From: Branchiostoma floridae
Taxonomy: Eukaryota > Chordata > Leptocardii > Amphioxiformes > Branchiostomatidae
Assembly (NCBI RefSeq): GCF_000003815.2
Contig: NC_049991.1
Coordinates: forward strand, 20,324,162 to 20,388,161
Direction: 5' to 3'
Length of the DNA: 64,000 nt
In this document: piece after piece, positions 1 to 64,000 of the stretch
Layout: every line of letters begins with the position of its first letter
Numbering within the stretch: the stretch's first letter is position 1
The notes under the pieces: generated by a model
What the model was told of the DNA's origin: nothing
The model's database searches: none
Seen by the model: only the letters and a program-made list of their open reading frames with translations
Made by a program: the position numbers and the translations under genes

Positions 1-1373
1 TTTGGTTGACTTTGCTGTAACGACTCGCAGTATTCTGCTGTCAGCTTGATGTCTTCTGTTGTGTCTGACATATTTTTGCGCAGTTAAACCAAGTAATGTA
101 TAGTCAAAATTGCACAAGAAGACCACTTTGGCGACCAATTAAGATAGTTGGTCACCATAGACAGGTTTCTTGATGCTTGTGGCAAACGTTATCTAAGGGA
201 CTACCAAAACGTGGTCATATTGGGCAAGCCATTCTTATGCAGAGGTGGTCTCTTGTACAGGTTTGACTATACGCAAAACAATAATTAGTACCCAGAAACT
301 TTGCTCAACGTTAAGTTTCAGACGAAATCCTGGTCCAAGTTAAATCGCTACATCAGTCCCTGTCAGGGAGTGACTAGGAAGTTTGTTTGCTATCCAAGAC
401 GATATTTTATTACCGGTACCAATACTTGCTACATTATGTCTTTCAGGAAGCTCAGAGAGTTTTACTTCAATTTACTCCACATTATTATTACCCTGTGGAA
501 ACTAATGTTGAGACTTGGTAGTTCTCGTTGTGGTTTTGTGAACATGAAAATTCCAGTGTTTACAAATTGTCATCTCTAACATATATTGATATTGGTTTGT
601 ACCATATGATGACTAGCTAATGTTGAATTTAACGTTATATCAATTCTTCCTATAGTCTTAACGACTAAGATGCAGCTATGGGGTTTTTAAAGTCATATTT
701 AAGATGGAAAGCTGAAATTGTATCTAAAGTAGCTCACTAGCATATTGTATGATGATTTTCAAAACTACTTTTTGACTTGTTTCATTTTCGCTTTGTATGA
801 TTGAACAAGACTGACGATCTACTATTGTATATTATTATAATTATTATCGTACTGAAAACTATATTTTGGTAGAAGTGAAAAGAATACTGCCTCCTTCACG
901 CACTAAAATCTGATGTTGACTATGTCCAAAGTGTAAATGTAAAATTTGTCGATTGTACATGGGAGCGTTAGACTTGCTGTGCTTTGGGCTCCTTTTTGTA
1001 ACTACGGACTGAGGTTCGCTTAAAACCCACACAGATTTAATTTATAATGATGACATCCTCTGATGCAGCGAATTTAGCTTACTCTGCAACGATCTGTTAT
1101 TAGACAGCTCAGTTTTAAAATCCTGTGACATGTACATGGCCTGATATTATGACTTGTGTGGTAGTTTTGGCGAGGTGCTTTTCTATTTTGGTAGCCGAGT
1201 GCAAGCTTTGTTGTGTATTTTTACCCAGTTGTCAGGAGCAGCAAGATTTGTTGTTATAAAGGTCGAAATTAAAAAAAAAAGCACCATGATGTTATCAATA
1301 AACTAACTTTGTGTGGACTATCATTACAACTTGTGTTTTTTTTTTGTCCTCTAGCACTTCACAAAGGTTGATA

Positions 1374-1834
1374 CAGTAGAGGCCGCTTAATTGCACGGCC
1401 TATTTGCCAGTGAATTTCATGCAATTATCCGACTGGTGCAATAATGCAAAGTTATCCAGCTTGGACCACACCGGTTTGGGATTTTAGGATTCCGTGCAGT
1501 TAACAGAATTGTGCGTTAATCCGTTGTGCAATTAAGTGACTTCTACTGTACCTATGTTGAGTTCAGTTGTCACAGGTTGCAGCATCTGTTCTATATATTA
1601 AAGTGGTCACATTTAAATGGATCCATCTACGTATTTGTATAGGCGTTTGGTGGAATAGAAGAATTGACTACAGTAGAAGCCGGTTAATTGCACAACGGAT
1701 TAACACACACTTCTGTTAACAGCAAGGAATCCCAAACCGGTGCGGTCCAGCTAGATAATTTCGCATTATTGCACGAGCCGGATTATTGCATTGAATTTGC
1801 TGGCAAATAGGAAGTGCAATTAAGCGGCTCCTAG
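1374..1834. mobile_element. Inverted pair of pogo/Tigger-like MITEs (U0)
   Basis: MITE A (1374-1548) starts CAGTAGAGGCCGCTTAATTG, ends CTTCTACTG and is flanked by TA on both sides. MITE B (1671 to about 1834) is the same sequence in the opposite orientation and starts CAGTAGAAGCC. TA flanks and CAG...CTG ends are the hallmarks of pogo/Tigger (Tc1/mariner) non-autonomous elements. The pair recurs in every unit, so both insertions predate the amplification. Neither has coding capacity. Confidence 0.7.
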
Positions 1835-1893
1835 AGTAGTACTCTTTTTACATCATGCTTTTTGGAGACCTCGGGTGTTTTGCTTCCTTCTTC

Positions 1894-1925
1894 CTAGTCA
1901 GTCACCGTGTTGCTTGCGTGTGCGG
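1894..1925 (-). pseudogene. Zinc-finger gene C-terminal stub at unit junction U0/U1
   Basis: Read on the minus strand, the last codons spell AHASNTVTD and a TAG stop, identical to the end of the intact zinc-finger gene at 36994. Homology stops at 1925/1926, where the sequence becomes epsin intron. The stub marks the recombination junction of the tandem duplication. Confidence 0.8.
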
Positions 1926-2785
1926 CTAACACAAGTGTTGATATCACTACTGTGTAACCTTCTTGTCTGATTGATGTATTACTCCGCGAGTGGGCATCCT
2001 CAAATAGATCCGAGCCCAAAACTGAACGGCTGCATGGACGCATGTTTTTAGCGGTGAGAAATTCGGTTTTGGCCAGCCGAACTGATATCAAAAGTTCGAT
2101 TGGTGAAAGCTTGCTTGTAACTGAAGAAATCAGCAGGTACAGTTTGACAGCCGCGCGCTAGGTCGGAGGTACACAGTCCTGGGTTCTGAGTGGTGCGGTT
2201 GTACGCTAGCAAGGAAAAAGTGCCTTTTGCTGGGATTGACTAATTGTAGCTTGTAATTGCTATGAACAACAAACCTTTGGATTCTAGTCATTGGCAATTT
2301 TTTTTCTATTATATAGAGTAAATCTGCTCAACAGAGAATGAAAAATCTGCTGACATTTCATGTAGCTTCATTATAAAGGCGACCATGTAAAACAAGAATT
2401 ATAACCTAGAAGTCTATGGGAAGAAGAAACTCATCAATGAGACCTGAAATGAATATGAAAAATATTCATAAAAAAATCAACGATTTGCGCTGGAGCAAAA
2501 AATTGAAAAGGTTTTATAACCGGGCGCCAGCCCGCATTTTTTGGCTGCAGATTACTCCGTCTACCTATTTCCGTTAACATGGTAACGGACGAGTCTACAT
2601 TTCCAAGGGGCGTTATTATTGTTCTTTTTGTTGTATCGTACTCTACTAGATATATAAGCCATTTGAAAGAGGACTAAGGTTCTATAGCTGTTTTTCTTGG
2701 TGTAAACTACTTCCAAGTTATTTTTTTGCTTCTCCGCCTTGTCCCGAACGCGGTCCCCGGCCATCAGCTGCAGTGCTCCTGTTAG

Positions 2786-3350
2786 CAGCACCTCCTTCGA
2801 CGCATTCGGAAACAGCAGCCAGACAGCGAGCAATGACCTAGACGGCTTCGATCTCCTGGGTTCCCGGTCAACGGGTGGCAGTGGCGACCTACTCGGGGGC
2901 GGCGTTTCCTCGCAGAACAACGTTGACGCGTTTAACATGATGGGGCTCGACCAGGGTTTACCCATGCAGCCGGGCGGCAAGCAGAAGACTCCGGAGACGT
3001 TCCTTGGCGAGAACTCGTCCCTGGTGAACCTGGATAACCTGATCAGCCAGCCCGCCGCCCCGCCACCCGTGCTACCGCCGCCGGCGCAACCGGCCGTGAC
3101 AAACCCCTTCCTCGGGATCGCGCCGCCCTCACAACCGCTCTCGCAACCGCCCCCGGCATCCAAGCCGGTCAGCAACCCATTCCAGGCTCAGATGGTCAGA
3201 CCGCCCACTATAAACCAGATGCGCTCGCCGCCCGGACCGCCCGTGCAACCGGGACTGGTAGGACTGGGCGGTGCGGACGGCCTCCCACAACCGCTCCTCC
3301 CCATGGGAACCACAGCACAACCGGCGCAGCCCACCAACCCCTTCTTATGA
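2786..3350 (+). CDS. Epsin, 3'-terminal coding exon, copy 1 (intact)
   Basis: This encodes the C-terminal tail of epsin, the endocytic adaptor that links membrane, AP-2, clathrin and EH-domain proteins. Visible features: an FDAFG/DLLG-rich start, a TPETFLG block followed by the clathrin box LVNLD (3021-3035; vertebrate epsins have LVDLD), then EH-binding NPF motifs at 3102-3110, 3174-3182 and 3336-3344, the last just before the stop. The chosen start follows GTTAG (acceptor AG 2784-2785) after a pyrimidine tract; an acceptor at CCATCAG (ends 2767) is an alternative. There is no ENTH domain or initiator here, so it is a downstream exon. Compared with other copies it has Asp for Gly in NNVDAFN. 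The nearest canonical poly(A) signal noted is about 2.9 kb downstream (6293), implying a very long 3' UTR or a weaker nearer signal. Confidence 0.88.
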
Positions 3351-4737
3351 AACTGTGACTACACTAGCGCTAGCTGTATAAGTGTGCATGGAAGAGGTAC
3401 AAGGTGGTAATTCCGCTCAGCCAAAAAAGGCTCGCAGAAAAATGCGAGGGTGTCGAAACATTTTAAGAGGGGGGGATGCTAGCAAAATGTGACCGCAAAA
3501 AAAACGTCCCTATCATTTCACGTGATCAACTTTCAACTTGTAGGGTCAGACGTTGGCAATTGTACACTAAAGATTTGTAGAAGTGTGAATTGTAGAAAAG
3601 TATGACATAGCCCAGCGTTTCTAGGGGAAAGGTCTGTCAGCTAGTAGAAGTGAATGAAGCATAAGATGTAGACAAGCCCTTGGTATTCTGTGCCCCCTGC
3701 ACATGCGCTGTGTGTTTGTAAATATCTATCGTACAGTTTGGGTCTCGGATGCCGACACGAGAGCTATGGTTCTTGTACTGAGATAGTGTGCTTTGCTTTC
3801 GAGTCTCAAGCCACGATGTTACCGTACCAGTCGACTCCATTTTTGTAAGAAAAGGCGTGAGAAAATGCGACTACAAATGATATCGCAGTCAGTGTGTTTC
3901 AACTACAAAGTGTGTTTCAACAGTTTTGGATGACATACTTTTAGTCTGGACTCGGACAACTCGATTCCGAGACTTAGGGAAGATGAAGGGAAGTGAAACA
4001 CACCATTATGCAGATGGTAGGAATAATGCTTCTAAATTCACAGAGTCTGATGCTATCTGGATATTTTGAAATATGGTTTCGTAGTACATGTAAATTGACA
4101 ATCAGGCTGTGCTAAGTTTGCACAATGCCAGGTGCTTTTAATTCTCATCTTCTCAGTCGCTCCTTGCAGAAATGGACGCACTTTTCCAGCTGATATGTTT
4201 TTTCCAAAATCTTATGCAGCAAACATGTTTCGATGGTTTCTTCTTGCTTGATCTTTTCCATGTTGAGGATACCAACTTTCTGTGTCAATGAGAGGGGGCA
4301 GAATATTTTTGATCACAAGCAATGTTTTACAGGATAATACATAGTTGTAAACTTCTTTTCACAACACTGTTTTACAAACACTCAAAGTACAAATCTTCAG
4401 CAATTGAATCAAGCAGTATGGAAAAACAATGTTTTTTCAATAGCATTTTTACTTGTTTTAACTGTTTTCAGAACAGGCATCAGACAGACTGAATTATATG
4501 TTTTAGCATGTAAGATGTAATATGAAAACTTAAATATTTAACAAAATGTACAAGTCTGCTCATATATCATAACACCCTCACGGCATACCATTTCTTCATA
4601 ACTTGAATGGTGCAAGCTGAAGACTGCTGCAAAAACTGTTTGGACACATTCTAAAGTAGACCCACAAGAAAGGGTGGTAAGCTGACTTGTCTTACTGGAG
4701 ACTCTGCTGTAACTTCCCAGCGAGACTTGATCATCTG

Positions 4738-4985
4738 ACGTGTCTTCTTACCAGTTGTCTTTACTGAACTCGAGTCTGACAGGAGACTTGTTTGACTCTG
4801 TCGTCTCTATCTTTACATTTGTCTTAACTCAAGTCTGTCTCGTCCAACTGGAAACTTGGTAGACTTGTACATTTCATCTTTCCAGTTGTTTTTACTGAAC
4901 TCAAGTCTGAGTCGTCTGACTGGAGACTTTGTCAACTGTGACATTTCTTCTTTACAGTTGTCTCGACTGAATTCGAGTCCAACTC
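4738..4985 (+). repeat. ~66-bp imperfect tandem repeats in the epsin 3' flank
   Basis: Four imperfect copies of a 61-70-bp unit share CAGTTGTCTTTACTGAACTC, GAGTCTGA and a GGAGACTT block. The same array lies at about 10070-10320, 15060-15312, 20090-20330, 29695-29940 and 34870-35128, so it predates the ~5 kb amplification. It would lie in the epsin 3' UTR if the distal AATAAA is used. Confidence 0.7.
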
Positions 4986-6352
4986 TGACTGAAAAATTTG
5001 GTTGACTCTGCTGTAACGACTAGCAGTATTCTGCTGTCAGCTTGATGTCTTCTGTTGTGTCTGACGTATTTTTGCGCAGTTAAACCAAATAATGCAGAGT
5101 CAAAATTGCACAAGAAGACCACTTTGGCGACCAATTAAGATAGTTGGTCACCATAGACAGGTTTCTTAATGCTTGTGGCAAACGTTATCTAAGGGACTAC
5201 CAAAACGTGTTCATATTGGGCAAGCCGTTCTTATGCAGAGGTGGTCTCTTGTACAGGTTTGACTATACGCAAAACAATAGTTGCCCAGAAACTTTGCTCA
5301 ACGTTACGTTTCAGACGAAATCCTGGTCCATGTCAAATTGCTACATAAGTCCATGTTAGGGAGTGACTCGGAAGTTCTTTTGCTATCCAAGACGATATTT
5401 TATTACCGGTACCAATACTTGCTACATTATGTCTTTCAGGAAGCTCAGAGAGTTTTACTTCAATTTAATCCACATTATTATTACCCTGCGGAAACTAATG
5501 TTGAGACTTGGTAGTTTTCGTTGTGGTTTTGTGAACATGAAAATTCCAGTGTTTGCAAATTGTCATCTCTAACATATATTGATATTGGTTTGTACCATAT
5601 GATGACTAGCTAATGTTGAATTTAACGTTATATCAATTCTTCCTATAGTCTTAGCGACTAAGATGCAGCTATGGGGTTTTTAAAGTCATATTTAAGATGG
5701 AAAGCTGAAATTGTATCTAAAGTAGCTCACTAGCATATTGTATGATGATTTTCAAAACTACTTTTTGACTTGTTTCATTTTCACTTTGTATGATTGAACA
5801 AGACTGACGATCTACTATTGTATATTATTATAATTATTATCGTACTGAAAACTATATTTTGGTAGAAGTAAAAAGAATACTGCCTCCTTCACGCACTAAA
5901 ATCTGATGTTGACTATCTCAAAAGTGTAAATGTAAAATTTGTCGATTGTACATGGGAGCGTTAGACTTGCTGTGCTTTGGGCTCCTTTTTGTAACTACGG
6001 ACTGAGGTTCACTTAAAACCCACACAGATTTAATTTATAATGATGACATCCTCTGATGCAAATAACTTGTTCTGCAATGATCAATGATCTGTTGTTAGAC
6101 AGGTCAGTTTTAAAATCCCGTGACATGTACATGGCCTGATATTATGACTTGTGTGGTAGTTTTGGCAATGGGCTTTTCTATTTTGGTAGCCGAGTGCAAG
6201 CTTTGTTGTGTATTTTTACCCAGTTGTCAGGAGCAGCAAGATTTGTTGTTATAAAGGTCGAAATTAAAAAAAATAAGCACCATGATGTTATCAATAAACT
6301 AACTTTGTGTGGACTATCATTATAAGTTGTGTTTTTTTTTGTCCTCTAGCGC

Positions 6353-6800
6353 TATATTGCACAGCCTATTTGCCAGTGAATTTCATGCAATTATCCGACT
6401 GGTGCAATAATGCAAAGTTATCAAGCTGGACCGCACCGGTTTGGGATTTTAGGATTCTGTGCAGTTAACAGAAGTGTGCGTTAATCCGTTGTGCAATTAA
6501 GTGACTTCTACTGTACCTATGTTGAGTTCAGTTGTCACAGGTTGCAGCATCTGTTCTATATATTAAAGTGGTCACATTTAAATGGATCCATCTACGTATT
6601 TGGATAGGCGTTTGGTGGAATAGAAGAATCGCCTACAGTAGAAGCCGGTTAATTGCACAACGGATTAACACACACTTCTGTTAACTGCACGGAATCCCAA
6701 ACCGATGCGGTCCAGCTAGATAATTTCGCATTATTGCACGAGCCGGATAATTGCATGGAATTTGCATGCAAATAGGAAGTGCAATTAAGCGGCTCCTAGA
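6353..6800. mobile_element. Inverted pogo-like MITE pair (U1)
   Basis: This is the same pair as at 1374-1834. MITE A (about 6353-6513) has lost its left terminus: the CTAGC before it is followed directly by internal MITE sequence. MITE B spans 6636 to about 6800. Confidence 0.65.
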
Positions 6801-6858
6801 GTAGTACTCTTTTTACATCATGCTTTTTGGAGACCTCGGGTGTTTTGCTTCCTTCTTC

Positions 6859-6890
6859 CTAGTCAGTCACCGTGTTGCTTGCGTGTGCGG
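6859..6890 (-). pseudogene. Zinc-finger C-terminal stub at junction U1/U2
   Basis: The minus strand encodes AHASNTVTD and a TAG stop. Similarity to the intact gene at 36994 ends at 6890. Confidence 0.8.
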
Positions 6891-7754
6891 CTAACACAAG
6901 TGTTGATATCACTACTGTGTAACCTTCTTGTCTGATTGATGTATTAGTCCGCGAGTGGGCATCCTCAAATAGATCCTAGCCAAAAACTGAACGGCTGCAC
7001 GGACGCATGTTTTTAGCGGTGAGAAATTCGGTTTTGGCCAGCCGAACTGATATCAAAAGTTAGATTGGTGAAAGCTTGCTTGTAACTGAAGAAATCAGCA
7101 GGTAAAGTTTGACAGCCGCGCGCTAGGTCGGAGGTACACAGTCCTGGGTTCTGAGTGGTGCGGTTGTACGCTAGCAAGGAAAAAGTGCCTTTTGCTGGGA
7201 TTGACTAATTGTAGCTTGTAATTGCTATTAACAACAAACCTATGGATTCTAGTCATTGGTAATTTTTTTCTATTATATAGAGTAAATCTGCTCAACAGAG
7301 AATGAAAAATCTGCTGACATTTCATGTAGCTTCATTATAAAGGCGACCATGTAAAACACGAATTATAACCTAGAAGTCTATGGGAAGAAGAAACTCATCA
7401 ATGAGACCTTAAATGAATATGAAAAATATTCATAAAAAAATCAACGATTTGCGCTGGAGCAAAAAATTGAAAAGGTTTTATAACCGGGAGCCAGCCCGCA
7501 TTTTTTGGCTGCAGATTACTCCGTCTACCTATTTCCGTTAACATGGTAACGGACGAGTCTACATTTCCAAGGGGCGTAATTATTGTTATTTTTCTTGTAT
7601 CGTACTCTACTAGATATATAAGCCATTTGAAAGAGGACTAAGGTTCTAAAGCTGTTTTTCTTGGTGTAAAGTACTTCCAAGTTATTTTTTTCCTTCTCCG
7701 CCTTGTCCCGAACGCGGCGCGGTCCCCGGCCATCAGCAGCAGTGCTCCTGTGAG

Positions 7755-8676
7755 CAGCACCTCCTTCGACGCATTCGGAAACAGCAGCCAGACGGCGAGC
7801 AACGACCTAGACGGCTTCGATCTCCTGGGATCGCGGTCCACGGGTGGTAGTGGTGACCTACTCGGGGGTGGCGTTTCCTCGCAGAACAACGTTGGCGCGT
7901 TTAACAGTCAGTCAGTCAGTCAGTCAAGTTTATTGCACAACGATTGTATCAGGTACAATGTATGGCAAGTAACATGTATAACTAGCAACTACGAACTATC
8001 TACATGAGTATACTAATCTAACATAATAGAAAATAAGGCGGCATAGTGTATTTTACATTGTTAAAGCACGACTTCTCTTTTGCATAGCATTATATATATA
8101 TTGGCCTAGGTGGACAGATATGGAGTCGGGACATGATAGTATTACATTGAATATTTCTCTACTTGTATTAGGTAGTGTTGTTCTGTTGTTACACATGGTC
8201 AATAACTTTTTCCTTTCTTCATCATAACAAGGGCATATCATCAGGAAATGGTATTCATCTTCAATACTGTCTTTGCAGATGGGACACATTCTCTTTTCGG
8301 ATGGTATATTTTTGTGACGACCCTTTTCAATTTCTAAACAATGTCCCTGGTGAACCTGGACAACCTGATCAGCCAGCCCGCCGCCCCGCCACCCGTGCTA
8401 CCGCCGCCGGCGCAACCAGCCGTCACGAACCCCTTCCTCGGGATCGCGCCGCCCTCACAACCGCTCTCGCAACCGCCCCCGGCAGCCAAGCCGGTCAGCA
8501 ACCCATTCCAGGCTCAGATGGTCAGACCGCCCACTATAAACCAGATGCGCTCGCCGCCCGGACCGCCCGTGCAGCCGGGACTGGTAGGACTGGGCGGTGC
8601 GGACGGCCTCCCACAACCGCTCCTCCCCATGGGAACCACAGCACAGCCGGCGCAGCCCACCAACCCCTTCTTATGA
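7755..8676 (+). pseudogene. Epsin terminal exon, copy 2 (interrupted)
   Basis: The 5' part (7755-7905) ends at NNVGAFN and the 3' part (8343-8676) resumes at SLVNLDNL. Between them a 437-bp LINE fragment replaces about 81 bp that in copy 1 spans roughly 2937-3017 (MMGLDQG through the TPETFLG block). The clathrin box and all three NPF motifs remain in the 3' part, but the inserted sequence contains stops in the epsin frame, so this copy cannot encode the normal tail. Confidence 0.85.
7906..8342 (-). mobile_element. 5'-truncated LINE fragment inside epsin exon copy 2
   Basis: The minus strand encodes the end of a non-LTR retrotransposon protein: a zinc-knuckle-like CPICKDSIEDEYHFLMICPC motif and a short tail, stop at 8053. 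An AATAAA on the minus strand and a terminal (GACT)5 tail at 7906-7926 form its 3' end. Such C-terminal C-x2-C...H...C motifs are common in CR1/L2-type elements. No target-site duplication is seen; the insertion coincides with an 81-bp deletion of the exon. Confidence 0.8.
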
Positions 8677-11600
8677 AACTGTGACTACGCTAGCGCTAGC
8701 TGTATAAGTGTGCATGGAAGAGGTACAAGGTGGTAATTCCGCTCAGCCAAAAACGCTCGCAGAAAAATGCGAGGGTGTTGAAACATTTTAAGAGGGGGGG
8801 AGGGGGATGCTAGCAAAATGTGACCGCAACAAAAACGTCCCAATCATTTCGCGTGATCAACTTTCAACTAGTAGGGTAAGACGTCGGCAATTGTACACTA
8901 AAGATTTGTAGAAGTGTGAATCGTAGAAAAAGTATGACATAGCCCAGCGTTTCTAGAGGAAAGGTCTGTCAGCTAGTAGAAGTGAATGAAGCATAAGATG
9001 TAGACAAGCCCTTGGTATTCTGTGCCCCCAGCACATGCGCTGTGTGTTTGTAAATATCTATCGTACAGTTTGGGTCTCGGATGCTGAAATGAGAGCTATG
9101 GTTCTTGTACTGAGATAGTGTGCTTTGCTTTCGAGTCTCAACCCACGATGTTACCGTACCAGTCGACTCCATTTTTGTAAGAAAAGGCGTGAGAAAATGC
9201 GACTACAAATGATATCACAGTCAGTGTGTTTCAACTACAAAGTGTGTTTCAACAGTTTTGAATGACATACTTTTAGTCTGGACTTGGACAACTCCATTCC
9301 GAGACTTAGGGAAGATGAAGGGAAGTGAAACACACCATTATGCAGATGGTAGGAATAATGCTTCTAAATTCACAGAGTCTGATGCTAACTGGATATTTTG
9401 AAATATGGTTTCGTAGTACATGTAAATTGACAATCAGGCTGTCCTAAGTTTGCACAATGCCAGGTGCTTTTAATTCTCATCTTCTCAGTCACTCCTTGCA
9501 GAAATGGACGCACTTTTCCAGCTGATATGTTTTTTTCTCCAAAATCTTGTGCAGCGAACATGTTTCAATGGTTTCTTCTTGCTTGATCTTTTCCATGTTG
9601 AGGATACCAACTTTCTGTGTCAGTGAGAGGGGACAGAATATTTTTGATCACAAGCAATGTTTTACAGGATAATACATAGTTGTAAACTTCTTTTCACAAC
9701 ACTGTTTTACAAACACTCAAAGTACAAATCTTCAGCACTTGAATCAAGCAGTATGGAAAAACAATGTTTGTTCAACAGCATTTTTACTTGTTTTAACTGT
9801 CAGAACAGGCATCAGACAGACTGAATTATATGTTTTACCATGTATGATGTAATATGAAAACTTAAATATTTAACAAAATGTACAAGTCTGCTCATATGTT
9901 ATAACACCCTCACGGCATACCATTTCTTCATAACTTAAATGGTGCAAGCTGAAGACTGCTGCAAAATCTGTTTGGACACATTCTAAAGTAGAGCCACAAG
10001 AAAGTGTTGTAAGCTGACTTGTCTTACTGGAGACTCTGCTGTAACTTCCCAGCGAGACTTGATCATCTGACGTGTCTTCTTACCAGTATTTCTTTACTGA
10101 ACTCGAGTCTGACAGGAGACTTGTTTGACTCTGTCGTTTCTATCTTTACATTTGTCTTAACTCAAGTCTGTCTCGTCCAACTGGAAACTTGGTAGACTTG
10201 TACCTTTCTTCTTTCCAGTTGTTTTTACTGAACTCAAGTCTGAGTCGTCTGACTGGAGACTTTGTCAACTGTGACATTTCTTCTTTACAGTTGTCTCGAC
10301 TGAACTCAAGTCCAACTCTGACTGAAAAATTTGGTTGACTCTGCTATAACGACTCGCAGTATTCTGCTGTCAGCTTGATGTCTTCTGTTGTGTCTGACGT
10401 ATTTTTGCGCAGTTAAACCAAATAATGCAGAGTCAAAATTGCACAAGAAGACCACTTTGGCGACCAATTAAGATAGTTGGTCACCATAGACAGGTTTCTT
10501 AATGCTTGTGGCAAACGTTATCTAAGGGACTACCAAAACGTGTTCATATTAGGCAAGCCGTTCTTATGCAGAGGTGGTCTCTTGTACAGGTTTGACTATA
10601 TGCAAAACAATAATTAGTACCCAGAAAGTTTGCTCAATGTTAAGTTTCAGACGAAATCCTGGTCCAAGTTAAATCGCTACATCAGTCCCTGTCAGGGAGT
10701 GACTCGGAAGTTGTTTTGCTATCCAAGACGATATTTTATTACCGGTACCAATACTTGCTACATTATGTCTTTCAGGAAGCTCAGAGAGTTTTACTTCAAT
10801 TTACTCCACATTATTATTACCCTGTGGAAACTAATGTTGAGACTTGGTAGTTTTCGTTGTGGTTTTGTGAACATGAAGATTCCAGTGTTTGCAAATTGTC
10901 ATCTCTAACATATATTGATATTGGTTTGTACCATATGATGACTAGCTAATGTTGAATTTAACGTTATATCAATTCTTCCTATAGTCTTAACGACTAAGAT
11001 GCAGCTATGGGGTTTTTAAAGTCATATTTAAGATGGAAAGCTGAAATTGTATCTAAAGTAGCTCAATAGCATATTGTATGATGATTTTCAAAACTACTTT
11101 TTGACTTGTTTCATTTTCACTTTGTATGATTGAACAAGACTGACGATCTACTTTATTGTATATCATTATAATTATTATCGTACTGAAAACCATATTTTGG
11201 TAGAAGTAAAAAGAATACTGCCTCCTTCACGCACTAAAATCTGATGTTGACTATGTCAAAAGTGTAAATGTAAAATTTGTCGATTGTACATGGGAGCGTT
11301 AGACTTGCTGTGCTTTGGGCTCCTTTTTGTAACTACGGACTGAGGTTCGCTTAAAACCCACACAGATTTAATTTATGATGATGACATCCTCTGATGCAAA
11401 TAACATGTTCTGCAATGATCAATGATCTGTTATTAGACAGCTCAGTTTTAAAATCCTGTGACATGTACATGGCCTAATATTATGACTTGTGTGGTAGTTT
11501 TGGCAAGGGGCTTTTCTATTTTGGTAGCCGAGTGCAAGCTTTGTTGTGTATTTTTACCCAGTTGTCAGGAGCAGCAAGATTTGTTGTTATAAAGGTCGAA

Positions 11601-11707
11601 ATTAAAAAAATAAGCACCATGATGTTATCAATAAACTAACTTTGTGTGGACTATCATTACAACTTGTGTTTTTTTTTTTGTCCGCTACCACTTCACAAAG
11701 GTTGATA

Positions 11708-12167
11708 CAGTAGAGGTCGCTTTATTGCACAGCCTATTTGCCAGTGAATTTCATGCAATTATCCGACTGGTGCAATAATGCAAAGTTATCAAGCTGGACC
11801 GCATCGGTTTGGGATTTTAGGATTCTGTGCAGTTAACAGAAGTGTGCGTTAATCCGTTGTGCAATTAAGTGACTTCTACTGTACCTATGTTGAGTTGTCG
11901 TCACAGGTTGCAGCATCTGTTCTATATATTAAAGTGGTCACATTTCAATGGACCCTTAAAGGTATTTGGATTGGCGTTTGGTGGAATAGAAGAATTGACT
12001 ACAGTAGAAGCCGGTTAATTGCACAACGGATTAACACACACTTCTGTTAACTGCACGGAATCCCAAACCCGTGCGGTCCAGCTAGATAATTTCGCATAAT
12101 TGCACGAGCCGGATAATTGCATGGAATTTGCTGGCAAATAGGAAGTGCAATTAAGCGGCTCCTAGAG
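11708..12167. mobile_element. Inverted pogo-like MITE pair (U2)
   Basis: MITE A spans 11708-11881 and is TA-flanked. MITE B spans 12002 to about 12167 in the opposite orientation. Same insertions as in the other units. Confidence 0.7.
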
Positions 12168-12224
12168 TAGTACTCTTTTTACATCATGCTTTTTGGAGAC
12201 CTCAGGTGTTTTGCTTCCTTCTTC

Positions 12225-12256
12225 CTAGTCAGTCACCGTGTTGCTTGCGTGTGCGG
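12225..12256 (-). pseudogene. Zinc-finger C-terminal stub at junction U2/U3
   Basis: The minus strand encodes AHASNTVTD and a TAG stop, fused at 12256/12257 to epsin-intron sequence. Confidence 0.8.
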
Positions 12257-13112
12257 CTAACACAAGTGTTGATGGCACTACTGTGTAACCTTCTTGTCTC
12301 ATTGATGTATTACTCCGCGAGTGGGCACCCTGAAGTAGATCCGAGCCAAAAACTGAACGGCTGCATGGACGCATGTTTTTAGCGGTGAGAAATTCGGTTT
12401 TGGCCAGCCGAACTGATATCAAAAGTTCGATTGGTGAAAGCTTGCTTGTACCTGAAGAAATCAGCAGGTAAAGTTTGACAGCCGCGCGCTAGGTCGGAGG
12501 TACACAGCGCTGGGTTCTGAGTGGTGCGGTTGTACGCTAGCAAGGAAAAAGTGCCTTTTGCTGGGATTGACTAATTGTAGTTGTAATTGCTATTAACAAC
12601 AAACCTATAGATTCTAGTCATTGGCAATTTTTTTCTATTATATAGAGTAAATCTGCTCAACAGAGAATGAAAAATCTGCTGACATTTCATGTAGCTTCAT
12701 TATAAAGGCGACCATGTAAAACAATAATTATAATCTAGAAGACTATGGGAAGAAGAAAATTATCAATGAGACCTTAAATGAATATGAAAAATATTCATAA
12801 AAATCAACGATTTGCGCTGGAGCAAAAAATTGAAAAGGTTTTATAACCGGGCGCCAGCCCGCATTTTTTGGCTGCAGATTACTCCGTCTACCTATTTCCG
12901 TTAACATGGTAACGGACGAGTCTACATTTCCAAGGGGCGTAATTATTGTTATTTTTCTTGTATCGTACTCTACTAGATATATAAGCCATTTGAAAGATGA
13001 CTAAGGTTCTAAAGCTGTTTTTCTTGGTGTAAACTACTTCCAAGTTATTTTTTGCCTTCTCCGCCTTGTCCCGAACGCGGTCCCCGGCCATCAGCAGCAG
13101 TGCTCCTGTGAG

Positions 13113-13677
13113 CAGCACCTCCTTCGACGCATTCGGAAACAGCAGCCAGACGGCGAGCAACGATCTAGACGGCTTCGATCTCCTGGGATCGCGGTCCACG
13201 GGAGGTATGGGCGACCTACTCGGGGGCGGCGTTTCCTCGCAGAACAACGTTGGCGCGTTTAACATGATGGGGCTCGACCAGGGTTTACCGATGCAGCCGG
13301 GCGGCAAGCAGAAGACGCCGGAGACGTTCCTTGGCGAGAACTCGTCACTGGTGAACCTGGACAACCTGATCAGCCAGCCGGCCGCCCCGNNNNNNNNNNN
13401 NNNNNNNNNNNNNNNNNNNNNNNNNNNNNNNNNNNNNNNNNNNNNNNNNNNNNNNNNNNNNNNNNNNNNNNNNNNNNNNNNNNNNNNNNAGCCGGTCAGC
13501 AACCCATTCCAGGCTCAGATGGTCAGACCGCCCACTATAAACCAGATGCGCTCGCCGCCCGGACCGCCCGTGCAGCCGGGACTGGTAGGACTGGGCGGTG
13601 CGGACGGCCTCCCACAACCGCTCCTCCCCATGGGAACCACAGCACAGCCGGCGCAGCCCACCAACCCCTTCTTATGA
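13113..13677 (+). CDS. Epsin terminal exon, copy 3 (open, contains assembly gap)
   Basis: The frame is open on both sides of 100 N and keeps LVNLD upstream plus the second and third NPF motifs downstream; the first NPF falls in the gap. The matching stretch of copies 1 and 2 is 100 bp by my count, so the gap need not disturb the frame. A private GGMGDLL replaces GGSGDLL. The acceptor before 13113 reads GTGAG rather than the GTTAG of copy 1. Confidence 0.8.
13390..13489. other. Assembly gap (100 N) in epsin exon copy 3
   Basis: There are exactly 100 N in the GC-rich proline segment of the exon. A round 100 is a common placeholder, so its true length is unknown even though it equals the expected length. 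Confidence 0.95.
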
Positions 13678-16600
13678 AACTGTGACTACGCTAGCGCTAG
13701 CTGTATAAGTGTGCATGGAAGAGGTACAAGGTGGTAATTCCGCTCAGCCAAAAACGCTCGCAGAAAAATGCGAGGGTGTTGAAACATTTTAAGAGGGGGG
13801 GAGGGGGATGCTAGCAAAATGTGACCGCAACAAAAACGTCCCAATCATTTCGCGTGATCAACTTTCAACTTGTAGGGTAAGACGTCGGCAATTGTACACT
13901 AAAGATTTGTAGAAGTGTGAATTGTAGAAAAAGTATGACATAGCCCAGCGTTTCTAGGGGAAAGGTCTGTCAGCTAGTAGAAGTGAATGAAGCATAAGAT
14001 GTAGACAAGCCCTTGGTATTCTGTGCCCCCTGCACATGCGCTGTGTGTTTGTAAATATCTATCGTACAGTTTGGGTCTCGGATGCTGACACGAGAGCTAT
14101 GGTTCTTGTACTGAGATAGTATGCTTTGCTTTCGAGTCTCAACCCACGATGTTACCGTACCAGTCGACTCCATTTTTTTAAGAAAAGGCGTGAGAAAATG
14201 CGACTACAAATGATATCACAGTCAGTGTGTTTCAACTACAAAGTGTTTCAAAAGTTTTGGATGACATACTTTTAGTCTGGACTTGGACAACTCGATTCCG
14301 AGACTTAGGGAAGATGAAGGGAAGTGAAACACACCATTATGCAGATGGTAGGAATAATGCTTCTAAATTCACAGAGTCTGATGCTAACTGGATATTTTGA
14401 AACATGGTTTCGTAGTACATGTAAATTGACAATCAGGCTGTGCTTAGTTTGCACAATGCCAGGTGCTTTTAATTCTCATCTTCTCAGTCACTCCTTGCAG
14501 AAATACACTTTTCCAACTGATATGTTTTTTCCCAAATCTTGTGCAGCGAACATGTTTCCGTGGTTTCTTCTTGCTTGATCTTTTCCATGTTGAGGATACC
14601 AACTTTCTGTGTCAATGAGAGGGGACAGAATATTTTTGATCACAAGCAATGTTTTACAGGATAATACATAGTTGTAAACTTCTTTTCACAACACTGTTTT
14701 ACAAACACTCAAAGTACAAAGCTCCAGCCATTGAATCAAGCAGTATGGAAAAACAATGTTTGTTCAACAGCATTTTTATTTGTTTTAACTGTCAGAACAG
14801 GCATCAGACAGACTGAATTATATGTTTTACCATGTATGATGTAATATGAAAACTTAAATATTTAACAAAATGTACAAGTCTGCTCATATGTCATAACACC
14901 CTCATGGCATACCATTTCTGTATAACTTGAATGGTGCAAGCTGAAGACTGCTGCAAAAACTGTTTGGACACATTCTAAAGTAGACCCACAAGAAAGTGTT
15001 GTAAGCTGACTTGTCTTACTGGAGACTCTGCTGTAACTTCCCAGCGAGACTTGATCATCTGACGTGTCTTCTTACCAGTTGTCTTTACTGAACTCGAGTC
15101 TGACAGGAGACTTGTTTGACTCTGTCGTTTCTATCTTTACATTTGTCTTAACTCAAGTCTGTCTCGTCCAACTGGAAACTTGGTAGACTTGTACATTTCT
15201 TCTTTCCAGTTGTTTTTACTGAACTCAAGTCTGAGTTGTCTGACTGGAGACTTTGTCAACTGTGACATTTCTTCTTTACAGTTGTCTCGACTGAACTCAA
15301 GTCCAACTCTGACTGAAAAATTTGGTTGACTCTGCTATAACGACTCGCAGTATTCTGCTGTCAGCTTGATGTCTTCTGTTGTGTCTGACGTATTTTTGCG
15401 CAGTTAAACCAAATAATGCAGAGTCAAAATTGCACAAGAAGACCACTTTGGCGACCAATTAAGATAGTTGGTCACCATAGACAGGTTTCTTAATGCTTGT
15501 GGCAAACGTTATCTAAGGGACTACCAAAACGTGTTCATATTAGGCAAGCCGTTCTTATGCAGAGGTGGTCTCTTGTACAGGTTTGACTATATGCAAAACA
15601 ATAATTAGTACCCAGAAAGTTTGCTCAATGTTAAGTTTCAGACGAAATCCTGGTCCAAGTTAAATCGCTACATCAGTCCCTGTCAGGGAGTGACTCGGAA
15701 GTTGTTTTGCTATCCAAGACGATATTTTATTACCGGTACCAATACTTGCTACATTATGTCTTTCAGGAAGCTCAGAGAGTTTTACTTCAATTTACTCCAC
15801 ATTATTATTACCCTGTGGAAACTAATGTTGAGACTTGGTAGTTTTCGTTGTGGTTTTGTGAACATGAAAATTCCAGTGTTTGCAAATTGTCATCTCTAAC
15901 ATATATTGATATTGGTTTGTACCATATGATGACTAGCTAATGTTGAATTTAACGTTATATCAATTCTTCCTATAGTCTTAGCGACTAAGATGCAGCTATG
16001 GGGTTTTTAAAGTCATATTTAAGATGGAAAGCTGAAATTGTATCTAAAGTAGCTCACTAGCATATTGTATGATGATTTTCAAAACTACTTTTTGACTTGT
16101 TTCATTTTCACTTTGTATGATTGAACAAGACTGACGATCTACTATTGTATATTATTATAATTATTATCGTACTGAAAACTATATTTTGGTAGAAGTAAAA
16201 AAGAATACTGCCTCCTTCACGCACTAAAATCTGATGTTGACTATGTCAACAGTGTAAATGTAAAATTTGTCGATTGTACATGGGAGCGTTAGACTTGCTG
16301 TGCTTTGGGCTCCTTTTTGTAACTACGGACTGAGGTTCGCTTCAAACCCACACAGATTTATTTTATAATGATGACATCCTCTGATGCAAATAACTTGTTC
16401 TGCAATGATCAATGATCTGTTATTAGACAGCTCAGTTTTAAAATCCTGTGACATGTACATGGCCTAATATTATGACTTGTGTGGTAGTTTTGGCAAGGGG
16501 CTTTTCTATTTTGGTAGCCGAGTGCAAGCTTTGTTGTGTATTTTTACCCAGTTGTCAGGAGCAGCAAGATTTGTTGTTATAAAGGTCGAAATTAAAAAAA

Positions 16601-16697
16601 TAAGCACCATGATGTTATCAATAAACTAACTTTGTGTGGACTATCATTACAACTTGTGTTTTTTTTTTTGTCCGCTACCACTTCACAAAGGTTGATA

Positions 16698-17157
16698 CAG
16701 TAGAGGTCGCTTTATTGCACAGCCTATTTGCCAGTGAATTTCATGCAATTATCCGACTGGTGCAATAATGCAAAGTTATCAAGCTGGACCGCATCGGTTT
16801 GGGATTTTAGGATTCTGTGCAGTTAACAGAAGTGTGCGTTAATCCGTTGTGCAATTAAGTGACTTCTACTGTACCTATGTTGAGTTGTCGTCACAGGTTG
16901 CAGCATCTGTTCTATATATTAAAGTGGTCACATTTCAATGGACCCTTAAAGGTATTTGGATTGGCGTTTGGTGGAATAGAAGAATTGACTACAGTAGAAG
17001 CCGGTTAATTGCACAACGGATTAACACACACTTCTGTTAACTGCACGGAATCCCAAACCCGTGCGGTCCAGCTAGATAATTTCGCATAATTGCACGAGCC
17101 GGATAATTGCATGGAATTTGCTGGCAAATAGGAAGTGCAATTAAGCGGCTCCTAGAG
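16698..17157. mobile_element. Inverted pogo-like MITE pair (U3)
   Basis: This is near identical to the U2 pair (11708-12167), with the same CAG...CTG ends and TA flanks. Confidence 0.7.
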
Positions 17158-17214
17158 TAGTACTCTTTTTACATCATGCTTTTTGGAGACCTCAGGTGTT
17201 TTGCTTCCTTCTTC

Positions 17215-17246
17215 CTAGTCAGTCACCGTGTTGCTTGCGTGTGCGG
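17215..17246 (-). pseudogene. Zinc-finger C-terminal stub at junction U3/U4
   Basis: The minus strand encodes AHASNTVTD and a TAG stop; homology to the intact gene ends at 17246. Confidence 0.8.
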
Positions 17247-18109
17247 CTAACACAAGTGTTGATGGCACTACTGTGTAACCTTCTTGTCTCATTGATGTAT
17301 TACTCCGCGAGTGGGCACCCTGAAGTAGATCCGAGCCAAAAACTGAACGGCTGCATGGACGCATGTTTTTAGCGGTGAGAAATTCGCTTTTGGCCAGCCG
17401 AACTGATATCAAAAAGTTCGATTGGTGAAAGCTTGCTTGTAACTGAAGAAATCAGCAGGTAAAGTTTGACAGCCGCGCGCTAGGGCGGAGGTACACAGTC
17501 CTGGGTTCTGAGTGGTGCGGCTGTACGCTAGCAAGCAATGAAAAGGTGCCTTTTGCTGGGATTGACTAATTGTAGCTTGTAATTGCTATTAACAACAAAC
17601 CTATGGATTCTAGTCATTGGCAATTTTTTTCTATTATATAGAGTAAATCTGCTCAACAGAGAATGAAAAATCTGCTGACATTTCATGTAGCTTCATTATA
17701 AAGGCGACCATGTAAAACACGAATTATAACCTAGAAGTCTATAGGAAGAAGAAACTCATCAATGAGACCTTAAATGAATATGAAAAATATTCATAAAAAA
17801 TCAACGATTTGCGCTGGAGCAAATAATTGAAAAGGTTTTATAACCGGGCGCCAGCCCGCATATTTTGGCTGCAGATTACTCCGTCTACCTATTTCCGTTA
17901 ACATGGTAACGGACGAGTCTACATTTCCAAGGGGCGTTATTATTGTTATTTTTGTTGTATCGTACTCTACTAGATATATAAGCCATTTGAAAGAGGACTA
18001 AGGTTCTATAGCTGTTTTTCTTGGTGTAAACTACTTCCAAGTTATTTTTTGCCTTCTCCGCCTTGTCCCGAACGCGGTCCCCGGCCATCAGCAGCAGTGC
18101 TCCTGTGAG

Positions 18110-18677
18110 CAGCACCTCCTTCGACGCATTCGGAAACAGCAGCCAGACAGCGAGCAACGACCTAGACGGCTTCGATCTCCTGGGATCGCGGTCCACGGGT
18201 GGCAGTGGCGACCTACTCGGGGGCGGCGTTTCCTCGCAGAACAACGTTGGCGCGTTTAACATGATGGGGCTCGACCAGGGTTTACCCATGCAGCCGGGCG
18301 GCAAGCAGAAGACGCCGGAGACCTTCCTTGGCGAGAATTCGTCCCTGGTGAACCTGGACAACCTGATCAGCCAGCCCGCCGCCCCGCCGCCCGTGCTACC
18401 GCCGCCGGCGCAACCAGCTGTGACAAACCCCTTCCTCGGGATCGCGCCGCCCTCACAACCGCTCTCGCAACCGCCCCCGGCGGCATCCAAGCCGGTCAGC
18501 AACCCATTCCAGGCCCAGATGGTCAGACCGCCCACTATAAACCAGATGCGCTCGCCGCCCGGACCGCCCTTGCAACCGGGACTGGTAGGACTGGGCGGTG
18601 CGGACGGCCTCCCACAACCGCTCCTCCCCATGGGAACCACAGCACAGCCGGCGCAACCAACCAACCCCTTCTTATGA
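18110..18677 (+). CDS. Epsin, 3'-terminal coding exon, copy 4 (intact)
   Basis: This is the cleanest full copy. LVNLD is at 18345-18359 and the NPF motifs are at 18426-18434, 18501-18509 and 18663-18671, the last followed by Leu and stop. It has one extra alanine codon (PPPAASKP) compared with copy 1, and PPLQPG for PPVQPG. NPF tripeptides bind EH domains of Eps15/intersectin-type proteins and the LVNLD box is expected to bind the clathrin terminal domain. A long antisense open frame (17885-18787, minus) is a by-product of the GC-rich proline coding and has no domain support. Confidence 0.88.
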
Positions 18678-21600
18678 AACTGTGACTGCACTAGCGCTAG
18701 CTGTATAAGTGTGCATGGAAGAGGTACAAGGTGGTAATTCCGCTCAGCCAAAAACACTCGCAGAAAAATGCGAGGATGTTGAAACATTTTAATAGGGTGG
18801 GAGGGGGGATGCTAGCAAAATGTGACCGCAAAAAAAAAAAAAAAAACGTCCCAATCATTTCACGTGATCAACTTTCAACTTGTAGGGTCAGACGTCGGCA
18901 ATTGTACACTAAAGATTTGTAGAAGTGTGAATTGTAGAAAAAGTATGACATAGCCCAGCGTTTCTAGGGGAAAGGTCTGTCAGCTAGTAGAAGTGAATGA
19001 AGCATAAGATGTAGACAAGCCCTTGGTATTCTGTGCCCCCTGCACATGCGCTGTGTGTTTGTAAATATCTATCGTACAGTTTGGGTCTCGGATGCTGACA
19101 CGAGAGCTATGGTTCTTGTACTGAGATAGTGTGCTTTGCTTTCGAGTCTCAACCCACGATGTTACCGTACCAGTCGACTCCATTTTTGTAAGAAAAGGCG
19201 TGAGAAAATGCGACTACAAATGATATCACAGTCAGTGTGTTTCAACTACAAAGTGTGTTTCAACAGTTTTGGATGACATACTTTTAGTATGGACTTGGAT
19301 AACTCAATTCCAAGACTTAGGGGAGTTGTATGGAAGAGAAACACACCATTATGCAGATGGTAGGAATAATGCCTCTAAATTCACAGAGTCTGATGCTAAC
19401 TGGATATTTTGAAATATGGTTTCGTAGTACATGTAAATTGACAATCAGGCTGTGCTAAGTTTGCACAATGCCAGGTGCTTTTAATTCTCATCTTCTCAGT
19501 CACTCCTTGCAGAAATGGACACACTATTCTAACTGATATATTTTTTTCCAAAATCTTGTGCAGCGAACATGTTTCAATGGTTTCTTCTTGCTTGATCTTT
19601 TCCATGTTGAGGATACCAACTTTCTGTGTCAATGAGAGGGGACAGAATATTTTTCATCACAAGCAATGTTTTACAGGATAATACATAGTTGTAAACTTCT
19701 TTTCACAACACTGTTTTACAAAAACTCAAAGTACAAAGCTTCAGCACTTGAATCAAGCAGTATGGAAAAACAATGTTTGTTCAACAGCATTTTTACTTGT
19801 TTTAACTGTCAGAACAGGCATCAGACGGACTGAATTATATGTTTTACCATGTATGATGTAATATAAAAACTTAGATATTTAACAAAATGTACAAGTCTGC
19901 TCATATATCATAACACCCTCACGGCATACCATTTCTTCATAACTTGAATGGTGCAAGCTGAAGACTGCTGCAAAAACTGTTTGGACACATTCTAAAGTAG
20001 ACCCACAAGAAAGGGTGGTAAGCTGACTTGTCTTACTGGAGACTCTGCTGTAACTTCCCAGCGAGACTTGATCATCTGACGTGTCTTCTTACCAGTTGTC
20101 TTTACTGAACTCGAGTCTGACAGGAGACTTGTTTGACTCTGTCGTCTCTATCTTTACATTTGTCTTAACTCAAGTCTGTCTCGTCCAACTGGAAACTTGG
20201 TAGACTTGTACATTTCATCTTTCCAGTTGTTTTTACTGAACTCAAGTCTGAGTCGTCTGACTGGAGACTTTGTCAACTGTGACATTTCTTCTTTACAGTT
20301 GTCTCGACTGAATTCGAGTCCAACTCTGACTGAAAAATTTGGTTGACTCTGCTGTAACGACTAGCAGTATTCTGCTGTCAGCTTGATGTCTTCTGTTGTG
20401 TCTGACGTATTTTTGCGCAGTTAAACCAAATAATGCAGAGTCAAAATTGCACAAGAAGACCACTTTGGCGACCAATTAAGATAGTTGGTCACCATAGACA
20501 GGTTTCTTAATGCTTGTGGCAAACGTTATCTAAGGGACTACCAAAACGTGTTCATATTGGGCAAGCCGTTCTTATGCAGAGGTGGTCTCTTGTACAGGTT
20601 TGACTATACGCAAAACAATAGTTGCCCAGAAACTTTGCTCAACGTTACGTTTCAGACGAAATCCTGGTCCATGTCAAATTGCTACATAAGTCCATGTTAG
20701 GGAGTGACTCGGAAGTTCTTTTGCTATCCAAGACGATATTTTATTACCGGTACCAATACTTGCTACATTATGTCTTTCAGGAAGCTCAGAGAGTTTTACT
20801 TCAATTTAATCCACATTATTATTACCCTGCGGAAACTAATGTTGAGACTTGGTAGTTTTCGTTGTGGTTTTGTGAACATGAAAATTCCAGTGTTTGCAAA
20901 TTGTCATCTCTAACATATATTGATATTGGTTTGTACCATATGATGACTAGCTAATGTTGAATTTAACGTTATATCAATTCTTCCTATAGTCTTAGCGACT
21001 AAGATGCAGCTATGGGGTTTTTAAAGTCATATTTAAGATGGAAAGCTGAAATTGTATCTAAAGTAGCTCACTAGCATATTGTATGATGATTTTCAAAACT
21101 ACTTTTTGACTTGTTTCATTTTCACTTTGTATGATTGAACAAGACTGACGATCTACTATTGTATATTATTATAATTATTATCGTACTGAAAACTATATTT
21201 TGGTAGAAGTAAAAAAGAATACTGCCTCCTTCACGCACTAAAATCTGATGTTGACTATGTCAACAGTGTAAATGTAAAATTTGTCGATTGTACATGGGAG
21301 CGTTAGACTTGCTGTGCTTTGGGCTCCTTTTTGTAACTACGGACTGAGGTTCGCTTCAAACCCACACAGATTTATTTTATAATGATGACATCCTCTGATG
21401 CAAATAACTTGTTCTGCAATGATCAATGATCTGTTATTAGACAGCTCAGTTTTAAAATCCCGTGACATGTACATGGCCTGATATTATGACTTGTGTGGTA
21501 GTTTTGGCAAGGGGCTTTTCTATTTTGGTAGCCGAGTGCAAGCTTTGTTGTGTATTTTTACCCAGTTGTCAGGAGCAGCAAGATTTGTTGTTATAAAGGT

Positions 21601-21710
21601 CGAAATTAAAAAAAATAAGCACCATGATGTTATCAATAAACTAACTTTGTGTGGACTATCATTATAAGTTGTGTTTTTTTTTGTCTGCTAGCACTTCACA
21701 AAGGTTGATA

Positions 21711-22170
21711 CAGTAGAGGCCGCTTAATTGCACGGCCTATTTGCCAGTAAATTTCGTGCAATTATCCGAATGGTGCAATAATGCAAAGTTATCTAGCTTG
21801 ACCACACCGGTTTGGGATTTTAGGATTCTGTGCAGTTAACAGAAGTGTGCGTTAATCCGTTGTGCAATTAAGTGACTTCTACTGTACCTATGTTGAGTTA
21901 AGTTGTCACAGGTTGCAGAATCTGTTCTATATATTAAAGTGGTCACATTTAAATGGATCCATCTACGTATTTGTATAGGCGTTTGGTGGAATAGAAGAAT
22001 TGACTACAGTAGAAGCCAGTTAATTGCACAACGGATTAACACGCTTCTGTTAACTGCACGGAATCCCGAACCCGTGCGGTCCAGCTAGATAATTTCGCAT
22101 TATTGCACGAGCCGGATAATTGCATGGAATTTGCATGCAAATAGGAAGTGCAATTAAGCGGCTCCTAGAG
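21711..22170. mobile_element. Inverted pogo-like MITE pair (U4)
   Basis: Same pair as in other units, starting at the CAG of GATACAGTAGAGGCC and ending at CTAGAG before TAG. Confidence 0.7.
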
Positions 22171-22227
22171 TAGTACTCTTTTTACATCATGCTTTTTGGA
22201 GACCTCAGGTAATTTGCTTCCTTCTTC

Positions 22228-22259
22228 CTAGTCAGTCACCGTGTTGCTTGCGTGTGCGG
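22228..22259 (-). pseudogene. Zinc-finger C-terminal stub at junction U4/U5
   Basis: The minus strand encodes AHASNTVTD and a TAG stop; homology to the intact gene ends at 22259. Confidence 0.8.
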
Positions 22260-23122
22260 CTAACACAAGTGTTGATGGCACTACTGTGTAACCTTCTTGT
22301 CTCATTGATGTATTACTCCGCGAGTGGGCACCCTAAGATAGATCCAAGCCAAATACTGAACGGCTGCATGGACGCATGTTTTTAGCGGTGAGAAATTCGG
22401 TTTTGGCCAGCCGAACTGATATCAAAAGTTCGATTGGTGAAAGCTTGCTTGTACCTGAAGAAATCAGCAGGTAAAGTTTGACAGCCGCGCGCTAGGTCGG
22501 AGGTACACAGCGCTGGGTTCTGAGTGGTGCGGTTGTACGCTAGCAAGGAAAAAGTGCCTTTTGCTGGGATTGACTAATTGTAGTTGTAATTGCTATTAAC
22601 AACAAACCTATAGATTCTAGTCATTGGCAATTTTTTTCTATTATATAGAGTAAATCTGCTCAACAGAGAATGAAAAATCTGCTGACATTTCATGTAGCTT
22701 CATTATAAAGGCGACCATGTAAAACACGAATTATAACCTAGAAGTCTATGGGAAGAAGAAACTCATCAATGAGACCTTAAATGAATATGAAAAATATTCA
22801 TAAAAAAATCAACGATTTGCGCTGGAGCAAAAAATTGAAAAGGTTTTATAACCGGGAGCCAGCCCGCATTTTTTGGCTGCAGATTACTCCGTCTACCTAT
22901 TTCCGTTAACATGGTAACGGACGAGTCTACATTTCCAAGGGGCGTAATTATTGTTATTTTTCTTGTATCGTACTCTACTAGATATATAAGCCATTTGAAA
23001 GAGGACTAAGGTTCTAAAGCTGTTTTTCTTGGTGTAAAGTACTTCCAAGTTATTTTTTTCCTTCTCCGCCTTGTCCCGAACGCGGCGCGGTCCCCGGCCA
23101 TCAGCAGCAGTGCTCCTGTGAG

Positions 23123-24044
23123 CAGCACCTCCTTCGACGCATTCGGAAACAGCAGCCAGACGGCGAGCAACGACCTAGACGGCTTCGATCTCCTGGGATC
23201 GCGGTCCACGGGTGGTAGTGGTGACCTACTCGGGGGTGGCGTTTCCTCGCAGAACAACGTTGGCGCGTTTAACAGTCAGTCAGTCAGTCAGTCAAGTTTA
23301 TTGCACAACGATTGTATCAGGTACAATGTATGGCAAGTAACATGTATAACTAGCAACTACGAACTATCTACATGAGTATACTAATCTAACATAATAGAAA
23401 ATAAGGCGGCATAGTGTATTTTACATTGTTAAAGCACGACTTCTCTTTTGCATAGCATTATATATATATTGGCCTAGGTGGACAGATATGGAGTCGGGAC
23501 ATGATAGTATTACATTGAATATTTCTCTACTTGTATTAGGTAGTGTTGTTCTGTTGTTACACATGGTCAATAACTTTTTCCTTTCTTCATCATAACAAGG
23601 GCATATCATCAGGAAATGGTATTCATCTTCAATACTGTCTTTGCAGATGGGACACATTCTCTTTTCGGATGGTATATTTTTGTGACGACCCTTTTCAATT
23701 TCTAAACAATGTCCCTGGTGAACCTGGACAACCTGATCAGCCAGCCCGCCGCCCCGCCACCCGTGCTACCGCCGCCGGCGCAACCAGCCGTCACGAACCC
23801 CTTCCTCGGGATCGCGCCGCCCTCACAACCGCTCTCGCAACCGCCCCCGGCAGCCAAGCCGGTCAGCAACCCATTCCAGGCTCAGATGGTCAGACCGCCC
23901 ACTATAAACCAGATGCGCTCGCCGCCCGGACCGCCCGTGCAGCCGGGACTGGTAGGACTGGGCGGTGCGGACGGCCTCCCACAACCGCTCCTCCCCATGG
24001 GAACCACAGCACAGCCGGCGCAGCCCACCAACCCCTTCTTATGA
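23123..24044 (+). pseudogene. Epsin terminal exon, copy 5 (interrupted, twin of copy 2)
   Basis: It has the same break as copy 2: 23123-23273 ends at NNVGAFN, a LINE fragment follows, and 23711-24044 resumes at SLVNLDNL through the stop. The frames around the break translate identically to those of copy 2, so the two share one insertion event copied between units 15.4 kb apart. Confidence 0.85.
23274..23710 (-). mobile_element. 5'-truncated LINE fragment inside epsin exon copy 5
   Basis: This has the same insertion site, length and (GACT)5 tail as at 7906-8342. The minus frame 23421-23657 is residue-identical to its twin, with the CPICKDSIEDEYHF zinc-knuckle-like motif. Confidence 0.8.
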
Positions 24045-25415
24045 AACTGTGACTACGCTAGCGCTAGCTGTATAAGTGTGCATGGAAGAGGTACAAGGTG
24101 GTAATTCCGCTCAGCCAAAAACGCTCGCAGAAAAATGCGAGGGTGTTGAAACATTTTAAGAGGGGGGGAGGGGGATGCTAGCAAAATGTGACCGCAACAA
24201 AAACGTCCCAATCATTTCGCGTGATCAACTTTCAACTTGTAGGGTAAGACGTCGGCAATTGTACACTAAAGATTTGTAGAAGTGTGAATTGTAGAAAAAG
24301 TATGACATAGCCCAGCGTTTCTAGGGGAAAGGTCTGTCAGCTAGTAGAAGTGAATGAAGCATAAGATGTAGACAAGCCCTTGGTATTCTGTGCCCCCTGC
24401 ACATGCGCTGTGTGTTTGTAAATATCTATCGTACAGTTTGGGTCTCGGATGCTGACACGAGAGCTATGGTTCTTGTACTGAGATAGTATGCTTTGCTTTC
24501 GAGTCTCAACCCACGATGTTACCGTACCAGTCGACTCCATTTTTTTAAGAAAAGGCGTGAGAAAATGCGACTACAAATGATATCACAGTCAGTGTGTTTC
24601 AACTACAAAGTGTTTCAAAAGTTTTGGATGACATACTTTTAGTCTGGACTTGGACAACTCGATTCCGAGACTTAGGGAAGATGAAGGGAAGTGAAACACA
24701 CCATTATGCAGATGGTAGGAATAATGCTTCTAAATTCACAGAGTCTGATGCTAACTGGATATTTTGAAACATGGTTTCGTAGTACATGTAAATTGACAAT
24801 CAGGCTGTGCTTAGTTTGCACAATGCCAGGTGCTTTTAATTCTCATCTTCTCAGTCACTCCTTGCAGAAATGGACACACTTTTCCAACTGATATGTTTTT
24901 TCCAAAATCTTGTGCAGCGAACATGTTTCAATGATTTCTTCTTGCTTGATCTTTTCCATGTTGAGGATACCAACTTTCTGTGTCAATGAGAGGGGACTGA
25001 GTATTTTTGATCACAAGCAATGTTTTACAGGATAATACATAGTTGTAAACTTCTTTTCACAACACTGTTTTACAAACACTCAAAGTACAAATCTTCAGCA
25101 ATTGAATCAAGTAGTATGGAAAAACAATGTTTGTTCAACAGCATTTTTACTTGTTTTAACTGTCAGAACAGGCATCAGACGGACTGAATTATATGTTTTA
25201 CCATGTATGATGTAATATGAAAACTTAAATATTTAACAAAATGTACCACGGCACGAAAAACGGTATTTAAGCGTGCTGAAACCATGCGTAATGTTGACGT
25301 ATTTTCCTTCTTTACGGATCTATACACCACTTATACGAGTACGTAAATATTGCATTTAAGTGGTCTTTCCATAGGTCCGTGTTAGTCCTTATTTTCCGGT
25401 TTTCCCGTTGTCTTT

Positions 25416-26100
25416 CAGCAGCTTAAAGATGTCGTAAATTATTTTTAAAACCCCCTTAAAACTTGTTTAAAGTTCACGTTTATTTAATCTAAAGCCTCTT
25501 TACGTCTCATATACGTTTGCATTAAGAGGATTATAACGTGTGTTTAGGTGCCTTTTCAGCAGCTTAAAGTTGCCATAAATACTTATTAAAACGCCCTTAA
25601 GACATGTTTAAACTTCACGTTTATTTGATCTAAAGCCTCTTTACGTCTCATATACGTGTGCATTAAGAGGATTATAACGTGTGTTTAGATGCCTTTTCAG
25701 CAGCTTAAAGTTGCCATAAATACCTATTAAAACGCTCTTAAGACATGTTTAAACTTCACGTTTATTTGATCTAAAGCCTCTTTACGTCTCATATACGTGG
25801 GCATTAAGAGGATTATAACGTGTGTTTAGGTGCATTTTAAGCAGCTTAAAGTTGCCATTAATACCTATTAAAACGCTCTTAAGACATGTTTAAACTTCAC
25901 GTTTATTTGATCTAAAGGCTCTTTACGTCTCATATACGTGTGCATTAACATGATTTAATGTGTCTATATTGTTCTTTTTAGCAGCTAAAAGATGTCATAA
26001 ATACGTACTAAAACACCCTTAAAACAAGTTTAAAGTTCCCTCTCTACTTTTAATATACATGTGCATTAAGGTGATTATAAGGTGTGGATAAGCGCATTTT
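25416..26100. repeat. 141-bp tandem repeat array (element-internal array 1)
   Basis: The anchor CAGCAGCTTAAAG recurs at about 25416, 25557, 25698, 25839 and 25979, a period of 140-141 bp. The middle copies are nearly identical and the outer ones are degenerate. Each copy contains a TTTACGTCTCATATACGTG segment and several TTAAG motifs resembling the element's termini. Confidence 0.85.
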
Positions 26101-26157
26101 AGCAGAATAATCATAAGCACATTTTAAAGCAAGAAAATACAATGGATGAAACTTTGA

Positions 26158-27080
26158 AATTTTATTGAATTACGAGAAAATATTACATGGAAAAGTGGAA
26201 AAAACTACAGCCTACTAGGTATTCGTGGCCTTTTATTCTGATGTAGTCGGCAGTTGAAGCAATCACAACGGCTGTGTAATTCCGTGCAGTAGTCAACAGT
26301 TCCATTTCCAGTGTCGGCCGAAGCGTCTCGGCGTAAGTTAAAAGGAGCACACATGTACAGTTCCATCTGGTCACCACATGAATAAGAATCCGGTAAGATC
26401 TAGAGTAGTGGCCGATATGACTCGTGTTGTTGGATGGTCTTGGATTCTGTGGACGCGAAACATGTTCAGCTTGCAGTCTCGGCTTCTATTAATCCGGATG
26501 GTACAAGTGCCGTGATTTCCCATTCTGTGTCGATTTCCAACAGCATCAACTTGTACAGAATGATAGCCACCTCCTCTCTTTGCGTCAAATTCCGTCACCG
26601 GGGGTCCTAGGCTGTAAAAGCAGTGTCGCGGCCACAACTTGCGGGTTAGAACAGGTCCAAACTTTCTTCAATACTTCTTTTCAAATGAACGCTTGGAAAA
26701 TAACCGCCCCTTCTCGTATGGCCGGTAAATTTGAATACCCCACTCTTTTCTGCCATTGGATACATCCTATCACATGGCACAGCTATGCCACATACGGATC
26801 CGGAGGCACCCGCCCCATGCCGAATCAACGCTGAATAAATTTACATCTAGCCTGCCAACGCATATCAGATTATCACCAAACCAAAACAAACACGAGCAAC
26901 ACGAGAAGTCACTGCCTGTGTGCCCGGACTGTTGACTGTTCTTTCTCGACGCTTGCTTGTAGATAAAGAAATTTTTAGAAATCGTACATTTACTTGCATT
27001 AAGAACTGCTCGCCGATAATAGTAAGAAATACATAGAGAAAACACCACTCACTACACAAAACGCTATATCTACTCTCCAA
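26158..27080 (-). pseudogene. Possible decayed minus-strand coding segment inside the transposon
   Basis: Consecutive minus-strand frames at 26371-26637 and 26183-26377 would form one longer reading frame if a single small frameshift near 26375 is assumed. An AATAAA on the minus strand lies at about 26158-26163, some 20 bp after the second stop. The predicted peptides contain several Cys but match no family I recognise. It could be a captured host gene fragment, a relic of the element's own gene, or chance. Confidence 0.25.
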
Positions 27081-27193
27081 GCAGAGGTTGAATCGCGCAG
27101 ATATAGTAGTAGTCGGGAAAATTACACGGGCGCTGGTGTAATTTTTGACTACTACAGTACCTATCTGCGCGATTCAACCCCTGCTTGGAGAGT
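27072..27193. mobile_element. Hairpin MITE inside the transposon
   Basis: ACTCTCCAAGCAGAGGTTGA and its inverse at 27174-27193 are nearly perfect inverted repeats that close on a short loop near 27130. An ACGCTAT direct repeat lies on both sides. Just to the right (about 27220-27310) is a second, poorer hairpin with AAGCAGAAGTTGAGTCGC against GGGTCAACTT. Confidence 0.6.
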
Positions 27194-27472
27194 ACGCTAT
27201 TACTACCACATCCTTATCCTTCAAGCAGAAGTTGAGTCGCTGAGAATTTAATAGTAGAAATCGGGATTTCTACCGGCTCTTAGCTCAAGGGTCAACTTGC
27301 CGCCTGAGTTAGACCCTGGAAATTTAGAACATATATGCGGTATATTAGAAGGAAAGGGTCTCCTCCTGTTTGCATAAACTGCGATTCAAACATGCCGTTC
27401 AGCAAAAACTTTTGAGACGGTATAAGCCAATAAATAAAACGGGGGTAGTGCCCCCTGTTCACTTTAACTGCC

Positions 27473-28855
27473 GGATTCAAAGATTAAACATGTCGTATGT
27501 TCATCAGAAATACACAACATTTCATATACGTCTTGGCAACATATAAGCTAAACGGGGAAGGTCTCCCCTAGTTCGCTTAAACTACACATATTCAAGGGTT
27601 AAACCTGCATTATGTTATCCAGAAATACGCAATATTTCATATACGTTTGGGCAACATATAAGCTAAACGGGGGAGGTCTCCCCTAGTTCGCTTAAACTGC
27701 GCGGATTCAAAGATGAAACATGTCGTATGTTCAACAGAAATACGCAATATTTCATATACGTTTTGGCAACATATAAGCTTAACGGGGGAGGTCTCCCCTA
27801 GTTCGCTTAAACTGCACGGATTCAAAGATTAAACATGCATTATGTTATCCAGAAATACGCAATATTTCATATACATCTTGGCAATATATAAGCTAAACGG
27901 GGGAGGTCTCCCCTAGTTCGCTTAAACTGCGCGGATTCAAAGATTAAACATGCCGTATGTTCAAAAGAAATACGCAATATTTCATATATGTTTTGGCAAC
28001 ATATAAGCTAAACGGGGGAGGTCACCCCTAGTTCGCTTAAACTTTGCGGATTCAAAGATTAAACATGTCGTATGTTTAACAGAAATACGCAACATTTCAT
28101 ATACGTTTTGACAACATATAAGCTAAACGGGGGAGGTCTCCCCTAGTTCGCTTAAACTGCGCGGATTCAAAGATTAAACATGTCGTATGTTCAACAGAAA
28201 TACGCAACATTTCATATACGTTTTGGCTACATATAAGCTAAACACGGGAAGGTCTCCCCTAGTTCGCTTAAACTGCGCGGATTCAAAGATTAAACATGTC
28301 GTATGTTCAACAGAAATACGCAACATTTCATATACGTTTTGGCTACATATAAGCTAAACACGGGAAGGTCTCCCCTAGTTCGCTTAAACTGCGCGGATTC
28401 AAAGATTAAACATGTCGTATGTTTTCCAGAAATACGCAATATTTCATGTACGTCTTGGCAACATATAAGGTAAACGGGGGAGGTCGCCCCTAGTTCGCTT
28501 AAACTGCGCGGATTCAAAGATTAAACATGTCGTATGTTCAACAGAAATACGCAACATTTCATATACGTTTTGGCTACATATAAGCTAAACACGGGAAGGT
28601 CTCCCCTAGTTCGCTTAAACTGCGCGGATTCAAAGATTAAACATGTCGTATGTTCAACAGAAATACGCAACATTTCATATACGTTTTGGCTACATATAAG
28701 CTAAACACGGGAAGGTCTCCCCTAGTTCGCTTAAACTGCGCGGATTCAAAGATTAAACATGTCGTATGTTTTCCAGAAATACGCAATATTTCATGTACGT
28801 CTTGGCAACATGTAAGCTAAAGAAGCTAGCTAGGTCACCCCTTCTTTGCGAAATA
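27473..28855. repeat. 115-bp tandem repeat array (element-internal array 2)
   Basis: The anchor CGGATTCAAAGATTAAACAT recurs at about 27473, 27589, 27703, 27818, 27933, 28048, 28163, 28279, 28395, 28510, 28626 and 28742, giving 12 copies spaced 114-116 bp. Late copies alternate GGCTACATATAAG and GGCAACATATAAG variants, a hint of higher-order amplification. There are no unique spacers, so it is not a CRISPR. Confidence 0.9.
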
Positions 28856-31299
28856 CATTATATATGCCGTATATTCAACAGCAAAACGCAACATTCTATA
28901 TAACGTAAGGGAGCGCATATATATAAGCTAAACGTGAGAGGTCTACTCTGTTCGAATTTAACCTTGCGCACAGAAAGAAGTAATACGTCATATGCTTTCG
29001 GAAAAGCTAAAAAACACAGATGATTTATTGTATTTAACTTTGCTGAGGTATTAACATAACATTTTGTACCAGAAAACGCAATTGTAAGTTCTGACTGTAA
29101 ATCTTGCAACTGTTATAAAACAGATGACGCAATGCTTAATCTAACACCTAAATAGCCAAGGTAAGTCTGGTAAACATATATTTTGTAACAGAGAAACGGC
29201 ATTTGTCAGTTTTAACAGAAAATATTACCACAGTGGTAAAACAGTAAAACGGATTATTTTCTAAAACTTTTTGAGACATTTAAGTTGTCTTTTCGTCATA
29301 CTAAAATGCATTCAAAATTCACGTAAGGAAACACGAAACATTAAGCTACATTTACACACTCTGAAATCTTACGTAAAGGCCAGATGTATGTTTCCGGTGC
29401 CTTTAATAGATCTTAAAATCTGCTGAAATATTTATCCGCCTTTAAGGGCTTTATACGTATCTCTGAAACTTTGCTTAAATAACTGTTTTCGTGCTGTGTA
29501 CCAGTCTGCTCATATGTCACAACACCCTCATGGCATACCATTTCTTCTTAACTTGAATGGTGCAAGCTGAAGACTGCTGCAAAAACTGTTTGGACACATT
29601 CTAAAGTAGACCCACAAGAAAGTGTTGTAAGCTGACTTGTCTTACTGGAGACTCTGCTGTAACTTCCCAGCTAGACTTGATCATCTGACGTGTCTTCTTA
29701 CCAGTTGTCTTTGCTGAACTCGAGTCTGACAGGAGACTTGTTTGACTCTGTCGTTTCTATCTTTACATTTGTCTTAACTCAAGTCTGTCTTGTCCAACTG
29801 GAAACTTGGTAGACTTGTACATTTCTTCTTTCTAGTTGTCTTTACTGAACTCAAGTTTGAGTCGTCTGACTGGAGACTTTGTCAACTGTGACATTTCTTC
29901 TTTACAGTTGTCTTGACTGAAATCAAGTCCAACTTATCTGACAGGAAAGACAGTATTCTGCTGTCAGCTTGATGTCTTCTGTTGTGTCTGACGTATTTTT
30001 GCGCAGTTAAACCAAATAATGTATAGTCAAAATTGCACAAGAAGACCACTTTGGCGACCAATTAAGATAGTTGGTCACCATAGACAGGTTTCTTGATGCT
30101 TGTGGCAAACGTTATCTAAGGGACTACCAAAACGTGGTCATATTGGGCAAGCCGGTCTTATGCAGAGGTGGTCTCTTGTACAGGTTTGACTATATGCAAA
30201 ACAATAATTAGTACCCAGAAACTTTGCTAAACATTAAGTTTCAGATGAAATCCTTGACCATGTCAAATCGCTACATCAGTCCATGTCAGGGAGTGACTCG
30301 GAAGTTCTTTTGCTATCCAAGACGACATTTTATTACCGGTACCAATATACTTGCTACATTATGTCTTTCAGGAAGCTCAGAGAGTTTTACTTCAATTTAC
30401 TCCACATTATTATTACCCTGTGGAAACTAATGTCGAGACTCGGTAGTTTTCGTTGTGGTTTTGTGAACATGAAAATTCCAGTGTTTGCAAATTGTCACCT
30501 CTAACATATATTGATATTGGTTTGTACCATATGATGACTAGCTAATGTTGAATTTAACGTTATATCAATTCTTCCTATAGTCTTAACGACTAAGATGCAG
30601 CTATGGGGTTTTCAAAGTCATATTTAAGATGGAAAGCTGAAATTGTATCTAAAGTAGCTCACTAGCATATTGTATGATGATTTTCAAAACTACTTTTTGA
30701 CTTGTTTCATTTTCACTTTGTATGATTGAACAAGACTGACGATCTACTATTGTATATTATTATAATTATTATCGTACTGAAAACTATATTTTGGTAGAAG
30801 TAAAAAGAATACTGCCTCCTTCACGCACTAAAATCTGATGTTGACTATGTCCAAAGTGTAAATGTAAAATTTGTCGATTGTACATGGGAGCGTTAGACTT
30901 GCTGTGCTTTGGGCTCCTTTTTGTAACTACGGACTGAGGTTCGCTTAAAACCCACACAGATTTAATTTATAATGATGACATCCTCTGATGCAAATAACTT
31001 GTTCTGCAATGATCAATGATCTGTTATTAGACAGCTCAGTTTTAAAATCCTGTGACATGTACATGGCCTGATATTATGACTTGTGTGGTAGTTTTGGCAA
31101 TGGGCTTTTCTATTTTGGTAGCCGAGTGCAAGCTTTGTTGTGTATTTTTACCCAGTTGTCAGGAGCAGCAAGATTTGTTGTTATAAAGGTCGAAATTAAA
31201 AAAAATAAGCACCATGATGTTATCAATAAACTAACTTTGTGTGGACTATCATTATAAGTTGTGTTTTTTTTGTCTCCTAGCACTTCACAAAGGTTGATA

Positions 31300-31762
31300 C
31301 AGTAGAGGCCGCTTAATTGCACGGCCTATTTGCCAGTAAATTTCGTGCAATAATCCGACTGGTGCCATAATGCAAAATTATCAAGCTGGACCACACCGGT
31401 TTGGGATTTTAGGATTCTGTGCAGCTAACAGAAGTGTGCGTTAATCCGTTGTGCAATTAAGTGGCTTCTACTGTACCTATGTAGAGTTCAGATGTCACAG
31501 GTTGCAGCATCTGTTCTATATATTAAAGTGGTCACATTTTTAAATGGATCCATCTACGTATTTGGATAGGCGTTTGGTGGATAGAAGAATTGACTACAGT
31601 AGAAGCCGGTTAATTGCACAACGGATTAAAACACACTTCTGTTAACAGCAAGGAATCCCAAACCGGTGCGGTCCAGCTAGATAATTTCGCATTATTGCAC
31701 GAGCCGGATTATTGCATTGAATTTGCTGGCAAACAGGAAGTGCAATTAAGCGGCTCCTAGAG
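31300..31762. mobile_element. Inverted pogo-like MITE pair (U5)
   Basis: Same two insertions as in the other units; MITE A starts at the CAG of GATACAGTAGAGG and MITE B ends at CTAGAG. Confidence 0.7.
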
Positions 31763-31819
31763 TAGTACTCTTTTTACATCATGCTTTTTGGAGACCTCGG
31801 GTGTTTTGCTTCCTTCTTC

Positions 31820-31851
31820 CTAGTCAGTCACCGTGTTGCTTGCGTGTGCGG
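31820..31851 (-). pseudogene. Zinc-finger C-terminal stub at junction U5/U6
   Basis: The minus strand encodes AHASNTVTD and a TAG stop. This is the last fused junction before the intact gene. Confidence 0.8.
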
Positions 31852-32716
31852 CTAACACAAGTGTTGATGGCACTACTGTGTACTAACCTTCTTGTCTGAT
31901 TGATGTATTACTCCGCGAGTGGACACCCTAAAATAGATCCGAGCCAAAAACTGAACGGCTGCATGGACGCATGTTTTTAGCGGTGAGAAATTCGCTTTTG
32001 GCCAGCCGAACTGATATCAAAAGTTCGATTGGTGAAAGCTTGCTTGTAACTGAAGAAATCAGCCGGTAAAGTTTGACAGCCGCGCGCTAGGTCGGAGGTA
32101 CACAGTCCTGGGTTCTGAGTGGTGCGGTTGTACGCTAGCAAGGAAAAAGTGCCTTTGGCTTTTGCTGGGATTGACTAATTGTAGCTTGTAATTGCTATTA
32201 ACAACAAACCTATGGATTCTAGTCATTGGCAATTTTTTTCTATTATATAGAGTAAATCTGCTCAACAGAGAATGAAAAATCTGCTGACATTTCATGTAGC
32301 TTCATTATAAAGGCGACTATGTAAAACACGAATTATAACCTAGAAGTCTATGGGAAGAAGAAACTCATCAATGAGACCTTAAATGAATATGAAAAATATT
32401 CATAGAAAATCAACGATTTGCGCTGGAGCAAAAAATTGAAAAGGTTTTATAACCGGGCGCCAGCCCGCATTTTTTGGCTGCAGATTACTCCGTCTACCTA
32501 TTTCCGTTAACATGGTAACGGACGAGTCTACATTTCCAAGGGGCGTAATTATTGTTATTTTTCTTGTATCGTACTCTACTAGATGTATAAGACATTGGAA
32601 AGAGGACTAAGGTTCTAAAGCTGTTTTTCTTGGTGTAAACTACTTCCAAGTTATTTTTTTGCCTTCTCCGCCTTGTCCCGAACGCGGTCCCCGGCCATCA
32701 GCAGCAGTGCCCCTGT

Positions 32717-32910
32717 AAAGCCCCCTTTATAAATCAAGAATTTAGCTCGGCCGAGATGTCAGCGAGCTTTAAATTACGAGGAGGCATGACCCTGATGCCT
32801 ACGAACAAATGGCAGAGTTTCTTCGTCGGCATCAGGGTCATACCTCCTTGTAATTTAGAGCTCGCTGACAACTCGGCCGAGCTAAACTCTTGATTTGTAA
32901 AAGGGGCTTT
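32717..32910. mobile_element. 194-bp hairpin MITE at the epsin exon 6 acceptor
   Basis: AAAGCCCCCTTTATAAATCA and its inverse (ending GGGGCTTT) are inverted repeats of about 80 bp with a short loop near 32800-32825. It lies between CCTGT and AGCAGCACC, exactly at the putative intron/exon border. TA on both sides suggests a Tc1/mariner-type target. The right end regenerates GGCTTTAG before the exon, so an AG acceptor is kept. Confidence 0.85.
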
Positions 32911-32912
32911 AG

Positions 32913-33481
32913 CAGCACCTCCTTCGATGCATTCGGAAACAGCAGCCAGACGGCGAGCAACGACCTAGACGGCTTCGATCTCCTGGGATCGCGGTCCACG
33001 GGTGGCAGTGGAGACCTACTCGGGGGCGGCGTTTCCTCGCAGAACAACGTTGGCGCGTTTAACATGATGGGGCTCGACCAGGGTTTACCGATGCAGCCGG
33101 GCGGAAAGCAGAAGACGCCGGAGACGTTCCTTGGCGAGAACTCGTCCCTGGTGAACCTGGACAACCTGATCAGCCAGCCAGCCCGCCGCCCCGCCACCCG
33201 TGCTACCGCCGCCGGCGCAACCAGCCGTCACGAACCCCTTCCTCGGGATCGCGCCGCCCTCACAACCGCTCTCGCAACCGCCCCCGGCAGCCAAGCTGGT
33301 CAGCAACCCATTCCAGGCTCAGATGGTCAGACCGCCCACTATAAACCAGATGCGCTCGCCGCCCGGACCGCCCGTGCAGCCGGGACTGGTAGGACTGGGC
33401 GGCGCGGACGGCCTCCCACAACCGCTCCTCCCCATGGGAACCACAGCACAGCCTGCGCAGCCCACCAACCCCTTCTTATGA
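32913..33481 (+). pseudogene. Epsin terminal exon, copy 6 (frameshifted)
   Basis: The exon matches the others until LISQP, where an additional 4 bp (CCAGCCAGCC at about 33173-33182 instead of CCAGCC) shift the frame: translation continues as ARRPATRATA in place of AAPPPVLPPP. The first two NPF motifs and the NPFL end exist only in the other frame (33200-33481). In that frame SKP/AKP reads AKL, another private change. A hairpin MITE sits directly upstream. Confidence 0.85.
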
Positions 33482-36473
33482 AACTGTGACGACACTAGCG
33501 CTAGCTGTATAAGTGTGCATGGAAGAGGTACAAGGTGGTAATTCCGCTCAGCCAAAAACGCTCGCAGAAAAATGCGAGGGTGTTGAAACATTTTAAGGGG
33601 GAGGGAGGGGGGATGCTAGCAAAATGTGACCGCAAAAAAAAACGTCCCCATCATTTCACGTGATCAACTTTCAACTTGTAGGGTAAGACGTCGGCAATTG
33701 TACACTAAAGATTTGTAGAAGTGTGAATTGTAGAAAAAGTATGACATAGCCCAGCGTTTCTAGGGGAAAGGTCTGTCAGCTAGTAGAAGTGAATGAAGCA
33801 TAAGATGTAGACAAGCCCTTGGTATTCTGTGCCCCCTGCACATGCGCTGTGTGTTTGTAAATATCTATCGTACAGTTTGGGTCTCGGATGCTGACACGAG
33901 AGCTATGGTTCTTGTACTGAGATAGTGTGCTTTGCTTTCGAGTCTCAAGCCACGATGTTACCGTACCAGTCGACTCCATTTTTGTAAGAAAAGGCGTGAG
34001 AAAATGCGACTACAAATGATATCGCAGTCAGCGTGTTTCAACTACAAAGTGTGTTTCAACAGTTTTGGATGGCATACTTGTAGTCTGGACTTGGACAACT
34101 CGATTCCGAGACTTAGGGAAGATGAAGGGAAGTGAAACACACCATTATGCAGATGGTAGGAATAATGCTTCTAAATTCACAGAGTCTGATGCTAACTGGA
34201 TATTTTGAAATATGGTTTCGTAGTACATGTAAATTGACAATCAGGCTGTGCTAAGTTTGCACAATGCCAGGTGCTTTTAATTCTCATCTTCTCAGTCACT
34301 CCCCTCAGAAATGGACGCACTTTTCCAACTGATATGTTTTTTTCCCAAATCTTGTGCAGCGAACATGTTTCAATGGTTTCTTCTTGCTTGATCTTTTCCA
34401 TGTTGAGGATACCAACTTTCTGTGTCAATGAGAGGGGACAGAATATTTTTGATCACAAGCAATGTTTTACAGGATAATACATAGTTGTAAACTTCTTTTC
34501 ACAACACTGTCTTACAAACACTCAAAGTACAAAGCGTCAGCAATTGAATCAAGCAGTATGGAAAAACAATGTTTGTTCAACAGCATTTTTACATGTTTTA
34601 ACTGTCAGAACAGGCATCAGACAGACTGAATTATATGTTTTACCATGTATGATGTAATATGAAAACTTAAATATTTAACAAAATGTACAAGAATGCTCAT
34701 ATATCATAACACCCTCATGGCATACCATTTCTTCATAACTTGAATGATGCAAGTTGAAGACTGCTGCAAAATCTGTTTGGACACGTTCTAAAGTAGACCC
34801 ACAAGAAAGTGTTGTAAGCTGACTTGTCTTACTGGAGACTCTGCTGTAACTTCCCAGCGAGACTTGATCATCTGACATGTCTTCTTACCAGTTGTCTTTA
34901 CTGAACTCGAGTCTGACAGGAGACTTGTTTGACTCTGTCGTTTCTATCTTCACATTTGTCTTAACTCAAGTCTGTCTCGTCCAACTGGAAACTTGGTAGA
35001 CTTGTACATATCTTCTTTCCAGTTGTTTTTACTGAACTCAAGTCTGAGTCGTCTGACTGGAGACTTTGTCAACTGTGACATTTCTTCTTTACAGCTGTCT
35101 CGACTGAATTCGAGCCCAACTCTGACTTAAAAATTTGGTTGACTTTGCTGTAACGACTCGCAGTATTCTGCTGTCAGCTTGATGTCTTCTGTTGTGTCTG
35201 ACATATTTTTGCGCAGTTAAGCCAAATAATGTATAGTCAAAATTGCACAAGAAGACCACTTTGGCGACCAATTAAGATAGTTGGTCACCATAGACAGGTT
35301 TCTTAATGCTTGTGGCAAACGTTATCTAAGGGACTACCAAAACGTGGTCATATTGGGCAAGCCGTTCTTATGCAGAGGTGGTCTCTTGTACAGGTTTGAC
35401 TATATGCAAAACAATAATTACCCAGAAACTTTGCTCAATGTTAAGTTTCAGACAAAATCCTGGTCCAAGTTAAATCGCTACATCAGTCCCTGTCAGGGAG
35501 TGACTCGGAAGTTTGTTTGCTATCCAAGACGATATTATATTGCCGGTACCAATACTTGCTACATTATGTCTTTCAGGAAGCTCAGAGAGTCTTACTTCAA
35601 TTTACTCCACATTATTATTACCCTGTGGAAACTAATGTTGAGACTTTGTAGTTTTCGTTGTGGTTTTGTGAACATGAAAATTCCAGTGTTTGCAAATTGT
35701 CATCTCTAACATATATTGATATTGGTTTGTACCATATGATGACTAGCTAATGTTGAATTTAACGTTATATCAATTCTTCCTATAGTCTTAACGACTAAGA
35801 TGCAGCTATGGGGTTTTTAAAGTCATATTTAAGATGGAAAGCTGAAATTGTATCTAAAGTAGCTCACTAGCATATTGTATGATGATTTTCAAAACTACTG
35901 TTTGACTTGTTTCATTTTCACTTTGTATGATTGAACAAGACTGACGATCTACTATTGTATATTATTATAATTATTATCGTACTGAAAACTATATTTTGGT
36001 AGAAGTAAAAAGAATACTGCCTCCTTCACGCACTAAAATTTGATGTTGACTATGTCCAAAGTGTAAATGTAAAATTTGTCGATTGTACATGGGAGCGTTA
36101 GACTTGCTGTGCTTTGGGCTCCTTTTTGTAACTACGGACTGAGGTTCGCTTAAAACCCACACAGATTTAATTTATAATGATGACATCCTCTGATGCAGCG
36201 AATTTAGCTTATTCTGCAATGATCTGTTATTAGACAGCTCAGTTTTAAAATCCCGTGACATGTCCATGGCCTGATATTATGACTTGTGTGGTAGTTTTGG
36301 CAATGGGCTTTTCTATTTTGGTAGCCGAGTGCAAGCTTTGTTGTGTATTTTTACCCAGTTGTCAGGAGCAGCAAGATATATAGGTAATCAATAAAACCAA
36401 ACTTTGTGGGGGAAAATCCATAGAAAACGTAGGGTTTTTTTTTTTTTTCATCCAACTAACAGCTAGGTTGAAA

Positions 36474-36936
36474 CAGAAGAGCGCCGCTTAATTGCACGGC
36501 CTATTTGCCAGTGAATTTCATGCAATTATCCGACTGGTGCAATAATGCAAAGTTATCAAGCTGGACCACACCGGTTTGGGATTTTAGGATTCTGTGCAGT
36601 CAACAGAAGTGTGCGTTAATCCGTTGTGCAATTAAGTGACTTCTACTGTACCTATGTTGAGTTCAGTTGTCACAGGTTGCAGCATCTGTTCTATATATTA
36701 AAGTGGTCACATTTAAATGGATCCATCTACGTATTTGGATAGGCCTTTGGTGGAATAGAAGAATTGACTACAGCAGAAGCCAGTTAATTGCACAACAGAT
36801 TAACACACACTTCTGTTAACTGCACGGAATCCCAAACCGGTGCGGTCCAGCTAGATAATTTCGCATTATTGCACGAGCCGGATAATTGCATGGAATTTGC
36901 TGGCAAATAGGAAGTGCAATTAAGCGGCTCCTAGAG
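36474..36936. mobile_element. Inverted pogo-like MITE pair (U6)
   Basis: MITE A begins in a degraded terminus near 36474. MITE B starts at CAGCAGAAGCC (about 36771) and ends near 36936. In this unit the pair lies in the 3' flank of the intact minus-strand zinc-finger gene. Confidence 0.65.
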
Positions 36937-36993
36937 TAGTACTCTTTTTACATCATGCTTTTTGGAGACCTCAGGTGTTTTGCTTCCTTCTTC

Positions 36994-37542
36994 CTAGTCA
37001 GTCACTGTGTTGCTTGCGTGTGCGGCGATGTGCTGTATTAAGTCAGGCATTTGTCCTGTACAGTAGCCACACACTTCGCATCGGTGCGTTTCAATGGCGT
37101 GTCTATTAGCCATGTGTCGCTTCACCCTGGACTTGTAGGCTGCGGAAAAGTCGCAGAACTCACATTTGTGGAGTTTCTCACCGGTGTGCCTAGCAATGTG
37201 CCGCTTGAAACGACTTTTATCAATGGTGGAGTAACCGCACACCGTACAGCTCAGTGAATTCATCATGTGAGTAAGGAGGTGGACCTGCAAATCTTGTTTG
37301 ATCGGTGACGAGCAGTCGCACCGTGAGCACGCGTGCGGCCTGTAGTTGCTGTGTCTCCTGACGTGCTTCGCGAGCTGGTCCCTGGTCTTTCCGGAGTAGT
37401 CGCAGAGCTCGCAGTGGAACGGTTTCTCGTCGCTGTGCTTCGCCCAGATGTGATTCGCTAGGTGGCGCTTCTTGGTGGTGGAGAACCCGCAGTGGCCGCA
37501 CAGAAATGGTCTCTCACCGGTGTGCCTCGCCATGGTGTGCTC
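36994..37542 (-). CDS. C2H2 zinc-finger protein, 3' coding exon (fingers 5b-11)
   Basis: Read from 37542 this exon starts EHTMARHTGERPF and completes the finger begun in the upstream exon. Six complete C2H2 fingers follow: FLCGHC..H..H, FHCELC, HACSRC, LSCTVC, HKCEFC and HRCEVC, then AHASNTVTD and a TAG stop. Linkers such as HTGERPF and HTGEKLH are typical of DNA-binding arrays. The acceptor is CCCTCCCCTGAAG|GAG with AG at 37544-37543. Joined to 38462-38920 the frame is continuous (336 codons). The gene converges on the epsin array, and its last nine codons are what is repeated at each array junction. Target DNA is unknown. Confidence 0.85.
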   Translation of the reverse strand, partial: EHTMARHTGERPFLCGHCGFSTTKKRHLANHIWAKHSDEKPFHCELCDYSGKTRDQLAKHVRRHSNYRPHACSRCDCSSPIKQDLQVHLLTHMMNSLSCTVCGYSTIDKSRFKRHIARHTGEKLHKCEFCDFSAAYKSRVKRHMANRHAIETHRCEVCGYCTGQMPDLIQHIAAHASNTVTD

Positions 37543-37613
37543 CTTCAGGGGAGGGTGTGGTAAATGGAATTTCGTATTCAATACATGGTTAAACCAAGCC
37601 AGACAATTGTTTA

Positions 37614-37740
37614 TTGACTCCTTTATCGGACGCAGTAGAGAAAGATGAAGAAAGACTGATTGCTGATGCAGAGTGTCCAGACCACTGCATCGGCAGAATA
37701 CATTGGACTACTACTACTACTACTTTATTTGTTGATGTGC
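37614..37740 (+). repeat. Dispersed repeat fragment, possible LINE 3' remnant
   Basis: GAAGAAAGACTGATTGCTGA and the following ~60 bp recur at 47232-47325. Both translate as EERLIA(D/A)AECPDHC, then run into an ACT-rich tail (ACTACTACTACT here). The pattern looks like the C-terminus and tail of a retroelement, but I cannot name the family. It lies in the zinc-finger intron. Confidence 0.4.
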
Positions 37741-38283
37741 CTTATCAAGTTAGTTATCAAGTACCTCGCGTGTCATTAGCTGAGCTTTGCATGTGTTTCA
37801 TTAGCTTCTGTTTAAACATCTTGGATGTACTAACAGTTAGTAACTCATGTGCTTGTTGGTTCCGATCGGATATGTGAAGGATTTAACACAATCACTTAAA
37901 AACGGATTTACCACCATTTCAAACCTCTTACCCTCACTGCTAAGGTGGATTTGTTAGGTTTGTTTTGGTTACTGAAAAGCACCTAGTTCGGCTCGAGCAT
38001 TTTAATGAGCTACACTGCCAGACGATAGTGATTATACTAGTAGTCATGATGCCAGGATTTCACCCCCTGTTCAAATGGATCAGTCCAGTCTCTCAACTGA
38101 ATGTGGAGGTCAACTACAGGTCAAATCATGCCAATGGTAACAATTTTTAGCAAGATTTTGAAAATATACATGCTTCAGTCCCTCTAGCGGAAACCTCGAC
38201 CTTTATGAGCAAACCTTGCCCAGAAAACAATTATTTGAAAAATAAATAAAATCTTTTTTTGCGCAGCTCCGGAACCCCACCTA

Positions 38284-38452
38284 ATCTCCAAGCAGATCCT
38301 ACAATGGCATAAGATAGTACCAAACTGGTCAAGGAGTGTAGTCAGCCAAGACGTGTACATTTTCCATGAAGCGAAACACACTCCTAAGCCGGCTTCACTC
38401 CTCTGTCAGCTTTTGATACTATATTATGCTACCGAAGGATCTGCTTGGAGAT
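38284..38452. mobile_element. MITE of the ATCTCCAAGCAGATC family (copy a)
   Basis: It starts ATCTCCAAGCAGATCC and ends GGATCTGCTTGGAGAT, with a second inverted pair (CATAAGATAGTA inside the left arm, TACTATATTATG in the right) and a GGAGTG/CACTCC core. Similar CCCCACCT words lie near both ends and may be target duplications. It is non-coding. The open frame of exon 1 runs a few codons into it only because the donor is read through. Confidence 0.7.
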
Positions 38453-38461
38453 TGCCCCCAC

Positions 38462-38920
38462 CTTCAGGGAGACCATCCGCGATGACGCGAAGTCACACTC
38501 CTGACACCGGTAAGGTCTCCTATCGGTGTGTTTCGCCTCCACGTGCCTCTGCAGGGGGTACTTCCAAGCGGTGGCGAAGTCACACTGGTCACAACGGTAC
38601 GGTCTCTCACCGCGGTGTTTCGCCAGGACGTGCCTCTTCAGGGCGCCCGGCCACGCGGAGGTGAAGTCGCAGTGCTGACAGCGGTACGGCCGGATGTTGG
38701 TGTGTTTAGCGATGGTGTGCTTCTTCAGGGCGCTACTGGTGATTGCAGCGTACTCGCACTGCCGGCACTTGTACGGTTTCACCCCTGTGTGGATCCTGAT
38801 GTGCTGTTTCATGTTGCAGCATAGCAACGTGTTGTACTCGCAGTGGGGGCAGGTGTGTCTCTTCTTTCTCTTCACACTTTTAATTTTTTTAACTTTAACT
38901 TGTGTCGCCATGGTGTTCAT
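38462..38920 (-). CDS. C2H2 zinc-finger protein, 5' coding exon (fingers 1-5a)
   Basis: The exon starts ATG at 38920; the second ATG at 38911 has the better context (ACCATGG). A basic stretch KVKKIKSVKRKKRH is a likely nuclear localisation signal. Four complete C2H2 fingers follow (HTCPHC, YKCRQC, YRCQHC, YRCDQC) with linkers like HTGVKPYKC and HRGERPYRC, then the first half of a fifth (YRCQECDFASSRMVSLK), which the next exon completes. Upstream, TTCTCTTTCCACAG on the minus strand (AG at 38936-38935) looks like an acceptor, so a 5' UTR exon probably lies further right. It is a probable nuclear DNA-binding protein with 11 fingers in total. Confidence 0.85.
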
Positions 38921-39126
38921 TTTAAGTGTACGTACCTGTGGAAAGAGAATAGGATGAAGGAGAATTCCTTTTACACAACCAGTGGGTACTTACATTGCTT
39001 ACGTTTTGATGTCTCTCAGACACCTTCGTCAGAGCTTGTAACTGGAGTTCTGCTTCTCAGCGCCATATGTAGCCGATGCAGGTGGCGCTTTTGCGGTGAG
39101 AAAACTGTCTCAAACATGGCTTAGCT

Positions 39127-39306
39127 NNNNNNNNNNNNNNNNNNNNNNNNNNNNNNNNNNNNNNNNNNNNNNNNNNNNNNNNNNNNNNNNNNNNNNNNNN
39201 NNNNNNNNNNNNNNNNNNNNNNNNNNNNNNNNNNNNNNNNNNNNNNNNNNNNNNNNNNNNNNNNNNNNNNNNNNNNNNNNNNNNNNNNNNNNNNNNNNNN
39301 NNNNNN
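39127..39306. other. Assembly gap (180 N)
   Basis: The gap sits at the left edge of a minisatellite, which probably caused it. Confidence 0.95.
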
Positions 39307-39652
39307 TCGCACTAGCAGAACGTACAGAAACTGCACTGCTTCCCCTGGCAGAACGTACAGAAACTGCACATTGCCCCTGGCAGAAAATACAAAAACTGCA
39401 CAGTGCCCACTGGCAGAAAATACAGAAACTGCACAGTGCCCCCTGGCAGAACGTACAGAAACTGCAGTGCCCCCTGACAGAACATACAGAGACTGCACTG
39501 CTCCCTCTGGAAGCATGGTGTACCATGCTGGAAGAACGTACAGAAACTGCACTGCTCCCCCTGGCAGAACATACAGAAACTGCACAGCTTCTCCTGGAAG
39601 AATATACAGAAACTTCACTACTCCCTCTGACAATAAATGCAGAGACTGCGGT
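39307..39652. repeat. Minisatellite, ~30-37-bp unit
   Basis: The core GCAGAACGTACAGAAACTGC recurs about ten times with variable CT/CCCCTGG spacers. Several reading frames stay open on both strands because the unit lacks stops; the predicted Cys/Phe-rich or Thr/Ala-rich peptides are therefore artefacts. Confidence 0.85.
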
Positions 39653-40728
39653 TTAGGGCGGTAAAGTCTCCTACCTCCATGGCACGTAATGACTGAACGG
39701 TGGGAGCAATTACCACCGTGCCAGGCAGAGCATTCCACTCTAGAACGCATGCATGTGAGATGCATGTTGCAAAAACTCGTGAAAACCCAGACCTTACCCC
39801 CGGCGACTTAAGCTATTTGCGTACTGTTTGTGCAGGGCCTGTGTTTTGGACACAACAGTGGTTCCCAAAAGAGCACGTGCCCCCAAACACCATGTTTATA
39901 TGCTGTGCCGGATCCTACCTCTGCACGAAGGATGTTCCTGATTGGGTATAAACAACGAACAAACCTGGACACAGCAGGACACTGCTGAATATAGATAGAG
40001 TGTTTTTGTTTTTCCTTGCCAGCCCAGGGTTGTTCACTGTTTCCCAAGCAAAAATAACCTCCAAGGACAGGTAAGATCCGGCTTAGCTGAGTTGACCAGG
40101 TGGACGATACCGGTCGACTGTGTCCTGTTCTACTACATGAAAACCTAACATTCCCTACCCAAAGTTCTGTACCAGACCTGTTCGCGGACTGAGGAAAGTC
40201 TGGAATACATCAGAGGACTACCAGACCATTTGGGGACTAAAAAAGGAAAAATAATATTCTTTGGTAGAAAAATCTATATCCATGTGGCCCGCTATATTTC
40301 CCCAATTTTGGCCAATTTCTGCTATTTTTTAGTCGTCCAAGAGCCTAGCTATATAGACTGCCCTGGAACAGTAGTCAACCTATATCCGCGGGGTAATCTT
40401 TATCCGTTGCTTAAAAAACGGGCATTTAGGGATATAAAGTCCACGGTCGGTAGTTTTAAACTGCAGTATTTTTGATATTGCAACCTGAAACCACTGTCCG
40501 TCTGATTGATATCCCATATGTCCTGTTTTTGTTTTTTTAACAACGGAGATAGGTGACCCCCTCGGATAGAGGCGAAGTAGAGTTACGTATCTTCACTCAG
40601 TCTATTCGGGCATAAAGCCTCTGTAGACCCATCGAGCAGGCCAGCCGGATTTGTCGGGCTGGAGGGGCTGAGGGCCCGGGTAGGCTCGCGAGGGATCATG
40701 GCAGAGCTAGAGCTAACAGTTTCTAGTA
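39653..40728. other. Intergenic, nothing recognised
   Basis: I find no domain-bearing frame or structural RNA here. The segment at 40560-40690 is more GC-rich and may be an old repeat, but I see no partner for it in the window. Confidence 0.5.
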
Positions 40729-40902
40729 CAGTAGAAGCCGCTTAGTTGCACGGCCTGTTTGCCAGTGAATTTCGTGCAATTATCCGGCTGGTGCAATAAT
40801 GCGAACTTATCTAGCTGGACCGCACCGGTTTGGGATTTGGGGATTCCGTGCAGTTAACAGAAGTGTGCGTTAATCCGTTGTGCAATTAACTGGCTTCTAC
40901 TG
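40729..40902 (+). mobile_element. Solo pogo/Tigger-like MITE
   Basis: This 174-bp element with CAGTAGAAGCCGCTTAGTTG and GGCTTCTACTG ends is flanked by TA at 40727-40728 and 40903-40904. It is closely similar to MITE A of the epsin units (GTGCAATTATCCG, GGTTTGGGATT and GCGTTAATCCGTTGTGC all shared). It confirms the true element boundaries. Confidence 0.8.
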
Positions 40903-40904
40903 TA

Positions 40905-42540
40905 TACCTGGCCAAGAATCTAACTCTCCTCTTGTAGAGTTAGAGTTACTGTATTCTTCTGCTACTCTACTCTGTGTTACTGTTGTTAGGTTTGGATTAA
41001 ATACGCTTTACGGAGAAACTACCTATTTGGCTCTACGTTTAAGCTGAGCGGTCCGGGTGCGAATTACGCGGTCTCGAATATTAAGCTATCTTCGCTCTTT
41101 GGTAAAAGAATACAGGTCCCCATTATTTGTAAGCTGCAGTATTACCATCCCCGGGCGTTTCCGTCCTAAAACTGACTGTGAACAAGTAGACTTGGTGCCT
41201 TACCTGAAACAATGTCGTCTTGGCCGAAAGAATTACACTGACGCAATGTCGTCTGCGGTGCAATAGCCTGGTACGGTCTGTACACAATGGTTTAAGCATA
41301 GAGCTAAGCCGGAGGTAACATAGTATTCATCCGCGACCCCAGTGGCCAATAGTAGTTCGGGCACAAAATAGTCCGTCGCACTTCTTGAATTAAAGAGCCA
41401 TTGAAACTTTTTCTGTGCGCGATAGCGAGTTGGAAGCTGTGGTGAATAGTAAAGGAATACGCCAGTTTTGTGTGAGTCCTTTTTCGGGGATGCTCCTTGA
41501 AACACTTAGTCGAGTGTGTCAAATTTCTACTACATGTATTAGTATTTTCTAGATGCAAGAATCCCGAGAAGTCTGGCAGAAACTAAATATGTTGCACAGA
41601 AACAGTACGTTTCTGCAGTTCACCTGTGTATCGGAAGAGGTCACCCGTGCTATGCAGCAAGCCGCCCCATTGCAATATACTCGTATTTGGTTTAATATGC
41701 ACGATTTAAGCCCCTTAGCTACCTCATGATGGGACGAATATATGTTATCTATGAAAAATCAAATAACGACAACAGATTCAAGCAAGCAAGAACAGCAAAC
41801 GGCTAATGATCGGAAGAAAGGCAAGGGTCTGCTTCCTCTAGAACTTGAAAGTGCTATATAAGGTAATTCTTTGAAAATGGCAGATGTAACAAAATGATTA
41901 AAACAAAACAGCTTTATATATACTAGTAGTCAGAATACATGGGAAATTGAAACACTTAATAAGATTGTGTTCTAACTAACGGCTCTCACACGGCGCAATC
42001 AACAACAATGATGATATCGATAGATTTATCAATCAATAGATGGATCGATTGGTTTATTGATCAATCACCACTAGATATAGACCGTGAGGCTGGACATGGC
42101 CCAGGGTAAGCCTTCGTGCAGAGGAGGAAGCGCGTTACCTTCCGCGAAAGAAAGTAGTCCGTTCCATGACTCCGGGCGCTCAACACCCTTGTTAAAGAAA
42201 GCTTGCAGCTGGAGTATTTAACCCCGTATCGTCTTATTTTCAACTCATTTACAATACTTCAGCTTCGTCTTTTACTCTGAAAGTTTCTTGTCATTTCACT
42301 GAAAGGTCTCACATTGTGGTGCATTCAGCTGTCAAAGATATTACAGTCGGATTAATTTTTATCCAGTGTGGCGGGAAAACTGCGTCCTTAGCAACGGCGT
42401 TACTATGGACTGCGGAGTGATACGTACGTAAGAAAATAAAAACGGTTCGATTCACTACGCGGCTTGGCGGCGTTTATCAACGTTACTCAAGACAGTAGCT
42501 GACGCGCTAGTCGGGAGTCGGGCACGCTATTGGATGCGGC
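40905..42540. other. Intergenic, no gene recognised
   Basis: Only short frames occur. A GATATCGATAGATTTATCAA-type low-complexity patch lies at 42015-42065. GGCGGGAAAACTGCG followed by TTAGCAACGG at 42370-42405 resembles an E2F site next to an RFX half-site, which could be promoter-related, but no coding start with support follows. Confidence 0.4.
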
Positions 42541-43600
42541 GTGGATATACGTTGTGTGTATGGAAGACCTTACGTGGGCGTTAGGAGGAGTAAAACGTGC
42601 GCAGTACAGCAGTTATTTCAGACCTCATACTGTGATGTCGAGACATCGCTAGTCCTTCTTGATTGGACCTGCAGCCGCAATTCGGCCGTCCTATCAGCAG
42701 CAGCGAGCAATTTGTGTGTGGAGGACTTAACACAGAGGAGTGTGGTGGGGGCAAAGACTCGACAACTGGCATTTTTTGTCTTGAGCCTGATAATTGAGCC
42801 TGATAATTGTGATTTCATCACGTTGTTCATATCATAGTCGGTTGAAACAGTCAGTAATCCTTCGTGCTATCGGCAACAGCTTACACCTTTGTGTGTGGAG
42901 GACTTTAACGTGCGCGTGTGGTCTCGGGAGCAAAGACTCGATAACAGGTATTTTGTCAAGCCTTATGATTATGAAAACTATGATTTCATCGCGTTGTTGA
43001 TTGTCGGCTCAACTAGTTACGAATCCATCGACATCGCTCTACCTAAAGTTGCGAGCACCTTTGTACGTGGAGGACTTAACGTGCGTGTGTTGTGGGAGGA
43101 AAGACTCGATAACTGTCATTTTCTCGGGCCTTATGATTATGAAAACTATAATTTCATCGCGTTGTTGATTGTCGGCTCAACGAGTCAGTATCGCTCTACC
43201 GAAAGCAGCGAGCACCTTTGTACGTGGAGGACTTTGACGTGCGCGATTGTGGGAGCAAAGACTAGATACTTGGTATTTTGTCAAGCCTTATGATTATGAG
43301 AACCGTAATGTCATCACGTTGTTGATTGGCGGCTCAACTAGACAACTAGTCGTGAATCCATCGCTCTACCGACAGCACCTGGACTTTGTGTGTGGAGGAC
43401 CTAACGTGCTCGTGTTGACTCGATAACTGGTATTTTTGTCAAGCTCTACCTACAACAGCGAGTACCTTGTGTGTGGAAAACTTTGTTGTGGGGGCAAAGA
43501 CTCGATAACTGTCATTTTCTCAACCTGAACAGTTATGAAAACCATAATTTCATCGCGTTGCTGACCGTTGGTTGAGCTAGTCGTGAATCCTTCGTGCTTC
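42541..43600. repeat. Diverged ~170-bp tandem repeat array
   Basis: The anchor GTGTGGAGGACTTAACGTGC (with variants) recurs at about 42561, 42721, 42898, 43070, 43226, 43396 and partly 43470, spaced 156-177 bp. Each copy continues with GCAAAGACTCGATAACTG, CCTTATGATTATGAAAAC and ATTTCATCGCGTTGTTGATT. Copies carry many small indels, so the array is old. Confidence 0.8.
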
Positions 43601-44195
43601 GGACATCAGTAGATCCTTCATCTGCTTGGGACTTCACATGACCGTGTTGTTGGAACATACAGTGTCACATTTAGCCGCGTTATTCACTTACGAAATCTTT
43701 CGTTCCAAGATATTGATACGTCCTCCATTGCACCAGTACTGGGGCTGTTGCGTCACAGGGTGCAGTGGACACGTTAAGCCGGGAGGACTTACGGACACGC
43801 CAAACGTAAGTACATGTTTTGCTGAAGCCATCTATCTACTATTCTACAAAATCACTGGCTTTAGTACTGTAGTTAATCACTGTACCGATGCCGGTGTACG
43901 TACAAGGCCACTGTGAGAGATATGCCGTACAGTGCAAGGAGTTATTGTTATTTCGTAAACCGTCCGTCAATTACTTGTAAAACCTCTAAATTCAGTGTAG
44001 TCAAATCCTTTCTAGCAGCCAGTCTAGGTATAGAGCTAGTATCTAACGGGTTGCATAAAAGAATAGTATAAATTAACCAAATCAAAGCTGGCCAAATACT
44101 AGTAGTACATTTCCTTAGGTCGCAAACTGTCCTTCTTGGTGGGCTAACACCTCTGACAAGTTATCTGTCTATTTCGCCTACTATTTTTCTAGCGA
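43601..44195. other. Intergenic; weak exon-like frame at 43626-43808
   Basis: A frame from 43626 runs to AAC|GTAAGT (about 43806), a strong-looking donor, but the peptide has no recognisable domain and no acceptor or partner exon is evident. Confidence 0.25.
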
Positions 44196-44198
44196 CCT

Positions 44199-44365
44199 GT
44201 GGAGTGCGATAGATGCTAGTTTAGAGCCAACATGGGACATGGGGTAGGATACAGCGCGCTATTTCGTAAGCCATATATTACTGGAGAGTGTGGTAGATGC
44301 TAGTTAAGAGCCGACATGAGAGAAAGGGCAGGGTACAGCACGCTGTTTCGTAAGCCGTGTCTTAC
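44199..44365. repeat. Two-copy ~84-bp tandem duplication
   Basis: GGAGTGCGATAGATGCTAGT through TTTCGTAAGCCATATATTAC is repeated with substitutions as GGTAGATGCTAGTTAAGAGC through TTTCGTAAGCCGTGTCTTAC. Confidence 0.7.
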
Positions 44366-44602
44366 TTATTTAGTCAGCCGTACCGTGCTTCAAAGCTTCT
44401 TATGTGAGCCGTCAGTACGCTCGTGTTACATAAGGTATGCTGTATGAGCGATCTGCTCGTGAATGGATCCGGAGTACATGCGATGGCGCTAGGTAAGAAA
44501 AAGCCCGAGTGAGGGTGATTGTGCAAGTCTTTTGTCGCTTACAAAAAAGCTTGTATTCTTTGGAGTGCGCCTCAGTAGTAAATCGTTAGTCGTAAATCGT
44601 TG

Positions 44603-44933
44603 GCAGGGTGATTGGCCCAGACCCTAGAGGTAGAAGGTTCGAATCCCCAGAAATACTCCAATGTTGTACCTCAAGGAAAGACACGACTTTCTTTACCTCA
44701 TTCAGGGGAAAATGGGTACCTAACCTCGGTTGAGGCCGTCCCTCGGAGGTCCCGTGTTTGGGGAGAGCCACACCTCGAGCACGTAAAAGAACCGGCCGCA
44801 CTTATCGAAAAGAGTATGGGGGACCTTCCCGGTCTGAGTGGATAAAATTGATCTGTCCGTATATGCATCTTGTTCTCGGCGTTTTGCCTGGTATGCAATA
44901 CCAATAAACAAACAAACAAACAAACAAACAAAC
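44603..44933 (+). mobile_element. tRNA-derived SINE
   Basis: The head contains an A-box-like GGCAGGGTGATTGG and a perfect B box GGTTCGAATCC (44636-44646), the internal RNA polymerase III promoter. A ~230-bp body and an (AAAC)n tail (44905-44933) follow. The head cannot fold into a full tRNA, so it is a SINE and not a tRNA gene. SINEs move by borrowing LINE reverse transcriptase. Confidence 0.8.
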
Positions 44934-45123
44934 CTATTTTTATGATGCGTACCTTAGTCCTCAATTGTCTAATGGTGGATGGTATTGTGCCTGTGCAAAT
45001 AACGCTTGCTTGATTATTAGAAATAAACTATGACAAACATTGATTCAAAATGGAAACGAAGATATTCTTTCATGCACAACAACACGCAGTTATGGTTCCC
45101 AGATCAATAATCAATGATGAATT

Positions 45124-45200
45124 TGATTGATTGATTGACTGACTGACTGACTGATCGATCGATCGATCGATCGATCGATTGATTGATTGATTGATTGATA
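45124..45200. repeat. Compound tetranucleotide microsatellite
   Basis: Runs of GATT, GACT, GATC and GATT follow one another without interruption. Confidence 0.95.
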
Positions 45201-46140
45201 GTTACTACGGTAACCTAAGCTCTACTGAAAGACTCTGCCCCCGCCTTCCCATTTGCCATTGTCATTGCACCAACCCGCACGTTGGCGAGGAAATGTTCCA
45301 TTAGGGGAAATGGAATCTGTGATACCCCGGCAAATTGGAACTGTCGATTTTGATAACCGAATCAGGGTAAGAACACGGAGCGTACAGGGCTGATTCTGAC
45401 GAGAAAGGACGACTAATACAGACCTGTCATATCCTCGCACTCGGACTAATACAGAACCCATTAGAGAATATGATACGGAGGAACTGACTATGATTTATTG
45501 TCTCTCAGTCGCAGCCTTCACTGCGATGAAATTTATGTTTTCAAGGCCGTCGGTTAAGTTGCCGAGTTCGTCACGAGAATGACTCGCAATGTTAGTACAA
45601 TGCTATACTTTCTTCCAACACAAAGGTATACACGAATCAAATTTTAACGACCACTGTTGCCTTCTTCAGGATCAATACTGATGACCAGTCACTTCAGAAC
45701 GTAAACTCGCGAGAGTTACATACACGTGATCTTATTAACGCGTGATCTTGCGGATACGTGACGTCAGCAATTGGTCAAACGTGCCAGGAAGTTTATAACG
45801 CTCACCGGTTGGGATGTCTGTTACCAGTATGACTCTTAAAACAGTTATAAACGGATATTCACAGAAATCACAAGTTACAGTAATACAGAAAAAGTGGGGA
45901 CAATTTGTCTTATTCTGCTCCCAAAAGGAAGTCAAACCCTACCTGTCTTAACACAACCCACAGTTAGCTGGTTCACAAACCATACCCCTCTGCTAACATA
46001 CTCCTTTGGCATGTTATATAGACATATTTGTCCGATTTCTACTATTTCTCCAGCTACTTGTGGAGCCTGGTAGAGGCTAAGAACTCCATGCGGACCCCAT
46101 GCGGACTTGACTAAGACGCACGTGTGAACCCTTCCCCTAA
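45201..46140. other. Intergenic, nothing recognised
   Basis: Only short unsupported frames are present. A stretch at about 46040-46080 (CTTGTGGAGCCTGGTAGAGGC) is weakly similar to the 84-bp duplication at 44199. Confidence 0.4.
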
Positions 46141-46388
46141 AGGTGCACTCTCATTGCACTTGTGTCAAGCTTGCGTCACTGTGGGGTTCGTTCACTGTGT
46201 CACTGTTTTGTTATTTTCTCCGATTTTTTTTTGTAATTTAGATATCGCGTAATACGTAAAAGTATGACTTAGAAGACGACAAAACACAAAAAGAGTAAGA
46301 AAATTCGTTCTTTATCTCTGGATTCGTCGAGTATCGAATGAACCCCGCAGTGATGCAAGCGTGCCCCAAGTGCAGTGAGAGTGCACCT
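46141..46388. mobile_element. MITE with ~50-bp TIR, AGGTGCACTCTCA family (copy a)
   Basis: AGGTGCACTCTCATTGCACT through CACTGTGGGGTTCGTTCA is matched, inverted and with few mismatches, by the segment ending GTGCAGTGAGAGTGCACCT. The inner ~130 bp is AT-rich. A second family member lies at 61214-61467. Confidence 0.7.
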
Positions 46389-47231
46389 CTAGTCCGTAAA
46401 ACCCCCCATTCTCCGAATCACCCGGGAATGTTGCGATTTTGACGAAGTACGTTCGGGTGAGAGGTGAAAACGCGAGTCATGTTTAAGGAGGGGCCCGGGG
46501 CACTTTATGCTGTGTTGAAGGAGCTGCAAGGCATTCAGGGCGTTTTGGAGTGACCTTGATAAATTTGAGGGTCGCCTCTCCAAGAAATTGCAATCGTGGC
46601 AAGCGGTGCGCACACTTATTGCTTTCTTAAGGGCCTTTCTGATTCAAACGGAGGGTCTCTTGTCAGTGTTTCAAAACTTTTCTTTCTTTCTTTAAGTATT
46701 GATTTGTATCAAACATGGTTTGGCGTTTCATCGGTCTCCCCGAAGGACACACTTGAGAACTGAAGAATGTATTCTTCTGGCTTTCCTATATACCTAAACG
46801 ATTTACCGAAACACTTAAACAGTGACAGTTACACGTCAACATTTGCGTAAGTCAAACGTTTGTTCTGGCGATTTTAGTTTAATTTTCATCCAAATCTACA
46901 CGATAACTGGGTTGTTCTACAGGCAGCTTGTTCTGAAACTGCAGAGGCGTTTTTGATCTTTCAAAGAGGTTAACATAAGAAAAAGGTACATTGTAAATTA
47001 CACAATTGAAATAGATAGAGATCGTTATATCCCTATATGTGAAATCACTTCTTAGACAACATAAAACAAGAAATTTACAAAAGCTCTGAATATCTCATAA
47101 TGGTTTGAGGTCTCAGAATTATTGTTTAAGTGTCGATCTTTTTATCTACTAGTTCACCATATAAACAAGACTCGTGAATGTTTGTGTCACAGTACTGCCT
47201 TCTGAAGAAAGATGTTTATTTACCCTAGTCC
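46389..47231. other. Intergenic, nothing recognised
   Basis: AT-rich spacer without domain-bearing frames or clear repeats. Confidence 0.4.
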
Positions 47232-47325
47232 GAAGTGGAACGAGCTGAAGAAAGACTGATTGCAGCTGCAGAGTGTCCAGACCACTGCAGCAGCAGGACA
47301 CAGTAGACTACTAATGCTACTGTCC
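47232..47325 (+). repeat. Dispersed repeat fragment, twin of 37614-37740
   Basis: GAAGAAAGACTGATTGCAGC with the following AECPDHC-coding stretch and a CTACTAATGCTAC tail. The reading frame ends shortly after in TAG. Probably the 3' end of a degraded LINE. Confidence 0.4.
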
Positions 47326-47411
47326 TGAACAGTTTTAGATTGTACCCCACAGTGAAGCAATGTCTACCTCAAATCACACTTGAACATTGCCCAAACGCTC
47401 CCCGTTCATAA

Positions 47412-47640
47412 ATGAACGAAGAGTATCACCCTCCAGAGAACTGACATTTTATCCTCACAGAAATCCTGCATAACTCAAAGGTTCACGGAAAACACATCAG
47501 GTATCCCACATTTTCATGGAGATAATAAAGGAAGAGTATCAGCCTCCCGAGAACTGACATTTTATCATCCTAGCATTTCTGCATAACCGTCATGTTTTTC
47601 AGAAAACACACCAGCTCTCACACAGTGACTGGGTAAAACC
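47412..47640. repeat. Two-copy ~115-bp tandem duplication
   Basis: GAGAACTGACATTTTATC with surrounding GAGTATCA and ACACATCAG/ACACACCAG blocks occurs twice, at about 47412-47520 and 47525-47640. Confidence 0.65.
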
Positions 47641-47716
47641 CCTGCGGGCTACAAGTGAATATTGAGAACCCCCATGCGTGACCTCCGTGCGTAGCGTATG
47701 TTTAGGGTCATGACAC

Positions 47717-47866
47717 CGACAACGTAATTGTGCTGCAGGGCACGACTCGCATGCAGATAGCAGGGGACTGTTTCAAACGTCAGATGTTAACTAACAACGT
47801 AATTGTGCCGCAGGGCACACCAAGCACACAGATAGCAGGGGACTGTTTCAAACGTCAGATGTTATC
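47717..47866. repeat. Two-copy ~75-bp tandem duplication
   Basis: AACGTAATTGTGCTGCAGGG through GGGGACTGTTTCAAACGTCA is repeated directly, with CTGCAG/CCGCAG and CGACTCGCATGC/CACCAAGCACAC differences. Confidence 0.8.
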
Positions 47867-48083
47867 TGCATTATCACTTTCATCGAAAAGGTCATGTCTT
47901 TGGTAGCGCTTCTAGCGGGGGTAAATGTTTGGGAACACAAGAACCTATGCCCAAAACAGCAGTACTCAAGCAATTGGATATGATTTTCGTCAGACGTTTT
48001 CAGATATTGCAAGACTTCATTGGCAACAAAATTGTCCCACGGGCGACAGAAGTGCTCGTTTAAAGGGCTACACCCTGCTTTCT

Positions 48084-48300
48084 AATTTCAGCACTAACTG
48101 TGATTTCAATCTAGTGTCTATGACGCCTGTAGAGCTTGTGGGACTAATACGCTAAACTACTTCTTGTAAGGTTCGAATTGTTGGAAGTTGGAACACCCCC
48201 AGCTTTCTAATGAAATTGCGAAACTAACTTGGCTTTCAATCTAGTCATTCTAGTGTCTATGACGCCTGTAGAGCGTGTGGGACTTCTTCACTTAACTACC
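48084..48300. repeat. Two-copy direct repeat upstream of the LINE
   Basis: CTTTCTAATTTCAGCACTAA and GTGTCTATGACGCCTGTAGA are each repeated about 125 bp further on (48202 and 48250 regions). Confidence 0.6.
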
Positions 48301-48458
48301 GTCTGGCATATCCTTCGGTCTGGTCTATCTTTAATTTGTGATAATTGTAGACAACCTTAGATGAAACATACGAAAATGATTTTATAAGGTTAGTAGATTA
48401 TAGGATAATGGGATTTTCTTTGCACAACCAAATATTGCCATGTGAAAGAAAACTTTAA

Positions 48459-50249
48459 TATCCTAAGATAGAAAAACTAGAAGAAAACGTTTCAGACTCG
48501 AAGAAACTATGGGGAACAATTGGGGAAATTTTACCCAATAAGAAAAGTATCGTGTCAAAGACACTGACCTTTGCAGGCGAACATCTTACTGGATTGACTG
48601 ATATTGTAAAGGGCTTTAATAAGTTCTTCGGTATGGCAGGGCGTAAGCTAGCTGAATGCTTTGGGTCGCATAACCCTACCCCATTATGCCCAGCACAGTA
48701 TAAGAACTTGGATTGCACCTTTACTTTTACTCCACTTACTGACCAAGCTGTGCATACCCAGCTAAAGAACCTACCTATAAGAAAAGCTGCCGGGTTGGAT
48801 AACATTCACCCCAGACTTCTTAAAGCCGCAGCCCCGATTGTAGCACAGCCACTTACTCACATATTGAACCTGTCCCTCAGCACTGGTATTATACCATCTG
48901 AGTGGAAATTAGCAAGAGTGACGCCCATACATAAAGGTGGAGATCAGTCCGATCCAAATAACTTTAGACCCATTTCTGTCCTGCCTATTGTGATGAAAAT
49001 ATTTGAGAAGGAGGTCCACAAACAATTACTGGCTTACTTACATTCTCATGACATACTTTGTACCAACCAGTCAGGCTTCAGACCAAGCCATTCAACAACC
49101 ACCACCTTACTCGATGTTACTGACTACATATTGCATAATATCAACAGTGGTAAACTAGTCGGTACTGTATTTATTGATTTGAAAAAGGCGTTTGACACTG
49201 TTGATCACAGCCTACTTTTGACTAAACTGAATTGGATTGGCCTTCGGAGTACTGAGCTGGATTGGTTCACAAACTATCTTGCAGATCGCCAACAGCGAGT
49301 CTCACTGAATGGTTGCACATCTGATTCCATTCCTATTACTATTGGGGTACCTCAAGGGTCAATTTTAGGTCCCCTTCTTTTCAACCTGTTTATTAATGAC
49401 CTACCCAAAGCTATAACACGCAGTAAAGTAACCTTATATGCGGATGATACAGCTATATTCTTTTCAAGTAATGACCCCAGATGTATAGAAAGCACATTAA
49501 ACATGGAACTTAAACAAATTACTTCCTGGTTTAAGTCGAATCGACTTACTCTTAACATCAAGAAGACAAAGTGGATGCTTATGGGCTCCACTAGGAAAAC
49601 AAATTCTACTCCTGATTTGGAGATCAAGATTAATGGTGATACCTTGGAAAGGGTTAGCTCTTATAAATATCTGGGTGTCATACTTGATTCTAGCTTAAGT
49701 TTCAATGATCACTTGGATGAAGTGTGCAGTAAAATGTCACAGCGCCTAGGACTATTAAGACGCCTACGGCCTTATCTCTGCACTGGTGTAGCAAATTTGT
49801 TGTATAAAACCCTTGCTCTACCACTCCTTGAATATTGTAACGTGGTATGGGACAACTGCAGTGCAGCCAACAAGCAGCGTCTCCAAGTCCTCCAGAACCG
49901 GGGCGCACGAATCATCCTCCGACGTGAGCCGAGGTCGAATGTTGGGGAGCTGCATCAGGCACTGGGTTGGAGTCTGCTGCAGGAGCGAAGAAATCGGCAG
50001 ATCTGCATTATGGTGTACAAATGCCTTCATGGCCTAGCACCCAACTACCTACTCAACACATTTCGTTTCAATAACCAAATCCACAGTCATAACACCAGAC
50101 AAGCACAACTCCTACATAAACCTAACTACACTTCAAGAGCAGGTCAACGCACATTTGCATACAGGGCAGCTGAAATATATAATACACTTAAACCTGAGAC
50201 AAAACAAGCAACTACTCTTAAAGCCTTTAAACAGTCTCTGATATCATAA
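48459..50249 (+). CDS. Non-LTR retrotransposon reverse transcriptase (5'-truncated LINE)
   Basis: The reading frame is open from 48459 (preceding TAA at 48456-48458) and begins inside the protein with SDSKKLWGTIGEILP, a segment usually found between endonuclease and RT domains. An initiator is therefore missing; GTG at 48552 is not a real start. RT motifs counted from 48552: NNFRPISVLP, SGFRPSHSTTT, FIDLKKAFDTVDH (about residue 207), GVPQGSILGPLLF (about 265) and the catalytic YADD (296-299), then SYKYLGVILD and a C-terminal LGW...RR...YKCLHGLAPNYL block. This order fits the CR1/L2/Rex-type group of the jockey superfamily. No endonuclease domain is present. The RT frame has no stop, so the copy is fairly young but cannot be autonomous. 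Confidence 0.9.
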   Translation, partial: YPKIEKLEENVSDSKKLWGTIGEILPNKKSIVSKTLTFAGEHLTGLTDIVKGFNKFFGMAGRKLAECFGSHNPTPLCPAQYKNLDCTFTFTPLTDQAVHTQLKNLPIRKAAGLDNIHPRLLKAAAPIVAQPLTHILNLSLSTGIIPSEWKLARVTPIHKGGDQSDPNNFRPISVLPIVMKIFEKEVHKQLLAYLHSHDILCTNQSGFRPSHSTTTTLLDVTDYILHNINSGKLVGTVFIDLKKAFDTVDHSLLLTKLNWIGLRSTELDWFTNYLADRQQRVSLNGCTSDSIPITIGVPQGSILGPLLFNLFINDLPKAITRSKVTLYADDTAIFFSSNDPRCIESTLNMELKQITSWFKSNRLTLNIKKTKWMLMGSTRKTNSTPDLEIKINGDTLERVSSYKYLGVILDSSLSFNDHLDEVCSKMSQRLGLLRRLRPYLCTGVANLLYKTLALPLLEYCNVVWDNCSAANKQRLQVLQNRGARIILRREPRSNVGELHQALGWSLLQERRNRQICIMVYKCLHGLAPNYLLNTFRFNNQIHSHNTRQAQLLHKPNYTSRAGQRTFAYRAAEIYNTLKPETKQATTLKAFKQSLIS

Positions 50250-50619
50250 CACTGACATCTGACCTCTGATCCCAATGACTTTACAATTACCTTATGATTT
50301 TTGTGATGTTGAGTTGTTATTGTGTATGAGTTGTTATTAGTAAGTTGCGTATATGATTTACTGATCCGAATTGGATTATTCTTTCTTATGTTCAGTCCGA
50401 TTGATCAGGACAAATGGCACTGACATCTGACCTCTGACCGCAATGACCGTCCAATGACCCTATGAGTTTGTGATCTTGAGTTGTTTTTGTTATTAAGTAT
50501 GAGTTGTTATTCTTTTGAGTTTTCCTAAGTTGCTTGTATTATTTACAAACCCTAATTGGATTATTGCTTTGTTATGTTCAATCCTATGTTTGCTATTTAT
50601 CTTTTGTACTTTGAGTTAT
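50250..50619 (+). mobile_element. 3' UTR of the LINE, internally duplicated
   Basis: CACTGACATCTGACCTCTGA occurs at about 50250 and 50419, each followed by GTTGTTAT-rich and AATTGGATTATT blocks. The UTR is thus a two-copy ~165-bp repeat. Its end runs into an assembly gap, so tail and target duplication are not visible. Confidence 0.65.
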
Positions 50620-50719
50620 NNNNNNNNNNNNNNNNNNNNNNNNNNNNNNNNNNNNNNNNNNNNNNNNNNNNNNNNNNNNNNNNNNNNNNNNNNNNNNNNN
50701 NNNNNNNNNNNNNNNNNNN
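50620..50719. other. Assembly gap (100 N)
   Basis: The gap hides the 3' terminus of the LINE. Confidence 0.95.
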
Positions 50720-51620
50720 TGGCATTAGATGCTTCCTTGGTGCTATGTAAGACGATTCCTTATAAGGCCACAGCAAGTAAATTCTATGGACGACATCTAC
50801 GCACTCATTAAGTTTTGCCTGATTTCAGAAAAAAACACAAGATTGTTTTTTCTTCTTCGGGGATGGTCAGATAGAACTAAATGGGTAAAAAGGTCGTGTT
50901 GTAACCTAATAATTCTATTTAGAATTGACACTAAAGAGGTAGCCTTGACTGTAGCTGCAGAAGTCAAACTTGCTGGACAGTTTTAAAAGTGGCACCGATA
51001 TGGAAGCCATGAGTGCAGTTGCTTGGTGCTAGTGTCACTTCAAGTTCACTTCTTAAGTACTGTAATGAATACCTTGTTGGCTGCAATGCCGTATTTTGTC
51101 ACCTTAAGTTCTATTACAACGTTTAGGGTGTCTCTTTTGAAAATTTACCGTTTTTTTTTTACCTATCGTGTTTTTTTTTGCCCTATCTCATTATTTTTCA
51201 AGTCTGCAGAGGATGTCATCCATAAAATTCACTTGCTGTGGCCTAAAATAAACGTTTGGTTGTCTGGAGATATTTGGGTATTAGAGCACCAAACCAAGCG
51301 CGAAAATAAACAACTGTTCTCCAGTCGTGTTTAGCACAGATAAGGCTTTAAGCGAGAGGCATTGCTTTTATTTCATGCTTGATTATCTCGGATTTTGGTC
51401 CTGTCGTCGGATGATAATTTCACGTCTACCCTATGACTGCATTACGGTAGATTTCTGCCTACAGGATTATTCATTCATCACTGTAGTATATAATTATGTG
51501 AGTTGCTGAATAAATAGTAAGATTTGCTAAATAGGTTGAAAAATTTACAAGAAGAGTTAGCAGACCCAATGAATCTGCAAACATTTTCCTTTCGAATTCG
51601 ACGAGGAGGTCTGGAGCGAT
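50720..51620. other. Intergenic, nothing recognised
   Basis: Contains T-rich runs (51150-51200) and short frames without domains. Confidence 0.4.
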
Positions 51621-51814
51621 TGTAACCGTGTCAGACACAGGTCCCAATTACCCGGGTGACCGTCAGGGATGTAGCCTCGGCCAAGATTCCACGAACGAAC
51701 ACGTAAGGGATCTCCATCCTCCTAACGCCCGGTCCCCAACGGCATTACCTTATGGGGCCCTGCTATCCCATGCCATATCAGTGGCTATTATGATTGTCGC
51801 CACAAACAAGCTGT

Positions 51815-52000
51815 CGACCAATCAGAGAATAGGCCTTTCTTGGGCTTGTTGTTGTCGCAAGCTGTCTAGCAAAGGCCGCTGGGAAGCTATCAGCCAATCA
51901 TGTTACGTATTACCATGGCTTTGTTTGCTCACCATGCCGACGCCCAATCCCCAACGGCTGACTGCCCATATAAGGGCAAGCTCATTAATATTCATAAGCA
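51815..52000 (+). promoter_or_regulatory. Promoter-like segment: two CCAAT boxes and a CArG/TATA element
   Basis: GACCAATCAGAG at about 51818 and AGCCAATCATG at about 51893 are NF-Y-type CCAAT boxes about 75 bp apart. CCATATAAGG at 51966-51975 is a perfect serum-response CArG box and also contains TATAA. A start site would be expected near 52000. I find no supported coding exon just downstream, so it may serve a non-coding RNA, a distant exon or a repeat-borne promoter. Confidence 0.35.
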
Positions 52001-52124
52001 AGGCACCCCTAATAACCGAATACTGTGGCTGAGTTGTCAGGGGTGATATCATAGGCTTTGCCGTGATTGTCAACCCTGAGTGTGAGGGTGGGGATCTCCC
52101 GCTGCGTATACATCGTTTTGTTCA

Positions 52125-52248
52125 AACTCCAAGCAGATTCTACGGTCCCCTAAGACAGTATCAAAGCTGGCCAAGGAGTATAGCCAGACAACGAGAGTAC
52201 CGGTGCCCAGCTGACTATCTTATATCACTGTAGGATCTGCTTGGCGAT
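52125..52248. mobile_element. MITE of the ATCTCCAAGCAGATC family (copy b)
   Basis: Shorter member: ACTCCAAGCAGATTCTACGG at the left, GTAGGATCTGCTTGGCGAT at the right, with AAGACAGTATC against GACTATCTTA inside. Confidence 0.65.
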
Positions 52249-52619
52249 CAATATTGTTAGCATGAGCGGCACCAACCCGTTTGTAATAAGTGTTGTGAGG
52301 ATTAGGGGGAGACAGAGATGACGGAACGCCGAGACTCTCTCTCCGTGTCTGGGGGAGATACGGTCTCTACTACGTCTGGCACCGGCGTCGCCATGTCAGA
52401 ATTTATTACGGAGAAGGGTAGATACGAAAAAAAAACTGCCTGCTCGCGAGAGAGCATGTAAATATTGTACCATACTATAGCAATTGATGAAGAAACAAGA
52501 CTGTAATTGTCAGTGGTAATTAGAATTGGGTAGGGTCAACGCCAGGGTAAAGGTTAGCCAAATAAGTGTCATAAATGTTCGGCAAGGGCGAAATTCTTTC
52601 TTGACACTGTCCCGACGAC
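52249..52619. other. Intergenic, nothing recognised
   Basis: No supported gene; the segment leads into the GA-rich tract. Confidence 0.4.
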
Positions 52620-52658
52620 GAGAGACTCGACGAGAGAAAGAGACTCAGCGAGAGGGAG

Positions 52659-52709
<51 letters not shown>

Positions 52710-52757
52710 CTCGGAAGAGAGAGAGAGAGAGACTCAGAGAGTGGGAGAGAGAGAAAG
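52620..52757. repeat. GA-rich microsatellite
   Basis: Runs of (GA)n with GACTC(A/G)GAGAG interruptions. The predicted Arg/Glu repeat peptide is an artefact. Confidence 0.9.
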
Positions 52758-52867
52758 ATATCCTAGACCATTCCTAAGTATATGCCACCCCACATTCTGT
52801 ATCTCCCTCGTGTAATCCCACCATCACGTCGCCGCCCGCAGAAATGTCACAGCTTTCATTACAACCG

Positions 52868-53126
52868 CTCTGCATCCATCACAGCACACCTCTGTCCCTC
52901 CCCACTCTGCATCCATCACAGCACACCTCTGTCCCTCCCCACTCTGCATCCATCACAGCACACCTCTGTCCCTCCCCACTCTGCATCCATCACAGCACAC
53001 CTCTGTCCCTCCCCACTCTGCATCCATCACAGCACACCTCTGTCCCTCCCCACTCTGCATCCATCACAGCACACCTCTGTCCCTCCCCACTCTGCATCCA
53101 TCACAGCACACCTCTGGCCGCTCCCC
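52868..53126. repeat. 37-bp minisatellite, 7 copies
   Basis: The unit CTCTGCATCCATCACAGCAC plus ACCTCTGTCCCTCCCCA starts at 52868, 52905, 52942, 52979, 53016, 53053 and 53090. The first six copies look identical and the last varies at its end. Since 37 is not a multiple of 3, all three frames give the same shifted peptide. Confidence 0.95.
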
Positions 53127-53604
53127 GCCGCTTGATTAAGCACGCGCACGCCGTACAGGACCAAGATTTCCCGCCAGCCTGGAGGATTACGTGATGAATC
53201 GGCAGTAAGGGAGGGTATCGGTAGTTTCTACAGTCAAACTCGGTGCATTAAGGCCCAATCTAGACACAGTTTCTCCCGACATCTGTGGAGAAATCGGATA
53301 TCAAACAGATTCATTGGAAGCGAAATGGACCGTTGTTTTGTGTATCGCCCATTCAAAATTTTTCACAAACAGTACTAGTTAGGTCCAGGTTCAGGGCTGG
53401 ACCTGGACCTGATTCTCTGGACCTCTGGACCTGGACCGTACCTGTACTTGATTTTTTGTGCAGTTACCCACACCTAATCGGCAGGTAACTTTGTCTGGAC
53501 GAATGAGCAGCTAGAAAATGAAACTAACATTGTGTAGACATTATGTTACGGATGGCAAAAAGTGATCATGTCTGTCTGAAGCTGCAGAGAAAGAGAGGAG
53601 ACAC
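53127..53604. other. Intergenic, low-complexity GGACCTG patch
   Basis: GGTCCAGG/GGACCTGG words cluster at 53382-53440. No gene is recognised. Confidence 0.4.
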
Positions 53605-54300
53605 ACTTACAGAAAGAGATGGATAGGGTGCTATTGAAGGAAAACTTACGCGTTGTGCAAAAAAAAAATGATGTTTTGTTACAACTAAGTGTGAAACGGT
53701 GACTAAAATCTCCACTATGACAGCGATATATATAAAGATGAACATACAACTTTTCCTCGGCTGGAACTGATCCATCAAAAGGCATCTTCAGTCAAGTCTA
53801 CAGAAAAGTATCATCTTAGATATACAATGGAATCGCCTCTTCAATATCGGCATATGCATGTTATTTGAGATGGTGGACCGGTACAAACGGCCATGTGAAA
53901 TTAGCTTGACTGGAAAAAATATGAGTCCAATTCATATGGCTGTATTCATTCAATCACAATGCTCAGCACCGTGCAGAAAATCACATGTAAAATTGAATAC
54001 ACGGGCCCATAAAGAGAGTATCCAATATGATCACATCACTCAAATCATCGGGTCACCTGAGGTCACCGTGATCGATAGAAATCCTTTTTATCGCCGCTTC
54101 AATATGGAGATTTTACGGCGTCTTTATGCTTAAGGCCAAGGGCATGATGATATGATCGATATGTGCCGCAGGCAGGGGTTGGTACTACTGGTGTTGGTTT
54201 GTCGGGAAAGAAAGAATACACACTTACAGAAAGAGATGGATAGCTGCTCATGAAGGCAAACTTACGCGTTGTGCAAAAATGATGTTTCATTGCAACTAGT
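53605..54300. repeat. Pair of diverged ~80-bp repeats
   Basis: CTTACAGAAAGAGATGGATA through ACTTACGCGTTGTGCAAAA occurs at about 53605-53690 and again at 54223-54300. The shared piece may belong to one dispersed element. Confidence 0.6.
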
Positions 54301-55850
54301 ACTACGGCCATGTTAATTTGGTTATATGGATGGCATCCGCGCGTGTATGGATTTTCGGCCCGTTTCCAAAACAAAGTTTTCAACCATACTGATCGTACAA
54401 AGCAGCTGCAAAATAAGCAAATACTGTATATGCCATAGAGTGCAAAAGAAATATCTAAAGACGTATACACACCCACGCACACACACAGTTGCATGGTGGT
54501 CTTGTTATCTTAAACAGTATATACGTCTGTACTTCTTTATACCTATAAGACTATCAGACACAAAGATTCATTTTTATGGGAGCCATGAGCGACCCCCAAA
54601 ATCTAGTTTAAGGCTGTGTTAGGTGCCACCTGTTGTGATCAAAAGTTTGTATTCCGCGGTTTTATCTTGGTTAGTTTTGTTCGTTGCTGTCATGGATGCC
54701 ACAAGGCTTCATTTAAACAGGTCGTTAGGGGTACCCGTTTAGCGCTTGCTTCAAAAAATGGTATAGTTTTTATAATTTATCTTATAGTTTTTAGTATTTG
54801 AGTAGTCTCTTTTCATTGTTACATGCAAATTCCCTATCTTTTTTCTACCATGTACTAACAATTATCCTACGGGCATGAACTTGCAAATTAACTTTCCATC
54901 ATTTATAGGTTTACGCGAATAGACCATTCATCTACATAGTGCACTTGTAGTGTTTATTCTTGATGAAGTTGCAACATAATTCATATGTCTAAGCAGCAAA
55001 GATTGCTACATGCGTTTTTGGTGTGTTTATATGCTTGTTGTGACAGACTAAGACAAGATAACGTGACAGACAGACAAAAAGGCCCAGTCGGATATTCAGG
55101 TTTTATTCGCGGAAAAGAAAGTTTTCCCCCTCTGGTATCTGAGCGGTGGACTTATCGATTCTTAATGCAACGTCTTTTCATGCCTTAAGTCCAAGGATAG
55201 AAAAATCAATTAATGGCTACAGTGCCATGATCTTTCAATGCTTATCCGAAACGTCGAAGTGCATGGAGGAAACGCTATCCTTACCGAGGACATAAACAGT
55301 GAGCCCCTGCAGTGTACAGATATAACTTTATCTGCCATGAAACAGTTTCTTTATTGATTTGTTTTGTGGCTCCATAAATGAAAGAAAACTGTAGTCCCCG
55401 AAATTTTTGGAGTCCTCTTTAATCACAGCAATGTTATTATATTTTTTTATTTTATTTCAGGCACTAACAGGCCCATGCATAGCACCAGCAGACAGTACAA
55501 TATAAACAAAAAATAGATTAAAAGAACATTTTGCTCTTATAAGCTATATACACATACGTCTCCAAATGTTCTTGACGTATGAAGTAAGGTTAAAGGAGTT
55601 AAACCGGAGAACAGACTGAAGCATGTAAATACCAGTCGACTCAGCATACATATTACAAATTATACCTGTTACATAACATTAATAAGATAAACTCACCTAA
55701 GGCTACGTTATGAAACTTTATGAAACAACATGATGAAGATGCGGTGCCGAGACAGTTTCTATCACATGATTAATGCGACCTTCTCTTGCCGGCTGATCCC
55801 TCCAACAAATTATTCCCGCTCCTCTGGGCGATGCTGCAGTCCTGGGAGGA
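54301..55850. other. Intergenic, nothing recognised
   Basis: AT-rich spacer with a short CA-rich run at 54467-54490. Frames are short and featureless. Confidence 0.4.
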
Positions 55851-55869
55851 CTCCGCTGGTGACTAGAAT

Positions 55870-56125
55870 ATAGAGACATCCCTCACTGTTCCATGGCTGA
55901 TTGGAGTTATCTTGAATATTTTTAGTCGCTAGTGTGTACTTCTTCTTTGATGCATAAGAAAGAGTGAGTGGAACCTTTGTGGAAGAATTCAGACACACTC
56001 CTCAGAATCCTGACTGTGCCGTGGCTGATAGAAGTTATATTCAACATTTGTTAGTCGTTCGAGTTTACTTCTCCTTTGATGCATAAGAAAGAGTAGATGG
56101 AACCTTTGTGGAAAAATACAAAGAC
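55870..56125. repeat. Two-copy ~129-bp tandem duplication
   Basis: TTTGATGCATAAGAAAGAGT and GGAACCTTTGTGGAA recur 129 bp apart (about 55947/55965 and 56076/56094), with matching ATGGCTGATTGGAGTTAT / GTGGCTGATAGAAGTTAT blocks before them. Confidence 0.75.
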
Positions 56126-56534
56126 CTATCGAAGACACGGAAAATAGAGAGCAATTTCAGAGATGGAAGTGATACTGCTGCTCTTGTTCATTAGATACGG
56201 TGTACTACTTATTTCATCTGGATAACCCTTGGGTGCCAACTTACCTTGTTGCATAACAGGCCATGTCATATGACCTCCCCTTCCTGGACGAGTCCCCTGG
56301 CAAATCATTCTTCACGTTTTCACCCATCTATTCAGCCGAGAGAGGAGTCTGCTGATGACCAGAATACGGTGACATTCGTCACGGCAGCACAGCTGACAGA
56401 AATTCATCTCGGGCGCTTCGATTCACCACATCTGCCTTTCTGTATACGCTTTGATGTACGTGTAAAGAAATGCGGTGTGCCATTGCGGAGACTAGGGGGC
56501 AAGAACTGAGGGTCATAATTTACAGGCTGAGATG

Positions 56535-57110
56535 ATGTCGCTTCTTTCAGGGACCCAAATGCGATGCTTTCCTTGAAGTCCCACACCTTCCGTAAGCATG
56601 GGAGCCTAAAGTTAGAGGCATCTCACAAGATTAAGCTGGAATGCAGCCACATCTTCTTTTCTGACTATGCTTTGATGTACTTGACTGTAAAGGACTGCTT
56701 TATGCCATTGCGAAGACAAGTAATCTCCATGCAGATATACGAGTGGCATAAGATTGTACTAAAGCTGGGAAAGGAGCACAGCTGGCCAAAGATAGTCATC
56801 AGCCACTCCGGTAGCCAAACACACACATAGACTGGCTTCACTCCTCTGGCCATGACAGCGTTTTTTTTACTATCTTATGCTACCGTAGGATCGGCTTGGA
56901 GATTAGAAAGAAGGAGGTAAGAACTTTACAGATCTTTACAGAGATGATATCGCCTTCTTTCAGCATCCAGGGTACCCCCTTTTCCACTCCGGTGTACGCG
57001 CTGCTTTCTTAGAAGTCCAACACTTTGCGTAAGCATGGTCGTTTAAAGTTTGACAAATCTCTGTCAGAAGATTGAGTTGGAATGCAGCCACTCATCTTTA
57101 TCGTCTTTAC
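56535..57110. repeat. Diverged direct duplication of ~120 bp
   Basis: GATGATGTCGCTTCTTTCAG, GAAGTCCCACACCTTCCGTAAGC and GGAATGCAGCCAC at 56532-56655 reappear in the same order at 56943-57095. The second copy is longer because of small insertions; MITE copy c lies between them. Confidence 0.6.
56723..56903. mobile_element. MITE of the ATCTCCAAGCAGATC family (copy c)
   Basis: ATCTCCATGCAGATATACGA at the left and GTAGGATCGGCTTGGAGAT at the right, with GGCATAAGATTGTA against TACTATCTTATGC and GGAGCACAGCTGGCC against GGCTTCACTCC. Confidence 0.7.
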
Positions 57111-57845
57111 ACTCTCGCCTTTCTTTTGGTAGTAGACATAAACTGCAAACCAGCGACACAATGTACCACCCGACTGACGAAGATCGAACAATTCCCACCA
57201 ACACGAGACCACCGCATGTCTTATCCCTCGTCTCTGTGGAACCTTTATCCCAGAGACCCTGTCAGCGTTAACGGGTGTTTAATGTCGCTTTTCCATTTGC
57301 ACAAATCCTGACCAGCAAATCCGCTAACACCTGCGAGAAAAAAGGGCTTCTAAGGTCTTACGGAATTCACCGCGTGGCGCACTTTCGATTTTAGTGATAG
57401 TCCTGTAAGCGGAACATACGTCATGACTGTATGACAAGCCGACTTGACACCTTTCACCGCCCCTGTCTCAGGTACTTTCGTGTTTCATAACAAAATATAA
57501 ATCGAGGCATGAGAAAGCTCTTACATAAATAACATCGTTTTTCTGTACTAGAAAAACGCAATGCTTGTAAATTTGGTGTATGTTCCCTTTTCGGATTCTT
57601 TTACTATGTGTTTCAGTCTTGTTATTGGTTCGATATCGTTTTTGCTTTCAATCATATGGAAGGATCTCTTGGACTTACGTATTTTACAACAGCTTTGTCT
57701 TTTTTATATTGCTCATTTGGTGTCTTTTATGTGGGCTCTATTTTTTGCAATTTTGCAATTATCATTAATTTAAAAAATGTGAAACTCATTTCCAGTAGCG
57801 TGTGAATTGGAGTCCAGGTTGGCATACCCAACGTGATACCTAACA
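57111..57845. other. Intergenic, nothing recognised
   Basis: The frames at 57561-57805 are hydrophobic only because the DNA is T-rich; three overlapping frames are open at once. Confidence 0.4.
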
Positions 57846-57848
57846 ACT

Positions 57849-58285
57849 ATGCCAAAACGATATCTTCTCGCAGCAATAACTGTGATGACTAATGTTCCAT
57901 GTCACACCATTTGTGATTTTGAATCTGATTATCTGACCAATCAAACAAGAGAGCGCTGGACCGAGGCCTTTAATTGGCCCATACGTCTAACCCGTTCCGG
58001 ACTCCTGCCACGTTTAAAACCTAATTTGGCACATCCTTCAGAACTCACGAATCGAAGGTCATCCTGCTTCACTCAATTACCCTAACGAACATCGTCAATT
58101 CTACTGGGTAGCCCGGCTGTAGATTGAGTCCAGTGGCCTTGAAGGGTTGACCTGTATACGTAGTTCTCAAAGACAGGCTCGCAGAAATGCCTGTCAGTTT
58201 TATCCACAAACTACTTGGAACAACCTACCACCAGACACACGCACGGCCGCAAATCTGACCTGCTTTAAGTGACTATTGACGTAAG
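57849..58285 (+). pseudogene. Possible decayed LINE C-terminus
   Basis: At about 58200-58270 one frame reads FYPQTTWNNLPPDTRTAANL, then TCFK and a stop. This matches the W-x-x-LP-x-x...F pattern that ends many non-LTR retrotransposon proteins. The upstream frame 57849-58085 is separated by stops. A partial repeat of GTAGTTCTCAAAGAYAGGCT occurs at 58160 and 58448. Confidence 0.4.
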
Positions 58286-58558
58286 TGATAAAACGAACGA
58301 ACACGGGCTATGAACGGTGAGCTTTCACTCTCTTTATGTTTTGTACCATGTATATGTAATGATATATGTCGATAGATTTATTAGGACTCGGTGTAAACTG
58401 TATCTCTGTTGTATTTTATCTGACCCTACCTCCCTGCTACCTCCCTGTAGTTCTCAAAGATAGGCTCGCATAAATGCCTTAGCCAGTTGTCTACAAAAAC
58501 TATCAGCTGAACAGAAGCGGCAGTATCCAACAGGTTACAAATGTGCATATCATTCATA

Positions 58559-58720
58559 ATCTCCAAGCAGATCTTGCGGTGGCATAAGATTGTAATATAA
58601 GCTTGGGAAGGAGTTTAGCCGGTAGAGACGATGGTGAATGAAACTCCTCTGCCGTCTAAACTCCTTCTTAAGCTTATGATACTATCTTATGTCACAGCAA
58701 GATCTGCTTAATTTAAAGAT
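58559..58720. mobile_element. MITE of the ATCTCCAAGCAGATC family (copy d) with target duplication
   Basis: ATCTCCAAGCAGATCTTGCG at the left and GCAAGATCTGCTTAATTTAAAGAT at the right. ATATCATTCATA is directly repeated at 58547-58558 and 58722-58733, an apparent 11-12-bp target-site duplication. Inner arms include GGAGTTTAGCCGG against CCGTCTAAACTCC. Confidence 0.75.
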
Positions 58721-58739
58721 TATATCATTCATAGTTAGG

Positions 58740-59600
58740 ATATAACCTGCTCTCCAACAAGATCTCTTCAGTGACACTGAAAATGGACATGTATGTTATC
58801 TGAAACGTCTGACCGTTTTCAAAATCATATCTAGTTGCTTGAGTAATGACTATTTGGCGTATATTATTACCTGAATGTCTAACCTTCATCGACGTGTTAA
58901 AAATGAGCATTGTCGGCTTTTAAGTGTTTCAAGAGAAGCAGGAACACAAAGTGGGATTAATTTGTTCTTTGCTGCGGATTTGACAGCCCCGTAGAGACCG
59001 TTGCCTGTACGACTGTGTGAGCAGTAGGATCCAGCAGACAGCACTCTGTGGCTTCGTGTAAACCCGCCATCTATTGCCCCATTAATTTAACTGGCCACAG
59101 ATGGAGGAAAGGATTAAGCGACGTCTGGGGATAATTCGGTTGTGCTGTGTGTGTGTTATTTTTTTTTAAAGTTTACTGATACTTAATTGAAGTAACTATG
59201 TCAAATTTCCAAACCGGGAGTGTGATATAAAAGACACATAAGTACACTAGACTTAAAGAGAATAGTCGTGGGCATTGTCCACAAACAGCAATGCCCGGCC
59301 CCTAATCAAAAATGTGTCCTATGTATTATGCACTGGGTGTAAAAGGGCGAAGAGAATGTGCCTGACTTCGTAGTAGAAAAATTTAAACCACAAGAGGTGC
59401 AATAACGTTATCATTCTTACCAACGCCATTAAATTGCAACTTACAAAAGACCACTTTCTCCAGAGAGCCAACGCAAAGTTTATGTCCTTTTTCGTAACTC
59501 TAATGTGCGGGTTGGGAGACGGAAGTGTGGCTGGGAGCTCCGCAACACTCAAGCGGACTTCACAAGAGTACTTCACACTTACGGAGAGCTGTAAAGGAAA
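58740..59600. other. Intergenic, nothing recognised
   Basis: No supported gene. The phrase CCGTTTTCAAAATCATATC-TAGTTGCTTGAGTAA near 58813 recurs at 62088 and, weakly, 60580, so an old dispersed repeat is present. Confidence 0.45.
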
Positions 59601-59608
59601 TGTTCGCC

Positions 59609-59681
59609 ATGAGGAATATCGCCATTTGGGTGGTTCCATCGCTGATGGCGGGCGGAGATGGGAATGGGGAGGATGTCATCA
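59609..59681 (+). CDS. Candidate first coding exon with signal-peptide-like start (speculative)
   Basis: ATG at 59609 in context CGCCATGA begins MRNIAIWVVPSLMAGG, short and hydrophobic like a signal peptide, and the frame meets a GTAAGA donor at 59682. No partner exon or homology is visible; it could easily be chance. Confidence 0.15.
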
Positions 59682-59916
59682 GTAAGAATTACCGGGATGT
59701 GGAGTTGTCGCGCGGGGAGAACGCCTAATGCTCCCGCGCTGAGTTCTATTAGTGCTGCGCTATTTATCACACCGGGCGGAACTCGGGAAACTCCGCTGTG
59801 GTAGCCTCCTTTGCAGACTCTAGTAGCGGGGCTGGGAGTTTGCTGTGGATGGGTGTATCGGTCCTCAAACTTAATTTGTGGGCAAAGTCCCTTCCAAGCC
59901 AAAGTACCTTTCCTCT

Positions 59917-60113
59917 CATTCATACATTCATTCATTCATTTATTCATTACTTCATTCATTCATTCATTCATTCATTCATCCATCCTTTCATCCATCCATC
60001 CTTCCATCCATCCATCCATCCATCCATCCATTCATTCATTCATTCATTCATTCATTCATTCATTCATTCATTCATTCATTCATTCATTCATTCATTCATT
60101 CATTCATTCATTC
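59917..60113. repeat. (CATT)n/(CATC)n microsatellite
   Basis: Almost 200 bp of CATT repeats with a CATC block at 59978-60030. All three + frames yield the same Ile-His-Ser-Phe periodic peptide, an artefact. A 17-C run follows at 60151-60167. Confidence 0.95.
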
Positions 60114-60169
60114 GAGAACCTTAGTCGATGTTGAAAATAGCCAACCAGGGCCCCCCCCCCCCCCCCCTC

Positions 60170-61213
60170 CTCATAAAATAAAAGCCAGCCCCGCCAGAGT
60201 CTGCGAATGAGGCTAGTCTGCGGCGCTTTTGAAGTAGATCTGCTGACATCAGCGCGAATCGTCATCTGTGTCGGCGGCAAACATTCCTCAGACATCTGCT
60301 GACGATGCTGTTCTCAAGGCGCCTGGTCAGATGAGGGGAATTAGAGCGTGGTTAACAGCGCTCTGTGATCTAGTGCGCATAACTGCCGCCTCCGGGTCAG
60401 CTTCAGAAGTGCGAGTCCATATCTTAACTCTGATGCATACACGCCATTGGAAGGAAATGTAGTTTATCGGATCGAACGTTGTGAAGCTTCGCACCTTGAG
60501 CACGCAGAGATACCCCATCACACTTCTTTAAAAAGCAGTGACGAAAGATAGTGGATGCTATCTGGAACATCCACCTGACCGTTTCCAAATTATATCCTGT
60601 ACGTTGCTAAAGTAACTGCTTTATGGCGTATCTTATTACCTGGATGTGTAAAGCCACACTGGCTTAATTTTATAGATGACATCCTCTAGAGACCGCAAAG
60701 CTAACGCGAAAGGGCGAAAAAAAGAACGATCCATCACAAATTCTGCTAAGCCACAGAACTACACATCCAGTCCATTCTTTCCTGGGCTTTTTTTTTTTTT
60801 TTTTTAAATCAGGTTCGTAGGGCCTGATGTTACCATCATGGTGATGAAGAGCGGCCCATAGCAATAACTGTAGCAGCATCTCTTCTCCCTAAGTCAGAAA
60901 CATCATTTTGGTTTGTATCATTCACCTCAGTAAGACTGTTTAAGACAATCTTCACGATTTCAATAGTGTTTTTATTGCCATTCTTTTTTAAAGAGAGGGG
61001 GGGGGGCAGGGGCGCTGTGACTCCATGTCCTGGCCATGTGTCCCCTTGCCCTGGAGAGCAGATCATCTGGCAAACATGACACTTTGACCAGGGATGCCGT
61101 TGGGTGACTTGTGGCCAGTTTTTTGGTTGGATCAGGCGAAAATCAATGCGCGCGCGGATGTCATCCATGAAGTAAATCAGTGTGGCCTAACATTCGCATC
61201 ATACCTCTGTTAC
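60170..61213. other. Intergenic, nothing recognised
   Basis: Contains a T-run (60790-60805) and a G-run (60999-61006). No domain-bearing frame. Confidence 0.4.
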
Positions 61214-61467
61214 GGTGGTATCTCACTGCACCTGGGGCACCGGTACAGCACTGCGGGGTTTGAAAGATTCGCAACGAATTTTAGAGATAAAAAACGAATT
61301 TTCTTACGTTACTTATTTTTGTGTATTCCGTTGCCTTCTAAGCCATACTTTTCGTATTAAGCAATTATCTAAATTTAAAAAAAAAATGGAGAAAATAGCA
61401 CAACAGTGCCACAGTGAACGAGCCCCGCAGTGCCGCGTCGGTGCCCCAAGTGTAGTGAGATACCACC
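61214..61467. mobile_element. MITE of the AGGTG...TCTCACTGCAC family (copy b)
   Basis: GGTGGTATCTCACTGCACCT, GGGGCACC and GCACTGCGGGG at the left are matched inverted by CCCCGCAGTGCCGC, GGTGCCCCAAG and GTAGTGAGATACCACC at the right. Same design as 46141-46388. The following GTGAGGTGGTGCCCCAGGG (61482-61500) may be part of another broken copy. Confidence 0.7.
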
Positions 61468-61499
61468 TTTACAGAGTAAACGTGAGGTGGTGCCCCAGG

Positions 61500-62520
61500 G
61501 TGCAATAGTGAGTAATGGTCACGTTTAGCCAACGACTGGTGAAATGATGCGAGCGGTAATGATACTAGAGTAATGGCTGTCCCGTTTGTCAGGCCTTCGG
61601 CTCACTGATGAAAGAAATTGCCGAATTTGGTCCTCAAGAGGGGAAAGTCTCGCGAGACTTTGATCGGCCCGAGAGTGTCAATCATCTCCAGACATGCGCA
61701 CTAACTCAGTGACAGTCACGTCAGGTGAAGCAAGTAAGGGATAATGTAGCAAAGTATGCAAGAATTGATTCGAGAAGTTGGGCTTTTTGGCAGGCGTTGT
61801 CATGTCTGCTGAGGGGTGGAATCATTTACTCACTCTCGTGTACTCAACCTATCTGTATCGTTTAGCTGGCATATCTGCCCCTAGGATCTGTATCTATATC
61901 TGGATAGCCCGTACAACCTCTCTTCGGCGAAACATACAAGCTTCTATATCTGTATATCCGGTATATCTGACCTTCGGTGTAACACGCCAGTTTTTGTATC
62001 TGTATCTGTATAGTTTGTTTCTTACGTCGATGAATATTAGACATCCAGGTAATAAGACATGCCAAAAGGCAGTGTCACTGACCAACCGTTTCCAAAATCA
62101 TATCCAGTTGCTTGAGTAACTGCTTTTTGGCGTAACCTGTTTGTCTCCTCTGTATACATATACTTGGTCCGTAGATGTTGCCTTCAGGAAATGAACGCCT
62201 GAGGTTCTGTAAAAACATTGATCAATAAGAAGTTCAGCCAAGCTGTCAGAATCATTACAGTATCCAACATTTCAATCGCTGTTTCCCAACGCTTACTCAA
62301 CTTTTAGGAGACAGCGTTTCAACAAAGTGTTTATGGAACAGGTTAGACGTGGGCGTTGGGAATGTGTCTAGCTTAGGAATGTTCTTGTCAGACAGCTTTA
62401 CAACTATAGAAGTGTTTTACGGCGTGACTATACTTTGTACAAAGCCAAACAAATCACGTAAAGAGCCCTTTTTGACACCCACATGCATTGCTAAAACACA
62501 CGCATTGGCTGCATTGATGT
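61500..62520. other. Intergenic, nothing recognised
   Basis: A patch at 61855-62010 is rich in TATCTGTATCT words, a degenerate short repeat. No supported gene. Confidence 0.4.
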
Positions 62521-62526
62521 ACAGCA

Positions 62527-62570
62527 GAATGAATGAATGAATGAATGAATGAATGGATGAATGAGTTAGT
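62527..62570. repeat. (GAAT)n microsatellite
   Basis: GAATGAATGAATGAATGAAT with one GGAT variant near the end. Confidence 0.95.
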
Positions 62571-62879
62571 GAGGGCAAGTGATTTTATTTTTAAGCCCAG
62601 ACGTTACAAGCTGCCACACAAAATAAAGTCTAATAGAAGTAAGCTAATACACAGAATTGCCCCTTGAAGAAATATGAACCAGGCAAAAATGTCAGAACAT
62701 CTTATTTCTATGGAAATGTTACCTTTAGACGCATTAAGACTACAAGCAAAAGTTGCCCCGTGCCAAATGCGTCGGTTCCACGGAGAATGGGCGGAGGCCC
62801 TCCCGGCTAGCGAGCCGCATGGCTTCTCCCGATAACACGGACTCACACGTGGCTAACATGTAGATGGGACGAGTTTATC

Positions 62880-63205
62880 TAAGGGCACCACCCGCCGTAT
62901 GTGCAAATACGTGCTGTTTACGTGCCAAAACATGGGCAATCTTTAGGATCCGTAAGTGGTAAGTACCGCCTCCGTACGAACTAGTAGGGAATCCGAAGGA
63001 TTTTGGAGCACGCAGACACGCCGTAGAACTTTACGTGCAGGCAAAACTTTGTGTGCCATCGGGCTGCGGATTCGCACACCATACGTGCCAGTACGGGCTA
63101 CGCGCCTGCCCTGTACAGCCTAAACGTTTTCAGAAATACGTGGCGGACGTGGCCTCCACAAAAAAACGTACGGACAAATTGCACGTACGGCGGGTTGTGC
63201 CCTTA
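62880..63205. mobile_element. ~325-bp MITE rich in ACGTG/CACGTA motifs
   Basis: The left end TAAGGGCACCACCCGCCGTA is matched by the inverted right end TACGGCGGGTTGTGCCCTTA (27 bp with 2 mismatches including flanking ATGTGCAA/TTGCACG). The interior carries many ACGTGC, TACGTG and CGTACG words in both orientations, resembling sub-terminal transposase-binding repeats. The overlapping frame 63035-63316 has no domain. Confidence 0.75.
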
Positions 63206-64000
63206 GCTTTTGGCCAACTCAAAAATGCAACGCCTTGTTCCAAACTCTGTTGTCCTTCCCAGCGGCACACGTGTCGGCTGACTGGTGTTTTATGTACCGT
63301 TATGGCTTTTTCCTAACATCAAACACTCCGGGCTTACCGGCCTGAAGGCAGCAGTAGTCGGAACAGATGCTTTTAGCTCAAGTTCTTTGCCCACCGACGT
63401 CCACCCCGATACATCAAAGGGCCGGAACTAAAACTTTTAAGTGGTACTCGCTTTACCGTAACGTCTTTAGACTCTCGGCGTCATAAGAAATCGACCGGAC
63501 TTTAATCTTGGCACTCAGTTTCATTAGCAGATTGCCGTTTCTCGAGGGTTGAAGCACGTCTCAAGGCTAGTTCGTATTGCCTCCACGCGCGGAAGGATCG
63601 TAGCCCGGAGTTGTTAAGTAACGACGTGCATGTATCAGCATGCCTGTTCCACTGGAGGTGTGGGGAGATGGGGTCCGTGCGAGATGTCCGGGAATGGGAT
63701 GGAATTTAGATTAAATGCCTACATATTGAGTTTTCTTTGGTATCAAAATTCTTGTCAAGATATTCGTAGTGGATTCTAAGCTGTCAGTGCCGTTCTTGTA
63801 TGTGTACTTAACTATATACTAATACGTTCTTATAAAAGTAGCTTACTTTTAATAACTTGTTCTTACTCGAATTCCGTCTTGCCAAACATTGACCGCTATC
63901 GAAAGGTAACATTCCATTTATAGTACTTCATATCATCATAAATTATATAAGAGGACCGATAGAGAATCATTTAGACGAAGCATCCTCATCTTGTACATTA
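63206..64000. other. Intergenic, nothing recognised
   Basis: No frame of note to the end of the window. Confidence 0.4.

Follow-up and report, generated by a model that had tools for sequence, protein, structure and literature searches.

A tandem array of an epsin-type terminal exon, together with the tip of a convergent zinc-finger gene, in Branchiostoma floridae

The closest described systems to the locus analysed here are the epsins themselves, tandem (segmental) duplications of part of a gene, and sets of alternative last exons. In known epsins, a disordered tail binds clathrin, AP-2 and, by way of its NPF motifs, EH domains, as set out in PMC4161027. Tandem duplication of partial genes is already a known kind of event, and the array described below is a further example of it. 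A literature query joining tandem duplication, terminal exon and alternative last exon returned no match for that wording, and the papers found for epsin in amphioxus do not appear to deal with this array. The account that we consider probable is an ordinary recent tandem duplication of a partial gene, grown by unequal crossing-over and made up mostly of passenger copies, and below we set the evidence for it beside three other readings.

The window, by which we mean the whole 64,000-nucleotide stretch of DNA analysed, had been predicted to hold six direct repeats of about 5 kb at 1926-37025 together with the tail of a seventh. Self-BLAST of the window bore out the six repeats, with direct repeats running over bases 1-37026 at 92-99% identity over kilobases; the alignment between units spans about 5 kb, which rules out chance. 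With the phase set from the right edge of the array, units end at 1926, 6891, 12257, 17247, 22260, 31852 and 37026. A uniform size of about 5 kb holds for most of the full units (4965-5366 bp), but not for U5, which measures 9592 bp owing to a 4.25-kb insert and 5342 bp without it. The partial seventh unit also exists, although its position had to be revised: it is the 3' part of an earlier unit, it lies at the left edge and is free of the exon, and the array runs past that edge of the window. The features are as follows, with U denoting units and E their exon copies.

1-1926, plus strand: U0, 3' part of an earlier unit; 3'UTR-like, with AATAAA at 1297 and a zinc-finger tail at its end.
1927-6891, plus strand: U1, with open exon E1 at about 2768-3350 (start set from the probable acceptor).
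6892-12257, plus strand: U2, with broken exon E2 and an antisense LINE-like fragment at 7907-8342.
12258-17247, plus strand: U3; its exon E3 stays open and in frame on either side of a 100-N gap (13390-13489).
17248-22260, plus strand: U4, with open exon E4; probable acceptor 18086-18091, stop 18675-18677, AATAAA 21635.
22261-31852, plus strand: U5, with exon E5 broken by a LINE-like fragment as in E2; contains the 4.25-kb insert.
25247-29496, no strand assigned: the insert in U5 (4250 bp), with a target duplication of 5 bp (TGTAC) and terminal inverted repeats that are imperfect.
31853-37026, plus strand: U6, with exon E6 interrupted and frameshifted; its 3'UTR end differs from that of the other units.
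36994-37707, minus strand: C2H2 zinc-finger open reading frame that converges on the array and has its last 10 codons and stop inside the unit.
4826-4979, 10159-10312, 15150-15303, 20167-20320, 29769-29948 and 34963-35098: a 72-bp tandem duplication (about 2 copies) in the 3'UTR-like part of all six full units.

The identity of the repeated exon is supported by its motifs and by an alignment, both of which point to the C-terminal exon of an epsin-type gene, present once per full unit (anchors at 2796, 7765, 13123, 18120, 23133 and 32923), as had been proposed. FDAFG, LDGFDL, LVNLD and NPF motifs occur in the exon of each of the six units, and TPETFLG is retained in four of the six, E2 and E5 having lost it to an insertion. 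E1 and E4 each carry three NPF motifs, the last at the C-terminus; in E3 two are visible, and the first would fall inside the N gap. When the exon from TPETFLG to its end was aligned with the tail of vertebrate epsin-1, it scored 196, whereas 500 shuffles averaged 69 and reached 105 at most; this comparison is weaker support than a database match would be. Neither of the two libraries searched, Pfam and the PDB sequences, named the exon or gave a useful match; two PDB matches (E 0.017 and 1.1) were put down to sequence composition or chance and rejected.

The ENTH, UIM and DPW parts of an epsin are expected in upstream exons, that is, to the left of the window. If instead a full epsin gene ended in every unit, the array would be a gene-family cluster, a reading for which we found no supporting point and which we regard as extremely improbable. 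Translation of one unit length in six frames gave no Pfam match to ENTH and none to UIM, a short motif that is easily missed, and both were likewise missing from the 4.25-kb insert; codons for DPW (GAYCCNTGG) are absent from both strands of the window. The 5-kb spacing of the exons and the common junction directly after a zinc-finger tail also speak against it. A complete epsin gene per unit was thus rejected on the content of the one unit scanned, in agreement with the original prediction. Matches to DUF4386, in an open reading frame of a unit, and to SOTI, in the six-frame scan, fell below the Pfam cut-offs and were taken as chance, and Rfam gave no match at gathering scores over the whole window.

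The amplified block had been described as the last exon with its flanks. The exon stands; the block itself is better described as the terminal exon, a probable 3'UTR of 3 kb and the tip of the next gene. In U4, about 840 bp that include a pyrimidine-rich stretch, and that we infer to be intron, precede a presumptive acceptor, CATCAG (18086-18091). The coding exon runs to a stop codon at 18675-18677 and, with AATAAA at 21635, the 3'UTR would be about 3 kb long. The string CAATAAACTAA is found in six of the seven units, and U6 has AATAAA in another context. By eye, two short similar GTGCAATTAAGTGACTTCTACTG-type stretches can be seen in the 3' flank of U4 (21715-22170) and at the matching place in other units; they look like small inverted-repeat elements.

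Each unit closes on a piece of the neighbouring gene. On the minus strand, the last 33 bases of all seven units read AAHASNTVTD followed by a stop, which is the C-terminus of the zinc-finger open reading frame at 36994-37707, and after 37026 that frame continues in place of a next unit. Among open reading frames of at least 120 aa in bases 1-38000, zinc fingers occur only in this right-edge frame. Since the unit tails are the C-terminus of the zinc-finger protein and the sequence at 37026 runs on into its frame, the right edge would most simply be the ancestral arrangement, with the epsin and zinc-finger genes convergent, and the founding break would lie in the last codons of the zinc-finger gene. 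The junction at which GTGTGCGGC meets TAACACAAG is the same at all six internal unit boundaries, which makes a single founding duplication likely. To the right of the array, a second C2H2 zinc-finger open reading frame (38429-38989, minus strand) neighbours the first. Further along, a 596-aa open frame at 48459-50249 contains a reverse transcriptase domain (RVT_1, E 1.5e-38) and is probably a non-LTR element, and minisatellites lie at 39315-39629 (33-bp units) and 52868-53126 (37-bp units).

Three of the six exons, namely E1, E4 and, read across its gap, E3, are open over their full length. In both E2 and E5, the same 436-bp fragment, an antisense and LINE-like piece, replaces 79 bp of the exon; read on the minus strand, it gives MCPICKDSIEDEYHFL, which we take to resemble LINE reverse transcriptases in their C-terminal region, and it ends in a GACT-type repeat. 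In E6, a palindromic insert of about 190 bp splits the exon (about 32717-32908), and a 4-bp duplication shifts its frame. The 4.25-kb insert of U5 looks like a non-autonomous DNA transposon and contains two minisatellites, one of 141 bp (4.4 copies) and one of 115 bp (12 copies). Scanned with stops read as X, it gave no Pfam match above cut-off; those to ORMDL (21.2 bits against 27), NleE (20.1 against 27), DMRT5_DMB and ROS_MUCR were below their cut-offs and taken as chance.

The coding changes between copies are strongly biased towards synonymous ones. Over 161 exon codons, we counted 27 synonymous nucleotide changes (128 sites) against 5 non-synonymous ones (355 sites), a ratio of 0.067 (binomial P about 1e-11), with each change scored against the commonest codon in a treeless count and mutation bias outside the model. 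This count covers five copies, E5 being left out as identical to E2 there and the codons in the E3 gap being set aside; it excludes 28 codons lacking in E2 and E5 and the first codons of the exon. In the 28 further codons, compared among E1, E3, E4 and E6, all changes were synonymous (6 against 0); six codons adjoining the acceptor, compared among E1-E4, added one of each kind. Changes private to the broken copies (E2/E5 and E6) comprise 6 synonymous and 1 non-synonymous (P about 0.002). Because changes are nearly all synonymous, in broken copies too, it appears that the copies diverged mostly as functional sequence, under constraint, and broke late.

The same bias could be read as a sign that one epsin gene draws on the intact copies as alternative terminal exons, which selection maintains and gene conversion keeps uniform, and three copies do retain an open frame, a probable acceptor region and a polyA signal. 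We nevertheless hold this reading to be improbable: the peptides are nearly identical, with no diversification visible, three of the six copies are broken, and a bias found even among the changes that only broken copies carry (6 against 1) does not demonstrate the present use of every copy. An extended form of it, in which interchangeable terminal exons of one endocytic adaptor gene are kept by selection and conversion while the copy number of the 3' exon and 3'UTR tunes epsin expression, strikes us as very improbable.

How many units a single chromosome carries bears on the remaining alternative. Outside identical runs, units differ by 3.3-4.8%, a range raised in part by the fragment that U2 and U5 carry, pairwise figures for either of these against other units being too high through misalignment across it. 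The unit alignment contains nine exact runs of at least 300 bp, which measure 372-1609 bp, the longest being shared by U2 and U5. The longest run to arise per shuffle, over 200 shuffles, had a median length of 255 bp and reached 404 bp at most; six of the nine observed runs exceed every shuffle and three do not. Zero-difference windows of 200 bp number 27 of 362 where 0.3 were expected, and windows with 1-3 differences are also in excess, which indicates that the pattern is not purely two-state. The lowest divergences between units fall at a three-unit offset (U1/U4 2.38%, U2/U5 2.40%), the third such pair, U3/U6, standing at 3.69%. This offset fits unequal crossing-over by three units and also two haplotypes placed in tandem, and exact tracts amid 3-5% divergence would likewise point either to recent exchange or to assembly mosaicism. 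Non-crossover conversion tracts in B. floridae are, according to PMC12500494, mostly under 200 bp, shorter than the tracts found here.

Within windows of 250 alignment columns, 19 of which could be scored out of 23, each of the 19 holds 4-7 distinct versions of the sequence, more than two alleles of one exon would give; once versions no more than one base apart are merged, five or more remain in 16 of the 19, four in two and two in one. Given one diploid animal, this would place at least three copies on one chromosome over most of the unit. The possibility allowed for at the outset, that a single unit had been multiplied by an assembly error, is unlikely with up to seven versions of a segment present. 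The exact number of units is uncertain, and there may be fewer than shown, part of the copy number being alleles or assembly mosaics.

A mosaic of haplotypes in the assembly, in which a true array of about 3-4 units per haplotype appears twice, two diverged haplotypes having been placed in series and joined at the E3 gap or by way of mosaic contigs, is a possible explanation that we think unlikely yet take seriously. It would account for the two lowest pairwise divergences lying three units apart, and for the common insertion of E2 and E5, which sits within the 1609-bp identical tract. By raw count, seven of the nine exact runs of at least 372 bp link the contigs to the left and right of the gap, and the 3-5% divergence is near the allelic divergence reported for amphioxus (3.2-4.2%, PMC12500494). 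Identical tracts amid such divergence are also expected from two haplotypes end to end, which counts against duplication on a single chromosome, and the sole N gap within the array sits in E3, where a false join could hide. Other comparisons run the opposite way. U0 is nearest to U5 (3.16%), with U3 second (3.43%), contrary to the allelic pairing that a mosaic predicts; the left part of U3 is closer to U4 (2.83%) than to U6 (3.09%); two of the nine exact runs lie within one contig. In addition, the E3 gap takes the place of exactly the 100 bases that are missing by comparison with the homologous exon (3062/3163 against 13389/13490), with the reading frame unbroken from one side to the other, although 100 N may be a default length, another of the window's three gaps being also 100 N.

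Tandem duplication of a partial gene on the chromosome thus remains the reading that we favour. The duplicated segment would have comprised the end of the last intron, the coding exon, a 3'UTR of about 3 kb with its polyA signal, intergenic DNA and the last codons of the convergent zinc-finger gene. Duplicated once in tandem, it would then have multiplied by unequal crossing-over between units and haplotypes, and the units would recently have exchanged sequence. Of the intact terminal exons, a transcript that runs in from the left would be expected to use a single one, most copies being passengers, and the unneeded ones would be in the course of being broken by inserted elements. The ENTH-bearing epsin gene to the left of the array, the choice of the copy that is spliced, and an origin of the copies from alleles recent enough for them to retain the constraint of a functional exon, are parts of this account that we infer.

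The locus offers a clean case of partial-gene amplification, in which the right breakpoint, the founding junction, the exchange between units and the decay of copies can all be read from the sequence. It also calls for caution, for last-exon copies of this sort could be annotated as several epsin genes and could inflate duplication counts in a heterozygous draft genome.

Compared with the C-terminal region of epsins (EPN), the exon has the same order: TPETFLG, then LVNLD, then three NPF motifs, the last of them at the C-terminus. The full protein has ENTH, UIM and DPW as well, whereas only the terminal exon was found in the sequence searched here. With alternative last exons the array shares repeated terminal exons that have an acceptor region and a polyA signal, but almost the same peptide is encoded by all copies, and half of them are broken. 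With tandem partial-gene duplications it has in common one repeated junction, head-to-tail units, a partial three-unit pattern, identical tracts and decaying copies, and it differs in taking in only a terminal exon and the tip of its convergent neighbour.
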